DNA of 64,000 nucleotides from Paraphaeosphaeria minitans (taxonomy: Eukaryota; Ascomycota; Dothideomycetes; Pleosporales; Didymosphaeriaceae). Of this stretch, positions 1-64,000 are shown one piece after another. The stretch's first letter is position 1, and the number at the start of each line of letters is the position of its first letter. Position numbers and translations under genes: made by a program. The stretch lies in NCBI GenBank assembly GCA_015832175.1, contig WJXW01000010.1, forward strand, positions 1,674,001 through 1,738,000. Direction: 5' to 3'. The notes under the pieces are model-generated. The model was not told where the DNA came from and ran no database searches. It saw only the letters and a program-made list of their open reading frames with translations.

Positions 1-190
1 GGTGGTTGTTGAACAAGTAATCGAGGATGCTCGCGTGATAACCCGACACGTGATTAGTCATTAGCGCGTTCAAAATGCTTCATCAAATCCTCAAAGCATC
101 CGCCAATATTCGAGCAACAGTCTATGTATCATCATGGGCTGTGCTAAATTACACAGAAATACATGCATAAAAGCCCATCCCCCGAGATCA

Positions 191-1432
191 CTATACCAAA
201 TCCTTCTCTCGCAATGGGTCATCAGATGTACTCTCATCGTAACCACCATCAAGGCTTCCAATTCCCATCTCCTCCAGAAGAGTTTCGCTTTCAGCTATGA
301 GTCTATCACTTTCAATGTTCATCTTGCGAAACAGAAACGCCGCATGATCTTCCTCTACCATCGCTGTCAGCTCACCCGCTGTCGGTCGCTTTTCCTTGCT
401 CATATCCAACGCAGCCATCATGCATTGGTTGAGTTCGTCGGAATACTTGGGTGTTGGCCGTCTCCTCCTCGAATCGTGCTCATGAGAGTCAGCATTGATC
501 GGTAAGGGTTTTCGCTCTGACATGGCTTCCCAAAATTGCTTCCGAAGCCCTTGTTCCCATGTCGAGTGCATATACCCCGTCTTATCCTTCAGCAGCAATT
601 TCGTGAGTTGCGGGTTCACGACCGGTGGGAAGCCGTGCGCGAGTTCGTGGATGACGCCCCCAGTAGCCCATACATCGCCAGCGGGCTTGGCCTCACGCCC
701 TTCCCAAGTCTGTTCCGGCGGCCACATTATCGTCGTTCCGAACCAGCCCGGCATTAGTGCTTGGGACGGATCGTAGTATGCCGACAAACCGAAATCGCCC
801 AGCTTTATGATTATCTCAGAAAGGTCGTGTTTCTCTCCAAGTGACATGACGAAGACATTTTCCACCTTGATGTCGCGATGTACTATTGGGCGCCAGTTGA
901 GGCCGTCCTTCGGGTCGCGACTAGCGGTATGTCAGCATGATACTCACAGCAAGCCAATATCCAGAGCACAATTGGCCCACGTATTGCCTTCGGGGGAACA
1001 TGGCGCATTCATAAGTTTTTTCAGGCGCTGTACAAGAAACCTACCATCCAATTCCTTCGTGGAGAAAGGCTATAGCCGCCGAGAGTTGGCTGAATATCGA
1101 CCACATGGATTCCTCGCTGAAGGATTTCCGGTTCTTCTGCCACATGTCCTTCTCCAGCTCGTAAAGGTCTCCAAATGGGCAGAACTCAAAGACGGCCGCA
1201 TCTCCTCGTAGTGTTGAAGATTTTCGCAGGTAGGCGAGGATACTGATGATAGAGTCGTGCTGTGGTAACGACTTCAGGATCTCGACCTCGCTAGGGATGT
1301 CCTTTTTTGGCTTCTTGTAGATCTTTATGGCGACCACAGTGCGTGACGATCTGTTCTGCCACGTTTCTACGTTGGCCTCAGCCCCCGATTGGACGAACTT
1401 TCCCCGCTTGTGTTCAGACGGAAAATTACTTG
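191..1432 (-). CDS. Serine/threonine protein kinase, 5' end unresolved
   Basis: Eukaryotic protein kinase domain that transfers ATP phosphate to Ser/Thr. Exons read as 1045-about 1432 and 191-920, joined by a 124-bp intron (921-1044) with donor GTAGGT, a CTGAC branch-like site and acceptor CTAG. Visible in order: a glycine-loop region (QSGAEANVE), the ATP-binding lysine in VVAIK, an alpha-C Glu (PSEVEIL), hinge FCPFGDLYE, catalytic loop HRDIKVEN, DFGLS, activation-segment end PPEQ, the DVW...GG helix, and the subdomain XI Arg (KRPTAGEL). All key catalytic residues are present, so it is probably active. About 371 residues are readable. Upstream the frame meets a stop at 1446-1448; a CCCAG acceptor next to 1432 suggests another 5' exon that I could not place. 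An internal GTGAGT in the intron may be a second donor. Closest subfamily not assigned. Confidence 0.85.
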
Positions 1433-1445
1433 CTGGGTTTGATTG

Positions 1446-1764
1446 TCATTGACCTGCTTCTGCCGGATTGATGAGATTGCGCATTAGAGAAATCGCGAAA
1501 CCAGTTCTTGCTGTGATGTAGATGTATATGCGGCAAATGCAAGCCGCAAGACATGTTGCGGGCTACAGTACGGGTAAACAGTCTGGTCGACAAAGCACCC
1601 TGTAACAAGGGCGTGACGTTGGTATATAGGCGTAGCGTGGGTCATATGGGACTTAGAGCCTCGAAGAAATAAAAACTGTAGCAATGGTTGCTTCCGCCGC
1701 TAGTGAAGTGAAAGTCGACCCGTGACATTCTTTATTCACCGTCGACCTATCCTTAGGATGTTAG
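1446..1764. other. Intergenic stretch upstream of the kinase
   Basis: Probably holds the missing first kinase exon and promoter. Short minus-strand open frames cover 1426-1684 but show no motif, and no splice pair could be chosen. Confidence 0.3.
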
Positions 1765-2253
1765 TTTCATGTGTATCAACTCGGAGCGGTGCAGGATGCC
1801 AGGCCTAATGCCGCGCACACTGCACTGGCCCATTTTTTCGAGTAAACAAACCCGAATTCTTGCACTAATGTTGAATGTGGATAACTTAAGTGAAAAGACT
1901 GGTCACCTGGAAGAGACGTTATGGCATTTGTATGGGGAGATTCAAGACGTCAAGTGCATCGAGTGCAACTTGCATTTGTTCGGCTAAGAGGCAGCTAAAG
2001 CGATTAATCAGCTGCTTCAAAGAGGGATATAGCGCAGGATTGCTTCGACTCGAACTCGTCTGGTTCACAGAGTCGCTTCCGAGGCCCCTGTTTTCTTCCG
2101 TGGCAAAGCGTATTGACAAACCCCAGGAGCCTTCGAGGATGATAGATACTATGCTCATCATTGGCACAAGTGCGTTACCGTAGTATATCCCACGATAGCA
2201 TACATCAAAGCGGCACGGGGAAAGGGAGCGCGTGTATCTGATATTAATATATA
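1765..2253 (+). pseudogene. Sirtuin (SIR2-family NAD-dependent deacylase) relic
   Basis: SIR2-family proteins remove acyl groups from lysine using NAD. Conserved family segments are legible but sit in successive reading frames. First comes the DARPNAAHTALAHFF helix, then NVDNLSEKTGH (the NAD-pocket N-[VI]-D motif) with the catalytic His region LWHLYGEIQDVKC and one zinc-type cysteine pair (KCIEC). The next frame reads GLLRLELVWFTESLP and IDTMLIIGTSA, and a further shift is needed for YPTIAYIKAARGKGARVSDINI before a stop near 2253. At least three frame changes with no room for introns, plus a missing N-terminal Rossmann start, indicate a dead fragment. The lesions are indels, not the C-to-T pattern of the adjacent AT block. 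The GLLRxxxVWFxE segment resembles class III (SIRT5-like) sirtuins; that assignment is tentative. Confidence 0.75.
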
Positions 2254-2513
2254 GAAAGAAGGTTTATTGTTACTAGCCTTAAAAGAGCAAGATTAGTCTC
2301 CATTACCTACTTCTAGCTCCTACAGCGTTAGCATCACTGCATGCCCACAACATCTTTTTATCTACCTGTTCAGTCCGCTATAAAGTTATAATGCACTATA
2401 AAACGACTTTAAATCTTGTAAGACTAATAATCGCCCTTATAGGTTAGAATATAATTCGCAAGCAGCTCAAGGTGCCAATAAAATTATTTAGCTAATATAT
2501 CTCATTCACTAAG
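2254..2513. other. Left edge of RIPed AT-rich block
   Basis: Base composition falls abruptly here and stop codons appear in all frames. I see no gene. It is the original flank of the composite gypsy insertion that starts at 2519. Confidence 0.5.
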
Positions 2514-2518
2514 CCCCT

Positions 2519-2929
2519 TGTTAAATCCAAGAGGGTAGCTAGTCCTAAAGGGTTAAGGTTAGTTCTTAGGCAAGAGTACTTATAGAAGGTGGAAAGTCTT
2601 ATTAATACAATAGTATCTTGCGAAGTGTAATAAGTTAATAATTTAGTCTACTAGAATCTAAATAATAGATTAATAAACAGATTAAATATAAGTATAAGAA
2701 GCGTATTCTTGTGTTTCTATATAATAAGACTACTTTACTACTTAGTGCTACTAAGTAACTAAGCATATTATATAACTTACTCTACTACTCTATGCTACTA
2801 AGTAACTAAGTATATTATATAACTTAATCTAAGTTACTTAGTGTCTCTTTATTATATTTATAACCCTATTGCTGCTCTATTATACTTTTATAAGCGCCTA
2901 CGTCCTATATTATTATTTAGTACATAATA
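2519..2929 (-). repeat. Gypsy LTR (left, 3' LTR of the minus-strand element)
   Basis: 411 bp, beginning TGTTAAATCC. It carries direct repeats of ACTAAGTAACTAAGCA-type sequence and ends in a RIPed form of GTACGTAACA. It aligns along its length with 13902-14312 and 15485-15895. Confidence 0.85.
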
Positions 2930-2966
2930 TTATCCCCTCCCTTTCTATTCTTTGTCCTAAAGAATT

Positions 2967-3425
2967 ATGCCTACTAACTATAACTCTATAAAGCGTTATT
3001 ACAACTTTATCTTTACTATTAAAAACTATAGAGTAGTTATAGTATTAAAGTGTTCTTTCTATAAGTTATATTTTTATATTTATAAAGTTTATATTAGCTT
3101 AGGGAAGTGTAGTAAGTATTAGAAATAAAGTTTAAAGTGTAATATAGCTATTACTAGGAATAAGTTTTTATAGTTAATTACTAAGAAGAAGAAATTAGAG
3201 GCGTAAATATTAAAAGTATAGAAAGAATAGAATACTATATTTAAGGCCTTATACGTAGCGTATATAAAAGAGGATTAGTTATTAAAATAGTTAGCGTAGA
3301 ATAAGAAGCGTACTAGCGAGGTTATTATAGTAGAGAGCGCTGCTCTAGTAGAGCTAGAGTTAGAGGAGGACTTAGCGTATTCTACTTAGCCTACTAGTCT
3401 AGCTAAACTTAGCATATTTATATAG
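2967..3425 (+). pseudogene. Antisense ORF of the gypsy element: Zn2Cys6-like cluster plus charged tail (RIPed copy 1)
   Basis: Lies between the pol chromodomain and the 3' LTR, on the strand opposite to gag-pol. From ATG 2967 one frame is readable to 3425, and nearly all its internal stops are TAG/TAA at places where Gln fits. Taking Tyr as mutated Cys where the spacing needs it, the N-terminal third reads C-x2-C-x6-C-x8-C-x2-C-x6-C, the spacing of fungal Zn2Cys6 clusters. A Lys/Glu-rich stretch follows that looks heptad-like (KKKKLEA, KALYVAYIKED, ELELEED). The same layout recurs at 30040-30580 and 50400-50810. Role unknown. A DNA-binding regulator of the element is one inference; an antisense structural protein is another. 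Confidence 0.6.
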
Positions 3426-5478
3426 TTAGTAATAAATAACTTACCTTTTAAGTTCTAGAATAATTCTTTAGTATTACCTTTTTAGGTAAGTTTACTAGTA
3501 GAATTCTTTAATCTTTTACTAATAGTTTCCTAAGTAGTTCTTTAGTTTCTAGGTGTTTTTACTGTGTGGGTAACCTTTCTATTTAATAAGATATATATTC
3601 TTTTACTAATTATAGTCTAGAATTCTTTTAACTTTAAATTTAGTTTTTTCCTTAGCTTAGTAGTAGAAGGTTATTTTAATTAGTATATTAGGGTCTGCTA
3701 GTTCTAGTAGTAATACGTGGAATACTAGGTGTATCTTTGCATCTAGTAGTAGTTCTAACTTATAGTTTACTAGTGATATTTGCTTAGAAATGTAAAATAG
3801 TCTAACCTTAATATAATCTAGTTTCTTATGTTTTTTCTTTTAAGTTTAAAGGTTCTTTGTAAGTAAATATGCTTTATCCCTTTTCTTTAGCTAAGGTGCT
3901 ATTTTTTATTTTCTATTTTAATATAAAATTAGTTACTACTAAGCTTTCTTAAGATTCTCTTAGAGTTATTAGTGTATTTTCTTTATATTTTCTACTATAT
4001 CTATAGCTTCTTTTACTTTAATTATTGTAGGAAATTATTAATTAAAGAGATATAGGTGTCTTTTGTAGTTTATATAGAAAAGTGTATATCCTAATACTAC
4101 TAATACTTTGTTATTATAGGCTAACTATGCTATAGGTAGTAATAAAATCTAGTTATTCTTCTAACTGTTATAGTAGATGCGTAGGTATATTTCTATAGTT
4201 TAGTTTATACGTTCTGTCTATCTGTCTATTTATAGATAGTAAGCTGTTAATAGCTTTTGTTTTGTTCTAAGTAGTGCTATAAGCGTTGTCTAATAATTTA
4301 ACGTAAAGAGCTTGTCTCTATTGCTAATAATAGTTTTTAGGATTCTATAGTGTCTAATTAGTTAGTCTAGAATAAGAAAAGTAAGTTCCTTTGCTGTTAT
4401 TCTTTTAAGACATAGAATAAGCTTAATATACTTAGTTAGTTAGTAGACTATTACTAGTATTCTATTATATTTAATTCCTATTATTAGATTCTTAGAGTTT
4501 AGAATTCTTATAATAAAATCTATAGTAATGTCTTTCTATAGTGCTGTTAGTATTCTAATTACTTACATCTCTTTATATTTAAGATATATACTATGTTTGT
4601 TTCTCTAGTATTTTACATATTTATAGATATAAGTTATTATAGCTTCTTTAATTCTTTTAAAGGTGTAATTCCTTTAGATAAGTTCTATTGTTTTTGTGAT
4701 GCCTAGGTGTCTATACATAGGGTTATTGTGGTATTGTTAGATAATCTTAGTCTATAGATGTTTTAGAACTTCTTAGTTAATTACTAAAAGTTAATTTAGT
4801 TCTACTATTAGCTCTAGAGATCTATCTTTAGCTTTGTAAAAGATTGTAGAGAAGGTTTTTACCTTTTCTCTTACTAGATTACTTTGTTAGCTAAGAGCGT
4901 CTACTCTGCTATTTTCTTTCTTAGCTATATAGATAATTTTAAACTTATACTACCTTATAGTTTATAACTATCTTTATTATTATAGCGTAAGTTCTTTTGT
5001 TATTGTGAACCTTAGAAGGTTCTTATAATTTATATAGATTTCTAGCGTTAAGTAACTAAGCGCGTAGATCCTTTAGTGCTTTAAGGCTTTAATAATAGCG
5101 TAGAGTTCTTTATTATATATACTATATTGTGTTTTAGTATTATTAAATTTATATAAGTAGTAGGTAATTAGGTGCTATTTACTATTATATTCTTATTTAG
5201 CGTAGGCGCCTAGCGTAAGATCGCTAGCGTTTATTTTAAAGCGCAGTAGTTTATCGCTTCTAAAATAAATAAAAATAAGTTCTATAATACATACTGTCTT
5301 AAGGAGTTAGAATAACATTCTATACTTATCTATCTATTTAAAGGGTACGTCCTTCTTTATAAGATTTATTAAAGGTATTGTAACCTTTACGTAATTTTAG
5401 ATAAATTGTTAGTTAAATCTATAGAATTTTAAGAATTCTTAGATGTTCTTAGCTATCTTTAGTATTAGCTAGTTCTTA

Positions 5479-5709
5479 ATGTATTTAACTTTACTTAGTG
5501 CTATCTTAATTCCTTCTGTAGTAATAATATGTCCTAGGAATTTAAGTTATTTAACGTTAAAATTATATTTCTTAAGTTTAATACGAAGGTATGTTTTATC
5601 TAGTGCTTCTAGTACTGTCTATATATACTTAGTGTGGTCTAATTTGTTTTTAGAAAAGACGAGGATATTATCTATATACGCAATAACAAATATGTCTAGA
5701 TATTTATAG
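5479..5709 (-). pseudogene. RIPed gypsy reverse transcriptase core
   Basis: The minus-strand sequence is the counterpart of the RT segment that is readable on the plus strand at 47986-48207 (motif YIDDILVFSKN). It contains the palm motif region and the following KKYKFN segment. The plus-strand open frame in this interval is only its antisense shadow. It is part of the composite gypsy element and not functional. Confidence 0.65.
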
Positions 5710-8061
5710 AGTATGTTATTAATAAGTGCTATAAAAGCTACTAGTGCGTTTATAAGTCTAAAAGGCATAACTTTATACTTAAATAGTCTATAGCGTGATT
5801 AAAACGCTGTTTTCTATTCTTTACTTTTCTTAATTTGTATAAGGTGGTAACTGTCTCTTAGATCTATTATTGTAAATATTTTAGCTTAAGATAGTTAGTC
5901 TCGTAGCTCTGTAATGTTTAGTAGTAGATATTAGTTCTTTATTATTATATTATTAAGTTATTAGTAGTTAATATATAGTCTGTCTAATCTATCTTTTTTT
6001 CTTAACAAATATAAAAGGGCTTACTACTAGTAACTTTAATAGTTGTATATATCCTTTCTTAAGGTTTATCTTAATAAAATTATGTTCTTTAAGGAGTTCT
6101 TCTCCTGTCCTACTATATAGTAGTCTAAAGGGTAGTGTCTTTCCTTCTTTTAGGTCTATTGTAAGATCCTAGGGTTAATATTCTAGTAGGTTTACTTTTC
6201 CTTCTTTTTCTGTAAATATATATGTCTATTTCCTGTACTCTCTTAGTAAGGTAAGGGGTGTACTATTGTCCTCCTTCTTACGCTTCTTAACCTAGTAGTT
6301 CCTACTAGCGTCTACTAAGGTATGTTTCTGTTTTTTAACTATCTATTATAGTATTATATTATTAATAACTTCCTTATCTACTATTATTTTTAGTTAATGC
6401 GTAGGCTTTGCTTATAATATATAATTATAGTGTTTAAATAATATTTTCTTTGTACCCTAGTTAATCTATAGGTTATATATTATTAACTAAGGTAATCCTA
6501 AGGCTAACTTATACTTAGATCCTAGTAAGATATCTATGGTAAGTTCCTCTCTATATTCTTAGACTATTATTATAGTAGTAACCTCCTAGTATATTTAAGG
6601 TGTCTTAGGCATTAGGGATCTATTTATAATATAGATAATATAGAATACTTCTTTCTCTAATATTATAAGTCCTGCTCGTCTTACTATCTAATAAGATATA
6701 AAGTTCCTTTCTACTCTTAAGTCTATAAGAGCTTAAGCCTATATTCCTTTAAGCTATACTAGTAGCTTAACTAATACTATACTTACTATAGTATTTAATT
6801 TAATAAAGGCGTTTTTTTATTTAAGTTTAGGCCTAAAAAAGACATCTATTTATATAGGTTATAGTTAAGTTCTAGTGCCTAGTATACGTTTCTAAGCATT
6901 TGCTTCTATTATTATTCTTAAGTATATAGCTTATATAGATTATCTTCTTCTTCTTTCTATAAGAATGTTCTTCTGTTCTTCCTTCTACAGTCTTTACTAT
7001 TCCTATATACTAGTTAAATTAGTAGTTCTATTATTACTTCTTATATAGGGCAGTTTACAAAGCTGTCTAAATATTTAGCTATATAGTAGTGTTTGTAGTT
7101 TTAGTTTAGACACATGTACTAGTATAGTTGTATATAGTTTCTATTAATAAGTATATTATAGTATTTATTATCCTTTAGTATAAAGTAAGGAAAGTATTTT
7201 ACTTATTATTTATTCTAGAGGTGTTTATTGTAAGCTATAATAAAATAGTCTATCTATATTTATCTATAGCGCAGTTTCCTTCTAGGTTATTTCTTATTCT
7301 CCTCTTTTTCCGCCTTATATTATGTATATGTTGGTTCTTCGTAATGCGTCTATATATAAAATTAGTGTGTAGGATTTTAGTAGTCTAAGTAGTACTTTAG
7401 TACATAGTCTAATTCCTTATTTTTATAGAGTTGCATCCCTTTTTGTGCCTAGTAGGGTTCTATATAGTCCTAAACATTTAGTTTATACTTAGGTAACATA
7501 GGGTTGTCTTCTTCCTGCCTACTTTATAAGTAAAGAGTAGGAGATCTTAGTATCTCTTCTACGTCTTCTACGTTATAGTATATATTAGAGTCGTCTTCTA
7601 GATCTTTATATAATTATAAGTTAGGTAAATCTAATTACTTACTTTATTCTAGTGTCACACGTTAGTAACTAAATAGTGTTATAATAACTTCCTATTCCTT
7701 ATTAGGTTCTTAGTCCTTAATAGTTAGTATATTTAACTTAGTTTAATAGACTTTATTCTTTAATCTACAGTTCCTAGCTATATAGCCTAGTTTGCTATAT
7801 ATAAAGCATTTACAGGTCTTAGTTATTAGTTATTAACTTCTATTAGAGACGCGTTTATTAGGCTGCTTAGGGCCTATTTTTCCTCTTTTTCTTTTGCCTA
7901 TATAGTTAAACTAGATATCTTCTATTAGTTTGTATCTCTAGTAGTTCCTTAGCTATTACTTTTAGATAATTCTAACAGGGTTTTTATAAACTACTTTTGC
8001 TAGTTATCTAAAGCTTATCGCCCTAAGGTTTTAGTAGAGCTCCTGTTATAGTAAGAACTAT

Positions 8062-8066
8062 TCTCT
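8062..8066. repeat. Target-site duplication TCTCT of the copia element (left)
   Basis: TCTCT directly abuts TGTCAG at 8067 and recurs at 13271-13275 directly after CTGACA. The uninterrupted target (CTATTCTCTATTAATCC) is preserved in the second gypsy segment near 14857. Confidence 0.95.
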
Positions 8067-8273
8067 TGTCAGATAAAATGCTCGTATGCGATACGGTATG
8101 ATGATCGATAATGGTTGTGTGTTGATTTTAATTGATGGAATGCTATGTTCTTTGTATTTTTTTTTTTCTCTCATCTCTGTTTGGTTGGTTTGACCCCTGG
8201 GCTAGTGCGACAAGTGTGGTGGTCCCTGCTCGATTGTGCAGATCCGACCTCAACGCCCTCGTTCTATCTGACA
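8067..8273 (-). repeat. Copia 3' LTR (left copy)
   Basis: 207 bp, TGTCAG...CTGACA. The poly-T run has 11 T against 10 in the other LTR; the rest is identical. Confidence 0.97.
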
Positions 8274-8284
8274 CACCCCCTCAG
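8274..8284 (-). other. Copia polypurine tract
   Basis: The reverse complement reads CTGAGGGGGTG directly next to the 3' LTR, the expected place and composition for plus-strand DNA priming. Confidence 0.75.
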
Positions 8285-8322
8285 CTTGGAAATCCTTGCA
8301 AGCTGGATAATAATGTAGTTCC

Positions 8323-11300
8323 TCATTGTGCGAGGGTGAGGTCTTCAAGTTGTTGCTGGATCTCCTCAAGAGGCGCTTCGTTCGTTGCGTCAGGTCTCTC
8401 TACTTCTACCAGCCCAAGTTGAGTTAGGAATCCTTCCCACTTGTTGACTGGGAGGACCTTGGTGAAGCCATCGGCGATCATATCTGCCGAGTGCACGTAC
8501 TCCACCTTGATCTTCCCAGTAGAGACTTCTTGTCTGAGCCAGTGATTGTAAATGTCGACGTGTCGTAGTTTTGTCTGGAGCTTGGAGATTTCCTCAGTTA
8601 CCAGTCGAATAGTTTGCTTGTTGTCGCATTGGATGGTAATTGACGATGAGAGTAGTTCAATCCGCAGTTCGTCCAATAGTCGTGATATGAAGATTGCTTC
8701 CTTGGCCACCTGTGATAGGGCGAGAAGCTCTGCTTCGGTTGTCGAAGTTGTGACAGTGTCTTGTTTGTTTGCTCTCCAGGCAATGAGTCCGTCGAATAGC
8801 TTGATAGCGTATCCTTGCGAGCTCTTTCTGTCCAGTGTGTTGTCAGCAAATGAGGCATCGCTGGCTACTTGAAGGCAGTTGCCTCCTCCGAGCTGCAGTG
8901 CTCTCCATCTGGTGCTGGACAAGTATAATAGTACTCGATCGGCGGCATTGTGATGTGCGGAGCCCGGATTTGACAGGAACCGAGCCAGCCTTGAGGTTGC
9001 AAAGGCGATGTCCGGTCGGGTCGTTACTGCCGCGAACAGAAGTGACCCGATTTTGCGTTGGTATTTGTTGATTTCTGAGGGTGTTGCCAAGCCTGTTCGA
9101 GGCTTTAACTCGGTAGCGGCCATGGGGGTATCATGGCGGATGTCTTTCCTATCAGCCAGTCGGCTAATCTTCTCTACGTATGCGGCTTGAGAGAGTTGGA
9201 TCTTCCGGTGACTTCGGTCCCTGATGACCTCTACGCCAAGGAACCACTGAAGGTCGTTTCCTCCAGTAAAGGTGTACTTCTCCTGTAGACGCTTGATTGT
9301 TTGCTGGGCTTCTTGCTCTTTCTGTTTGTGATAAGCTAATACGATATCGTCTACGTAGAAGAAGACGATGATTCCGTCTTTGAGAAGGCAGCATGGCTCG
9401 TGAGGCACAGTCTGGAAGCCAAGAGCTTTGAGTGTTGTAGTGAATTCTTTCTGCCAAAGGAGGGGTGAGATCCGTAGACCGTACAGAGCCTTGTTGACTT
9501 GGAGGATCGTTCCAGGTTTTCGATAGCCGTGGGGCATTCTCATGTATACTTCTCGATCCATCGTTGCATGGACAAAGGCGTTCGTGACGTCGTATTGTTT
9601 GAGCTCCAAGTCGTGGTGGGCTGCAATTGCCATCAGCATTCGGAATGACCGGCTGGCGAGTGTGGCTGCGTAAGTGTCCTGCGAGGTAATGTTCCGTTGT
9701 TGGTCGCCTCGGACGACTAATCGCGCCTTGCACTTCAGCAAGCGATGGTGCTTATCAAGTTTGTAGGTGTATACCCACATACAGTCAAGGATCTGTTGTC
9801 CTGTCAGTTTGATCTTCTTCATCGGTACCTCTGACCATGATTTCATTTGTTGATGGCTTGCAAGATGGGCCTGTTCTGCTTCTCTGAACAGTTCACCCAT
9901 CGGGTGGTCCTCAAGCTTGGTCCGGCACGTTGGCAGAGGTGGGAGTTGACTTCGATGGGGCTTCAAGCCTTTGGCGAGCAATCTCATCATCTTCGCCTTG
10001 TCCACAACATCCCCTCTGTAGTTCCCAACGTGACCGGCTTGGGTTCCCGCCATGAAAGCTGCTGCCCAGGGGACAGTCTTAGATGAACTATGTTGTGTCA
10101 CTTCAGATTGGTTTCCAGCCATTAACCGAGCAAGTAATGCTGCGGGTGGCGGTGTAGATGGAGGAGTTAGGTAATTGTCCCTGATTTTTCTCCCTTGATA
10201 GTAGCCTGGTGGGTCTACTTCGTCTTGATGGTCTGATGAGTCCGCAGCGGCATCATCCTCATGGAAGGACTCCGTCTCTGGTTGCTGAGTAGGAGTTGGT
10301 AGTTCAATGGTTCTCACATGCGTGGCTATTTCTTCCAGCGTGTTGTGCATGAGGTTGTCCATTAGATCTTCAGTCTTCCCATTGAATATAGACTGCTCGT
10401 CAAAGACAACGTCTCGGGTGCTTATCACCTTGGCGAGTGATGGTATCCAAATGCGATAGATGTTTGAGGATCGGTATCCAACAAGATAACCAACCCAAGC
10501 TTTTGGATCGAGGCGTTGCAAACGTGATTTGCCTCGGTGAGTGTCGTCTGTCATCGCAAAGGCTTTGCAGCCGTACGCCTTCAGGTGGGCGAGATTGGGT
10601 TTCCGTAGTGAAGTTACGATCCCATTACTGAACGCGACTCGTGTGAAGAATATCTCGTACGGCGTCTTCCAGTTGTTCGCGTAATTCGGTGTTCGATTGT
10701 AGAGGTATACTGCAGCCCTCGTAACTTCAGGCCACAGTTCCCAGGATAGGTTGGCGTCGAGTCGCATTGCGCGCGATTTCTCTTTATTCACACCCCCTGA
10801 GCGTTCGGCACCTCCGTTCTGAGCTTGGGTGTCTGGGGCCGAAGGCTCGATGATGATTCCTTGGGTCGCCAACCAACGTTCTACTTCTGGTTTGACTGTG
10901 GCAATCTCATTGTCTGCCTCGATAGTCTTGACGGTTATGTTGTAGTGGTTCTTGAGGAATAGGAGGAAGGTCGAAAGTATCCTGATGATCGATTTCGCCG
11001 TTCTGTTGTCGGTGAAGTAAAAGTCCCATTGTAGTCCTGAGAATTTGTCGGTAATCAACATTTGGCTCTTTTCTTTGGTGACGCTCTGTGTTTCGTATGT
11101 ATGGAAATCGATGCTTAGCCTTTCTCCAGGTCCTTCGGTGTTAATCCGTGGCGCGCGCCTGATTTGTCGTTTTGATTTCGCTCTGCCACAGGAGTCACAC
11201 TCAACTGTCGTGATCCCTTTCACGCGCACCCCCTCAGCTTGCTGCACCAGGTGCTCGATTGCTGCTGGTCCAGGGTGTCCTAGTCTCTTGTGCCAAAGCA

Positions 11301-11820
11301 TGGCGGAAGCTTTCTGTGGTGCTCTTTTCGTTCGCGAGGTAATCTTGCGTGCATGATGTGAGGCATGCGAGAGTGATTCATACTCGAGTACCCACTGGCC
11401 GTGGATCTCGGTGAGATTCCCGATGATTGCGTCGTCTGGGCCTCTCAGAGTAGTTGGGTCCACCTGCGTATCCCACCAGATTCCTCTCTGCCTTAGTAGT
11501 CGAAAAGAGACCAGATTGCACAATAGGTCAGGGCAGATAGCCACGTCGTGCAGGACTAGTTTGGTTATCCCAGACTGATTCTTAAGGGTCAGGTCAATGG
11601 AGCCGTATCCTTTTATCCATATCTTCGTATTCCCAGCCCATATGTAGTCTCCGGGCATAGGAGGACGGAAGTTGTAGATGCGGTCGGGGTTGTTCGTAAT
11701 GTGGCAGGTTGATCCTGAGTCAAGGATGAACGACCACTTCAATGGGTAGTCGTCGATTTCTGTCCTGACAGACGCCGATGTGAACGCGGCGTTGACTTTT
11801 GATATTCTCCGTCCCTCTAG
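8323..11820 (-). CDS. pol: Copia Pol polyprotein (protease-integrase-RT-RNase H), read through a UGA
   Basis: Open frame of 1,165 codons that starts directly after the gag stop codon and in the same frame. Domains in order: aspartic protease (ILDSGSTCHIT, Asp codon near 11720); GAG-pre-integrase and HHCC zinc site (WHKRLGHPG ... CDSCGRAKSK); integrase core with Asp in LSIDFH, Asp in EADNE and a later Glu in the NKEKSRAM region; copia-type RT (QYDVTNAFVHA; palm FFYVDDIVLAY at about 9340-9357); RNase H (VASDASFAD ... TTSTTEAELLALS; the CDNKQT segment). It copies element RNA to cDNA and integrates it. No ATG follows the stop before the protease motif (the codon ahead of KWSFILDSG is TTG), so synthesis almost certainly depends on readthrough from gag. 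All catalytic residues seem intact. Confidence 0.95.
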   Translation of the reverse strand, partial: LEGRRISKVNAAFTSASVRTEIDDYPLKWSFILDSGSTCHITNNPDRIYNFRPPMPGDYIWAGNTKIWIKGYGSIDLTLKNQSGITKLVLHDVAICPDLLCNLVSFRLLRQRGIWWDTQVDPTTLRGPDDAIIGNLTEIHGQWVLEYESLSHASHHARKITSRTKRAPQKASAMLWHKRLGHPGPAAIEHLVQQAEGVRVKGITTVECDSCGRAKSKRQIRRAPRINTEGPGERLSIDFHTYETQSVTKEKSQMLITDKFSGLQWDFYFTDNRTAKSIIRILSTFLLFLKNHYNITVKTIEADNEIATVKPEVERWLATQGIIIEPSAPDTQAQNGGAERSGGVNKEKSRAMRLDANLSWELWPEVTRAAVYLYNRTPNYANNWKTPYEIFFTRVAFSNGIVTSLRKPNLAHLKAYGCKAFAMTDDTHRGKSRLQRLDPKAWVGYLVGYRSSNIYRIWIPSLAKVISTRDVVFDEQSIFNGKTEDLMDNLMHNTLEEIATHVRTIELPTPTQQPETESFHEDDAAADSSDHQDEVDPPGYYQGRKIRDNYLTPPSTPPPAALLARLMAGNQSEVTQHSSSKTVPWAAAFMAGTQAGHVGNYRGDVVDKAKMMRLLAKGLKPHRSQLPPLPTCRTKLEDHPMGELFREAEQAHLASHQQMKSWSEVPMKKIKLTGQQILDCMWVYTYKLDKHHRLLKCKARLVVRGDQQRNITSQDTYAATLASRSFRMLMAIAAHHDLELKQYDVTNAFVHATMDREVYMRMPHGYRKPGTILQVNKALYGLRISPLLWQKEFTTTLKALGFQTVPHEPCCLLKDGIIVFFYVDDIVLAYHKQKEQEAQQTIKRLQEKYTFTGGNDLQWFLGVEVIRDRSHRKIQLSQAAYVEKISRLADRKDIRHDTPMAATELKPRTGLATPSEINKYQRKIGSLLFAAVTTRPDIAFATSRLARFLSNPGSAHHNAADRVLLYLSSTRWRALQLGGGNCLQVASDASFADNTLDRKSSQGYAIKLFDGLIAWRANKQDTVTTSTTEAELLALSQVAKEAIFISRLLDELRIELLSSSITIQCDNKQTIRLVTEEISKLQTKLRHVDIYNHWLRQEVSTGKIKVEYVHSADMIADGFTKVLPVNKWEGFLTQLGLVEVERPDATNEAPLEEIQQQLEDLTLAQ

Positions 11821-11829
11821 TCACTCGTC
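11815..11829 (-). promoter_or_regulatory. Probable stop-codon readthrough site UGA CUA between gag and pol
   Basis: The message reads GAC GAG UGA CUA GAG GGA. UGA followed by CUA is an established high-readthrough context (alphaviruses; peroxisomal isoforms of fungal glycolytic enzymes). gag and pol are in the same frame, nothing else interrupts the frame, and pol has no start of its own nearby. This fits programmed readthrough that gives a small Gag-Pol fraction. Inferred from sequence. Confidence 0.75.
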
Positions 11830-13032
11830 AGGGATCTCAGGTGTTGGAGTATGTGACTGTTTGAGAATCCGCGTTCGTGATCGGGTCCTGCTTTGTCCGC
11901 GAATTAGCCCTTGGAATGTTGCGTCGTTCTTACGCTTGAAGTCAATGAGCTCGCTTATCGTCTCATTTGGTTTCCACCATTCGGGAGCTTTGTCTGGGTT
12001 GACATAGTAGCAGTCCCTAATGCTGTGGCGTTGTCCACAGGCAGGGCACTTTGCTCCCCCTGTCGTAGCTGGCTCTTGATCTGAAGGCCGCTTAAGCCTG
12101 GCATCTTTCTTGCCGGCTGTACGTTGGTTACGGGGTCTGCCCCGGTTTCGGTTGGATGGCGCGCTTTCAGCATGAGAGGCGTCCCTGTCATTGCTCTGGG
12201 TGGTTGCACCACCTTCAGCGAGATATGGTGCATTATCAGACACAAAGGCTGCTTTGTGTTTCCCTGATCTAAGGGGATAAAATGTCATCATGTGCTCTCG
12301 GAAGCGTTTCATCATCTCCTTCCGGCTCATGCCAGCTGCAAATCGACCATTGTCTTGAAAGTTTGTAGACCATATGGGAGCAACTTTGTTTACGGCTGCC
12401 AGGAAGTCTTTTGTAATCACGTTCAATTGTGATAGTTCGGCGACTCGATATGTCTCCGCCTCAGTGGCTGCTTGGTCATACTCAGCTAGCCATGTGTCCC
12501 ATTGCGACGCGCTTCTCATCGGTCTGAGTGAGGCGAGGTATCGATCGCGGGCTCGTTCTTGTTCGATTTGTTCGTCGACTCCAACCGTTAACTTCAGGTC
12601 GGCAATCCATTGGCGGAGTGACTTCTCAGGAAGGCAGCACGTGCGCAATAGGTGTGGCGATACGGTCGACTGGATAAAAGCCACGATGTGTTGGAGGCTT
12701 GCTTGTTCCTTCTCGAACTCGTGCCTGTCGTTCTTGTATTGTTCAACAAGGATCTTGTAGTATTCAAGGTCTTCCTTGAATGCCTTTTGTCCTGCTGTCG
12801 ACAGTTCGGTCGGTCTCATTGGGATTTCGACGTTCGCGGCTGGTGCGTATCTAGCAATTACCGGGGCTCTAATAGCTACCGGTTTTGTTATTAGCGGGTT
12901 AGTTGCCGTTGGATTTACTTTGTCCCAGATGTTGTGAACGACGCATCTAGCTTGCAGTTGCGTTATCCATCCTGTGTAGTCCGTATGATCTCTCAGCGTT
13001 ACTGTCGGATCGCGGTAAGGTTGCTGCGCCAT
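11821..13032 (-). CDS. gag: Copia Gag (capsid/nucleocapsid)
   Basis: 403 aa from ATG at 13032 to TGA at 11821-11823. The N-terminal two thirds is the helical UBN2/copia-type Gag region that forms the virus-like particle. A zinc knuckle lies near the C-terminus: C329-P-A-C332, H336 and C341, spacing C-x2-C-x3-H-x4-C, which is one residue shorter than the classical C-x2-C-x4-H-x4-C. A basic Arg/Lys-rich segment precedes it and an SRTRSRTRI stretch follows it. The stop context is GAG TGA CTA G, and pol continues in the same frame. The gene starts about 32 bp inside the 5' LTR border. Confidence 0.95.
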   Translation of the reverse strand: MAQQPYRDPTVTLRDHTDYTGWITQLQARCVVHNIWDKVNPTATNPLITKPVAIRAPVIARYAPAANVEIPMRPTELSTAGQKAFKEDLEYYKILVEQYKNDRHEFEKEQASLQHIVAFIQSTVSPHLLRTCCLPEKSLRQWIADLKLTVGVDEQIEQERARDRYLASLRPMRSASQWDTWLAEYDQAATEAETYRVAELSQLNVITKDFLAAVNKVAPIWSTNFQDNGRFAAGMSRKEMMKRFREHMMTFYPLRSGKHKAAFVSDNAPYLAEGGATTQSNDRDASHAESAPSNRNRGRPRNQRTAGKKDARLKRPSDQEPATTGGAKCPACGQRHSIRDCYYVNPDKAPEWWKPNETISELIDFKRKNDATFQGLIRGQSRTRSRTRILKQSHTPTPEIPDE

Positions 13033-13064
13033 GTCGTATCGGTTGAGGTAGTGAGACTCTTAAT

Positions 13065-13270
13065 TGTCAGATAAAATGCTCGTATGCGATACGGTATGAT
13101 GATCGATAATGGTTGTGTGTTGATTTTAATTGATGGAATGCTATGTTCTTTGTATTTTTTTTTTCTCTCATCTCTGTTTGGTTGGTTTGACCCCTGGGCT
13201 AGTGCGACAAGTGTGGTGGTCCCTGCTCGATTGTGCAGATCCGACCTCAACGCCCTCGTTCTATCTGACA
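13065..13270 (-). repeat. Copia 5' LTR (right copy)
   Basis: 206 bp, identical to 8067-8273 apart from one T fewer in the poly-T run. It should hold the element promoter. No tRNA primer-binding site beginning TGG is seen just inside; a half-tRNA primer is possible, as in other copia elements, but was not identified. Confidence 0.97.
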
Positions 13271-13275
13271 TCTCT
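13271..13275. repeat. Target-site duplication TCTCT of the copia element (right)
   Basis: Matches 8062-8066. The gypsy gag sequence resumes directly after it (ATTAATCCTAATAG). Confidence 0.95.
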
Positions 13276-13901
13276 ATTAATCCTAATAGTTTCTTTATAC
13301 ACTTCTTTAAAGTTAGTAATTTATATACTACTACGCAAGAGTTCCTCGCGTAGTTTCTATTTAAGTCCTTATTTGTATATATCCTAAAAAGATTTATTAT
13401 TCTAGTTAAGTTATACAGCGTATCTATAAAACTTAGCTATATACTTAGCTACTAATTATTTCTAAGTTATAGTCTAAATCTTTACTTTTGTAATAGAGTC
13501 TTTATTAGCAATCCTAAAGAGTTATTTAAGGCATTTCTTAAAGTTATTATAATCTTTAATAATATTAACTACATTAGCGTGTTTGTTTACGTAATTATTA
13601 TTATTATTATTATAGTCTATTCCTAGGTACTTTTTAAGGTAGGGATAGATCTATAATCCTGTATCTCTTTACATATATATCGCTGTAAAGATAACCTTCT
13701 TTTTATTTTTAAAAAGTTTATCTAAGTTAAAGAAGTAGAGGTCTAACTAGAGAATTTAGACATTAGTTTAAGATTGTTTACTAAAGTAGAGATTAAGTTT
13801 ATACGCCTTACTACTATCCTTTATAGGAGTAATCTTAGCGGCACCTAAAGCTATAGAAGAGGTAAGAGTTTGTAAAGTACTTATATTAAAGGTGTTTAAA
13901 A

Positions 13902-14312
13902 TGTTAAATCTAAGAGGGTAGCTAGTCCTAAAGGGTTAAAGTTAGTTCTTAGGCAGGAGTACTTATAGAAGGTAGAAGGTCTTATTAATATAATAGTATC
14001 TTACAAAGTGTAATAAGTTAATAATTTAGTCTACTAGAATCTAAATAATAGATTAATAAATAGATTAAACATAAGTATAGAGAGCCTATCCTTATGTTCC
14101 TATATACTAAGGCTGCTTCGCTGCTTAGTGCCACTAAGTAACTAAGCACCTCACGTAACCTGCTCTACTACTTAGTGCTACTAAGTAACTAAGCACATTA
14201 CGTAACCTAATCTAAGTTACTTAGCGTCTCTTTATTACATTTGTAACCCTATTGCCACTTCATCACACCTTTATAAGCGCCTGAGTCCCACGTTGTTATC
14301 TAGTACGTAACA
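13902..14312 (-). repeat. Gypsy LTR (middle)
   Basis: 411 bp, TGTTAAATCT...GTACGTAACA, the least RIPed of the three LTRs. It is the 5' LTR of the full unit and is followed by a second, partial gag segment. Confidence 0.85.
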
Positions 14313-15484
14313 ACTTTGTAGGTAAGAAGTAGGAGATTTAGGTATCCCTTCTATATTTTCTACGTTATAATATACATTAGAGTTGTCTTCTAGATCTTCG
14401 TTTAATTATAAGTTAGGTAAATCTAATTACTTACTTTATTCTAGTGTAACGCGTTAGTAACTAAATAGCGTTGTAATAACTTTTTATTCTTTATTAGGTT
14501 TTTAGTCCTTAATAGTTAGTACATTTAACTTAGTTTAATAGACTTTGTTCTTTAATCTATAGTTCCTAGCTATATAGCCTAGTTTGCTATATGTAAAGTA
14601 TTTATAGGTCTTAGTTATTAGTTATTAACTTCTATTAGAGACGCGTTTATTAGGCTACTTAGGGCCTATTCTTCCTCCTTTGCCTTTGCCTATATAGTTA
14701 AACTAGACATCTTCTATTAGTTTGTATCTCTAGTAGTTTCTTAGCTATTACTTTTAGACAATTCTAATAAGGTTCTTATAAACTACTTTTACTGGTTATT
14801 TAAAGCTTATCGCCCTAGGGTTTTAGTAGAGCTTCTGTTATAGTAAAAACTATTCTCTATTAATCCTAATAGTTTCTTTATATAGTTTGTTAAGGTTAGT
14901 AATTCGCGCACTACTATATAAGAGTTCTTTATATAGTTTCTATTTAAGTCCTTGTTTATATATATTCTAGAGAGATTTATTGTCCTAGTTAAGCTATACA
15001 GCGTATTTATAAAATTTAGCTGTGTACTTAGCTACTAATTATTTCTAAGTTATAGTCTAAATCTTTACCTTTATAATAGAGTCCTTATTAGTAATCCTAA
15101 AGAGTTATTTAAAGTATTTCTTAAAGTTATTATAATTCTTAATAATATTAACTATATTAGCGTGCTTATTTACGTAATTATTGTTATTATTATTATAGTC
15201 TATTCCTAGATACTTTTTAAGGTAGGAATAGATCTATAATCCTATATCTCCTTATATATATATTACTGCAAAGATAACTTTCTTTTTGTCTTTAAGGGGT
15301 TTATCTAAGTTAAAGAAGTAGAGGTCTAACTAAAGAATCTAGATATTAGTTTAAGATTATTTACTAAAGTAGAGATTAGGTTTATACGCCTTACTACTAT
15401 TCTTTATAGAAGTAATTTTAGTAGCACCTAAAACTATAGAAGAAGTAGAAGTTTATAAAGTACTTATATTAAGGGTGTTTAAAA

Positions 15485-15895
15485 TATTAAATCTAAAAGG
15501 GTAGCTAGTCCTAAAGGATTAAAGTTAGTTCTTAGGCAGGAGTACTTATAGAAGGTAGAAAGTCTTATTAATACAATAGTATCTTGTAAAGTGTAATAAG
15601 TTAATAATTTAGTCTACTAGAATCTAAATAATAGATTAATAAATAGATTAAATATAAGTATAAGAAGCTTATTCTTACGTTCCTATATAATAAGACTGCT
15701 CTACTACTTAGTGCCACTAAGTAACTAAGCATATTATATAACCTACTCTACTACTCTATACTGCTAAGTAACTAAGCACATTACGTGACTTAATCTAAGT
15801 TACTTAGCATCTCTTTGTTACGTTTGTAACCCTATCGCCGCTCCATCACACCTTTATAAGCGCCCGCGTCCCGCGTTGTTATCTGGTACGTAACA
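15485..15895 (-). repeat. Gypsy LTR (right, outer end)
   Basis: 411 bp. It begins TATTAAATCT (the TG end mutated to TA by RIP), ends GTACGTAACA, and is followed by the CCCCT duplication. Confidence 0.85.
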
Positions 15896-15930
15896 CCCCT
15901 TTGGCACCCTCTTGAGGCATACAGCCCGAG

Positions 15931-16520
15931 GATGCCGATTCTAAGAAGCTTGGCTTTGACCCCTTTAACGTGACAAAGAGCTGGCCGTGTAAGCAGTTTA
16001 ATATGTAAGAATTTAGTTAAATAGTGCTTAATAAGAACTTAGAGGATTATAACTACTACGTTAAGCAGGCTGCCTTTTTGCCTGTAAGTATAGTCCCTAG
16101 CATTGAAGACTCGCCTAACCCGCTTCTCTAATTCCGCATGGTATGACTACCCCCTTGTTATCTGAGAACAACATAGCTAATTGCCGTATAGATAGTTCTT
16201 CTACCGCGACACGCTGTACTACCGCATCAGCGTTAACCTCCACTAGGTTCCAGTTAACTGCCTGTTTTGGCGAAGTTATTCGCGCCCCTTAACTGCGCAG
16301 ATGCGAATCACGCAGGTAATAAGTAGTACGCGCTAAACAGCTTTGCGTATAAGTTCTGTCTAGACACGGCTAAGGCGCCGTACTAGGTTAACAACAATGT
16401 AATAAGCTAGAAGAGTAATTACTAGTACGAGGGGAAGAAGAATAAGTATAAATAAGCGAAGGAGCTATAGTTATAGGTTATAAGTAAGTAAGAGAAGAAA
16501 AATAAGGTAAAAAACTAAAG
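15931..16520 (+). pseudogene. Catalase fragment, RIP-inactivated
   Basis: Haem catalases break down hydrogen peroxide. One frame shows the family segment LGFDPFNVTKSWP, then VLNKNLEDYNYYVKQAAFLP, SIVPSIEDSPNPLL and FFYRDTLYYRISVNLH. A frame change leads to the HAGNK...YALNSFAYKF segment that follows the PVNCP region in clade-3-type fungal catalases. About ten in-frame TAG/TAA codons stand where Gln is expected, for example before VPVNC and after HAGNK. No N-terminal half with the catalytic His and Asn is visible, so the piece is truncated as well as mutated. It directly follows the composite gypsy insertion. RIP normally needs a second copy, so this suggests a catalase duplication. Confidence 0.75.
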
Positions 16521-16689
16521 AAAAAAACACAGCTAATATGCCTAAGTTTGTTACTACTCCTAAATCTAGCTAAGTCTTATAATATCCTTAACTACAATTG
16601 TGTAATATAACACCTATCGCAGAAAATGTATCTTGCATAAGTATACAATATTAGAGAAAATCTCACAAAGGGATTTATAGTGGGCTCCT

Positions 16690-16840
16690 AAAGCCTAGGT
16701 TTGAGTTTAGCAAATTAGTAGAGCTGTTGAAGACGGCGCATGAGTGATACAAGGAGAAGAAGTTTCGTCCGAGTAATGGTAAGAGGCTGACTGGTCTCCC
16801 TTCATCAGTGCATATCTACAACTAACAAGTCGATGCACTG
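16690..16840 (+). pseudogene. Unidentified coding relic
   Basis: One plus frame reads EFSKLVELLKTAHE, stop, YKEKKFRPSNGKRLTGLPSS, VHIYN, stop, QVDALIA and then GTAAGT, a good donor site. It looks like the edge of an exon with two Gln-like positions turned to stop. Family not recognised. Confidence 0.35.
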
Positions 16841-17116
16841 ATTGCTGTAAGTATTCGCGCGATCCCGATCATGATGTTCAACGTATCTGATCTCCTATGT
16901 TGCACTGTGCCCATCGAGAGTCCCTCTGTTGCACCCTATCAAATTAAGCATTACGGTGTGATAGTCTGTCACATGTGCAGGCAGTAGTCATGTTTAAGCC
17001 CGACGAGGCCTTCATTCAATGTCGTGATCATAAGAAACGGCGCAAGCCAAAACGCCATCTAACGCCCTAATCCACACATGCGTGTTATCCAGATATCAAG
17101 GAACCACCGTACACAT

Positions 17117-17696
17117 CTACGCATGCGTGGGTCCATGCTGGCCGGTGACAGGGCAGACGGCCACGTCGCTTGTTGCCTGCAGGCTTGGGTGCGGTTGCAC
17201 TTTCTGCTTGTGATGTCCGACGGAGGCCTTTGTAACAGGACACACGTCGCCCTCCTGTGCTTTGGTGGTATCGGGGTGGTCGGGAGGCAGAATTGTGGTA
17301 GCGGTCCCCACGACGGGGCAGATGGCATCGTCCATGGCCTGGCTCTTGGGCTCCTGGACTGCGCTCTTGAGTGCGGGGCACTGGGTCGCGAGCGGGGTCT
17401 TGGGCTCGGGAATCGGGACCGAGGGGTGCTTCTGGAGGTTGTGGTGATGGTCGGTGGTGGCGCCTACAACTGGGCATGTCTAGGTGAAAGTATCAGTATG
17501 GAGCAAGGCTATGAGCATGTCATGCTCTCTCACCTGGCCATCCTTGGTGAGGTCAACCACGGGGTGGTTAGGCGGGAGGACATCGTTGGTCGAGCCGATG
17601 ACTGGACAGAGATTAGCAGCCAGAAAGTGCGTCAAGAGCTCCCAGTAACTGAGCACTGGCTTGTGACATACCTGGACAGGCGGCAGCGGCGGCCAT
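17117..17696 (-). CDS. Six-CysPro-motif protein (candidate haem/metal-responsive), novel family
   Basis: Spliced from three exons: 17672-17696, 17534-17601 and 17117-17479. Introns are 17602-17671 (70 bp, GTATGT...CCAG) and 17480-17533 (54 bp, GTGAGA...CTAG). The start is ATG in the context CAACATGG. The product is 151 aa with no signal peptide or membrane segment. It has six cysteines, at 7, 33, 65, 85, 111 and 140, and every one is followed by Pro: CPVIGST, CPVVGAT, CPALKS, CPVVGTAT, CPVTKAS, CPVTGQ. The spacing 7-33 equals 85-111 (26 residues), and V/I-LPP-x-HP follows motifs 1 and 4, so the protein is a duplicated unit of about 78 aa with three motifs each. His-rich patches (DHHHNLQKHPS; GHHKQK) follow motifs 2 and 5. 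CP dipeptides are the core of haem regulatory motifs and also occur in cytochrome c haem lyase, so haem binding is a reasonable inference; function is unproven. The long plus-strand open frame over it is an antisense shadow. Confidence 0.8.
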
Positions 17697-18187
17697 GTTG
17701 ATATGTGGAGAGGCTGTTATGTGGGGGTGGTGAGTGTTCGAATGTAGTCTCGGCGCTTTATTGTAAAGTTAAGCTCTTTGTTGCGTGTGCTCGTGTTGTA
17801 CGCTTCCGTTTTCTGCTGGGGAGCGGTGGGGTGGAGCAGAAAAGTGGGTTGCTTGCAACTGAGGGGAGGACGTGCAAGTGAAGGATGCACCAGCTGTTAG
17901 CTCTAGCGCGGCCATCTGTGGTCCTCAATTTCTGCCGGAGAACGCCCGAGAATGTGACGTCATGGCTTCCGGGGCTGCCCCCGGCCCCTGGTCAGCGCCT
18001 TCGTCTGATTCGTGACTGTGTCAGCGATATAACCGCTCTTTGATTGGCTAGCATGCTATCTTGTGACTGTTTATCCCGTCCCCCTCACCATCGCATTGTC
18101 CTTCACAATGCCCGCAGGGAATTCAAACACTTTCAGTGATGTCGCTTGTTGCAAACTTGTCTATTACTACCCCAAGCTGTTTCTGGT

Positions 18188-18970
18188 TCAAACAGGAGCA
18201 AGTTCTACTAAAACCCGTCGTCCTGCCGCCGCAAACCCGCTGGATAACCAATTCCTGAGCTCCTCCATGCGCTCGCGAAACTCGCCTTCTCCGCGTCTAG
18301 ACGCATCAAGCCATGCCATATACATGCCGTGCTCGTAATCATTCGTGCAGTATCTCAATAGGCGAAACCATTTCAGTTCGATGCGCTCAAGGTTTCTCAT
18401 ACGGAACAGCCGCGCCAGCGAGTAGTTACGCGCAGCTTCTTCTGCCGTCATTAGATCTCGAGCAATCATACGTCCATCATACTTCGGACTCGGATCCAGC
18501 GTGAAATCCGACGCGTAGAACCACAGTTTCAGCGTCAACGTGTTCTCGCACCGGAAAATCAGATCCATGCTAGGCTTCGTCCAAAATTTGCGCAACTCCA
18601 ATCGCCGTATACGCCGAAAGCCTTGCTTGCCTGGGAACCATTTGAGGAATCTGGAAAAAGCAGTGCATGAGTCTTCATTACCTAACTCGAACTCGTGTGT
18701 GAGGAGGTACCAAAGGCCAGCGTCGAACCTGGTTGCGTAATTCACATGGAATATGTTGTAAAGCTTGTCGTACAATATGTCTCCTACCTCATTGTCGAGC
18801 GGGTTGATCGAACGAACATGTAAAGGTAGAATATAAGAGTAGATCTCTTCCCTAAGCTCAATAGGGAGGTTGGGGAAGATAATTTGTGAGTTGTCTACGG
18901 CGTAAGGATCGATCTCATCAACATACCCGTCGAGGCCTCGTCGGGGCTCCTGGAAGGTTATATACGACAT
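18188..18970 (-). CDS. F-box/2EXR-like domain protein
   Basis: 260 aa, single exon, starting at the first ATG (18970); the frame is open further upstream but has no ATG there. Residues 31-49 read IFPNLPIELREEIYSYILP, the pattern of fungal F-box-like/2EXR domains (F-x-x-LPxELRxxIW/YxY). The rest (KLYNIFHVNYATRFDAGLW, FRRIRRLELRKFW, LRLFRMRNLERIELKWFRLL) fits the beta-strand and helix repeats usual in this large, poorly characterised family. F-box proteins act as substrate receptors of SCF ubiquitin ligases; 2EXR proteins have no known role. The frame is intact with ordinary composition, so it is a live gene by appearance. Partner and target unknown. Confidence 0.8.
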   Translation of the reverse strand: MSYITFQEPRRGLDGYVDEIDPYAVDNSQIIFPNLPIELREEIYSYILPLHVRSINPLDNEVGDILYDKLYNIFHVNYATRFDAGLWYLLTHEFELGNEDSCTAFSRFLKWFPGKQGFRRIRRLELRKFWTKPSMDLIFRCENTLTLKLWFYASDFTLDPSPKYDGRMIARDLMTAEEAARNYSLARLFRMRNLERIELKWFRLLRYCTNDYEHGMYMAWLDASRRGEGEFRERMEELRNWLSSGFAAAGRRVLVELAPV

Positions 18971-19538
18971 ATCTTTCTGTTGGCTTGGTCGTTCAAATTT
19001 CGAAGCCGAATGATGATACCCCAGCAAGCCCAGATATAGCACGCGCCTACGTGGCTCCGGTAAGTGATGTTGAACATTGCACAACGATTAGAGCCTTCGC
19101 CATCGTTATGAGCTGCTCCAAAGCGCCCCTTGGCCTTTTGTTCATCCAAGAGTCCTCTGTAAGAAGTCATGTCCGGTTGCTGTTCACGTCGCCTGGTCTA
19201 GGCATTCACGTCTTGTCAAACGTATCAACAGCCCAAGTCGCTCGGCTACCGTAACATATAAAGAGCATCGGTGTACCTGTGTTCGGCGTCCTATAGTCCA
19301 TCATGCGGGCGTATGACACAGTCTGCCGCGTCACATGTATAAAGTTTCATTGTGAGCGCCGGCGTTGTGCAGTGACTTTCACAATGTCAGTGAGACACAC
19401 ACAAACATATTATCATGCTTTCCACAAGTTCCCCCGTTGCAAAATATATCTCTCTTCAATTCAACGCAGAGAAAATCGAACCTGCCTCGTGATGGCGCCA
19501 GTCACCGCTGGCGGTATTCACGGGATTTAGCCCCGTCC

Positions 19539-19997
19539 ATGGCTCCTTCTAGGACTCAGAAACCAACTGCAGCAAATGTATTAAAGGCGAGGCAGTTGCA
19601 GAGGGTCTACGCTATCAACACCGCATTCCGAGACGATGGCTATTCTATCGGTCAGTCGAAAGGCAGCACTGAGCCATTCCCTGACTTCAGTGATTCAGCC
19701 GACTCTGTTCGCAGCCAAGGTACGGCGTACTGCACATGCATGTTGCATTGCCAGCACACAATTTGCAGTGTTACAAGGTATAAGCGCCTCAAACGTGGTG
19801 ATGCAGTACCCTCTTGCCCAAATCCGCGTACGTGCAGGGAGCTTTTACGGTCCCGCCATGGCTTGAGGCCACTGCATTTGGTGCGGGCACCGAATCACTT
19901 CCCGGCCTCGTTTCCTCCATGGTTGTTGTATGCACCGCGACGGGCTTCGTGCAGGTGGCCCAGGCCTTGTAATGCGCAGAAAATTAAGAAGCTCTAG
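19539..19997 (+). CDS. Small hypothetical protein, uncertain
   Basis: An ATG at 19539 opens 152 codons. The first 60 residues (MAPSRTQKPTAANVLKARQL ... FPDFSDSADSVRSQ) look protein-like. The rest is Cys/Arg-rich and looks like non-coding translation. A GTACGG after SVRSQ could be a donor and TTTGCAG near 19770 an acceptor, which would give a short spliced gene. Family not recognised, and it may be spurious. Confidence 0.25.
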   Translation: MAPSRTQKPTAANVLKARQLQRVYAINTAFRDDGYSIGQSKGSTEPFPDFSDSADSVRSQGTAYCTCMLHCQHTICSVTRYKRLKRGDAVPSCPNPRTCRELLRSRHGLRPLHLVRAPNHFPASFPPWLLYAPRRASCRWPRPCNAQKIKKL

Positions 19998-20412
19998 ACC
20001 AGACAGTACTTCAATGTCGGGAACTTGTCAAATCTAGACACGACCAGAGGCGATAAGGACGAATAGACGTTCTTGCTGGATGAAAGCTTGCAGTCCCGCG
20101 CCGAAGGTAATCTCCTATCCGGCGAGAATATCAATACAAGAACGTCTATTTTACACGTCTTAAGTGATTGAATTATGAATGTATATACATTGAAGCGAGA
20201 ACTTGCTCTGTGAAGTCATAATGAAACATGCATTGCCGTTATGCTAGCTGTAATCATCAGGCTCACCATGTCACGAAATTTCGAGATGAAGCTGATCAAG
20301 GGACCGTCGAAAACATCTATTCAGAATACGCCACTCTTTAGTGGTCCTACGTAAATTGATTGTAGAAATGGTATGTGATACACACTGTGAACAACTTCTA
20401 ATGCCTCCCTAT

Positions 20413-21352
20413 TCAAGCCCAGACAATCTCCTCAATCGCACGCTTCCTGTGTCTTAGTATCAGAATGCCCACATACATCTTCACTACCCACCGCCACGCT
20501 TCCCAGATCTGCAGCAAGTCTTCTCCGCCCTCAACAAACCCTTCTTCACAGAGGGAGATGACATCACACATTGTGTGAAGGGTTCGCTTTGACTGCTCTT
20601 CTAAAAATGAAGCCAAATATTCAGGCACGATTGTGTTCTTACTTAGCGTTCTTGAAACTGTCAGAAAGCACGTACGGCGCATACGCAAAAATAAGACACG
20701 TCTCAAGCTCAAGCCGGATTTGTGACGGCGGCGCAACGCGAATCGAGTTACGACAGCCCTGGAAGACCCTCGCAATGTACCTCGTCATCTCGCCAGCGAC
20801 AGGTGAAGAGTATAAAAGCCATGGAGTCCTTGGACTCGCGAAGGCTGGGTGGCTGTGCTGATATCGCGACCTTGCCATGCCGGCAGCGCAGTGCAACGAG
20901 GTGCGCAAAGCATCGTACGCCTCGGCTGCATGAATGAAAATATCAGCGTCTTGCCTGCATGCCGCCCTGACTGCACCCATCTCGTCAATGGGGGTCAGAT
21001 CGGGTGCAAAAAGGGGACGTTCGGGCGGCAAAAGACCAGCTTGAGTATGTGCCGTGCGCATAGCCGCCTCTTCACATTCGGCTGTATCGAACAATGGGAA
21101 AGTGGGAAAAGCCTCAGCATGATCCTCGTATGTGTGGGTTTTAAAACCATGAGTCATCCACCTAGGCCGTGACCTACTGCATGGAAGTTCCGGCGACATA
21201 AGCTCAGCATACTTTTTGCTCTCGATCAAGAGAATCGTGCTCGTACTATCAATACCGCTGAGAGCTGGCGGCTGAAGCCACTTCTTTGCTAAAGCACAAA
21301 GCATGCAGGCACCATTTACCCATACCAGTGGAATGATGTACAGAAAAGACAT
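20413..21352 (-). CDS. Unknown protein in two overlapping frames (frameshift or unresolved intron)
   Basis: A 237-aa frame (20639-21352, ATG at 21352) ends LIFAYAPYVLSDSFKNAK. A second frame (20413-20775) carries what looks like its continuation: TIVPEYLASFLEEQSK, LHTMCDVISLCEEGFVEGGE, LLQIWEAWRWVVKMYVGILI, ending EEIVWA. Both halves have natural protein composition, but no splice pair joins them in frame; GTAAGA...TTTTTAG (42 bp) at the junction gives the wrong phase. Either a one-base frameshift or an intron I could not resolve. The N-terminus (MSFLYIIPLVWVNGACMLCA) is hydrophobic. Family not recognised. The high number of Arg/Cys/Ala codons in the overlap keeps confidence moderate. Confidence 0.4.
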
Positions 21353-21742
21353 GTCAGTCTCGACTTGTTATCCTTCAGTGTTGAGCTTTTGCCAGTACTT
21401 TCCTTGTTGCAGTATATACTGTATGAACGAGCAGGAGAGAAACTTGGCGGCGGCAACACCATAGATAAAGAAACATTTGATGCTCTGTAAATGCACGATG
21501 CAATCGCGCGATGAGCTAGCCGCATCAATGCTCCTCTCTTAACGGGTTGCACAATGTTGCCATGGAGTGAAAAAGTCTATCCATTGATACAGAGAGAAAA
21601 AGCGGGGCATATATAATCACAACATATATGGAAGATGTAAATCGACAGATAAAACTTTTCAATAGGCCTTCGACAGATGAACCTTTTCAATAGTCCTAGG
21701 GTTGTTTCTTACTCTAAGTACACTATGCCATAATGGATGACA

Positions 21743-22153
21743 CTAGCTTCGGTAGTTGACAGTAACGTGGCAAGACTCGCAGTTTCCAGTTCCATAGCTA
21801 CCCTCCGACAGATGGACAATACCCCCGCAATCCGTCAAAATGGAAGTTGCCGTGTCCACAATGGTTTGGCCTGACACTGGCTGAGCCCCAGCCCCGTTTG
21901 TGGCGTAGATGATGTAGCAGTGTCCCGAAGAGAACTGGGTTTGATCCGAATATTGTGCTCCACGATCAACACGGTTCAGGCCGTTATAGCAATCCTTGAG
22001 GGACTCGTTGAGGCCGACCAGTGACCCTTTGCAGCTATGATTCTTGTTAGCAATGTAGTATTTTGCAGCCTTCTTAACGTACTTGTTTGAGTACGCATCT
22101 GCAGAATGCAACAAAGCCGCACCGACGACAGCTGCAATGGTTTGGGTACGCAT
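21743..22153 (-). CDS. Small secreted cysteine-rich protein (effector candidate)
   Basis: 136 aa, one exon. A signal peptide is evident (MRTQTIAAVVGAALLHSADA, likely cut after residue 20). The mature part has six cysteines (41, 55, 79, 109, 125, 128), which could form three disulfides, and ends ESCHVTVNYRS. Cysteine placement, a GHCYIIYAT strand, a helix-like GQTIVDTATSILTDC and a final VTVNY strand recall Hce2 or KP4-like secreted fungal proteins; I cannot confirm either. A TATA box lies about 90 bp upstream. The gene sits within 0.7 kb of a RIPed AT block, the usual position of fast-evolving secreted proteins in such genomes. Probably acts outside the cell. No sign of RIP damage inside. Confidence 0.75.
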   Translation of the reverse strand: MRTQTIAAVVGAALLHSADAYSNKYVKKAAKYYIANKNHSCKGSLVGLNESLKDCYNGLNRVDRGAQYSDQTQFSSGHCYIIYATNGAGAQPVSGQTIVDTATSILTDCGGIVHLSEGSYGTGNCESCHVTVNYRS

Positions 22154-22242
22154 GGCTTGAGTAAAAAAGAATTGCTAAAGCTGTAAAGAGGTTACTGGAG
22201 TCTTCTTGAGGATGTGGAGTGTAAAGAGGGCTAGGAGGGCAG

Positions 22243-22250
22243 TTTATATA
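22243..22250 (-). promoter_or_regulatory. TATA box of the small secreted protein gene
   Basis: The reverse complement reads TATATAAACT, about 90 bp upstream of the ATG at 22153, a plausible core promoter position. Confidence 0.55.
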
Positions 22251-22253
22251 GAC

Positions 22254-22830
22254 TTCAGCTATCTCTTAAGGTCGACTTCGGTTCTCTGCCCCTCGCGTCT
22301 ATCATCTCTACAACTGGAAGTCCATTTCGAAGGATTGCAGCTATTCGGAGAAGTGGCTAAGTGCACGCCTCAAAGAATTCTATGCCTTTAGGGTATCAGG
22401 TTGATTCGCCATATGTAGTTAGCCTATCTTGAATAAAGACATCCGTCTTAACCGGGATGTACGTGTCAATCTGATGAATAGGGAGAAACCCAACAGCTCC
22501 TGCAAGGGAATGACGTATTAGGGGAGATGGGCCGGCGTCAGCAATGGCATCATCGTAGGGATTATGTTTACTCTACTGCTCTTAGATCGCATCCATCGTG
22601 GCGATAGAAACTCGGTGCTCTTCCCGGGCCCTATACGATTTCCGATGGCTGTCCCTGATTTGGAAACGCACGACCCTTGCTGTGGAGCGCCCCACCCTAC
22701 GGTACTACTGCAGCACAGCTTACCGAATCTTGGCATATCGTGCCCCACGTCGCTTCGTGCCTCACCCACCCATGATCAACACCAACTTCAAGCCCTTGCA
22801 TCTCCACCAATATGGACCTAATTGAGGCTG
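22254..22830. other. Gene-poor edge of the GC island
   Basis: Mixed composition. The stretch 22520-22825 is GC-balanced and open in several frames on both strands, but no motif is recognised. It contains a 47-bp sequence that recurs inverted at 34303-34349. Confidence 0.3.
22721..22767 (+). repeat. 47-bp sequence with an exact inverted copy at 34303-34349
   Basis: TACCGAATCTTGGCATATCG... to ...GCCTCACCC is an exact 47-nt match to the reverse complement of 34303-34349. The copies lie just outside the two ends of the 22.8-34.25 kb RIPed block. Confidence 0.9.
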
Positions 22831-23090
22831 CGATTACAGCGATTAAATCGCGCAATTCAGGAGAATTATTTTTATATAATAAAGTTATTAAATAGTTTAA
22901 TCTTATAGCTTTTACACTTTAGTAAAGACATTAAGGGCTTATAGGGCTATAAATAGAGAGATATATAAAACGCTACTACTTTAACTATTAAGAGGAGTTA
23001 GAGCTTTTATAGTATATTAAAATATCTACTAAAGCTTAACTTCTATAATTACCTATAAAGAGGTCGTTATGTTATAGGTTAATTAATTTG
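22831..23090. other. RIPed DNA, nothing recognised
   Basis: AT-rich, stops in all frames, no repeat partner noticed in the window. Confidence 0.4.
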
Positions 23091-23502
23091 TATTAAGATC
23101 TAAAGTGCGCGATCGCTTAGACCACATATATAATTATTTTATAAAGTAGCGCGTGCGCTGTAGTTAGTGTTACGTAACCTAATTAGTGTAATTAGTGGCC
23201 TTGGCACACTAAGGAGACTAAGTAGACTATATTACTAATTACTAAGCACAGTCTAATTACTTTAATTAGTATAATTAGTTAAACTAATCACCTTAGTATA
23301 TAGGAACGTAAGTAAAGACTTTTTATACTTAAGTTTAATCTATTTATTACTCTATTATTTAGATTACACTTAGGCTATAATATTAACTTATTATACTTTA
23401 TAAGATACTATTATATTAATAAGACTTCTTAATCTTTATAAGTACTTCTACCTAAGAACTAACTTTAACCTTTTAAGACTAGTTACCTTTTTAGATTTAA
23501 TA
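23091..23502 (+). repeat. Solitary gypsy-type LTR (U3 variant C)
   Basis: 412 bp, from TATTAAGATCTAAAGTG (RIPed TG end) to GATTTAATA. Its U3 half matches 39494-39904; its 3' half matches all gypsy LTRs of the window (CTATTATATTAATAAGACTTCT...TTTAGATTTAATA). TCTTAAACACCC follows, as at the 5' border of the full element at 24759. Confidence 0.75.
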
Positions 23503-23524
23503 TCTTAAACACCCTTAATAAAAT

Positions 23525-23995
23525 ATAATGCTAATCCACGTAAAGTTTATTAGATAGGCTTATAATAAAATACTCACTTTAATGTTACTTTAATATATAA
23601 TATTATCCTTAATTTTTAGTTATTGTGTTACTTAACATTAAAAAGACAATTTACAGAATTAGAATACTATATTTAAGTAGATAGTATTTGCCTATTTAAG
23701 AAAGAGTACAAAAGCACTAACTACTAACTTTATAACCTATTAGACTTTATAGCCTATTAGAGTAAAGAAAACTGTAATCTATTTACTATAACTTATATAG
23801 AAAGTATTAGGCCTATATTAGGCTAATAAGCTAGTAGAGGAACTATGCTTAAAGAAGGCATAGTTACTATCTATTATTTTAGCTATTAGGTAAATATGTA
23901 TAGTATCCTTAGCCTAAATAGTAACGCGTTTAGCGTAAATATATATAAGATTAACGCCTAATAAAATATTAGAAAAACTCTTAGAAGTTTAGGGC
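23525..23995 (+). repeat. Repeat shared with 42455-42930
   Basis: About 470 bp of RIPed sequence (AATATAATGCTAATCCACGTAAAG...) aligns with 42455-42930 with C-to-T/G-to-A differences. It ends at GTTTAGGGC directly before a TGTTAG LTR-like start at 23996, so it may be the 3' end of an unclassified LTR element. Confidence 0.6.
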
Positions 23996-24154
23996 TGTTA
24001 GATCTATAAGTAAGTAAGCGGAATTGTTCTACTAATTAGCTTAATTATTAGTTATTATAAAATCCCTAGTAGTAATTGTAAGGAATAGGTAACCTTTAAA
24101 GGTTCCTAGAGTTACCTTTTCTATATTCTAGAACTTTCTATAATAACGTGATGA

Positions 24155-24238
24155 TGACGTCATAGCCCTATGAATACTAGGTAACGTTATAGGTGACGTC
24201 ATAAGGTGACGTCATAGGTAACGTTATAGGTAACGTTA
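24155..24238 (+). promoter_or_regulatory. CRE-type palindrome array, half RIP-converted
   Basis: TGACGTCA occurs at 24155-24162, 24194-24201 and 24207-24214. TAACGTTA occurs at 24182-24189, 24219-24226 and 24231-24238. The last five are spaced 12-13 bp apart. TGACGTCA is the ATF/CREB bZIP site. TAACGTTA is exactly what CpA-to-TpA change on both strands makes of it. Confidence 0.8.
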
Positions 24239-24288
24239 TAGATAGTAGAGAATTACTAAGTGGAATACTCTAGAATCTCTACTGTATG

Positions 24289-24297
24289 TATATAAGG
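24289..24297 (+). promoter_or_regulatory. TATA box downstream of the CRE array
   Basis: TATATAAGG lies 51 bp after the last palindrome, the arrangement of an LTR or gene promoter. Confidence 0.5.
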
Positions 24298-24348
24298 AGA
24301 GTTACCTTCTACGTGTACTCTCTATCCTAGATAGCAATTCTAAGCCTA

Positions 24349-24759
24349 TGTTAAGATCCGAAGGCTAGGCCTCCTAGGATCTTTATATATATCTACATTC
24401 GTTGTTTAAGTGGCACAGCACAAAAGGTCACGTGACCTAATTAGTGTGATTAGAGCGCCAAGACAACTAATTAGACTAAGCACTTAATATACTAAGCAAC
24501 TAATTAGTGCTTAATTAGTTTAATTAGAGCGATTAGTTCACTAATCGCTTAAAGTATATAGGAATGCGAGGATAGGCTCTCTATACTTATATTTAATCTG
24601 TTTATTAATCTATTATTTAGATTCTAGTAGACTAAATTATTAACTTATTACACTTCGTAAGATACTATTATATTAATAAGACCTTCTACTTTTTATAAGT
24701 ACTCCTGCCTAAGAACTAACTTTAACCCTTTAGGACTAGCTACTCTTTTAGATTTAACA
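24349..24759 (+). repeat. Gypsy 5' LTR (U3 variant B)
   Basis: TGTTAAGATCCGAAGG...GATTTAACA. It contains the 12-bp perfect palindrome GGTCACGTGACC (24426-24437) and ATTAGT-rich repeats. The U3 is unlike the LTRs at 2519/13902/15485, while the 3' half is shared. Confidence 0.9.
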
Positions 24760-27700
24760 TCTTAAACACCTTTAATATAAGTACTTTATAAACTCCTACC
24801 TCTTTTATAGCTTTAGGTGCCGCTAAGATTACTCCTATAAAGGATAGTAGTAAGGCATATAAACTTAATCTCTACTTTAGCGAATAATCTTAAACTAATG
24901 TCTAGATTCTTTAGTTAGACCTCTACTTCTTTAACTTAAATAAACCCCTTAAAGATAAAAAAAAAGTTATCTTTACAGTAATATACATATAAGGAGATAT
25001 AGGATTATAGATCTATCCCTACCTTAAAAAGTACCTAGGAATAGACTATAATAATAATAATAATAATTATATAAATAAGTACACTAATGTAGTTAACATT
25101 ATTAAGAATTATAATAACTTTAAAAAATACCTTAAACAACTCTTTAAGATTGCTAATAAGGACTCTATTATAAAAGTAAAAATTTAGACTATAACTTAGA
25201 AACAATTAGTAGCTAAGTATATAGCTAAGTTTTACAGATACGCTGTGCAACTTAACTAGGATAATAAATCTCTTTAGGATATATATAAATTAGGACTTAA
25301 ATAGAAACTACGTAAAGAACTCTTACATAGTAGTGCACAAATTGCTAACCTTAAAGAACTATATAAAGAAACTATTAGGATTAATAGAGAGTAGTTTTTA
25401 CTATAACAGGAGCTTTACTAAAACCCTAGAGTAATAAGCTTTAGACAACTAGTAAAAGTAATTTATAAGAACTCTATTAGAATTGTCTAAAAGTAATAGC
25501 TAAGGAACTACTAGAGATATAAACTAATAGAAGACGTCTAGTTTAACTACTTAGGTAAAGGAAAAGAAGAAAGGATAGGCCCTAAGTAGCCTAATAAACG
25601 TGTTTTAGATAGAAGTTAATAACTAATAACTAAAACCTATAAATACTTTACATGTGGTAAACTAGGCTATATAGCTAGGAACTATAAATTAAAGAACAAA
25701 GTCTATTAAACTAAGTTAAATATACTAACTATTAAGGACTAAGAACTTAATAAGGAATAGGAAGTTATTATAACACTATTTAGTTACTAACGCGTCACGC
25801 TAAAGTAAAGTAAGTAATTAGATTTACTTAACTTATAACTATATAAAGATCTAAAAGACAACTCTAACGTATACTATAACATAGAAGACGTAGAAGAGAT
25901 ACTAAAGTCTTCTACTCCTTACCTATAAAGTAGGTGGGAAGAAGACAACCCTATATTACTTAAGTATAAACTAAATGTTTAGGACTATATAGAACCTTAC
26001 TAGGCACTAAAAGGAATATAACTTTATAAAAATAAAAAGTTAGACTATGTACTAAAGTACTACTTAGACTACTAAAATCCTATACACTAATTCTATATGT
26101 AGATGTATTATAAAGAACTAATATATACATAACACAAGATAGAGAAAGAGGAGAATAAGAAATAACCTAGAAAGAAACTGCGCTATAGATAGATATAGAT
26201 AGACTACTCTATTACGGCTTATAACAAATACCTTTAGAATAAATAATAAGTAAAATACTTTCCTTACTTTACGCTAAAAGGTAATAAATACTATAATATG
26301 CTTATTAATAGAGACTATATGTAACTGTACTAGTATACGTGTCTAAACTAAGACTACAAATACTACTATATAGCTAAATATTTAGACAGCTTTGCAAACT
26401 ACCCTATATAAGAAGTAATAATAGAGCTACTAATTTAACTAGTATATAGGAATAGTAAAAACTATAGGAGGAAAAACAGAAGAACATCTTTATAGAAAGA
26501 AAAAGAAGATAATTTACATAAACTATATACTTAAGAATAATAATAGAAGCGGATGCTTAGAAACGTATACTAGGCACTAGAACTTAACTATAACTTACAC
26601 AAATAGATATCTTTTTTAAGCCTAAACTTAGACAAGAAAACGCCTTTATTAAATTAAATACTATAGTAAGCACAGTATTAGTTAAGCTACTAGTATAGCT
26701 TAAAAGAATATAGGCTTAAGCTCTTATAGACTTAGGAGTAGGAAAGAACTTTATATCTTATTAGATAGTAAAATAAGCAGGACTTATAATATTAGAGAAA
26801 GAAGTACCCTATATTATCTATATTACAAATAGATCTCTAATGCCTAAGACACCTTAAATATACTAGGAGGTTACTACTATAATAATAGTCTAAGGATATA
26901 AAGAGGAACTTATCTTAGATATCTTACTAGAATCTAAGTATAAGTTAGTCTTAGAATTACCTTAGTTAATAATACACAACCTACAGATTAACTAGGGTAT
27001 AAAGAAAATATTATTTAAACGCTGTAATTATATATTATAAGTAAAGCCTACGCATTAACTGAAAATAATAATAGATAAGGGAGTTATTAATAATATAATA
27101 CTGCGATAGATAGTTAAAAAACAGAAGTACACTTTAATAGACGCTAGTAGAAACTACTAGGTTAAGAAGCGTAAGAAGGAGGACAATAGTACACCCCTTA
27201 CCTTACTAAGAGAGTATAGGAAATAGACATATATATTTACGGAAAAGGAAAGAAAAGTAAACCTACTAGAATATTAACCCTAGGATCTTATAATAGACCT
27301 AGAAGAAGGGAAGACGCCACCCTTTAAACTACTATATAGTAAGATAGGAGAAGAACTCCTTAAAGAACGTAATTTTATTAAGATAAACCTTAAGAAAGGA
27401 TATATATAACTATTAAAGTTACTAGTAGTAAGCCCTTTTATGTTTATTAAGAAAAAAGATAGATTAGATAGACTATATGTTAACTACTAATAACTTAACA
27501 ACATAATAATAAAGAACTAATATCTACTACTAAATATTACAGAGTTACGAGATTAACTATCTTAAGCTAAGATATTTATAATAATAAATCTAAGAGATAG
27601 TTACTACCTTATATAAATTAAAAAAGGTAAAAAATAGAAAATAGCGTTTTAATCACGCTATAGACTATTTAAGTATAATATTATGCTATTTAGACTTATG

Positions 27701-30029
27701 AATGCGCTAGTAGCTTTTATAGCACTTACTAACAACGTACTTTATAAATATCTAGATATATCTATTATCGCGTATATAGATAATATCTTTGTCTTTTCTA
27801 AAAACGAATTAGACTACACTAAGTATGTATAGATAGTACTAAAAGCACTAAATAAAGCATGCCTTTGTATTAAACTTAAGAAATATAAGTTTAACGTTAA
27901 ATAACTTAAATTCCTAGGACACATTATTACTACAGAAGGAATTGAGATAGCACTAAGTAAAGTTAAATATATTAAGAACTAGCTAATACTAAAGATAGCT
28001 AAGAACATCTAAGAATTCCTAGGATTTTATGGATTTAATTAACAATTTATCTAAGATTATATAAAGGTCACAATACTCTTAATAAATTTTATAAAGAAGG
28101 ACGTACCCTTTAAATAAATAGATAAGTATAGAATGTTATTTTAACTCCTTAAGACAGTATGTATTATAGAACCTATCTTTATTTATTTTAGAAGCGATAA
28201 ACTACTACGCTTTAAAACAGACGCTAGCGATTTTACGCTAGGCGCCTACGCTAAATAAGAATATAATAGTAAATAGCACCTAATTACCTATTACTTATGC
28301 AAATTTAATAACGCTAAAACATAATACAACGTATATAATAAAGAACTCTATACTATTATTAAAGCCTTAAAGCACTAGAGGATTTACGCACTTAGTTACT
28401 TAACACTAGAAATCTATATAGATTATAAGAACCTTCTAAGGTTCACAATAACAAAAGAACTTACACTATAATAATAAAGATAGTTGTAAACTACTAGATA
28501 GTATAAGTTTAAAATTATCTATGTAGCTAGAAAAGAAAATAGCAGAGTAGACGCTCTTAGCTAATAAAGTAATTTAGTAGGAGAAAAGGTAAAAACTTTC
28601 TTTGCAATCTTTTGTAAAGCTAAAGATAGATTTTTAGAGCTAATAGTAGAACTAAATTAACTTTTAGTAATTAACTAAGAAGTTCTAGAATATCTATAAA
28701 CTAAGATTATCTAATAATACCATAATGACCCTATATATAGACACCTAGGTATCACAAAAACAATAGAACTTATCTAAAGGAATTACACCTTTAAAGGAAT
28801 TAAGGAAGCTGTAATAACTTATATCTATAAATGTGTAGAATACTAAAGAAACAAATACAGCATATATCTTAAATATAGAGAGATGTAAGTAATTAGAATA
28901 CTAACAGCACTATAGGAAGACATTACTATGAATTTTATTATAGGAATTCTAAACTCTAAGGATCTAATAACAGGAATTAAATATAATAGTATACTAGTAA
29001 TAGTCTGCCAACTAACTAAGTATGTTAAGCTTATTCTATACCTTAAAAGAATAACAGTAAAGAAACTTGCTTTTTTTATCTTAGACTAACTAATTAGACA
29101 CTACAGAATTCTAAAAACAATTATTAGTAACAGAGATAAGCTCTTTACGTTAAATTATTAAATAATGCTTATAGCACTACTTAGAATGAAACAAAAGCTA
29201 TTAATAGCTTACTATCTATAAATAGACAGACAAATAGAACGTATAAACCAAACTATAAAAACGTACCTACGTATCTACTGTAACAGTTAGAAGAATAACT
29301 AGGTTTTATTACTACCTATAGCATAGTTAGCCTATAATAACAAAGTATTAGCAGTATTAGGACATACACTGTTCTATGTAAACTATAGAAGACACCTATA
29401 TCTCTTTAACTAATAATTTCCTACGACAATTAAAGCAAAAGAAGCTATAGATATAGTAGAAAATATAAAGAAAATATACTAATAACTCTAAGAAAATCTT
29501 AAGAAAGCTTAGCAGTAATTAATTTTATACTAAAATTAAAAATAAAAAATAGCACCTTAGCTGAAAAAGGGGGATAAAGCATATCTACTTACGAAGAACT
29601 TTTAAACTTAGAAAAAAAAACACAAGAAACTAGATTATATTAAGGTTAGACTATTTTACATTTCTAAGCAAATATTACTAGTGAACTATAAGTTAGAACT
29701 ACCGCTAGATATAAAGATATACCTAGTATTCTACGTATTACTACTAGAACTAGTAGACCCTAATACACTAGTTAGAACCGCCTTCTACTACAGAACTAAG
29801 GAAGAAAATAAATTTAAGGTTAAAAGAATTTTAGAATATAATTAGCATAGCAACGTGTATCTTATTAAGTAGAAAGGTTACCTACACAGCAAAAACACTT
29901 AGGAACTAGAGAACTACTTAAAAAACTATTAATAAAAGATTAGAGAATTCTACTAACAACTTATATAGTATAATAACATTTATACCTAAGATAGTAAAGG
30001 CACTAGATTATTCTAGAATTCTAATAAGA

Positions 30030-30580
30030 AATCCTTAAAAGCGCTCTATATTATAGGGGATAAGAAAGGACCTAAAGGAGTCTTATTAACTACTAGATTA
30101 ACAGCTTTATAAGATTTAGCCTCTTTAATATTCTTCTCCTTAACTACTATTATATCTTTAGCACGCTTATCTAGTAAGTCTATTTACTAATATAACTAAT
30201 CTTCGCGTATATATATAACCTATAACTTCTCTAACACCTCTTTATAGGCTTTAAACGCAGCCTCCTGTGTTTCTTTTAACTCTTTTATCTATACACGCAA
30301 TTTCTCTTTCTCTACTAATAAACGCTTAAACTTAGACTCTAAAACGCGTATATTATAACGTTAATCTTAATAAATATATTCCCTATATCTTCTAGACTAA
30401 ACGTGAACCTTATAAACATAGTTATATTTTATATACGTTAAGCATTTCTTAACTATAACTTTACTAAAGGAGTTAATAAAATTAGTTAGGTAATAGTAAT
30501 AGGTAGTACTAGACTTAGAAGGTTGTTAGGGTATAATATAAATAAGCTAACGCTATTTATAACGTAGGGCAAGCTCTAGT
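30030..30580 (-). pseudogene. Antisense ORF of the gypsy element: Zn2Cys6-like cluster plus coiled coil (RIPed copy 2)
   Basis: Opposite strand to pol, between chromodomain and 3' LTR. Reading downward from about 30580, one frame carries KKC followed by Tyr at each expected Cys position. The restored spacing is C-x2-C-x6-C-x8-C-x2-C-x6-C, identical to the antisense ORF at 2967-3425. A strongly heptad-like segment follows: LESKFKRLLVEKEKLRV, KELKETQEAAFKAYKEV, and YIRED, stop, LY, then IDLLDKRAKDIIVVKEKN. Stops are TAG/TAA at Gln-like sites. The YIRED/IIVVKE part aligns with YIKED/VIIVE of copy 1. Confidence 0.6.
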
Positions 30581-30643
30581 TATAACTAGGCATAAGACAC
30601 AGTTATATAATTTAAGGATAAATCCTAGCAAGGAGGGAGATAA

Positions 30644-31054
30644 TGTTAAGATCTAAAGGCTAGGCCTCCTAGGATCTTTATATATATCTATATTTATTAT
30701 TTAAGTGGTATAGCACAAAAGGTCACGTAACCTAATTAGTGTGATTAGAGCGCTAAGACAACTAATTAGACTAAGCACTTAATATACTAAGTAACTAATT
30801 AGTGCTTAATTAGTTTAATTAGAGCGATTAGTCCACTAATCGCTTAAAGGATATAGGAACGTAAGGATAGGCTCTCTATACTTGTGTTTAATCTATTTAT
30901 TAATCTATTGTTTAGATTCTAGTAGACTAAATTGTTAACTTATTACACTTCGTAAGATACTATTATATTAATAAGACCTTCCACCTTCTGTAAGTACTCC
31001 TGCCCAAGAACTAACCTTAACCCTTTAGGACTAGCTACCCTCTTGGATTTAACA
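30644..31054 (+). repeat. Gypsy 3' LTR (U3 variant B)
   Basis: 411 bp; pairs with 24349-24759 with RIP-type differences (for example GATCCG against GATCTA). Followed by GCCTA. Confidence 0.9.
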
Positions 31055-31059
31055 GCCTA

Positions 31060-31137
31060 TACCTAAGGTTTTATTACTCTATTTAACTACGTTCGATCTA
31101 CCCTCTATTACTCTAGTCTCTACTATTCTAGGTAACA
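31060..31137 (+). repeat. Right part of the LTR split by the gypsy insertion
   Basis: TACCTAAGG...TAGGTAACA continues the sequence interrupted at 24348. The GCCTA duplication marks the split. Confidence 0.45.
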
Positions 31138-31204
31138 GGTACTAGGGGAGAGAAGGTACTAGAAGGTCTAGAAGGTTACCCTTTATCCTCTAGCCTATAC
31201 CTTC

Positions 31205-33503
31205 TCTTTACAGTTTTCTTATCTAAGTTTAGGCCTAAAAAAGACATCTATTTATATAGATTATAATGAAGTTTAGGTGCGTAGTATACGTTTCTAAGTA
31301 TCTGCTTCTATTGTTATTCTCTAAGTACGTGGCTTATATAGATTGTCTTTTTCTTCCTGTAAAGATATTCTTTTATTTTTCCTCGTACAGTCTTTACTAT
31401 TCCTATATACTAGTTCAATTAGTAGTTCTATTATTACTTCTTACGTAGGGCAGTTTGTAAAGCTGTCTAAATATTTAGCTATATAGTAGTATTTGCAGTC
31501 TTAGTTTAGATATATGTACTAGTATAGTTATATATAGTCTCTATTAATAAGTATATTACAGCATTCGTTGCCCTTTAGCGTAAGGTAAGGAAAGTATTTT
31601 ACTTATTATTTAACCTAGAGGTGTTTATTATAAGCTGCGATAGAGTAGTCTATCTATATCTATTTATAGCGTAGTTTCCTTCTAGGTTATTTCTTATTCT
31701 CCTCTTTCTCTACCTTATATTATATATATATTAGTTCTTCGCAATGCGTCTTTATATAGAATTAGTGTATAGGATTTTAGTAGTCTAGGTAGTACTTTAG
31801 TACGTAGTCTAACTTCTTATTTTTATAGGGTTATATTCCTTTTGGTGCCTAGTAGGGTTCTATATAGTCCTAAACATTTAGTTTATACTTAGGTGATATA
31901 GGGTTGTCTTCTTTCTATATACTTTATAGGTAAGAAGTAGGAGATTTTAGTATCCCTTCTATATTTTCTACGTTATAATATACATTAGAGTTGTCTTCTA
32001 GATCTTCGTTTAATTATAAGTTAGGTAAATCTAATTACTTACTTTATTCTAGTGTAACGCGTTAGTAACTAAATAGTGTTATAATAACTTCCTATTCCTT
32101 ATTAGGTTTTTAGTTCTTAATAGTTAGTATATTTAACTTAGTTTAATAGACTTTGTTCTTTAATCTATAGTTTCTAGCTATATGGCCTAGTTTGCTATAT
32201 ATAAAGTATTTATAGGTTTTAGTTATTAGTTATTAACTTCTATTAGAGACGCGTTTATTAGGCTACTTAGGGCCTATCCTTTCTCTTTTTCCTTTACCTA
32301 TATAATTAAACTAGATATCTTCTATTAGTTTATATTTCTAGTAGTTCCTTAGTTATTACTTTTAGATAATTCTAACAGGGTTCTTATAAACTACTTTTAC
32401 TAGTTATCTAAAGCTTATCGCCCTAGGATTTTAGTAGAGCTCCTATTATAGTTAAAACTATTCTTTATAAATTCTAATAGTTTTTTTGTATAGTTCTTTA
32501 AAGTTAGTAATTTACGCACTACTATATAGGAGTTCCTTATATAGTTTCTATTTAAGTCCTTATTTATATATGTTTTAAAGAGATTTATTATCCTAGTTAA
32601 GTTATATAGCGTATCTGCAAAACTTAGCTATATACTTAGCTACTAATTATTTCTAAGTTATAGTCTAAATTTTTACTTTTGCAATAGAGTTCTTATTAGT
32701 AATTCTAAAGAGTTGTTTAAGGTATTTCTTAGAGCTATTATAATTCTTAATAATATTAACTATATTAGCGTGCTTATTTACGTAATTATTATTATTATTA
32801 TTGTAGTTTATTCCTAGGTATTTTTTAAGGTAGGAATAAATCTATAATCCTACATCTCCTCACATATATATTGTTATAAAGATAACCTTTTTCTTATCTT
32901 TAAGAGATTTGTCCAAGTTAAAGAAGTAGAGGTCTAACTAGAGAATCTAGATATTAGCTTAAAATTATTTGCTAAAGTTAAGATTAGATTTATACGCCTT
33001 ACTACTATTCTTTATAAGAGTAATCTTAGCGGCACCTAAAGCTATAGAAGAGGTAGAAGTTTATAAAGTACTTATATTAAGGGTGTTTAAGATGTTAAAT
33101 CTAAAAGGGTAGCTAGTTCTAAAGGGTTAAAGTTAGTTCTCTAGTAGAAGTACTTATAGAAGGTAGAAGGTCTTATTAATACGTTAGTATCTTAACTAAG
33201 TATAATAAGTTAATAATTTAGTCTGCTAGAATCTAAACAATAGATTAATAAATAGATTAAACATAAGTATAGAGGTCTATCCTTACGTTCCTATATACTA
33301 AGACTGCCCTACTACTTAGTACCCCTAAGTAACTAAGCACATTACGTAACCTACTTAGCTACTAAAGACTCCTAAGCGGCTAAGCGTATTATATTATCTA
33401 ATCTAAGCCTCTTACCGTTTCTTTATTACGTCTGTAACCCTGTTATCGCTTTATTATACCTTTATAAGCGCCTAACTCCCACATTGCTATCTGGTTCGTA
33501 ATA
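31205..33503 (-). mobile_element. Truncated RIPed gypsy fragment (gag region plus 5' LTR)
   Basis: Minus-strand sequence parallel to 6820-8060 plus 13276-13901 of the composite element, ending in a 411-bp LTR at 33093-33503 (variant A, TGTTAAATCTAAAAGG). RT, integrase and the other LTR are missing. A roughly 45-bp segment (CTAGAAGGTTACCCTTT...TAGCC) lies on both sides (about 31170-31213 and 33515-33560) as a direct repeat. Confidence 0.75.
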
Positions 33504-34250
33504 ACTAGAAGATTCTAGAAGGTTACCCTTTCTCCCCTAGCCTTTACCTCCTCTTTATAATTATTAATACTACGTTTACAGTGCGCGCTATTCACTTATA
33601 ATATACTATTATAATTTGTATAATATATATATTATAGACACTCTTTTCTATTTTTATAAAGTAACGTTCTTATTAAGGCTATATTACACTATAAGGAACT
33701 ACAGCTAGAGGGGCACATTCTATAATAAGTAGATTATAATATCATTATAGTGTTAAAGTATTTAGCGCTAAAGCCCTATAAAGGGCCTATACTATTAGTA
33801 AGCTAGCTACGTAAAACGTAAACTACACTCTAACTTTATAGAAGTTAAGTATTATTCTACTTAATATAATTAAGTTATTCTTTTACTATCCTCCCTAGTG
33901 TAAAGTAAATACTAATACTTATAACTAGACCTTATAGTATACAGCGTAGAGCTAATAAGGCTAAAAAGAAACACTTTAATTAGGTAGCCTATAGGGCCTA
34001 ATAATAACACTAAAAGACGCTTAAGATAGCTTAATTAGCTTATAAAAACGCTCTACACTTTATAAGTAGATATCTACGTCTATAAATACGCCTAGTAGTG
34101 CTGTAGATTAGGTAGATACTATATTTTTAGTATTAATACTATTAACACGCTAGGACTAATTAATTAAAACATATAGTAGATATTAATAATCTAAGTAGGT
34201 AGTATCTATAGCCTTAGCTACCCTTAACACGAAAAAATCTTGTAATAATA
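33504..34250. other. RIPed DNA, nothing recognised
   Basis: AT-rich with short legible stretches but no motif. Composition returns to normal near 34255. Confidence 0.4.
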
Positions 34251-34302
34251 GTAGGTTTTGCTGTATCTACAGCACAAAGTTGCCCCAGGATCAATTCTCG
34301 TA

Positions 34303-34349
34303 GGGTGAGGCACGAAGCGACGTGGGGCACGATATGCCAAGATTCGGTA
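34303..34349 (-). repeat. Inverted copy of 22721-22767
   Basis: Exact 47-nt reverse-complement match; see the entry at 22721. Confidence 0.9.
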
Positions 34350-34429
34350 TAGGTATTTCTAGCCAAGATTTAGCGGCAGGTTCTCCACTGCCTAGACGTT
34401 ACACACGTACCACCACCTAAGCATTTGTT

Positions 34430-35290
34430 AAACGGCGTTTTAGTGTTGGCGTTAAACTGCAAATAAACTGACCTATCCATGTTCTCCTGCCCGCGCGGTA
34501 CGTTGGACAGCGTTGGGCCTATCGAGTCTCGCGTCGTCGCCCACGGGTAAGTTGCGACGCGTGGACTCCCTCTCGCCCACCTGCCGTCTTCCGGCAGCTT
34601 GATGCGCGTGTCAACGTACGCATCCAGACAGCACCGCTCCGCCTCTAGTTCGTCTGGGACGGCGTCGTGTTCTCCGGCGTGATTGTCTTGGCAATATTTA
34701 CAAAGGTACGATTTCGGCTGTAGAGCTGCGGATGAGGAGCCTCTGCGCAGGTAGCCTCCCAGTGCCGGTACGCAGCGGTCAAATTGTTCGTTATATGTGC
34801 CAGCTTAGTGTTCTCTGCGTGCCCTAGGGTGGCGTTGTTAACGCGGTGTAAGCCAGGGGTTTAGGCAATCTAGTTAAGGACGGTAGTTCACAGCTAACTA
34901 AAGTACTGGTGTTGCAGCTTGTACTATAAGAGCTGCTCCCACCTGCTCTCTTTTTGCTTCACCGCCTCTGCCGACACCGCAACGAATCCCCTGCTGGCGT
35001 TGTCCTCAGAGGCAGGAAGGTACGATGCTAGGGTCGAGTCATTCACCGTCTTGCCGATGGCTGGGAGCAGGCCTAGCCAGAGCTGCTGATCTTGCTTACT
35101 TACGTAAGTGATGTGCTCCTACTGGCTTTAAGATGGAGCTCTAGGAAGATGAAGATCAGCAGCGACTTAGTACTGCCTGCAGCAGGACTAAAGCAGTAGT
35201 CTGCTATCTTATGCAGCGGCAGGTTCCTTGCCAGCTTGCCCCAGGGTTTATACGCAGACACATTTAGGCTGAAACATATATAGTGTCTAG
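34430..35290 (-). pseudogene. Degenerate coding relic, family unknown
   Basis: On the minus strand, long stretches read as protein with scattered stops and frame changes: LLIFIFLELHLKASRS, LPAIGKTVNDSTLASYLPAS, TKLAHITNNLTAAYRHWEAT, LYSRNRTFVNIAKTITPENT, then in another frame ERCCLDAYVDTRIKLPEDGR and PTLSNVPRGQENMDRSVYLQ. Some stops fit Gln-to-TAG change. No family recognised. Confidence 0.4.
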
Positions 35291-35750
35291 GTTCAGAAGC
35301 GGATACGCCTGAGGGTGCCGTTTAATGCCGTTCCGGGCAAATGCTAGGCTGCTGGAGAAGAAGCACACGCTGTCTATATTAAATTCTCACTTTACCATCA
35401 CGTTCTTTTCTACTACTGTTATAGTGCTGTTGCAGGCAAAGATTGCAGGGCAGCGTGTCGTTAGGGGTGCCGATGTCTTTATGAAAAGCGACAGGGCTCG
35501 TGTCCTTGAAAGCAACCTTTAGATCTAAGACTTTGGGCAGAGGAGATGGCTTCATTAACATAAAATCGCCAAGGGCATCTGGCAGTAGTATTCCCCCACT
35601 GTGTACTCCGCGAAGCAGGCACGTTATGTTCTTAAACAACGAGCATGCAGAATACACACCAGGCCCCTAGTAATGTTACCGATAGAGCCGAATTGCCATT
35701 GCATGCTCCTCGTGTGTACAACTTTAGAGTTTCTGCAGTTGCTTAGCGAG
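35291..35750. other. Mixed composition, no gene identified
   Basis: Open frames occur on both strands (for example 35325-35522 plus) but show no domain and no splice signal that would join them. Confidence 0.3.
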
Positions 35751-35759
35751 TTTGTGGAC

Positions 35760-36660
35760 AGTTTGCTCAGTAGGTGGTGTGGCTAGGTTGCCTGTTCCAA
35801 ATGTCGATTGGGCCGGCGACGCTGTTTGGGCAGTGTTTAGGTTAGGCATAGTACTGGCGCGGGTGAATGTTGAGGGAGTGGCTGGGTGTTTGTGGGCCGT
35901 TCAGAGCCTCTGGAGAATAGCAGCTCTTTCTGGAGTGGATGTTTATGTCTGGCGAACACTGCGAGTGTTCGTGATAGGGGGTTCCCCTGCAGCAGCCAAC
36001 TCGTCAGCAACAGGCGCCGTGGACGATGGCTGCAGACTACTGCCCTCGATGGCGGGACTCTGGCTCTCGGTGTTATCAATGGTATCATCGTCTACTTCTG
36101 ACTGCCTTGCTATGTTCCCTAAGTGCTCTAGAATTTCTTATGCGCTTGTAAGTACTTGCGCAGTACGAGCCTGCATCCTAGGTGGAACACGACTAGTCCT
36201 TGCATCTCTGCCCTTTGTCTGCTGTTACAGTACACTTTATTTGTACTCGATGCGTTCGCTCGACTGTTCCCTATCGATCGCTCGGAACTGACTGAAGACC
36301 GTAGCGGCTTCTACCTTGTCCACTGCAGGCGACGCGAGAGGAGAAGCTGGTCTGAACGAAGGTTCGCATGCTCGACTTCAAGTAACTCGTCTGGCTCGAT
36401 GAGAGAGTCGTGAAGGGGCTGTAAGATTCACCAGAGAAGATTTCACCAACCCTTACCTGTAAAACTACCTATACGGTAGCTAGAACGCTAAAACTTAGTC
36501 AGGTGGTGGCCTTCCTTCTAGCCCTGGTCGGCTTAGCTCCATGCACCGCAGCGTCAGCTCCCGCCCGAATCGCAGCTTCGCGAGCATCCTATTCGCTCAC
36601 GTACTCGCTTGAAGCCGGATTGCCGCTAGCAACATGGACGTTCCTGGGGAAGTGCCCCGC
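35760..36660 (-). pseudogene. Degenerate minus-strand coding relic
   Basis: Three short minus-strand stretches have coding character: FPRNVHVASGNPASSEYVSE with AREAAIRAGADAAVHGAKPT near 36480-36660, LIEPDELLEVEHANLRSDQL near 36330-36410, and DDDTIDNTESQSPAIEGSSL near 36040-36100. They are separated by stops and frame changes. The acidic, Ser/Pro-rich tail resembles C-termini of fungal transposases, but this is weak. The 179-aa plus-strand frame at 35752-36291 looks like a shadow. Confidence 0.3.
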
Positions 36661-37834
36661 ATAATTATGCTGCGTATAAATAGACTAAAGTGCAATTGGA
36701 TGGAAGATACGTGGGCGCACGTGTGCGCATCTATTTACTTACCGCATAGTCTTGAATAATTGCGCTTTTCAAGTTCAAGGCTCATATAGGAAGGCTGCTC
36801 CTGTACAGCGATTAGACAGATCTGCTTGTATGTGAGTATCACGTGGGTGTCACGTGGGTACGAAGAGAGATCAGAGCTCCACCCCCGCATATAACAGGAT
36901 CTGTCCAATCACTGTACAGGATCAACCTTCCTATTCAAGCCTAGGAAAACTCAATCATGTGAGATTATGCGGTATTCCTCTCCCCGGCTTTGATACTCGG
37001 GACTGTGGGGTAGCGCCATGTCTGCAAATGCCGGCATCAAACTGCGCGCAAAGTAAAACAAGTTCAATCTCGCGCTTACATTATGACTGCAGCAATGAGC
37101 TGCCGCGGCAGGCTTATATCCTGGTCCGTCACTTTCAGCAACGTTGGAGCTGTAGAGTCCATCTCACCGCCAGACAACAACCTTCGTGCTGTGGGTCATG
37201 CCAAGCAAGGCGTTACCTACTACCCGTTGGCACATCTTCAATGCGTGCTCTTGTCTTAGTACCACAATATCCACCTCGTTTATATTGACTAACGCTGGAA
37301 ATTCTTAATCGCTCACAGTCCAGTCATCTCATCCTCCGGGTCTCTCCAGCATCCCCTCACCACGTCTCCAACTACCGATTCCCCACGATTTTCGTCCTCC
37401 ATAGGCCCGGCTAATCATCCGATCTAGCTTTGCCATCGCACAACATTTACCCAGCCAAGCTTTCCCTAGTACTGCCATGTACCCCAGATGCCAAGGTCTC
37501 GCAGATCCATCTTATTGATGATCACAATCAAGCAGAAGCACGTGGGACTCGGCACTCATCTATACAACCTATCACAATAATGGCGATTATGACTGGCAAT
37601 CTGAGAAGAAACGCAACGCCGCGCATGTTTGCTAGGCTGTGGTGTGTTACCGTATGTGGGCAAGAAACTATCTATTCTGCACACTATCCCTGTGGTTTTG
37701 TTTGCGGTGCTCAGCTCCCGACATTCAATATCACCATCCCGAGGCTGGAAGTATAATAGCCCAGACGACACCCTGTGCCGAAACTGTAAAGCATCCCCCT
37801 TTCTATACACCAACTTCTGCTACAGCGACTCAAG
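36661..37834. other. Intergenic region and likely promoter of the dioxygenase gene
   Basis: No convincing gene. CT-rich tracts at 37320-37400 and 37790-37830 lie upstream of the start codon, as is common in fungal promoters. A plus-strand frame at 36854-37288 has no recognisable feature. Confidence 0.35.
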
Positions 37835-39000
37835 ATGGTCCAACTTTCCCAAGCTGTGACTGCCGCTATTCTGGCAATTGGGGTCTTTGCTCATCCAGGC
37901 GGCAACGTTAACAAGGAGATTTTGAGGCGCCAGGCTCATCTCGATTATCCCGAACGCCGAACTGTCCAGTCATGCAAGAGGGATCTCATCGAAAGCGGCT
38001 GGGTAAGGGAGCAACATCGGAGGCGCGAAGCCAGACTCCACGATATTCGAGTTGCTGCTGGCTTTGCTAAACCGGGAGAGCTTGTTCGTCGAGACGTTGG
38101 TGAGGTTGAGGAAGAGTACGGAGTTGAGGCCTCTTGCACCCTTGATCCTGAGGCAACTGAGGGCCCATATTGTAAGGCAGCCAGTTATTTGCATACTACG
38201 ATAGATACTGACCCAAACAGGGGTTGTGGGTGAGCTGGTCCGTCAGAATCTGTTGACAGGCGAGAAAGGTGCTATAACGCACTTGGACATCAACGTCGTG
38301 GACACTTCGACCTGCAAGCCAGTTACAGACGCATACCTTGAGATGTGGGGCTCGAATTCTACTGTAAGCAGAAATGTGTCTTTTGCATCACTTGAACTGA
38401 CGATCCAGGGTGTCTACACTGGCGTTCAAGCCCGTGGCAACGGTGACGGCGGACCATCGTCTCTAGTGAGCAATGCGCTTCGCGGCTTGCAGCCGACTAG
38501 TGCGAATGGAACTGCAACCTTCATCACCGTCATTCCAGGCCACTACGTCGGCCGTACAAACCACTTACATAGTGAGACTCTGCTTCCTATCAATCATGAC
38601 ATCGCGTATGTTCTAACCCGTCTCAGCCATTGTTCACCACGGTGCCACCCTTCTCCCCAACAATACCATCTCTGGCGGCACTATCTCTCATGTCGGACAA
38701 TTCTACATCGAACAAAACTTTCTTAACCAAGTCGAGAAGACGGCACCGTACAATACCAACACCCAGAAGCATACCACCAATGCCCAAGATTTCCTCTTTA
38801 ATATGGGCAAGCAGGGAGGCGATGACCCAGTTATGAAGATCTCGCTTATTGGTAGCAAAATCGAAGATGGCCTTTACGCGACTATCGATGTTGGCGTGAA
38901 CCCCAAAGCTAGGCGAAACCCGGCACCCGTTAATATGTGGACAACTTCTGGTGGCAAGCCGTACCCAAACAGCCCTTGGACTGGGTATCCCGACACGTGA
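37835..39000 (+). CDS. Secreted intradiol ring-cleavage dioxygenase
   Basis: Spliced from 37835-38171, 38221-38363, 38409-38571 and 38627-39000. Introns are 49, 45 and 55 bp (GTAAGG...ACAG, GTAAGC...CCAG, GTGAGA...TCAG). The product is 338 aa. It begins with a signal peptide (MVQLSQAVTAAILAIGVFA). The intradiol core is complete: TEGPYW-VVGELVRQ, LDINVVDTSTCKPVTDAYLE, GVYTG, VIPGHYVGRTNHLH, HVGQFYIEQ and YNTNTQKHTTNAQD. The four Fe(III) ligands should be Tyr163, Tyr206, His212 and His214. Such enzymes insert O2 between the two hydroxyls of catechol-type rings to give muconates; the secreted fungal group probably acts on extracellular plant or lignin-derived phenolics. The second intron is a multiple of three and keeps the frame if retained. 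A further GTGAGT...TATAG intron (38997-39045) could replace the last stop and add 13 residues, ending at 39088. Appears functional. Confidence 0.9.
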
Positions 39001-39088
39001 GTTCTCTTTTTACCCATTTACGAGGCTACGTACTTATAATTATAGTTGCAAAAACTGCGGATTTGGTGGAAGGCCCCCGACTATATAA

Positions 39089-39493
39089 AGACACATCGTG
39101 GAAGAAATAGTTCAGCACGAGGGCAGCCAGTGCGCTTTATCTTGCATTGTGATTGTTCTTTGTATTTATCTATATACAGGCAATTCTCGTTAATGCAAGC
39201 TTTAAAGTCACCTTGCTGTATCCGGTTTAATGCACATTAACCTCTTTTAATAAGCGTTAATAACCGGCAGGCAACTTAAGCTAAAGTGCGAAATGTTCCA
39301 CGCTAGTAGAGTCACACACCACGGAAATATTGGATATACAAACAACGGAAAAGAATTCCAGCTCGAGGCATCAGCCAATAGAGAAAAGATATAACGAGCC
39401 TCGAGCTTAGACCTTTAGGATACCACCCTAGCACGCTAGGTAGTATAGACCATCTTGGGGTAATAGAATTTAGTCTAAATCGGGCCCTATAGT
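39089..39493. other. Downstream flank, transition to AT-rich block
   Basis: No gene seen. A 9-bp inverted repeat (GCTCGAGGC at 39361-39369, GCCTCGAGC at 39398-39406) is present; the significance is unclear. Confidence 0.35.
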
Positions 39494-39904
39494 TGTTAAG
39501 ATCCGAAGTGCAGATCACTTGGACCACACATGTAACTATTTCGTGAAGCAGCGTGTGCGGCGCAGTTACGGGTTACGTGACCTAATTAGTATAATTAGTG
39601 ACCTTGACACACTAAGTAGACTAAGCAGACTATAGCACTAATTACTAAGCACAACCTAATTACCTTACTTAGTGTAATTAGTTTAACTAATCACCCTAGT
39701 ATATAGGAACGTAAAAATACACTCTGTATACTTATGTTTAACCTATTTATTAATCTATTATTTAGATTACATTTAGGCTATATTATTAATCTATTACATG
39801 TTATAAGATACTATTATATTAATAAGATCTTTTAATCTTTATAAGTACTCCTACCTAAGAACTAACCTTAACCCTTTAGGAGTAGCTACTTTCTTAGATT
39901 TAAT
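39494..39904 (+). repeat. Gypsy-type LTR (U3 variant C)
   Basis: 411 bp, TGTTAAGATCCGAAGTGCAG...GATTTAATA. Its U3 matches 23091-23502. It is followed by TCTTAAACACTC and about 60 bp similar to the 5' internal border at 24760, after which the sequence diverges. Confidence 0.8.
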
Positions 39905-42454
39905 ATCTTAAACACTCTTTATATAAATACTATATAAACTTCTACTTCTCTTTAACCACTTTGGCTACTACTAATAAAACAACACTTATTAGTAACAACT
40001 ATAATAAGAGAGTAAAACCAAAGTTATTACTTATAATAAAAGACGAACGCAGTAAGAAGAGAAGAATAAGCTTCTTATAATAGAACTTTATATACTAGAG
40101 AAAACTTAGGGCTTAATTAGGACGGAAATACGGCGTTGTAAATAGGCTAGAAGCCTACTTTTATAAGCGCTAATTAGCTCCTAAAACCTAACGTAATAAC
40201 GTTTTGCTAATTTTAAAGTAGATACACCTAATTACACTACTACGTAGCCCCCTTTCTTTTGCACGCATAGGTAGACTTAACTATTACTTCCTAATACTAA
40301 GAAAACTCTACTACCCTTCCCTTGCTGCTACTTTTTATAAAATATACCTCTATTTTAATAATGCTGCCTTTTTTACTAGTACCTATAGCTTACACCTTAT
40401 CTTTATTATTATTATCTTTCTTATCTATTACTAGTAACACAGATAATGCCTCTATAATACCTATAAACACTATTATAATAGTTTAATATAGTAATACCCC
40501 GTCTAGCACTAAGGCACCTATTATACACGATATAGGATTACTTATAAGTAAAGACGTAGCTACTTTATTTATAAGAATAAGGTTAGTGTCTATAAATCGC
40601 GTTACCTTACAGTGCTAATACTATATAGAGATTTCTAGGCATGCCTCCTATCTACTTTTACTTTACCTAACATATCTAAACTACCTCTACACACGCTATT
40701 AAATCTCCCACTTTAGCGCGTAATTACAGTGCCTATATAAATAAATACTAAAGTAGTAGAAGATAGTACTGTACTCCCTCTAGCGTTAAGGTCCTAGTAG
40801 CTTATACTTATTAAATACTATTTAATTATTATTATATAGCATTAATAGTTTCTATAGTATATAGATAATCTAGATTAAGAGGAACTTCTTACCTATAAAG
40901 TTTATAAGCTTTAGGAATAGGCAGAATAGCGTCTTTATAAAGTAAATTAGTATAATATTCTTAAAAGTAATGTTCTCTTGCCTATCCTTTAGAACTATAT
41001 AGGCAATAGCACATAAATAGTAGTATAATATTTACTCTTATTTGCGCTAAATATACGCTATAAATACTCTACGCTTTTTAACTATTAGTTAGCTCTTTAT
41101 CTATAAAAATCGCCTAATACTAAAACTAATATCTAGTAAAATTTTCCTATATCTTACTACTCTGCGTATAGTGTTTTACACCTACTACTTCTTAAACACT
41201 TTTATAACCTCTCTTTACCTACTACTTTTTAGTAAGTCTATAACTAATAGCTAGCTAATATATAGTACTCTATTATACTAAGTATAGTCATATACTTAAC
41301 CTAGCTATTAATTCCTTTAAGAGCAGTAAATCTATAAAAGGATATATATAGTGTAGAGAAAAACACACTGTTCTCTTACTTACATACCTTTCTTATTAAT
41401 AGCGCTCTCTTAGCTTTAATGCTAGCACGCTAGATTATCTACTAGCTTCTAAAGATATAGCGTTAATACTACTAAAATCCTTACTATCTCTTTTATAACT
41501 TTTTAGTAAACATTTTTTAATACTAACTTACACTTTAATACTAACTTATACTTTAACACTAACTTATACTTTAACACTAACTTACACTCTAATATATAAT
41601 TTATAAGCTCTTTAGAGGTATTTAGATTACTACCCTAACTATTATTTTATTAAATAGGTCTTACGCTGTGGCCTCTATCTAGAGTTCTATTACTATAAGC
41701 ACCTTTGCCTAGAATCTAGCTAATAACTACGTCTATAATTGTATATATATAATGTATAGTATCTACTCCTTAGTAACCTACACCTACCTTAAAGGTATTA
41801 GAGTAAGCATTAGTCTTTAATAGCCCTACGACTTCTAGTAATAATAAATTTAATAATAGAGCTATTACTACTAAAGATTTTATAATTAATAATAATTAGG
41901 CTAATTAGTAGAATATTTCTACTTACCTACCTATAGATCTAACAGCCCTAAACTTCCTATAAGAGCCTGCGCTTTTTCTAGAGAAAAGTGTATATATATC
42001 TAAGTTCTATACTAAAGTTAATTAGATATAATTAACTATCTGTCTTACTTATAACCGTAGGTGGTTCTATCTAGATATTATTGAACTGGAATGTGCAGAC
42101 TGTTAAAAAGATTAAAATAAATCTAGTGGCACTAATTTTATATCACTTTATAGAGCTAAAAATAATATAGATCTTAGCCTATTACCTCTATTATTATCAC
42201 CCCTTACTAATATAGAGGAATGCCTACTTATACGTGTTTAAGTTATAATAAAGATTTATACGCACTAGGGCGCCTAATACTACTATAAAGATATATCTAT
42301 AATTTTATAGTTAACACTGTAATACCTTTTACTTAACCCCCTTATCTACTCTAATAAGTAGAGGTTATTATCCTAAAGCCCACTTAGGTAGATAGCAATA
42401 ATACTAATTAAGTTAACTAGTAATTTCGAAAAAAGTACTAAGTGCGGTAATATA
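39905..42454. other. RIPed DNA, unclassified
   Basis: AT-rich, no legible conserved motif on either strand. It includes an 18-bp tandem repeat (41519-41590) and an inverted fragment of the LTR-like sequence at 23996 (about 41875-41944). Confidence 0.4.
41519..41590 (+). repeat. 18-bp tandem repeat, four copies
   Basis: AATACTAACTTACACTTT and close variants, four times without spacing. Differences are C/T only. As a multiple of three it could come from a repetitive coding tract. Confidence 0.85.
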
Positions 42455-42930
42455 TAGTAAAATATAATAGTAATCCACATAAAGTTTATTTAATAGGCTT
42501 ATGATAAAAAACTCAGTTTAATGTTAATTTAACATATAACATTACCCTTAATTTTTAGTTATTATGTCACTTAACATTAAAAAGACAATTCACAGAATTA
42601 GAATACTATATTAAAGTAGACAGTATTTACCTATTTAAGAAAGAGTGCAAAAGCACTAACTACTAACTTTATAACCTATTAGACTTTATAGCCAATTAGA
42701 GTAAAGAAAACTGTAATCTATTTACTATAACTTATATAGAAACTATTAGGCCTATATTAGGCTAAAAAGCTAGTACAGAGACTATACTTAAAGAAGGTAT
42801 AGTTACTATCTATTATCTTAGCTATTAGGTAAATATACATAGTATCCTTAGCCTAAATAGTAACGCGTTTAGCGTAAATATATATAAAATTAACGCCTAA
42901 GAAAATATGAGAAAAACTCTTAAAAAGACT
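42455..42930 (+). repeat. Repeat shared with 23525-23995
   Basis: RIP-type differences only over most of its length. The two copies diverge after AGAAAAACTCTTA, where the other copy enters the probable LTR. Confidence 0.6.
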
Positions 42931-43319
42931 AATATAATAGCTAATACTTACACTTAAACTAATTTACTATAATAGCCTTAAAAGCTCCTTATAAGGCTTT
43001 AAGGGCTATAGACCTAAATTAATAAGGTTAAGTAAATATAGTGTGGTAGACTTTATAAATAAGTTGCTAGAAGGGTAGTTTTAGGATAAAAAGGTTAGTA
43101 GAATGCTAGAAAAGACAAATCTCCTATAAAGCCCTTACTATATCCTATTAGCCTAATACCTATCTAATACTATATATATACACTTACTACTAGGCTTATG
43201 ATAATATAGCTTTCTAACCTTACTATTTTTGCCTACACTTTACTTTCTAGTAATAATGCTGCTAGTAGAGGCCTTTTTTATAGAAGTATAGTTAATACGC
43301 TTCTGGCTATATAGAACTC

Positions 43320-43610
43320 TACTAGGACCCTTTTTATAAGTAGAAGTCTTACTAGTAAGAGCCTTACTAGCAGAAGCCTTATAAGCGGATTCTATAATAG
43401 TAGTGGTAGTAGGAGCCTTATAAGCGGATCCTATAGTAGTAGTAATAGTAGAAGCCTTACGAGCGAATCCTGCGGCAGTAGTAGTAGTAGGAACTATAGT
43501 AGTAGTAGTAGTAGGAACTGTAGAAGTAGTGGTAGTAGGACCTTTAGCAGTAGTGGTAGTAGGACCTTTAGTAGTAGTAGTAGTAGGGCCTTTAGTACTA
43601 GTGGCATAAG
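43320..43610 (-). repeat. Minisatellite-like tract, Thr/Pro-rich on the minus strand
   Basis: Imperfect repeats of AGTAGTAGTAGTAGGACCTTT and relatives. Minus-strand translation gives runs such as GPTTTTTKGPTTT and VPTTTTTIVPTTTT with SAYKAPTTTT units: a low-complexity Thr-rich segment of a former protein, or a simple-repeat expansion. Less RIPed than its surroundings. Confidence 0.6.
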
Positions 43611-44259
43611 TGTTATAGTAGGAGGTAGTTTAAGATATTATTAATATTATAGCTAGTAGGAAGCCTATTACTATTAGTATTAGCTAAGATAGAGTAAATA
43701 TAGGTATACCTAGACTAGACGTTAGATAGGCAGTTTAAGGATTAGAAAGTGTTAGAAAAGTAATAGTAGTGGCTTTACATATATAATGCCTATAAAGTAA
43801 GAGTAATAGTAAGAGATTATAAGTGAAAACTAGCGCCTATAGGTAATTCTTATAATTAAAGCTTAACTATCTAAATAGCTTATATTAAAATAAAGCTACT
43901 ACTACTATAGTATAAGGTATTAGGCGGGTATTAGCTTTCCTAAAAAGCCATAGTTACAGCGTATAATACTAGCCACGTATACCCAGAAATAGAGCGTTGT
44001 ATAATAAATAGTATTAGTTTTAAATAGTAATAATAAACTATGCTAAGCTTAAGCAAAGATTATACTAATAGTAAGCTAAGGGCGTGCGCTAGGCCATAAC
44101 TAGAGCGTGTAACTAAAAATAAAATAACGCTTTTAGTAACTGCTTCTACTTACCTCTATACACACTTTCTACTATATTCTACCTAACATATCCTGCCCAA
44201 TACTATCCTAATACCTATAATAATAGATAATAGCAAAAGCCCTTATAAGAGGCGTAAGT

Positions 44260-44590
44260 AAGATTACAAATATTTAACTAATCTAAATATAAAGAAGAAT
44301 ATGGCTCTTTATAATAGGATAGGTCTAGAGCAGCGTAAATAAGCTAATATAAAAAACCAGATAATAAGACAAGATTAATATTCAAGGGTATAAAGTTTAA
44401 ACTAGCCTATTAGCATTTAATTAATGCTGCTAAAGAAGATGATAAGGAGACTCTAATAAAGTAATTACGTATCTAATTAAATAATATTATTACTACATCT
44501 TAGTAAGCATATGCCCTAAAGTATTAGTAAGTATTAGTCCCTAATACTAATGTAGGTTTAAGAAAGGAAAGCTTTAGTAGTAACTAGTAA
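44260..44590 (+). pseudogene. RIPed coding relic, family unknown
   Basis: One plus frame reads LIFKGIKFKLAY, stop, HLINAAKEDDKETLIK, stop, LRIQLNNIITTS, stop, AYALKY and VLVPNTNVGLRKESFSSN, with stops only at Gln-like positions. It looks like the DNA-binding or gag part of a transposon protein; not identified. Similar legible pieces continue weakly to about 45600. Confidence 0.4.
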
Positions 44591-47500
44591 TTAAAAATAG
44601 GGCTCACATTCCTTCTAAGATACTAGAGGAAGAACTCGTTTACTAAAAAGTTTCCTACTTTATCCCTAGCTTTCTACCTACTAAAGTGTCTACTATCTAG
44701 CCTTAGTTATCCTTAGCTATAGTACCTATTTCTAGTAGTAACAAAGAAGATTAGGAAGATATAAAAATCTTTTAGGAGGTATTATATTAAGTTTAAGCTT
44801 AACCTAGGCAAAACTAATTAAGAATATAGAAGAATATATCTAGTGTTTAGTAGTAGTTATTCTAGTCTATACGTACTAAATAAAAAATACTAAAGCATAG
44901 AATGAGTGAACTTATGTATAGGATTGCGTAAGAAGACTATAAGGTAAGGAACGTATTATTACTATACCTAATACTAGACTAATACCTTATAGATAATCTT
45001 GGATTACTTTAATGCTAGGTTTAGTAAATATATTACACCATTTTAGTTATCTCTTATATAGAGGAGAGCGTTAAAAACACAGATATATATTCTTAAATAC
45101 TTTATTACATCTTTACTTACTATGAATAGAAGCTAGGTATATAACTTACGATATAGAATAGTAACACTTATTTTAGCTAGTGTAACTTATCTAACTTACC
45201 ACTGCCACTACTCTAGGCTGTGTTTACTAAATGTAAGTGGACTATAATTATATTACTATATAATACTTAAACTAGTGAACTATGCGATAGATATAGCGTT
45301 AATATAAGGCGCCTTCCTAGACTATATAGTATAGACATTCCATTAGAAGAAGTGTAAGTATAGTATTAGGTGTAGTATTAGGCATTGCTAATATTATATA
45401 GCTGGGGAAACTTTCCACTACAGAAGTTTAAGCCTATAGAGGTAATAGACTTCGTAGTTAAATTACTTAAGGATTATACCCTAGCTAAGCTATTTAGCTA
45501 TAAAAGCTTCCTAAATAAGAAGGAAGCCTATAAGAAGTTATTAGGTTACTAGGAATGTAATTCTAGTTCGCAACAATACAGCATAGTGAAATTAGCTAAG
45601 CTAAGGAAGTATTAGGCTAGTAACGTGGTATTAGGCTAGGAAAATAGTATTAGGCTAGTAAAGTAGTAGTAGCTAGAGTAATAAAGCAACTAGCTAATAA
45701 GCTAGCTACTAGTAGATTATATTAGAAATAGCTAGTATCTAATATTACCGCCTTCTTTAGTTATTTTACCATGCTTTCCTATCCTTACCCTTAGTACTTT
45801 TTAAACGCTAGAATAAAAAAGGAGTTTTAAAAACAAACCCCTAAATACTCTATATAGGTAAAAGAAAAGGAGGAAGAATAGGCCCTAAGCAGCCTAATAA
45901 ACGCGTTTTTAATAGAAGTTAATAACTAATAACTAAGACCTGTAAATGCTTTACATATAGTAAACTAGGCCACATAGCTAAGAACTGTAGATTAAAGAAC
46001 AAAGTCTATTAAACTAAGTTAAATATACTAACTATTAAGGACTAAGAACCTAATAAAGAATAGGAAGTTATTATAACACTATTTAGTTACTAACACGTTA
46101 CACTAGAATAAAGTAAGTAGTTAGATTTACCTAACTTATAATTATACAAAGATCTAGAAGATAACTCTAACGTATACTATAACATAGAAGACGTAGAAGA
46201 GATACTAAGATCTCCTACTTTTTACCTATAAAGTAGGCGGGAAGAAGACAACCCTATGTTACTTAAGTATAAACTAAATATTTAGGACTACATAGAACCC
46301 TATAAGGCACTAAAAGGGATGCGACCCTATAAAAATAAAGAATTAGACTACGTACTAAAGTACTATCTAGACTACTAAAATCCTACATACTAATTCTGTA
46401 TGTATATGTATTGCGAAGAACTAATATGTGTATAATATAAAATAAAAAAAGAGGAGAATAAGAAACAACCTAGAAAGAAACTGCGCTATAGATAGGTATA
46501 GATAGACTACCCTATTGCAGCTTACGATAAACACCTCTAGAATAAATAATAAGTAAAATACTTTCCTTACCTTACGCTAAAGGGTAATAAATGCTATAAC
46601 ATGCTTATTAATAGAGACTATATATAACTATACTAGTATACGTGTCTAAACTAGGACTGTAAATACTACTATATAGCTAAACATTTAGATAGTTTTGTAA
46701 ACTGCCCTACGTAAGAAGTAATAACAGAACTACTAATTTAACTAATATACAGGAACAGTGAAGACTATAAGAGGAAAAATAGAAAAATATCCTTATAGGA
46801 AGAAGAAGTAGATAATCTACACAAGCTATATACTTAAAAATAATAATAGAAGCAAATGCTTAGAAATGTATACTAGACACCTAAACTTAATTATAATTTA
46901 CGTAAATAGATGTCTTTTTTAGGCCTAAATTTAGACAAGAAAACGCCTTTATTAAACTAAATACTATAGTAAGCATAGTATTAGTTAAGCTACTAGTATA
47001 GCTTAAAGGAATATAGGCTTAAGCTTTTATAGACTTAAGAGTAGGAAAGAACTTTATATCTTATTAGATAGTAAAATAAGCGGGACTTATAATATTAGAG
47101 AAAAAAGTACCCTACATTATCTATATCGCAAATAGATCCCTAATGCCTAAGACACCTTAGATATACTAGGAGGTTACTACCAAAATAATAGTCTAAAAAC
47201 ATAGAGAGGAACTTACTTTAGATGTCTTACTAGGATCTAAGTATAAGTTAGTCTTAGAATTACCTTAGTTAATAATACACAACCTGTAGATTAACTAGGG
47301 TATAAAGAAAATATTATTTAAACGCTATAATTATACATTATAAGTAAAGCCTATATATTAACTAAAAATAATAGTAAATAAGGGAGTTATTAACAACATA
47401 ATACTGCAATAGATAGTTAAAAAATAGAAGCACACCTTAGCAGACGCTAGTAGGAACTACTAGGTTAAGAAGCGTAAAAAGGAGGACAATAGTACACCCC

Positions 47501-47985
47501 TTACCTTACTAAGAGAGTACAGGAAATAGACATATATATTTATAGAAAAGAAAGGAAAAGCAAACCTACCTAAATATTAACCCTAGGATCTTACAATAGA
47601 CCTAGAAGAAGGGAAGACGCTACCCTTTAGACTACTATATAGTAAAATTAGAAAAGAACTCCTTAAAGAACGTAATTTTATTAAGACAAACCTTAAAAAA
47701 AGATATATATAACTATTAAAGTCACTAGCAGTAAGCCTTTTTATGTTTATTAAGAAAAAGGATAGATTAGACAGACTATACGTTAACTACTAATAACTTA
47801 ATAATATAACAATAAAGAACTAATATCTACTACTAAATATTACAGAGTTACAAGATTAAGTATCTTAAGCTAAGATATTTATAATAATAAATCTAAGAGA
47901 CAGTTACCACCTTATACAAATTAAGAAAGGTAAAAAATAGAAAACAGCGTTTTAATCACGCTATAGACTATTTAAATACAAGGTT

Positions 47986-48207
47986 ATGCTATTTAGACTT
48001 ATAAACACACTAGTAGCTTTTATAGCACTTATTAACAACGTACTCTATAAACATCTAGACATATTTGTTATTACGTATATAGACGATATCCTCGTCTTTT
48101 CTAAAAACAAATCTAACCACACTAAGCATGTACAGATAGTACTAGAAGCACTAGACAAAGCATGCCTTTGTATTAAACTTAAGAAATATAAGTTTAACAT
48201 TAAATAA
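47986..48207 (+). pseudogene. Gypsy reverse transcriptase core (longest surviving RT frame)
   Basis: Seventy-three codons without a stop. They cover the RT region LFRLINTLVAFIALINNVLY, the YIDDILVFSKN active-site motif with both metal-binding Asp residues, and LEALDKACLCIKLKKYKFN. Part of the truncated chromovirus; stops lie on both sides. The minus-strand frame over it is a shadow. Confidence 0.85.
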
Positions 48208-50399
48208 CTTAAATTCCTAGCACACATTGTTACTATAAAAGGAATTAATATAGCACTAAGTAAAATTAAATGTATTAAAAACTAGCTAATACTAAAGACA
48301 GCTAAAAATATCTAAGAATTCTTAGAATTCTGTGGATTTAACTAACAATTTACCTAAAAATACATAAAGGTTACAATACCTTTAATAAATCTTATAAAGA
48401 ACAATGTATCCTTTAAATAAATAAATAAGTGCGGAATATTATTCTAACTCCTTAAGATAGTATGTATTATAGAACCTGTTCTTGTTTAGTTTAGAAGCGA
48501 TAAACCACTATAATTTAAGATAGACGCTAGCGATCTTACGCTAGGCGCCTATACTAAATAAGAACGTAACAGTAAATAGCACCTAATTGCCTATTACTTA
48601 TGCAAATTTAATAACACTGAAACACAATATAATGTACATAATAAAGAACTCTACGCTATTATTAAAGCTTTAAAGCACTAGAGGATCTACGCGCTTAGTT
48701 ACTTAACGCTAGAAATCTACATAGATTATAAGAACCTTCGAAGGTTTATAATAATAAAAGAACTTACGCTATACTAATAAAAATAGTTACAGACTACTAG
48801 GTAGTATAAGTTTAAAATTATCTATATAGCTAGAAAAGAAAATAGTAGAGTAGACGCTCTTAGCTAACAAAGTAATCTAGTAGGAGAAAAGGTAAAAACT
48901 TTCTCCGCAATCCTTGGCAAAGCTAAAGATAGATCTCTAGAAATAATAGTAGAACTAAATTAACTTTTAGTAATTAACTAAAAAGTTCTAGAATACCTAC
49001 AGACTAAGATTATCTAATAATACTATAATAACCCTATGTACGAACACCTAGGCATTACAAAGACAATAAAACTTATCTAAAGGAATTACACCTTTAAAGG
49101 AATTAAAGAAGCTGTAATAACTTATATTTATAAATATACAGAATGTTAGAAAAACAAACACAGCACACATGTTAAATATAGTAAGATATAGGCAATTAGC
49201 ATTCTAAAAGCACTATAGGAAGACATTACTATAGATTTTGTTATAGGAATTCTAAACTCTAAAGATCTAATAATAGGAATTAAATACAATAGTATACTAG
49301 TAATAGTCTGCTAACTAACTAAGTATGTGAAGCTTATTCTATGCCTTAAAAGAATAACAGCAAAAGAACTTACTTTTCTTATCTTAGACTAACTAATTAG
49401 ATATTACAGTATCCTAAAAATAATTATTAGTAATAGAGATAAGCTTTTTACGTTAAATTATTAATTAACGCTTATAGCCCTACTTAGAATAAAACAAAAG
49501 CTATTAACGGCTTACTATCTACAAATAGACAGATAGACAGAACGTACGAACTAAACTATAGAAACGTACCTACGCATCTACTATAATAGTTAGAAGAATA
49601 ACTAGGTTTTATTACTACCTATAGCACAGTTAGCCTATAATAACAAAGTATTAGTAGTATTAGGACATACACTATTCTATATAAACTACAGAAGACACCC
49701 ATATTTCTTTAATTAATAATTTCCTACAATAATTAAAGCAAAAGAAGCCATAGATATAGTAGAAAATATAAAAAAAATACACTAACAACTCTAAGAGAAC
49801 CTTAAAAAAGCTTAGTAGCAATTAATTTTATACTAAAACTAAAAACAAAAAATGGCACCTTAGCTAAAGAAGGGGGATAAAGTATATCTGCTTATAAAGA
49901 ACCTTTAAACTTAGAAGAAAAAACACGAGAAACTAGATTACGTTAAGGTTAGACTATTTTACATTTCTAAACAGATATCACTAGTAAACTATAAGTTAGA
50001 ACTACTAGCTAACGCGAAGATACACCTAGTATTCTATATATCCTTATTAGAACTAGTAGACTTAGAAACGCCAATTAGAACCACCTTCTATTACTAAGCT
50101 TAGGAAGAAACTAAATTTAAAGTAGAATAAATCCTATAAGTATATAACGCGTACATAGACACTAAAGAATACCTTGTTAAGTAGAAAGGGTATTCGTCTA
50201 GTAAAAACACATAGGAACCTAAAGACAACCTATCTAACTATTAATAATAGATAAACAACTTCTACAATTAAACGCTAGAAATTATAGGAAGATAACTAGG
50301 AAGCACCTAGGAACTACCACTAGTATAAGGGCTAGCCTATAAAATAGACTAGTTAATTACCTTAGCGCCTAACAGCGTGTTAGGATTTATTAACGTAGT

Positions 50400-50810
50400 A
50401 GCCTACGCTAACTCCTCCTACGCCTTAAGCACTTCTAATTTATCTATAATACTTATACTATAATTAAATAATTCTTATTCTTTCTAATATAATTTCTTTT
50501 ACTAATTACGTAAGCGCGCTATCTTCTCTTACGCTTAATAGGCGCAAAGAAGAGCTGCCTTAACTAGCTCTTCTTTAATATAGAGCTTTGCCTCCTCTTT
50601 AGCCTCTAACTTTTCTAACCTTTTTATTTTAGCATCTATTTTTAAATAATTTAGTAAAGAGATCTTTTTAGGCTTACACTTCTAGTTTTCCTATTTAATA
50701 TAGTTAGTACACTAAGAGTGTAAAGAAGAAAGATAATAAGTATATTTCTTCTTAGCGTAGTATAAATAGGTAATTATTATAGAAATATAGTCTTTCTTAA
50801 GATAATTAGC
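50400..50810 (-). pseudogene. Antisense ORF of the gypsy element: Zn2Cys6-like cluster plus charged tail (RIPed copy 3)
   Basis: Opposite strand to pol, between chromodomain and 3' LTR. With Tyr read as mutated Cys where needed, the spacing is C-x2-C-x6-C-x8-C-x2-C-x7-C (cluster region about 50680-50800). It is followed by Glu/Lys-rich heptad-like sequence: LKIDAKIKRLEKLEAKEEAK, LYIKEELVKAALLCAY, ELFNYSISIIDKLEVLKA. Stops are TAG/TAA at Gln-like positions. Same place, strand and architecture as 2967-3425 and 30030-30580. Confidence 0.6.
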
Positions 50811-50897
50811 TTAACTGTAGCAATATTAAACAGAATAAGATAATAACTTTATAAGTAGTTAACTTATAAGGATATTAAGCTTAGAGGGAGAGAATAA

Positions 50898-51343
50898 TAT
50901 TAAGATCTAGCTATATGTAAGTAGTAGGGCATAAGCTTATTATACTTCTAGACTACTAGTCCGCTAGAGTTAGCTAACTAAGTAGTTAGGTAATAGGTTA
51001 TAGGTCCTAAGGGTCCTAAAGACTGCACAGGCCTCGCCTATACAGGAACTCTAGGACACATAGGACTCGCCCGCACAGGGCTCTAGGACGTATAGAACTC
51101 TAGAACATATAGGATTCTAGGACGTGTAGAATTACTTAGTATATAAGAACGCGAAAATAAGCTTCTTATACTTATATTTAATCTATTTGTTAATCTATTG
51201 TTTAGATTCTAGTAGACTATATTGTTAACTTGTTACACTTCGCAAGATACTATTATATTAAGAAGACCTTCTACCTTTGTAAGTACTCCTGCCTAAGAAC
51301 CAACTATAACCCTTTAGGACTAGCTACCCTCTTGGATTTAACA
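50898..51343 (+). repeat. Gypsy 3' LTR (U3 variant D, 446 bp)
   Basis: Starts TATTAAGATCTAGC (RIPed TG end) and ends GGATTTAACA. The 3' half is shared with the other LTRs. The U3 is different and contains repeated TAGGACTC/CTAGGACGTATAG-type units, which make it 35 bp longer. Confidence 0.8.
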
Positions 51344-53500
51344 CTTAAACAATAGCTAATTAGCCCTATATTTCTCTAACTCTCTATTATAGGCCAACCT
51401 TTACACTATATTTTCCTCTCTCTCTTCTAGGCTTAGTCCCTTAAGCCTACTACCTTACCACCCTTTTAATACCTTATTACTAGTTACCTCCTAGACCTAT
51501 AATTTCCTTAATCCTTAGCTAACTACTCTTACCTAATTATCCTACCTACTAACCTATCACCTATCTACTACTTATGTCCCTATAATTAAAGTTATTTATT
51601 AACTTCTTTATATATTAGGCAGTAACGCAGTGTTAGTCTAATTCTAGGCCTATAATTTTATTTTAGTCTCTAGCTAACTAACTATACCTAATTATCCTAA
51701 CTACTAACCTATCGCCCTCTTACCACTTATATCCCTATAATTAAAGTTGTTTATAGGCCTCTTAGTATGTTAGATAGTAATATTATAGTAATATCCTCTT
51801 ATAAACGCTTTTACTAAGCCGCTTAGGTAGCCTACGCTTAATCTTTAGGGTATATAACCCTAGAATTTCTTCTACTCTATTCTTCTCTTAACTCTTACTT
51901 CTACTCTCCTTCCTCTCTTTTAGTCCTTCTAATACCTATTTAATAACTCTGCTATAGTTATAGCTATAGTTAACTATACTCTAGATAAAACAGCCGCTTC
52001 TAGTGCTAGTAGTAAGAAGGGTAGTAATAACCTAAATAAGCGTAGCCCTACTAGTAATATAAAAGTAGACCTCTTTATCTACCCTTTTAAATCTACTAAA
52101 AAGTATATTATTAAGTAGTATATATTATCCTAAAAACCTTTTATATTCTGTTACTAACCTTTCTAGTAAGGGTAAGGACTAATTAGCGTGTAAACTTTAA
52201 TCTTTTATATAAACTAGCTTACTTTATCTATAGCTTAGGTGTATAGAATATTACCCTAGGTCCTATTCTTCGCACTGCTAGTGTCTATATAAATAATAGC
52301 TATTTAGACCTTACTATTTAGCACTTTAATATTAGTAATACTAATGTAGAGACTATTACTAAGTTCTTTAGCTTAGGCACTAGAGAGGCTCTATTAAAGC
52401 GTAGATACTATAATACTAATATTAATATAAGTATTTAGTATACTACTACCTCCTTTTATTTTCCTCCTTCTTCTCTAATTAACTATTACTACACCTACTA
52501 CTAGAATAATAGTAAGAGAAGTAAGCTCTATTTTAGTAGTGAATATAGCGTTTCCTATCTAGAAAGTAAGCTACTAAACTAAAGAAAGTATAATAAGTGC
52601 TAGATAAATAGTAAATATACTTTTTACTTCTTTTATTATAAGTTCTAGTTCTAATTCTCTATTACCTAAGCAAATATCTCTTCCCTTTTTAGGTAAGCTA
52701 GCTAACCCTAGCACTAGTTCTTTTATAGATAATATTATTTTAGCTACTAATATCTTTCCTATTAGTATAACCTACTCTTAGGCTCCTTCTAGGTACACTT
52801 CTAAGGCTATTTCTACCCTTAATACTCCTATTTCTAAAGAGCCTATAGAACCCTAATATACTATTACTATAAATTATAGTTCTTTTTCTTTAGCAGCCCT
52901 TTAAAATTATTCCTAAAAGTCTTCTAGAGGTTCCCTCTAGTCTCCTCCTAGTAGTGCTTTATTATTTTAGGGTTTTAGTCCTCTAGCTTAAGGGGGTTCT
53001 TATTCTAGCTCTAATTATAAATTACCTAGTCCTAGATTACCTATACGCCTAGATTCTCCTACTAGAGAGAATACTTCTTTTTAGTCTTAGCTATCCTCTT
53101 AGTTTACTTATTCCTAGTATTCTTATACTAGTTCTCTCTTGCCTTATTAGCGTTCTGTTAATTAGGCTACCTAAAATTATACTAGATCTTTCTTTTAGTT
53201 TAAAGTAACTAGGGCCTCTAGCTCTATAGAGCCCTAAACTATAAATACTTGTTAGTCTAGCCGCCACTATAAAGATAATGTTACTGTTAATAATAAAAGG
53301 GATAATAATTAGTGCCCTAATATGTTTTTAGCTAGTAACTAGGTGTTCTCTATTTCTTTTTTTTTCTATACTATCTACCTATTTTCTTTATTCTCCTATG
53401 TTAATTTTTCTAAAATCCTATTAAGTACTTTACTTCTACTATCCTTCCTCCCTTTTTTTTACTAACTGCCTATAATTAGCTTTCCTAATTCTATATTAGG
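51344..53500. other. RIPed DNA with plus-strand coding traces
   Basis: Near 52240-52460 the plus strand reads LGPILRTASVYINNSYLDLT, HFNISNTNVETITKFFSLGT and REALLKRRYYNTNINIS, again with Gln-like stops. Probably a transposon protein; not identified. Confidence 0.35.
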
Positions 53501-55130
53501 AAAGGATTAGGCTAGTTTAATATAATATTAAACTTTAAAGGTAGATATATTTTAGGCTATATTAAAATCTAATACTTCTACTTTCTTTAAAATAACTACT
53601 TTTAGTAAATTGCCTCTTGTTTATATAGGTGGCATAATAGCCTATTAGAGTTCCTTCTTCTACTCTACCCTTTTAGTTCTTGTAAGGCTATCCTTAACTT
53701 CTAAGCTAGAACTACTATACTTCTCCCTCTCTTTAACTGTTTAATACTATAGTGGCTTTGGCAGCTTTAGTATAGGGGTCTAAAAGTTAATTAGAAAGTA
53801 CTTAAGTATAATTTTTATCCTTCCTTTTAGTAGCTCTCTAATACTATATTAGGTACTCTATATAACGTTTCCTTATATAATCTAGTATAGGCTAGGGCGC
53901 AACTTCTCTATTATTACTTCTAACAGAATAGTAGATTCTTAAGGGTAGTCCTAGCTCCGTTTTTCTATTAAAATCTGTCTTTACTATGTTCCTATAAAGA
54001 CATTTCCTAATTTACTCCTACCTAATTAGTAATTAGGCTCCTTTTCCCTTTTAGAGAGTAGTTACTAGGCCTTTAAATATACTTTATCTTAGGAAAATAT
54101 TAATCTAATAGTAATACCTCTTACTTCTTAGGTTAGCACTATTATTAGGATAGAATTAGTATTTAGGGTATTAATAAGTATAATTAGCTCTTTATCTAAT
54201 AGAGGAGTGAAGGTAATTTAAGTACTCTTCTTTCTACTAGTAGCCTTAGCTTCTAGTACAGCTTAGATAATACTCTTCTTTATTATTTTAGTAGGTTTAG
54301 AAGCCTTTTAGTTTACTTCTATAACTACGGCCTACAGCACTGATTTATAGTTATTAATTACTACCAGAGGAGATCCTAGGCGGAATTCTCTAATTCTAGC
54401 CCCTATAACTTTTTTAATACCTAGTTAGTTCTATTATTCCTAAGAGCTCTTTTCTACTACTCTATCCCTAGTAGTATTTACTTCCTTAGTTACGCTAACT
54501 TCTTTAAATAGATAGAAGACCTCTAATAGAGTAGCGTAGTAGGCTTTAGCCCTTCTTATTGCCTTAATTTCTAGCTTCGAGTCTCCCTACTTACTACTTA
54601 TTAACCTAAAATATAATTAGGCTTTTTTAATTAGGTTATAGGAGCTCCTAAACAACCTTCTATTACGTTCTATATAAAAGGTTAGCCTTATAAGCTTATT
54701 AAAAGCGTATTAGTTATTAACTAGCTTATTAAGAATAAGACTAGTAGTAGTAGGTATAAAAGCCTTCTATTACTTATATTCTTCTATAGTAAGGGTAAGT
54801 CCTTCTATCTTTGTAATAACCTCTTAGACTTACGCATCTACTTATTTCTTATAATTTTTTTTTCCTCCTATTCTTGTTTCCTCCTATACCTTAAAGAACT
54901 TTCTAGGTAGTAGGATAAGTAGGATTACTAGCGAAGTAGTTTTAAAATAAGCTAGATTTATAGTAACCTATCTCTCCTCCTACTATATAGCCCTAATTAC
55001 CTTATCCTGGTCTCTGCACTAGTAAAGGGAATCGTATATTTCTTACACCTAATAGGTGTTTATATTACCTCCTCTTAGGCGACTCTCTATTAGCATTCTA
55101 TATATAACTATAGTTTTATTATCTTAACTA
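53500..55130 (-). pseudogene. Long RIPed minus-strand coding relic, unclassified
   Basis: From about 55130 downward one frame can be followed with only TAG/TAA breaks over its clearest part: EVITKIEGLTLTIEEYK, KAFIPTTTSLILNKLVNN, YAFNKLIRLTFYIERNRRLF, RSSYNLIKKA. This suggests a former ORF of several hundred codons, possibly the first ORF of a LINE or a gag. No zinc knuckle or catalytic motif was recognised, so the family is open. Confidence 0.4.
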
Positions 55131-55175
55131 AGACCTCTAAAGAAAAGAGTTCCTACTTCTATCTATATAATTTAT

Positions 55176-55369
55176 TGTTGTGGTAAAAAGGGCTCGAACT
55201 ATTACAGGATATTTAGGAGCAGAGTTATAAAGAATACAAATAGCTAATTGTAGAAAAGGATGCTAAAAGGGCAGACTATATATAAAAGAAACGAGCCTCT
55301 TAGCAAGAATCCTGTGATATAAATTAGTAAATCTAGAAAGAATCACAGAAGTAAGTGTTTACTTTAACA
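55176..55369 (-). repeat. Copia 3' LTR
   Basis: TG...CA ends with TGTT/AACA inverted repeats; less RIPed than its surroundings. The partner LTR is not in the window. Confidence 0.65.
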
Positions 55370-57442
55370 CACCCCCTAGGTAATCGCTTAAAGCAGATCA
55401 CCTATTCTAAGAAGTAATTTTTAATTATCTAAATCCTTTCTAAAGATCTTTAAAAAACCATCTAAAGGCTGTTTAAAGATTAAAAAACTATTAAGAATTA
55501 TTCTTCTAAATCTCCTTATCTTAAGAATAGCGATTCTATCACCCCCTATTTATTGTGATAGTAAAACAATTGCTATTTATCTTTTAAATCACGAATCCTA
55601 TCGTGAATCGTGTCCAGAATCTCTTCTTCTAGTGGGTTAGGAGCTCATAAGCGTGGCATAAAGGCCTAGAGCGTAAACACTTTTATTCTGCTACTCTTTT
55701 TATTATTTAGAGCTTTGCTAACTCTTTTAGATATCTAATAACCTAGCTAAAGCACGCGCAGTAAAGGCTATAAAAGCTACTAAATAAAGCTCCTAATCCT
55801 CCTACTAAGATTCTCCTACTCCTTCTACTCTACTAGCTCCTCCTGCCCTAGCTCTAGGCCCCTAGCAATTACTTAGTGCTCTTAGATAAGTAAGCTGCTT
55901 AGGCTGCTTAAAGGGAGCTCTAGTAAGAAAGAGTAATAGACGCTACTATAATAACACTTTAAGCTTAGGTAGGCGCTACTATACCTATTTTACCTACTCT
56001 TACACTACTATATATAGAATTGTCCTATTACTTTAGCTAATTTTACTAATTATTTCTATAGCTAGCTATATATTTAGACTCTAGTTATAGATTTTATCTA
56101 CTATTAACTATTAGAGGGTACTAATATAAGCTTTTATTCTAAAATTCTTTCTAGATTTAGCTAATACTTTTTATAGGAGAGGCTAATTACTAAGCTATAT
56201 AAAAGGGTTAAAGTAGCCTTATAAGCTCCTCCTCTTACTAGTAGTTAGGAGGAGTAAGCTTAGTATATAGCTACTATTCTACTCCCTCCTTTATAGCTAA
56301 TCTTTAGTAGAAGATAAAGTAATCGCCCTCTTACTCTACCTATTAAGGAGCAGTGCAGTCGCAGCTAATATACTAATTAAAATAGCTAAATAAGTGGCCT
56401 ATTAGCTCTAAAGTAGGGTAAAGGCTAAGTAAGTGCTTCTCCTCTTACTATTTAAAAGAGGGGAGGCTAGAGTAAGGAATTACCTATTACTAATTAAAAG
56501 AGGAAAGGCTAGGGTAAGCTATTACCTACTGCTAATTAAAGGAGAGGTAAAAAAAGTAGATAGGGTAAGGAATCACCTACTATAGAGAGGAGGAGAGAAG
56601 GAGAATAGAGAGAATCTTCTACTACTAATTATAAGGGAGATTCTCGCACCCCTACAATTAAGTAGAGGAGGAAGAGGGCCTATAAGCTTATAGATAAGCT
56701 CTTTAATCTTCTTTTCCTCTAATTTCTATTCTCCCTCTAATTTTTTCTTTCTTTTCTTTTTCTTTTCTTGTTTCCTAGCTCTAAATTAATATTTCTAGGT
56801 AGTTAATAGATTAATTCTTTACTTACCTACTCTTATTCTATAATTATTATACTTATATCTTATAGGTTTAATAGCCTTTTAAATCTATTAAACTGCTAAT
56901 AAGTAAGAGCCTTTATAAGGCTATTTACTAGTATTTCGCTAGTTAGAAGATATTCTACTTAAAACAATCCTTTTGTATACTCTTACTATAACTATATATT
57001 CTAAATATTTATATAGTGTAGTTAAATAGTAATTCTTTTGTTCTTTCTAATTACTAAATAAATAGTTTAAAGATTGTTATAATAGACCTTCTATAAAAGT
57101 CCTACATCTAGAGTAAGCTTAGTAAAGAATCTTTTAATCGCTATAGCTTCTTTACTTATATATTTAAGCGCTAGAAGCTCTACTTCTATTATTAAAGTAG
57201 TAATTATATTCTATTAAGCTACTTTCTATAGAATAGCTCCTCTAAACAATAAGATAATATATCTATAGAAAGATTGCCGTGATATTAGAGTATTAGCGAA
57301 AGAGGTATCTCTACATATTAGTAAATTAGGTCTATTGTAGCCACTAAAGACTATAGCCTGCTATCTAGTTTAATAGAGGTAAAGGATTACATAGTTAATA
57401 GTAGTAAAGTGTTCTTTACTTAGATTTATTAAAAAGTGTAAT

Positions 57443-57754
57443 TATTGGTTTGGCTCAATCTGCAATTAAGCATTTAAGGGTTAATAGTATACTATTGTGT
57501 AAAGGGTGAGAAGTAGGTTTAATTAATTACGTCTTGTCTATTATACAAAGGGGCACTAAGGGCTTTATAAAGTCTCTACCTCTTAGCGCTAACCTAAGTA
57601 GGGGGTCCTTGTGTAAGTCCTTATAGGTAGGTAACGCCTTATAAAGTCTCTGCCTCTTAGCGCTAACCTAAGTAGTGGGTCCTTATGCAGGTCCCTATAA
57701 GTAGGCAGGCCCCTATTTTAGTTAGTGCTATTTATACAATAAACTGTATAGACA
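57443..57754 (-). repeat. LTR of the nested element (left)
   Basis: 312 bp with an internal tandem duplication of about 76 bp (CTTTATAAAGTCTCTGCCTC...). Matches 60292-60603 with RIP-type differences. Confidence 0.88.
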
Positions 57755-59867
57755 CTAGCAACTTTTCTTTTATATAATAGCTTATATCTATTATACGCTT
57801 TCCCTTTCCTATTCTTTTCTATTTATACAGTTAGCCTTCCCCTATTAGAACAGGTTATAAGGTAGGTGTAGTGTCGCTATATAGTAGAAGTTCTATTTAC
57901 ACCTACTTTTGTGTAAATAGGTAGTAACAGCTAACCTACTTAGTTCTTACCCTACCCCTTTACATAGTAGTAGAGTTGCATTACGTAATAAAACTCTTTC
58001 TAGACATATATCCTATGCGTAAATAGAAGGTGGGGTGTTAAGTAATGTAATACTTAGCACTAGGTCTTAGTAAGTAGGTATAGAAAGATCGCTCCTAGTT
58101 ATATAATAAAGGTATACAGTAGAAGTAAGGTATAAGGTAGCTTTCTATACTTCTTCTTTATTACTCTATTAGTCTTATTTATCTTCCTCCTTTTTTATAT
58201 AATAGTCTTCTTCCTCTAGCTCTCTTTTAAAGTTAAGAATATATACTTGTATATCTATAGCAAAGGGTTTATATTTATAGAAGTTAGTGTACAATAACAT
58301 ATATTACCTTCTAGCTTGCTAGGTATTCCTTAGTAGATAGTTAGTAGACTAGTATCCTTTTTTATAGCATATAAAGTATTTCTACTTTATATAAGAGCTT
58401 AAACTTCTAAAGTTACCCCTTCCTTTTAGTCTAAAGGTTAATCTGCCTCTAGAGGGGCTAGATCCTCTTATATAATTAGGATTATTATATTATTAATTAG
58501 TGTAGTACACCTCTTTACTATCTTAGAGGAACTATAACTTCTTTCTATTTTTAGTAACTTAGAGTAATATATAAAAGTCGCTAAGTAAGCCTTCTACTAT
58601 ATTTTTAGGGTTAAACATAGCTTATTTAAAGTTAGAATAGCTACAGCATACTTATATAATAGTAGTGTATAGTTATAGTTTACTACTAAAGCCTTGTCTA
58701 AAAGCCCTTTAGGCTAAAGTAAGCTTATTAATTATTACTTCTAGGGCCTTATATAATGTAGTAGCTAGATTATCCCTTTTATAGCGTTTAAAGGTAAGAG
58801 TAGTCTAGTCTATTTAGTACTAATTATAATTAACACTAGTGTTAAAGTGCCTATTTAGTCTATTGTACAATTTATCCTATAGAAGTCCTAGTCTAATATT
58901 GTGTAGGTAGTAGGTACTCGCACGATTAGAAAGGATTCCTAGAAAGATATTTACATACTAGTTCTATAGTATACTTAGCCTATAGTATAGTTCTCTAAAG
59001 ACTTTTACCTTATCTACTAGGATATTATATAGCCTACTAGTGTAGTTATTCTTTTTACTCTAAGCCTTCTAAAAGAGAATAATCTTGTCTAACTAGATAT
59101 AAGTATAATCTCCTAGTTATTAAAGAGACTAGAAGTGTCTAGCCTCTTTATACAATGTAGTTTGTTAGGTAAAAGTAGTCTAGGTTTTAGGCTACTGCCA
59201 CTAGTATAGCTCTATATATAGTGTCTCTGTCCTCGCACGTATAGGGATAGGCCCCAGCTGTGCTCTATATATATATATATTACCTATAGATAGTATAGGT
59301 TACATTATTAGGATTGTGCGAAGCGGTTTAGGTTATAGTTATAAAGTTATTATGCGAAGGGTCTATAGCTTATAGTTAAGCTATAATAGTTTAAAGAGTT
59401 TCTTTACATAGGTGTCCTTTATTATAGAATTAGTAGTAATAAAGCCTTCCTTTATAAGAAAAGCAATAAGCTCTCTTCTTACTATATAACTAATCTTATT
59501 AAAGGTTCTCTCCTTTTAGTTATTAAAATCTTTAGTAAAAGAAGAAATTACCTCTTTACCTTTAAAGCTGCTTACGCAATATTACGCAATTATATATACT
59601 ATATAAGTGTTTAGCTGTTTTAAAGAAGGGGGTAGGTAGCTATATAGATCTACTCTATCTACCTAGTACTTTTGTGCGATCTCTCCTCTTAAGGTAATAG
59701 CCTTAATGTTTATTACTTCCTCTACTTATTAAAGCTATATTGCTTTAGCTTTATCTTTCTACTAAGGAGGCAGTATTAATTATTGCGCAACGTCTTTAGG
59801 TTGTAGTTCCTTTAAGAAGTCTCCTAGTCTTAAGACTATATTATTATTATCTTTCTTAGTTGTGCAA

Positions 59868-59955
59868 CGTGTCTACGTTTAGTTATTACTAGTTTAATTG
59901 TACAACGTGTTTGCGTTTAGTTATTACTAGTTTAATTGTACAACGTGTTTTTTAG
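59868..59955 (+). repeat. Tandem repeat, about 38-bp unit, 2.3 copies
   Basis: Units of CAACGTGTNTNCGTTTAGTT + ATTACTAGTTTAATTGTA in succession inside the nested element. Confidence 0.8.
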
Positions 59956-59970
59956 GATTATAAATGTGCT

Positions 59971-60204
59971 TACTATCTCCTTTCTTTTCTATAGAATAGC
60001 TTAGACTAGATTATACAACTCTTTATAGATGTACGCGCTTTGTTTCTACTTATTATATAATCTAAAATTTAATCTCTAGTAAAGGTACTATCTCCTTTCT
60101 TTTCTATAGAATAGCTTAGACTAAATTGTGCAACTCTTTATAGATGTGCGCGCTTTGTTTCTACTTATTATATAATTCGAAATTTAATCTCTAGTAAAGG
60201 TAAC
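59971..60204 (+). repeat. 115-bp tandem duplication
   Basis: TACTATCTCCTTTCTTTTCT... through ...CTCTAGTAAAGG occurs twice, starting at 59971 and 60086, with few differences, close to the right LTR of the nested element. Confidence 0.85.
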
Positions 60205-60291
60205 AATACAGAGCCTACGCATCTAGCTTATAGGGCGCTTTATCTTTAGACCTTGCTAGTTTACAGTTAATTAGAATTAACTACTAATTAG

Positions 60292-60603
60292 TGTTAGTTT
60301 AGCTTAATCTGTAATTAAGTATTTAAGGGTTAATAGTATACTATTATGTAAAGGGTAAGAAGTAGGTTTAATTAATTACGTCTTGTCTATCGTATAAAGG
60401 GGCACTAAGGGCTTTATAAAGTCTCTACTGCTTAGCGCTAACCTAAGTAGGGGGTCCTTGTGCAGGTCCTTATAGGTAGGCAAGGCCTTATAAAGTCTCT
60501 GCCTCTTAGCGCTAACCTAAGTAGTGGGTCCTTGTGCGGGTCCCTATAGGTAGGTAGGCCCCTATTTCACTCAGTGCTATTTGTACGATAAACTATATGG
60601 ATA
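60292..60603 (-). repeat. LTR of the nested element (right)
   Basis: 312 bp, TGTTAGTTTAGC...GGATA (CA end mutated to TA), followed by GTAAT. Confidence 0.88.
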
Positions 60604-63600
60604 GTAATAGCTTTAATACTATAAAGGCTATATCTAAGCGTAGTATAATTACTATATAGAGAGCTAATCCTACCTTTTCTTAAAAGAGCTTTATTTCTTA
60701 AGGAGTGGCTTCTCCTATGCTTAGAACAAGATCTTCTACTAATAGAGGTATAGGAGGGAAGCTCCTAGAGTTTAAAAGGTTAAACCTTTTTATAATCTTA
60801 TTAATATAGGTATTATAGACTAGAGAAATTAATCTTACTTCTCTGTCCCTAATCACTTAAACACCTAGGAACCACTTTACTAGTCCTTTTAATTTAATCT
60901 TATATTTGTTCGTAATCTTCTTCTAAAAATCTAGGGCTTCTTTCTCTTTACTCTTGTAATAGAGAAGAAGAATATTGTTAATATAAAATAGAATAATAAT
61001 ACTTTAATTACTGTTAAAGAAAAGGCATAGCTCTTCTAGCAAAGCTAAGAGTCTATAAGATTAAAGTAATCCTGTAAATTTCTTATATTAAAGAAGTAGT
61101 GAATCTCTTAAGCTATATAAAGCTTAATTTAATTTTACACACTTTCCTGGCTTTTTAAAACTATTAAGTAATTTATAAGTTACTAGATTAGCAGCTGTAA
61201 TAAGAGTATTTAGAAACGCTCCTACTATATTAAATTATAAGATTTCTAGATTAAATTCTGCTACTAGAGCTATAGCTAATTAAAAAGATCTTACTACTAG
61301 GGTAGTAGTGTAGGTAGAGTAGAGAGTATTCTTTTTCTAAAGATCTCTTCTTATAACAATTTAAGCTTTACACTTTTTGAAGTATCTATTTTAATTAAAC
61401 TTATAGGTAAAGACTTACTATAAAGGGAGCGGTTGCTTTAATACCTTTAGTTATTTAATCTCTATCTAGGTACTTTTATCTTACAAAGTTAAAATCTCCT
61501 TATAAGTGGTAAGGAGGAATAGCTTCCTATATAGATAATTATAAAAGTATTTCTATAGGGTTAGCTCTAGTGTAAGCTTGTCTCTGTGAGTCTAAGCTGT
61601 ATAAGACGCTCTAGGCGCCTTTCTAAGTATAGAAGCGAATACTATTATATTTAGTATAATATATTCTTCTTACTTAGACTAAGCCTCTACTACTCTTAGT
61701 ATAAACATGTGCTCTAATATTGCATTAAAATTACTTTAAAGATAATTAGTAATTAGTGTATAAGCACCTAGCTTCTACTTACCCCCTAGCTAATTATTCT
61801 AATTATTTTACTTCTTTAATCTTTGTAATAGTAGATAGTAATTTATTAGTTAGTTAATTTCTAGTGCTTTACTATAATTTCGCCTACTTATTCTACTTAC
61901 CTCTAAATAGATCTGCCTTCGCCTTTAGCGCGCTAGTACGTTATCTGTTTTATCTAGCGTAATTAAGTTATTTACGCTAGGTTAATTAGTAACCTAATTA
62001 GTTTCTACTAATAAATAGGGTATTAAATCCCTAGATTCTAGCGGGCCAGCTCTCCTAGTTGTGTTCTAGTGGCTACTAGATATCGCTTAATCACTTAATA
62101 GATTAACCCTAAGATCACCTAGCTCTAGTGTCTAATTAGGGGTTATAAGTCCTATACTTCCTTTTTTACTTAAGTAAATTCTTAGCTACTAGCTAGCTAA
62201 GCCTATAGCTCGCGTAGTAGTAGGTACCTTAGGTTTCTAATTACTTAGCTAGTCTGCTTCGCTTTTAATTACTTAAGGGTCACCTATAGGTCTAGTAGTG
62301 GTTCTTATATACTTATTTGTTTTAGAAAGAATATTAAGCGCGTTTTTATACGCTTCTCCTAGATTATTTAGCTTATCTTCTTAGAGGCTTTCTACTATTT
62401 TTAATGCTTCTATTTTTAGAATAGATTATTCCTCTAATCCTTTATAGAATAAGGACTTATTAAACCTTACGTTTCGTGTAGTAATTACCTAATTAAGCTA
62501 GGAAATCTATATTTAGTAGATATTAGAAGCTTTATAGCCTACTAGGTATCTAATATAGCCCCTAGGATTTATTTTAAATCCTCTTCTATCTCGCCTAGCT
62601 GTACGCTCCTAATCTAAAAGGTAAGCTTAGTAGCTATAGGCATAGATAGCACTCTAGTTTAGATAAAGATTAGCTATCCTATATTATGTTTTTACTAGTT
62701 TAAAATAATAAAAATATTGTCTAAACTAAGCATCTAACATTTTATTAGGTGATTAATAGCCTAATACTAGGCTAGGAATTATTCCTTAGAGCTAGCATAC
62801 CGCTTATATAATCTTAGGCTAGAGATTTAATAGTAGATTTACACTTATTTACATTTTAATTACTTTTATTATAAGCTTCTAGCCTACTCTTTCTATAGCG
62901 CCATTAGGCTTATGCGTATAGGGCAGTAGTTTACTAATTATTATCCTTTCCTAATTAGCCTAAAATTTGTACTAGGATTTCCCTCTCTATGGGAGTGTTG
63001 CTATATTATTGTCCTAGTAGATTTTTGTAATTTAAAGCTTATATTTTGTATTAACAAGAGCTAAGAAATCCTGCCACACTTTTATTATCTTAGAAAGCGT
63101 CTTTGTTCTAAGATTAAAAATATAAGATTTCTTACTAAAATCTTCTTTAATTAGCAAAAACTAGTTTTTACTAATTTAAGCAGTAGGCATATTAAATAGA
63201 TCTTAAGATAATAAGTAAAATGGCCTAGGTAATTGTTCTCTAGGTCTCTTAGAGATTACTTAGGTTACGTGTACAGTAGCATAGTGTTTACAATCCTTTT
63301 TTAACATTCTAGTAATTGTTACACCTTAGGCTGTAGTTACTAGAGCTTATAGGGCTCTACTTCCTATATACCCTACTTAAAGGTGCTAGAGGTCCTTAGA
63401 ATCTAATCTCTTATTATTAACCTAGGATAATCCTTTAGTAGCCACACTTATAACAATTAGACAAGAGTAGATTAGCTTATATTATAGAAAAGTAAGGTTA
63501 TACTCGCATCTTAGGTCTACTAAGATAATACTTTATTTTAGACTTTTAATCCTAAGAGTGTAATCTAAACTAAGGTACTAAATCTTTACTTTCTTTAAAC

Positions 63601-64000
63601 GAGCTTCTAATATAATATTTATATAAAAGCCTTCTACTACTTTTACTCCTTAGAGCAGTAGATCTTCTATAAATCTCTAATTTTTCCTATATAAAGCGTT
63701 CTTAATTAGTCTATTACTAATTTCTAAGATTAGGAGGCTTTGTGTACCTGCCTCTACACTCTTATTTAATAATTAAAAGGTCCTAGGAACAAGTCTTTTA
63801 TAATTATTAACTAGGTAAACTGCTATAGCACTATCTAGTATTGTATATTCTAATAGAGAATAAGCGTTAGAATGTAGAGTAGAGTAGACACCTAATACTC
63901 TATTATCTATAGACAGATTAAATAGGTTTAGTAGAGCAGCAGCAATACTACTAGGATACTTAATAGTCCTAGTAGAGGATTATTTCTTATTTTATCCTGC

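What the first reader, a model, noticed from the sequence alone, without database searches (positions are those of the whole stretch)
2967..50810. Chromovirus family with a hidden antisense Zn2Cys6-like ORF upstream of the 3' LTR, seen in three independent copies
At 2967-3425 (+), 30030-30580 (-) and about 50400-50810 (-), always antisense to gag-pol and always between the chromodomain and the 3' LTR, one frame is readable if RIP is taken into account (stops only at Gln-like codons, Tyr at expected Cys). All three give C-x2-C-x6-C-x8-C-x2-C-x6/7-C, the spacing of fungal Zn2Cys6 DNA-binding clusters. In the two best-aligned copies the downstream YI[KR]ED...II segment matches; the third has a similarly charged tail. 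Sequences between the conserved positions have diverged, yet the frame and spacing are kept, which suggests selection before RIP. Inference: the element encoded its own antisense regulator or antisense structural protein.
Basis: partly seen in the sequence, partly recalled or inferred. Interest (0 to 1): 0.87.

Follow-up and report, generated by a model that had tools for sequence, protein, structure and literature searches.

The report
Fungal retrotransposon's swappable antisense zinc gene
A mutated family of fungal jumping elements carries, on the strand opposite its replication genes, a real gene for a small zinc-cluster, probably DNA-binding protein, and that gene is exchanged between elements together with half of the element's control region, which suggests a movable regulator-plus-switch unit.

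Summary
In six frames of the 40.9 kb of RIP-mutated window DNA examined, the exact C/Y spacing occurs three times, at the three reported places. Relatives with open frames exist in public contigs: of 120 listed, 95 have all six Cys and 25 have C or Y at all six. A profile of 32 of the six-Cys ones recovers A (2982-3473) at E 8.7e-17 and B (30531-29992) at E 1.7e-44, but not C. This genome holds an uninterrupted A-type copy (L079) whose antisense frame meets pol tail to tail. The protein has a six-cysteine cluster (Foldseek's weak matches: 20 of 21 are Zn2Cys6 domains), an ~80-residue helix and an acidic, aromatic tail. New here: the antisense gene and the first LTR half form an exchange cassette. 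A and B share one pol lineage (0.0052 transversions/site, as within A), yet their antisense genes differ at 0.277/site. Cassette LTR halves hold iterated motifs; shared LTR ends do not. Best reading: a retrotransposon-encoded Gal4-like regulator swapped with its operators. Anatomy is shown; regulation is inferred. Ten paper searches listed nothing like it in fungi.

The parts
2967..3485 (+). antisense ORF of element A (RIPed; 172 codons plus stop)
   Evidence: HMM of 32 open proteins hits 2982-3473, E 8.7e-17; protein of the uninterrupted copy L079 matches 2967-3479, E 2.7e-42, 50% identity
3051..3140 (+). six-cysteine cluster of A
3482..8100 (-). pol of element A (RIPed); stop at 3482-3484 overlaps the aORF stop by 4 nt in all
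   Evidence: sequence; pieces read; similar to B and C pol; the 8100 end is approximate
2519..2935 (-). 3' LTR of element A
   Evidence: other copies of it in the window; polypurine tract beside it
2728..3490 (.). exchange cassette A: aORF, polypurine tract, first half of LTR
   Evidence: identity to B and C lost between these points
2731..2843 (.). iterated partly palindromic motif array in cassette A
24348..24759 (+). 5' LTR of element B
   Evidence: 92.7% identical to 30643-31054
24760..29989 (+). gag-pol of element B (RIPed): RNase H and chromodomain pieces matched; start approximate
29986..30534 (-). antisense ORF of element B (RIPed)
   Evidence: HMM hit 30531-29992, E 1.7e-44; P0020 matches 30525-30007, 50% identity, E 2.8e-43
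30355..30444 (-). six-cysteine cluster of B
29956..30848 (.). exchange cassette B
30643..31054 (+). 3' LTR of element B; last ~206 bp shared with A and C
30732..30849 (.). iterated and palindromic motif array in cassette B
50250..50816 (-). antisense frame of element C (RIPed); start codon not identified
   Evidence: one uninterrupted relative among 150 scored genomic copies; not matched by the family HMM
50676..50768 (-). six C/Y spacing match of C (last spacing x7)
50266..51134 (.). exchange cassette C
50900..51343 (+). 3' LTR of element C; last ~208 bp shared with A and B
   Evidence: inner end approximate
51046..51134 (.). motif array in cassette C, spaced 32, 17 and 17 bp

Best explanation
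A fungal Ty3/gypsy chromovirus carries a conserved antisense gene between pol and the 3' LTR. It encodes a protein of about 170-200 residues: an N-terminal Zn2Cys6-like cluster, a long helix that probably dimerises, and an acidic, aromatic C-terminus, the layout of a small Gal4-type factor. Its start codon lies about 30-35 nt from the LTR in A and L079 (about 110 nt in B), so its promoter very likely lies in or beyond the 3' LTR, read backwards. The gene and the first half of the LTR (U3) form one cassette that is exchanged between elements on the same pol backbone. Most likely the protein binds the repeated motifs of its own U3 and controls LTR transcription (more likely activating, from the acidic, aromatic tail), and regulator and operators move together because they must match. 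SHOWN: the gene family, its place and strand, the cysteines, the cassette. INFERRED: zinc and DNA binding, dimerisation, antisense transcription, U3 as target, the sign of regulation, and exchange by template switching during reverse transcription.
For: Open-frame family: 188 proteins at E<=10, best 120 listed; of these 120, 95 have six Cys at the exact spacing and 25 have C or Y at all six. A copies score median 99 bits and B copies 149 against at most 6.5 in 500 shuffles each; other frames of A and B at most -1.3. Own-genome uninterrupted copy with an open pol 3' part (SH3_Tf2-1, Chromo 8.6e-17) and aORF tail to tail. Of 40 pol 3' ends scored (658 candidates), 39 have an aORF hit just beyond pol, all on the opposite strand (31 B-type, 8 A-type; one search matched by eye). 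Model: helices at both CxxC sites and a helix 66-146; Foldseek: 20 of 21 matched chains, of about eight different proteins, are Zn2Cys6 DNA-binding domains. Cassette: pol 88-91% identical, cassette near random, LTR end 89-91%; transversions/site A-B pol 0.0052 against 0.0049 within A, A-B aORF 0.277. Iterated motifs: the 8-mer excess in the three cassette LTR halves is reached by 3, 5 and 8 of 500 resamples, in the shared ends by 384, 175 and 206.
Against: No expression, zinc or DNA-binding data. Pfam Zn_clus stays below its cut-off in every member scored singly (best 13.2 bits against 21). All Foldseek E-values are 0.87 or more and VIA Z for Zn2Cys6 chains is at most 3.2. For 10-mers the motif excess is strong only in A (0 of 500) and weak in B and C (42 and 78 of 500); iterated U3 motifs could serve host factors, and no motif is shown to be the site. 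C is not matched by the family profile, so the regulator part is unproven for that cassette. The DNA context of the public open proteins could not be read; only contig lengths (often 6-7 kb) hint at whole elements.
Confidence: 0.6

Rival explanations
1. The antisense protein acts on host targets (chromatin, silencing, defence or integration sites) rather than on its own LTR; linkage with U3 is only because both lie at the 3' end and are copied together.
For: A template switch in pol's 3' part plus strand transfer in the LTR would move the aORF and U3 together without any functional tie (established retroviral mechanism, recalled).
Against: Both exchange points sit near the pol/aORF junction and mid-LTR in all three pairs; cassette LTR halves alone carry motif arrays.
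Confidence: 0.2
2. It is an antisense structural or nucleic-acid-packaging protein, not a sequence-specific regulator.
For: A basic N-terminal part (13-16 K+R in the first 65 residues of the five proteins counted) and a long helix would also suit packaging.
Against: Six Cys in Zn2Cys6 spacing in 95 of 120 and a fold-like match; the Gag CCHC finger type is different (recalled).
Confidence: 0.1
3. The antisense frame is a captured host transcription-factor fragment carried passively.
For: Zn2Cys6 factors are abundant in fungi (recalled).
Against: Conserved in diverged open proteins (55-88% identity to the first of the 32 aligned), the cluster (0.87) and coil (0.81) more than the linker (0.50) and the end (0.47); 39 of 40 pol ends carry it.
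Confidence: 0.07
4. Artefact: RIP makes Tyr and stops common, so a Cys-like pattern can be read into any AT-rich strand.
For: The loose Zn2Cys6 spacing gives 13 matches in 40.9 kb of RIPed DNA. For C, homology is not detectable.
Against: Open public homologues and an uninterrupted own-genome copy; exact spacing only at the three aORFs.
Confidence: 0.03

Closest known systems
Antisense ORFs of plant Ty3/gypsy elements (Retand, Grande, RIRE2; TRP28 domain, PF04195), PMC11963269 (passages and Discussion read)
   Same: Antisense ORF between pol and 3' LTR, in nearly all Retand clusters, predicted to bind DNA; family-specific tandem repeats near the 3' end; a regulatory role suggested by the author.
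   Different: Plants, non-chromovirus lineage, TRP28 domain and a long pol-LTR region. Here fungal chromoviruses, a six-Cys cluster plus long helix, a compact tail-to-tail fit with pol, and co-exchange with U3.
HTLV-1 HBZ and other retroviral antisense proteins (recalled; retroviral antisense genes are mentioned in PMC11963269)
   Same: Antisense regulator gene whose transcript starts in the 3' LTR.
   Different: HBZ is a bZIP protein of a mammalian retrovirus (recalled); no sequence relation was tested beyond Pfam.
Fungal Zn2Cys6 (Gal4-type) transcription factors, Pfam Zn_clus PF00172
   Same: Spacing C-x2-C-x6-C-x8-C-x2-C-x6-C followed closely by a long helix; weak fold match to Leu3, Hap1, Gal4, Ppr1, Put3, Pho7 and other such domains.
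   Different: Below the Pfam cut-off; encoded antisense inside a retrotransposon; no large middle domain.
Fungal hypothetical proteins with a similar Cys pattern (recalled; no call supports this)
   Same: A similar cysteine-rich N-terminus followed by a coiled coil is, as I recall, common among unnamed fungal proteins.
   Different: Not checked; if right, the protein family is already in databases though perhaps undescribed as an antisense gene.

Membership tests
Ty3/gypsy chromovirus | Reverse transcriptase domain | tested here: met
   RVT_1 E 5.7e-10 on a read-through piece of C; A and B pieces align with it at 76-77% identity
Ty3/gypsy chromovirus | RNase H then integrase order | tested here: met
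   RT_RNaseH E 1.4e-13 (B piece from 28201), Integrase_H2C2 E 9.1e-10 (C piece from 48901, beyond C's RNase H-like stretch)
Ty3/gypsy chromovirus | C-terminal chromodomain | tested here: met
   Chromo 8.6e-17 above cut-off in the uninterrupted copy L079; B's RIPed piece E 0.0014, below cut-off
Ty3/gypsy chromovirus | Flanking LTR pair | tested here: met
   B: 24348-24759 and 30643-31054, 92.7%
Zn2Cys6 (Zn_clus) proteins | Six Cys, C-x2-C-x6-C-x5-12-C-x2-C-x6-8-C (range recalled) | tested here: met
   95 of 120 listed open proteins, the other 25 with C or Y at all six; A and B of the window by C/Y columns
Zn2Cys6 (Zn_clus) proteins | Pfam PF00172 gathering score | tested here: not met
   Best 13.2 bits against 21 (P0111); 2 of 32 members at E<=1
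Zn2Cys6 (Zn_clus) proteins | Binuclear-cluster fold | tested here: inconclusive
Zn2Cys6 (Zn_clus) proteins | Zinc and DNA binding | not testable with these tools
   needs protein
Retand-type antisense ORF | TRP28 domain (PF04195) | tested here: not met
   Not listed for any antisense protein scanned singly; one search shows only 25 of 43 families
Retroviral antisense regulators (HBZ-like) | Antisense transcript initiated in the 3' LTR | not testable with these tools
   Start codon about 30-35 nt from the LTR in A and L079 makes it likely
This antisense family (A8 profile) | Element C belongs | tested here: inconclusive
   hhalign P 0.077 in the right register; HMM scores at noise, median -1.8 bits; uninterrupted 209-aa relative

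The most novel reading that the evidence does not exclude
Fungal chromoviruses carry a self-contained regulator-plus-operator cassette: an antisense Gal4-like factor and its cognate U3 array that are swapped as one unit between elements sharing one replication backbone, so that the backbone can change its regulatory identity, for example to escape repression or competition among its own copies.
Probability: 0.45. Interest if true: 0.87.

Novelty: new variant of a known kind. Interest (0 to 1): 0.76.

Why it matters
Antisense genes in retroelements have, in the plant review I read in part (PMC11963269), no known function. A cassette in which the antisense gene travels with its own LTR half, while pol stays the same, makes the function question testable: each protein should bind its own U3 array and not another's. 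It would be a fungal parallel to retroviral antisense regulators, and would mean that transposon surveys can miss a conserved gene that RIP hides.
Full report
SETTING. The window is G000:C10:1674001-1738000 of a 47.45-Mb assembly in 30 contigs. The three places lie in AT-rich stretches (25-31% GC in 1-kb steps around them). Pieces of pol give RVT_1, RT_RNaseH, Integrase_H2C2 and a weak Chromo match. Element B has two LTRs, 24348-24759 and 30643-31054, 92.7% identical. Own-genome DNA searches gave 40 matches for A (40 scored of 192 candidates), 40 for B (40 of 173) and 41 for C (40 of 185), so each is a large family.

THE OBSERVATION. With C or Y allowed, the exact spacing occurs three times in the six frames of three RIPed stretches (40.9 kb), at 3051 (+), 30444 (-) and 50768 (-), and not in 15.6 kb of normal DNA. 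Over 29 A, 22 B and 21 C copies the six columns hold only C or Y in 28, 21 and 21 copies; C is seen at all six columns in A and at five of six in B and C (the third column is Y in all 22 B and all 21 C copies). As a control, other Y-dominated columns hold C in 22 of 261, 25 of 330 and 24 of 336 cells, the six columns in 96 of 174, 33 of 132 and 36 of 126. Stops per copy are fewest in the antisense frame, by a clear margin in none but against four of the five other frames in A.

OPEN RELATIVES. Three protein searches, seeded with natural copies (X at stops) and then with the hits, gave 1, 11 and finally 188 proteins at E<=10, of which the best 120 were listed. Of these 120, 95 have six Cys at the exact spacing and 25 have C or Y at all six; none departs from it; 79 are 160 residues or longer. 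I read 49 and aligned 32 picked from them, all with six Cys: the cluster is followed by a long charged helix and a tail with conserved Trp. A profile of these 32, run over the window in six frames, finds B at E 1.7e-44 and A at E 8.7e-17, and not C. On the copies it gives A median 99 bits, B 149, C -1.8, with shuffles at most 6.5 and other frames at most 2.2.

UNINTERRUPTED COPIES IN THE SAME GENOME. Of 150 scored A/B-type matches to P0020 (362 candidates), 149 carry in-frame stops and one does not. That copy, L079, has an open pol end with Chromo 8.6e-17 and, antisense, a 170-residue frame with all six Cys; the two frames overlap by 4 nt at their stop codons. The window's A and B elements show the same overlap. 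Against L079 the 29 A copies are 61-68% identical; 3825 of 5192 differences are C>T or G>A (reverse 522), at 72% of CpA and 63% of CpG sites but 19-25% of CpC and CpT; 241 of 314 in-frame stops fall on its TGG, CAA or CAG codons, 71 on CGG or CGT, 2 elsewhere. L079 is a relative, not the ancestor. With L079's own antisense protein as query, 149 of 150 scored matches (338 candidates) carry stops; the other is L079 itself. For C, 149 of 150 scored matches (204 candidates) are interrupted and one is a 209-aa open frame, 59% identical; its letters could not be fetched, so its cysteines are unread.

ASSOCIATION WITH POL. The last 401 bp of B pol, used as a DNA query, gave 40 scored places of 658 candidates. 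By eye against the lists (each capped at 150), 39 of 40 have an antisense match just beyond pol (gaps up to 264 bp), always on the opposite strand: 31 B-type and 8 A-type. The miss is at C9:1473931; the caps may explain it. The query is B pol, so C elements are not represented.

THE CASSETTE. Between window elements, pol is 88-91% identical up to near its stop, then identity falls to about the level of unrelated AT-rich DNA through the aORF and the first half of the LTR, and returns to 89-91% for the last ~205 bp of the LTR. A slight residual A-B score (45 against 5.4 +- 8.6 for resampled sequence) fits the shared protein family; A-C (21, best resample 21.4) and B-C (14, best 10.5) are at or near the random range. 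RIP makes only transitions, so I counted transversions: pol A-A 0.0049, B-B 0.0044, A-B 0.0052, C-C 0.0127, A-C 0.0228, B-C 0.0255 (27 A, 8 B, 7 C copies); LTR end A-A 0.0045, A-B 0.0057, A-C 0.0068, B-C 0.0076 (26 A, 7 B, 8 C). Codon-aligned antisense frames: A-B 0.277, A-C 0.391, B-C 0.357, within types 0.001-0.006 (8 copies each; the C alignment is unreliable). A and B are thus one pol lineage with two deeply diverged cassettes; C's pol is somewhat apart, its LTR end is not. The loci were chosen by cassette, not by pol.

U3 ARRAYS. The cassette halves hold iterated motifs that differ between cassettes: a 47-bp tandem pair with 14-bp inverted repeats in A, 34-bp repeats and a perfect 10-bp inverted repeat in B, and units spaced 32, 17 and 17 bp in C. 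The excess of repeated 8-mers is reached by 3, 5 and 8 of 500 resamples, against 384, 175 and 206 for the shared LTR ends; for 10-mers by 0, 42 and 78 against 500, 113 and 142. So the case is strong for A and modest for B and C. The arrays are read in RIPed DNA; the original letters are not known.

HOW IT LIKELY WORKS. The layout is that of a small Gal4-type factor, and the start codon lies about 30-35 nt from the LTR in A and L079, so the promoter should be in or beyond the 3' LTR. I infer that the protein binds its own U3 array and regulates the LTR, and that exchange arises by template switching at the pol end and in the LTR during reverse transcription (mechanism recalled). Whether it activates or represses is open.

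WHAT IS KNOWN. Antisense ORFs between pol and 3' LTR are established in plant Ty3/gypsy elements (PMC11963269: passages and Discussion read). Ten paper searches (listings) showed none for fungi; the library lacks most subscription papers. From recall only, similar unnamed proteins are common in fungi, so the protein family may be in databases already.

Noticed in passing
window 8323-13059 (-): Two long open frames that look like a Ty1/copia-type element (1165 and 412 aa; judged by eye from the translation, no domain search), at normal GC, lie inside the RIPed DNA next to element A: perhaps a younger, unmutated insertion.
   Followed up: no
L035:959-1371: An A-type copy whose antisense gene is deleted, so that pol runs directly into the LTR.
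   Followed up: partly
L079:2327-2700: Another repeat, 99-100% identical in 13 other places (7 on C15, the rest on C8, C20 and C9), shows no sign of RIP, unlike the gypsy copies.
   Followed up: partly
A copies against L079: CpG sites are changed almost as often (63%) as CpA sites (72%), so the mutation process is not of the CpA-only kind.
   Followed up: no
window 24658-26506 and 31346-33194: A 1.85-kb inverted repeat (89%): one arm lies in the 5' part of element B, the other just beyond its 3' LTR, so a related element seems to follow in opposite orientation.
   Followed up: no
window 13902-15893, 23169-23500, 33093-33503, 39571-39903: Further LTR stretches that share the last ~205 bp with A, B and C; some match A's first half (80-89%), two match only part of B's (77-78%), which hints at more cassette types.
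   Followed up: no
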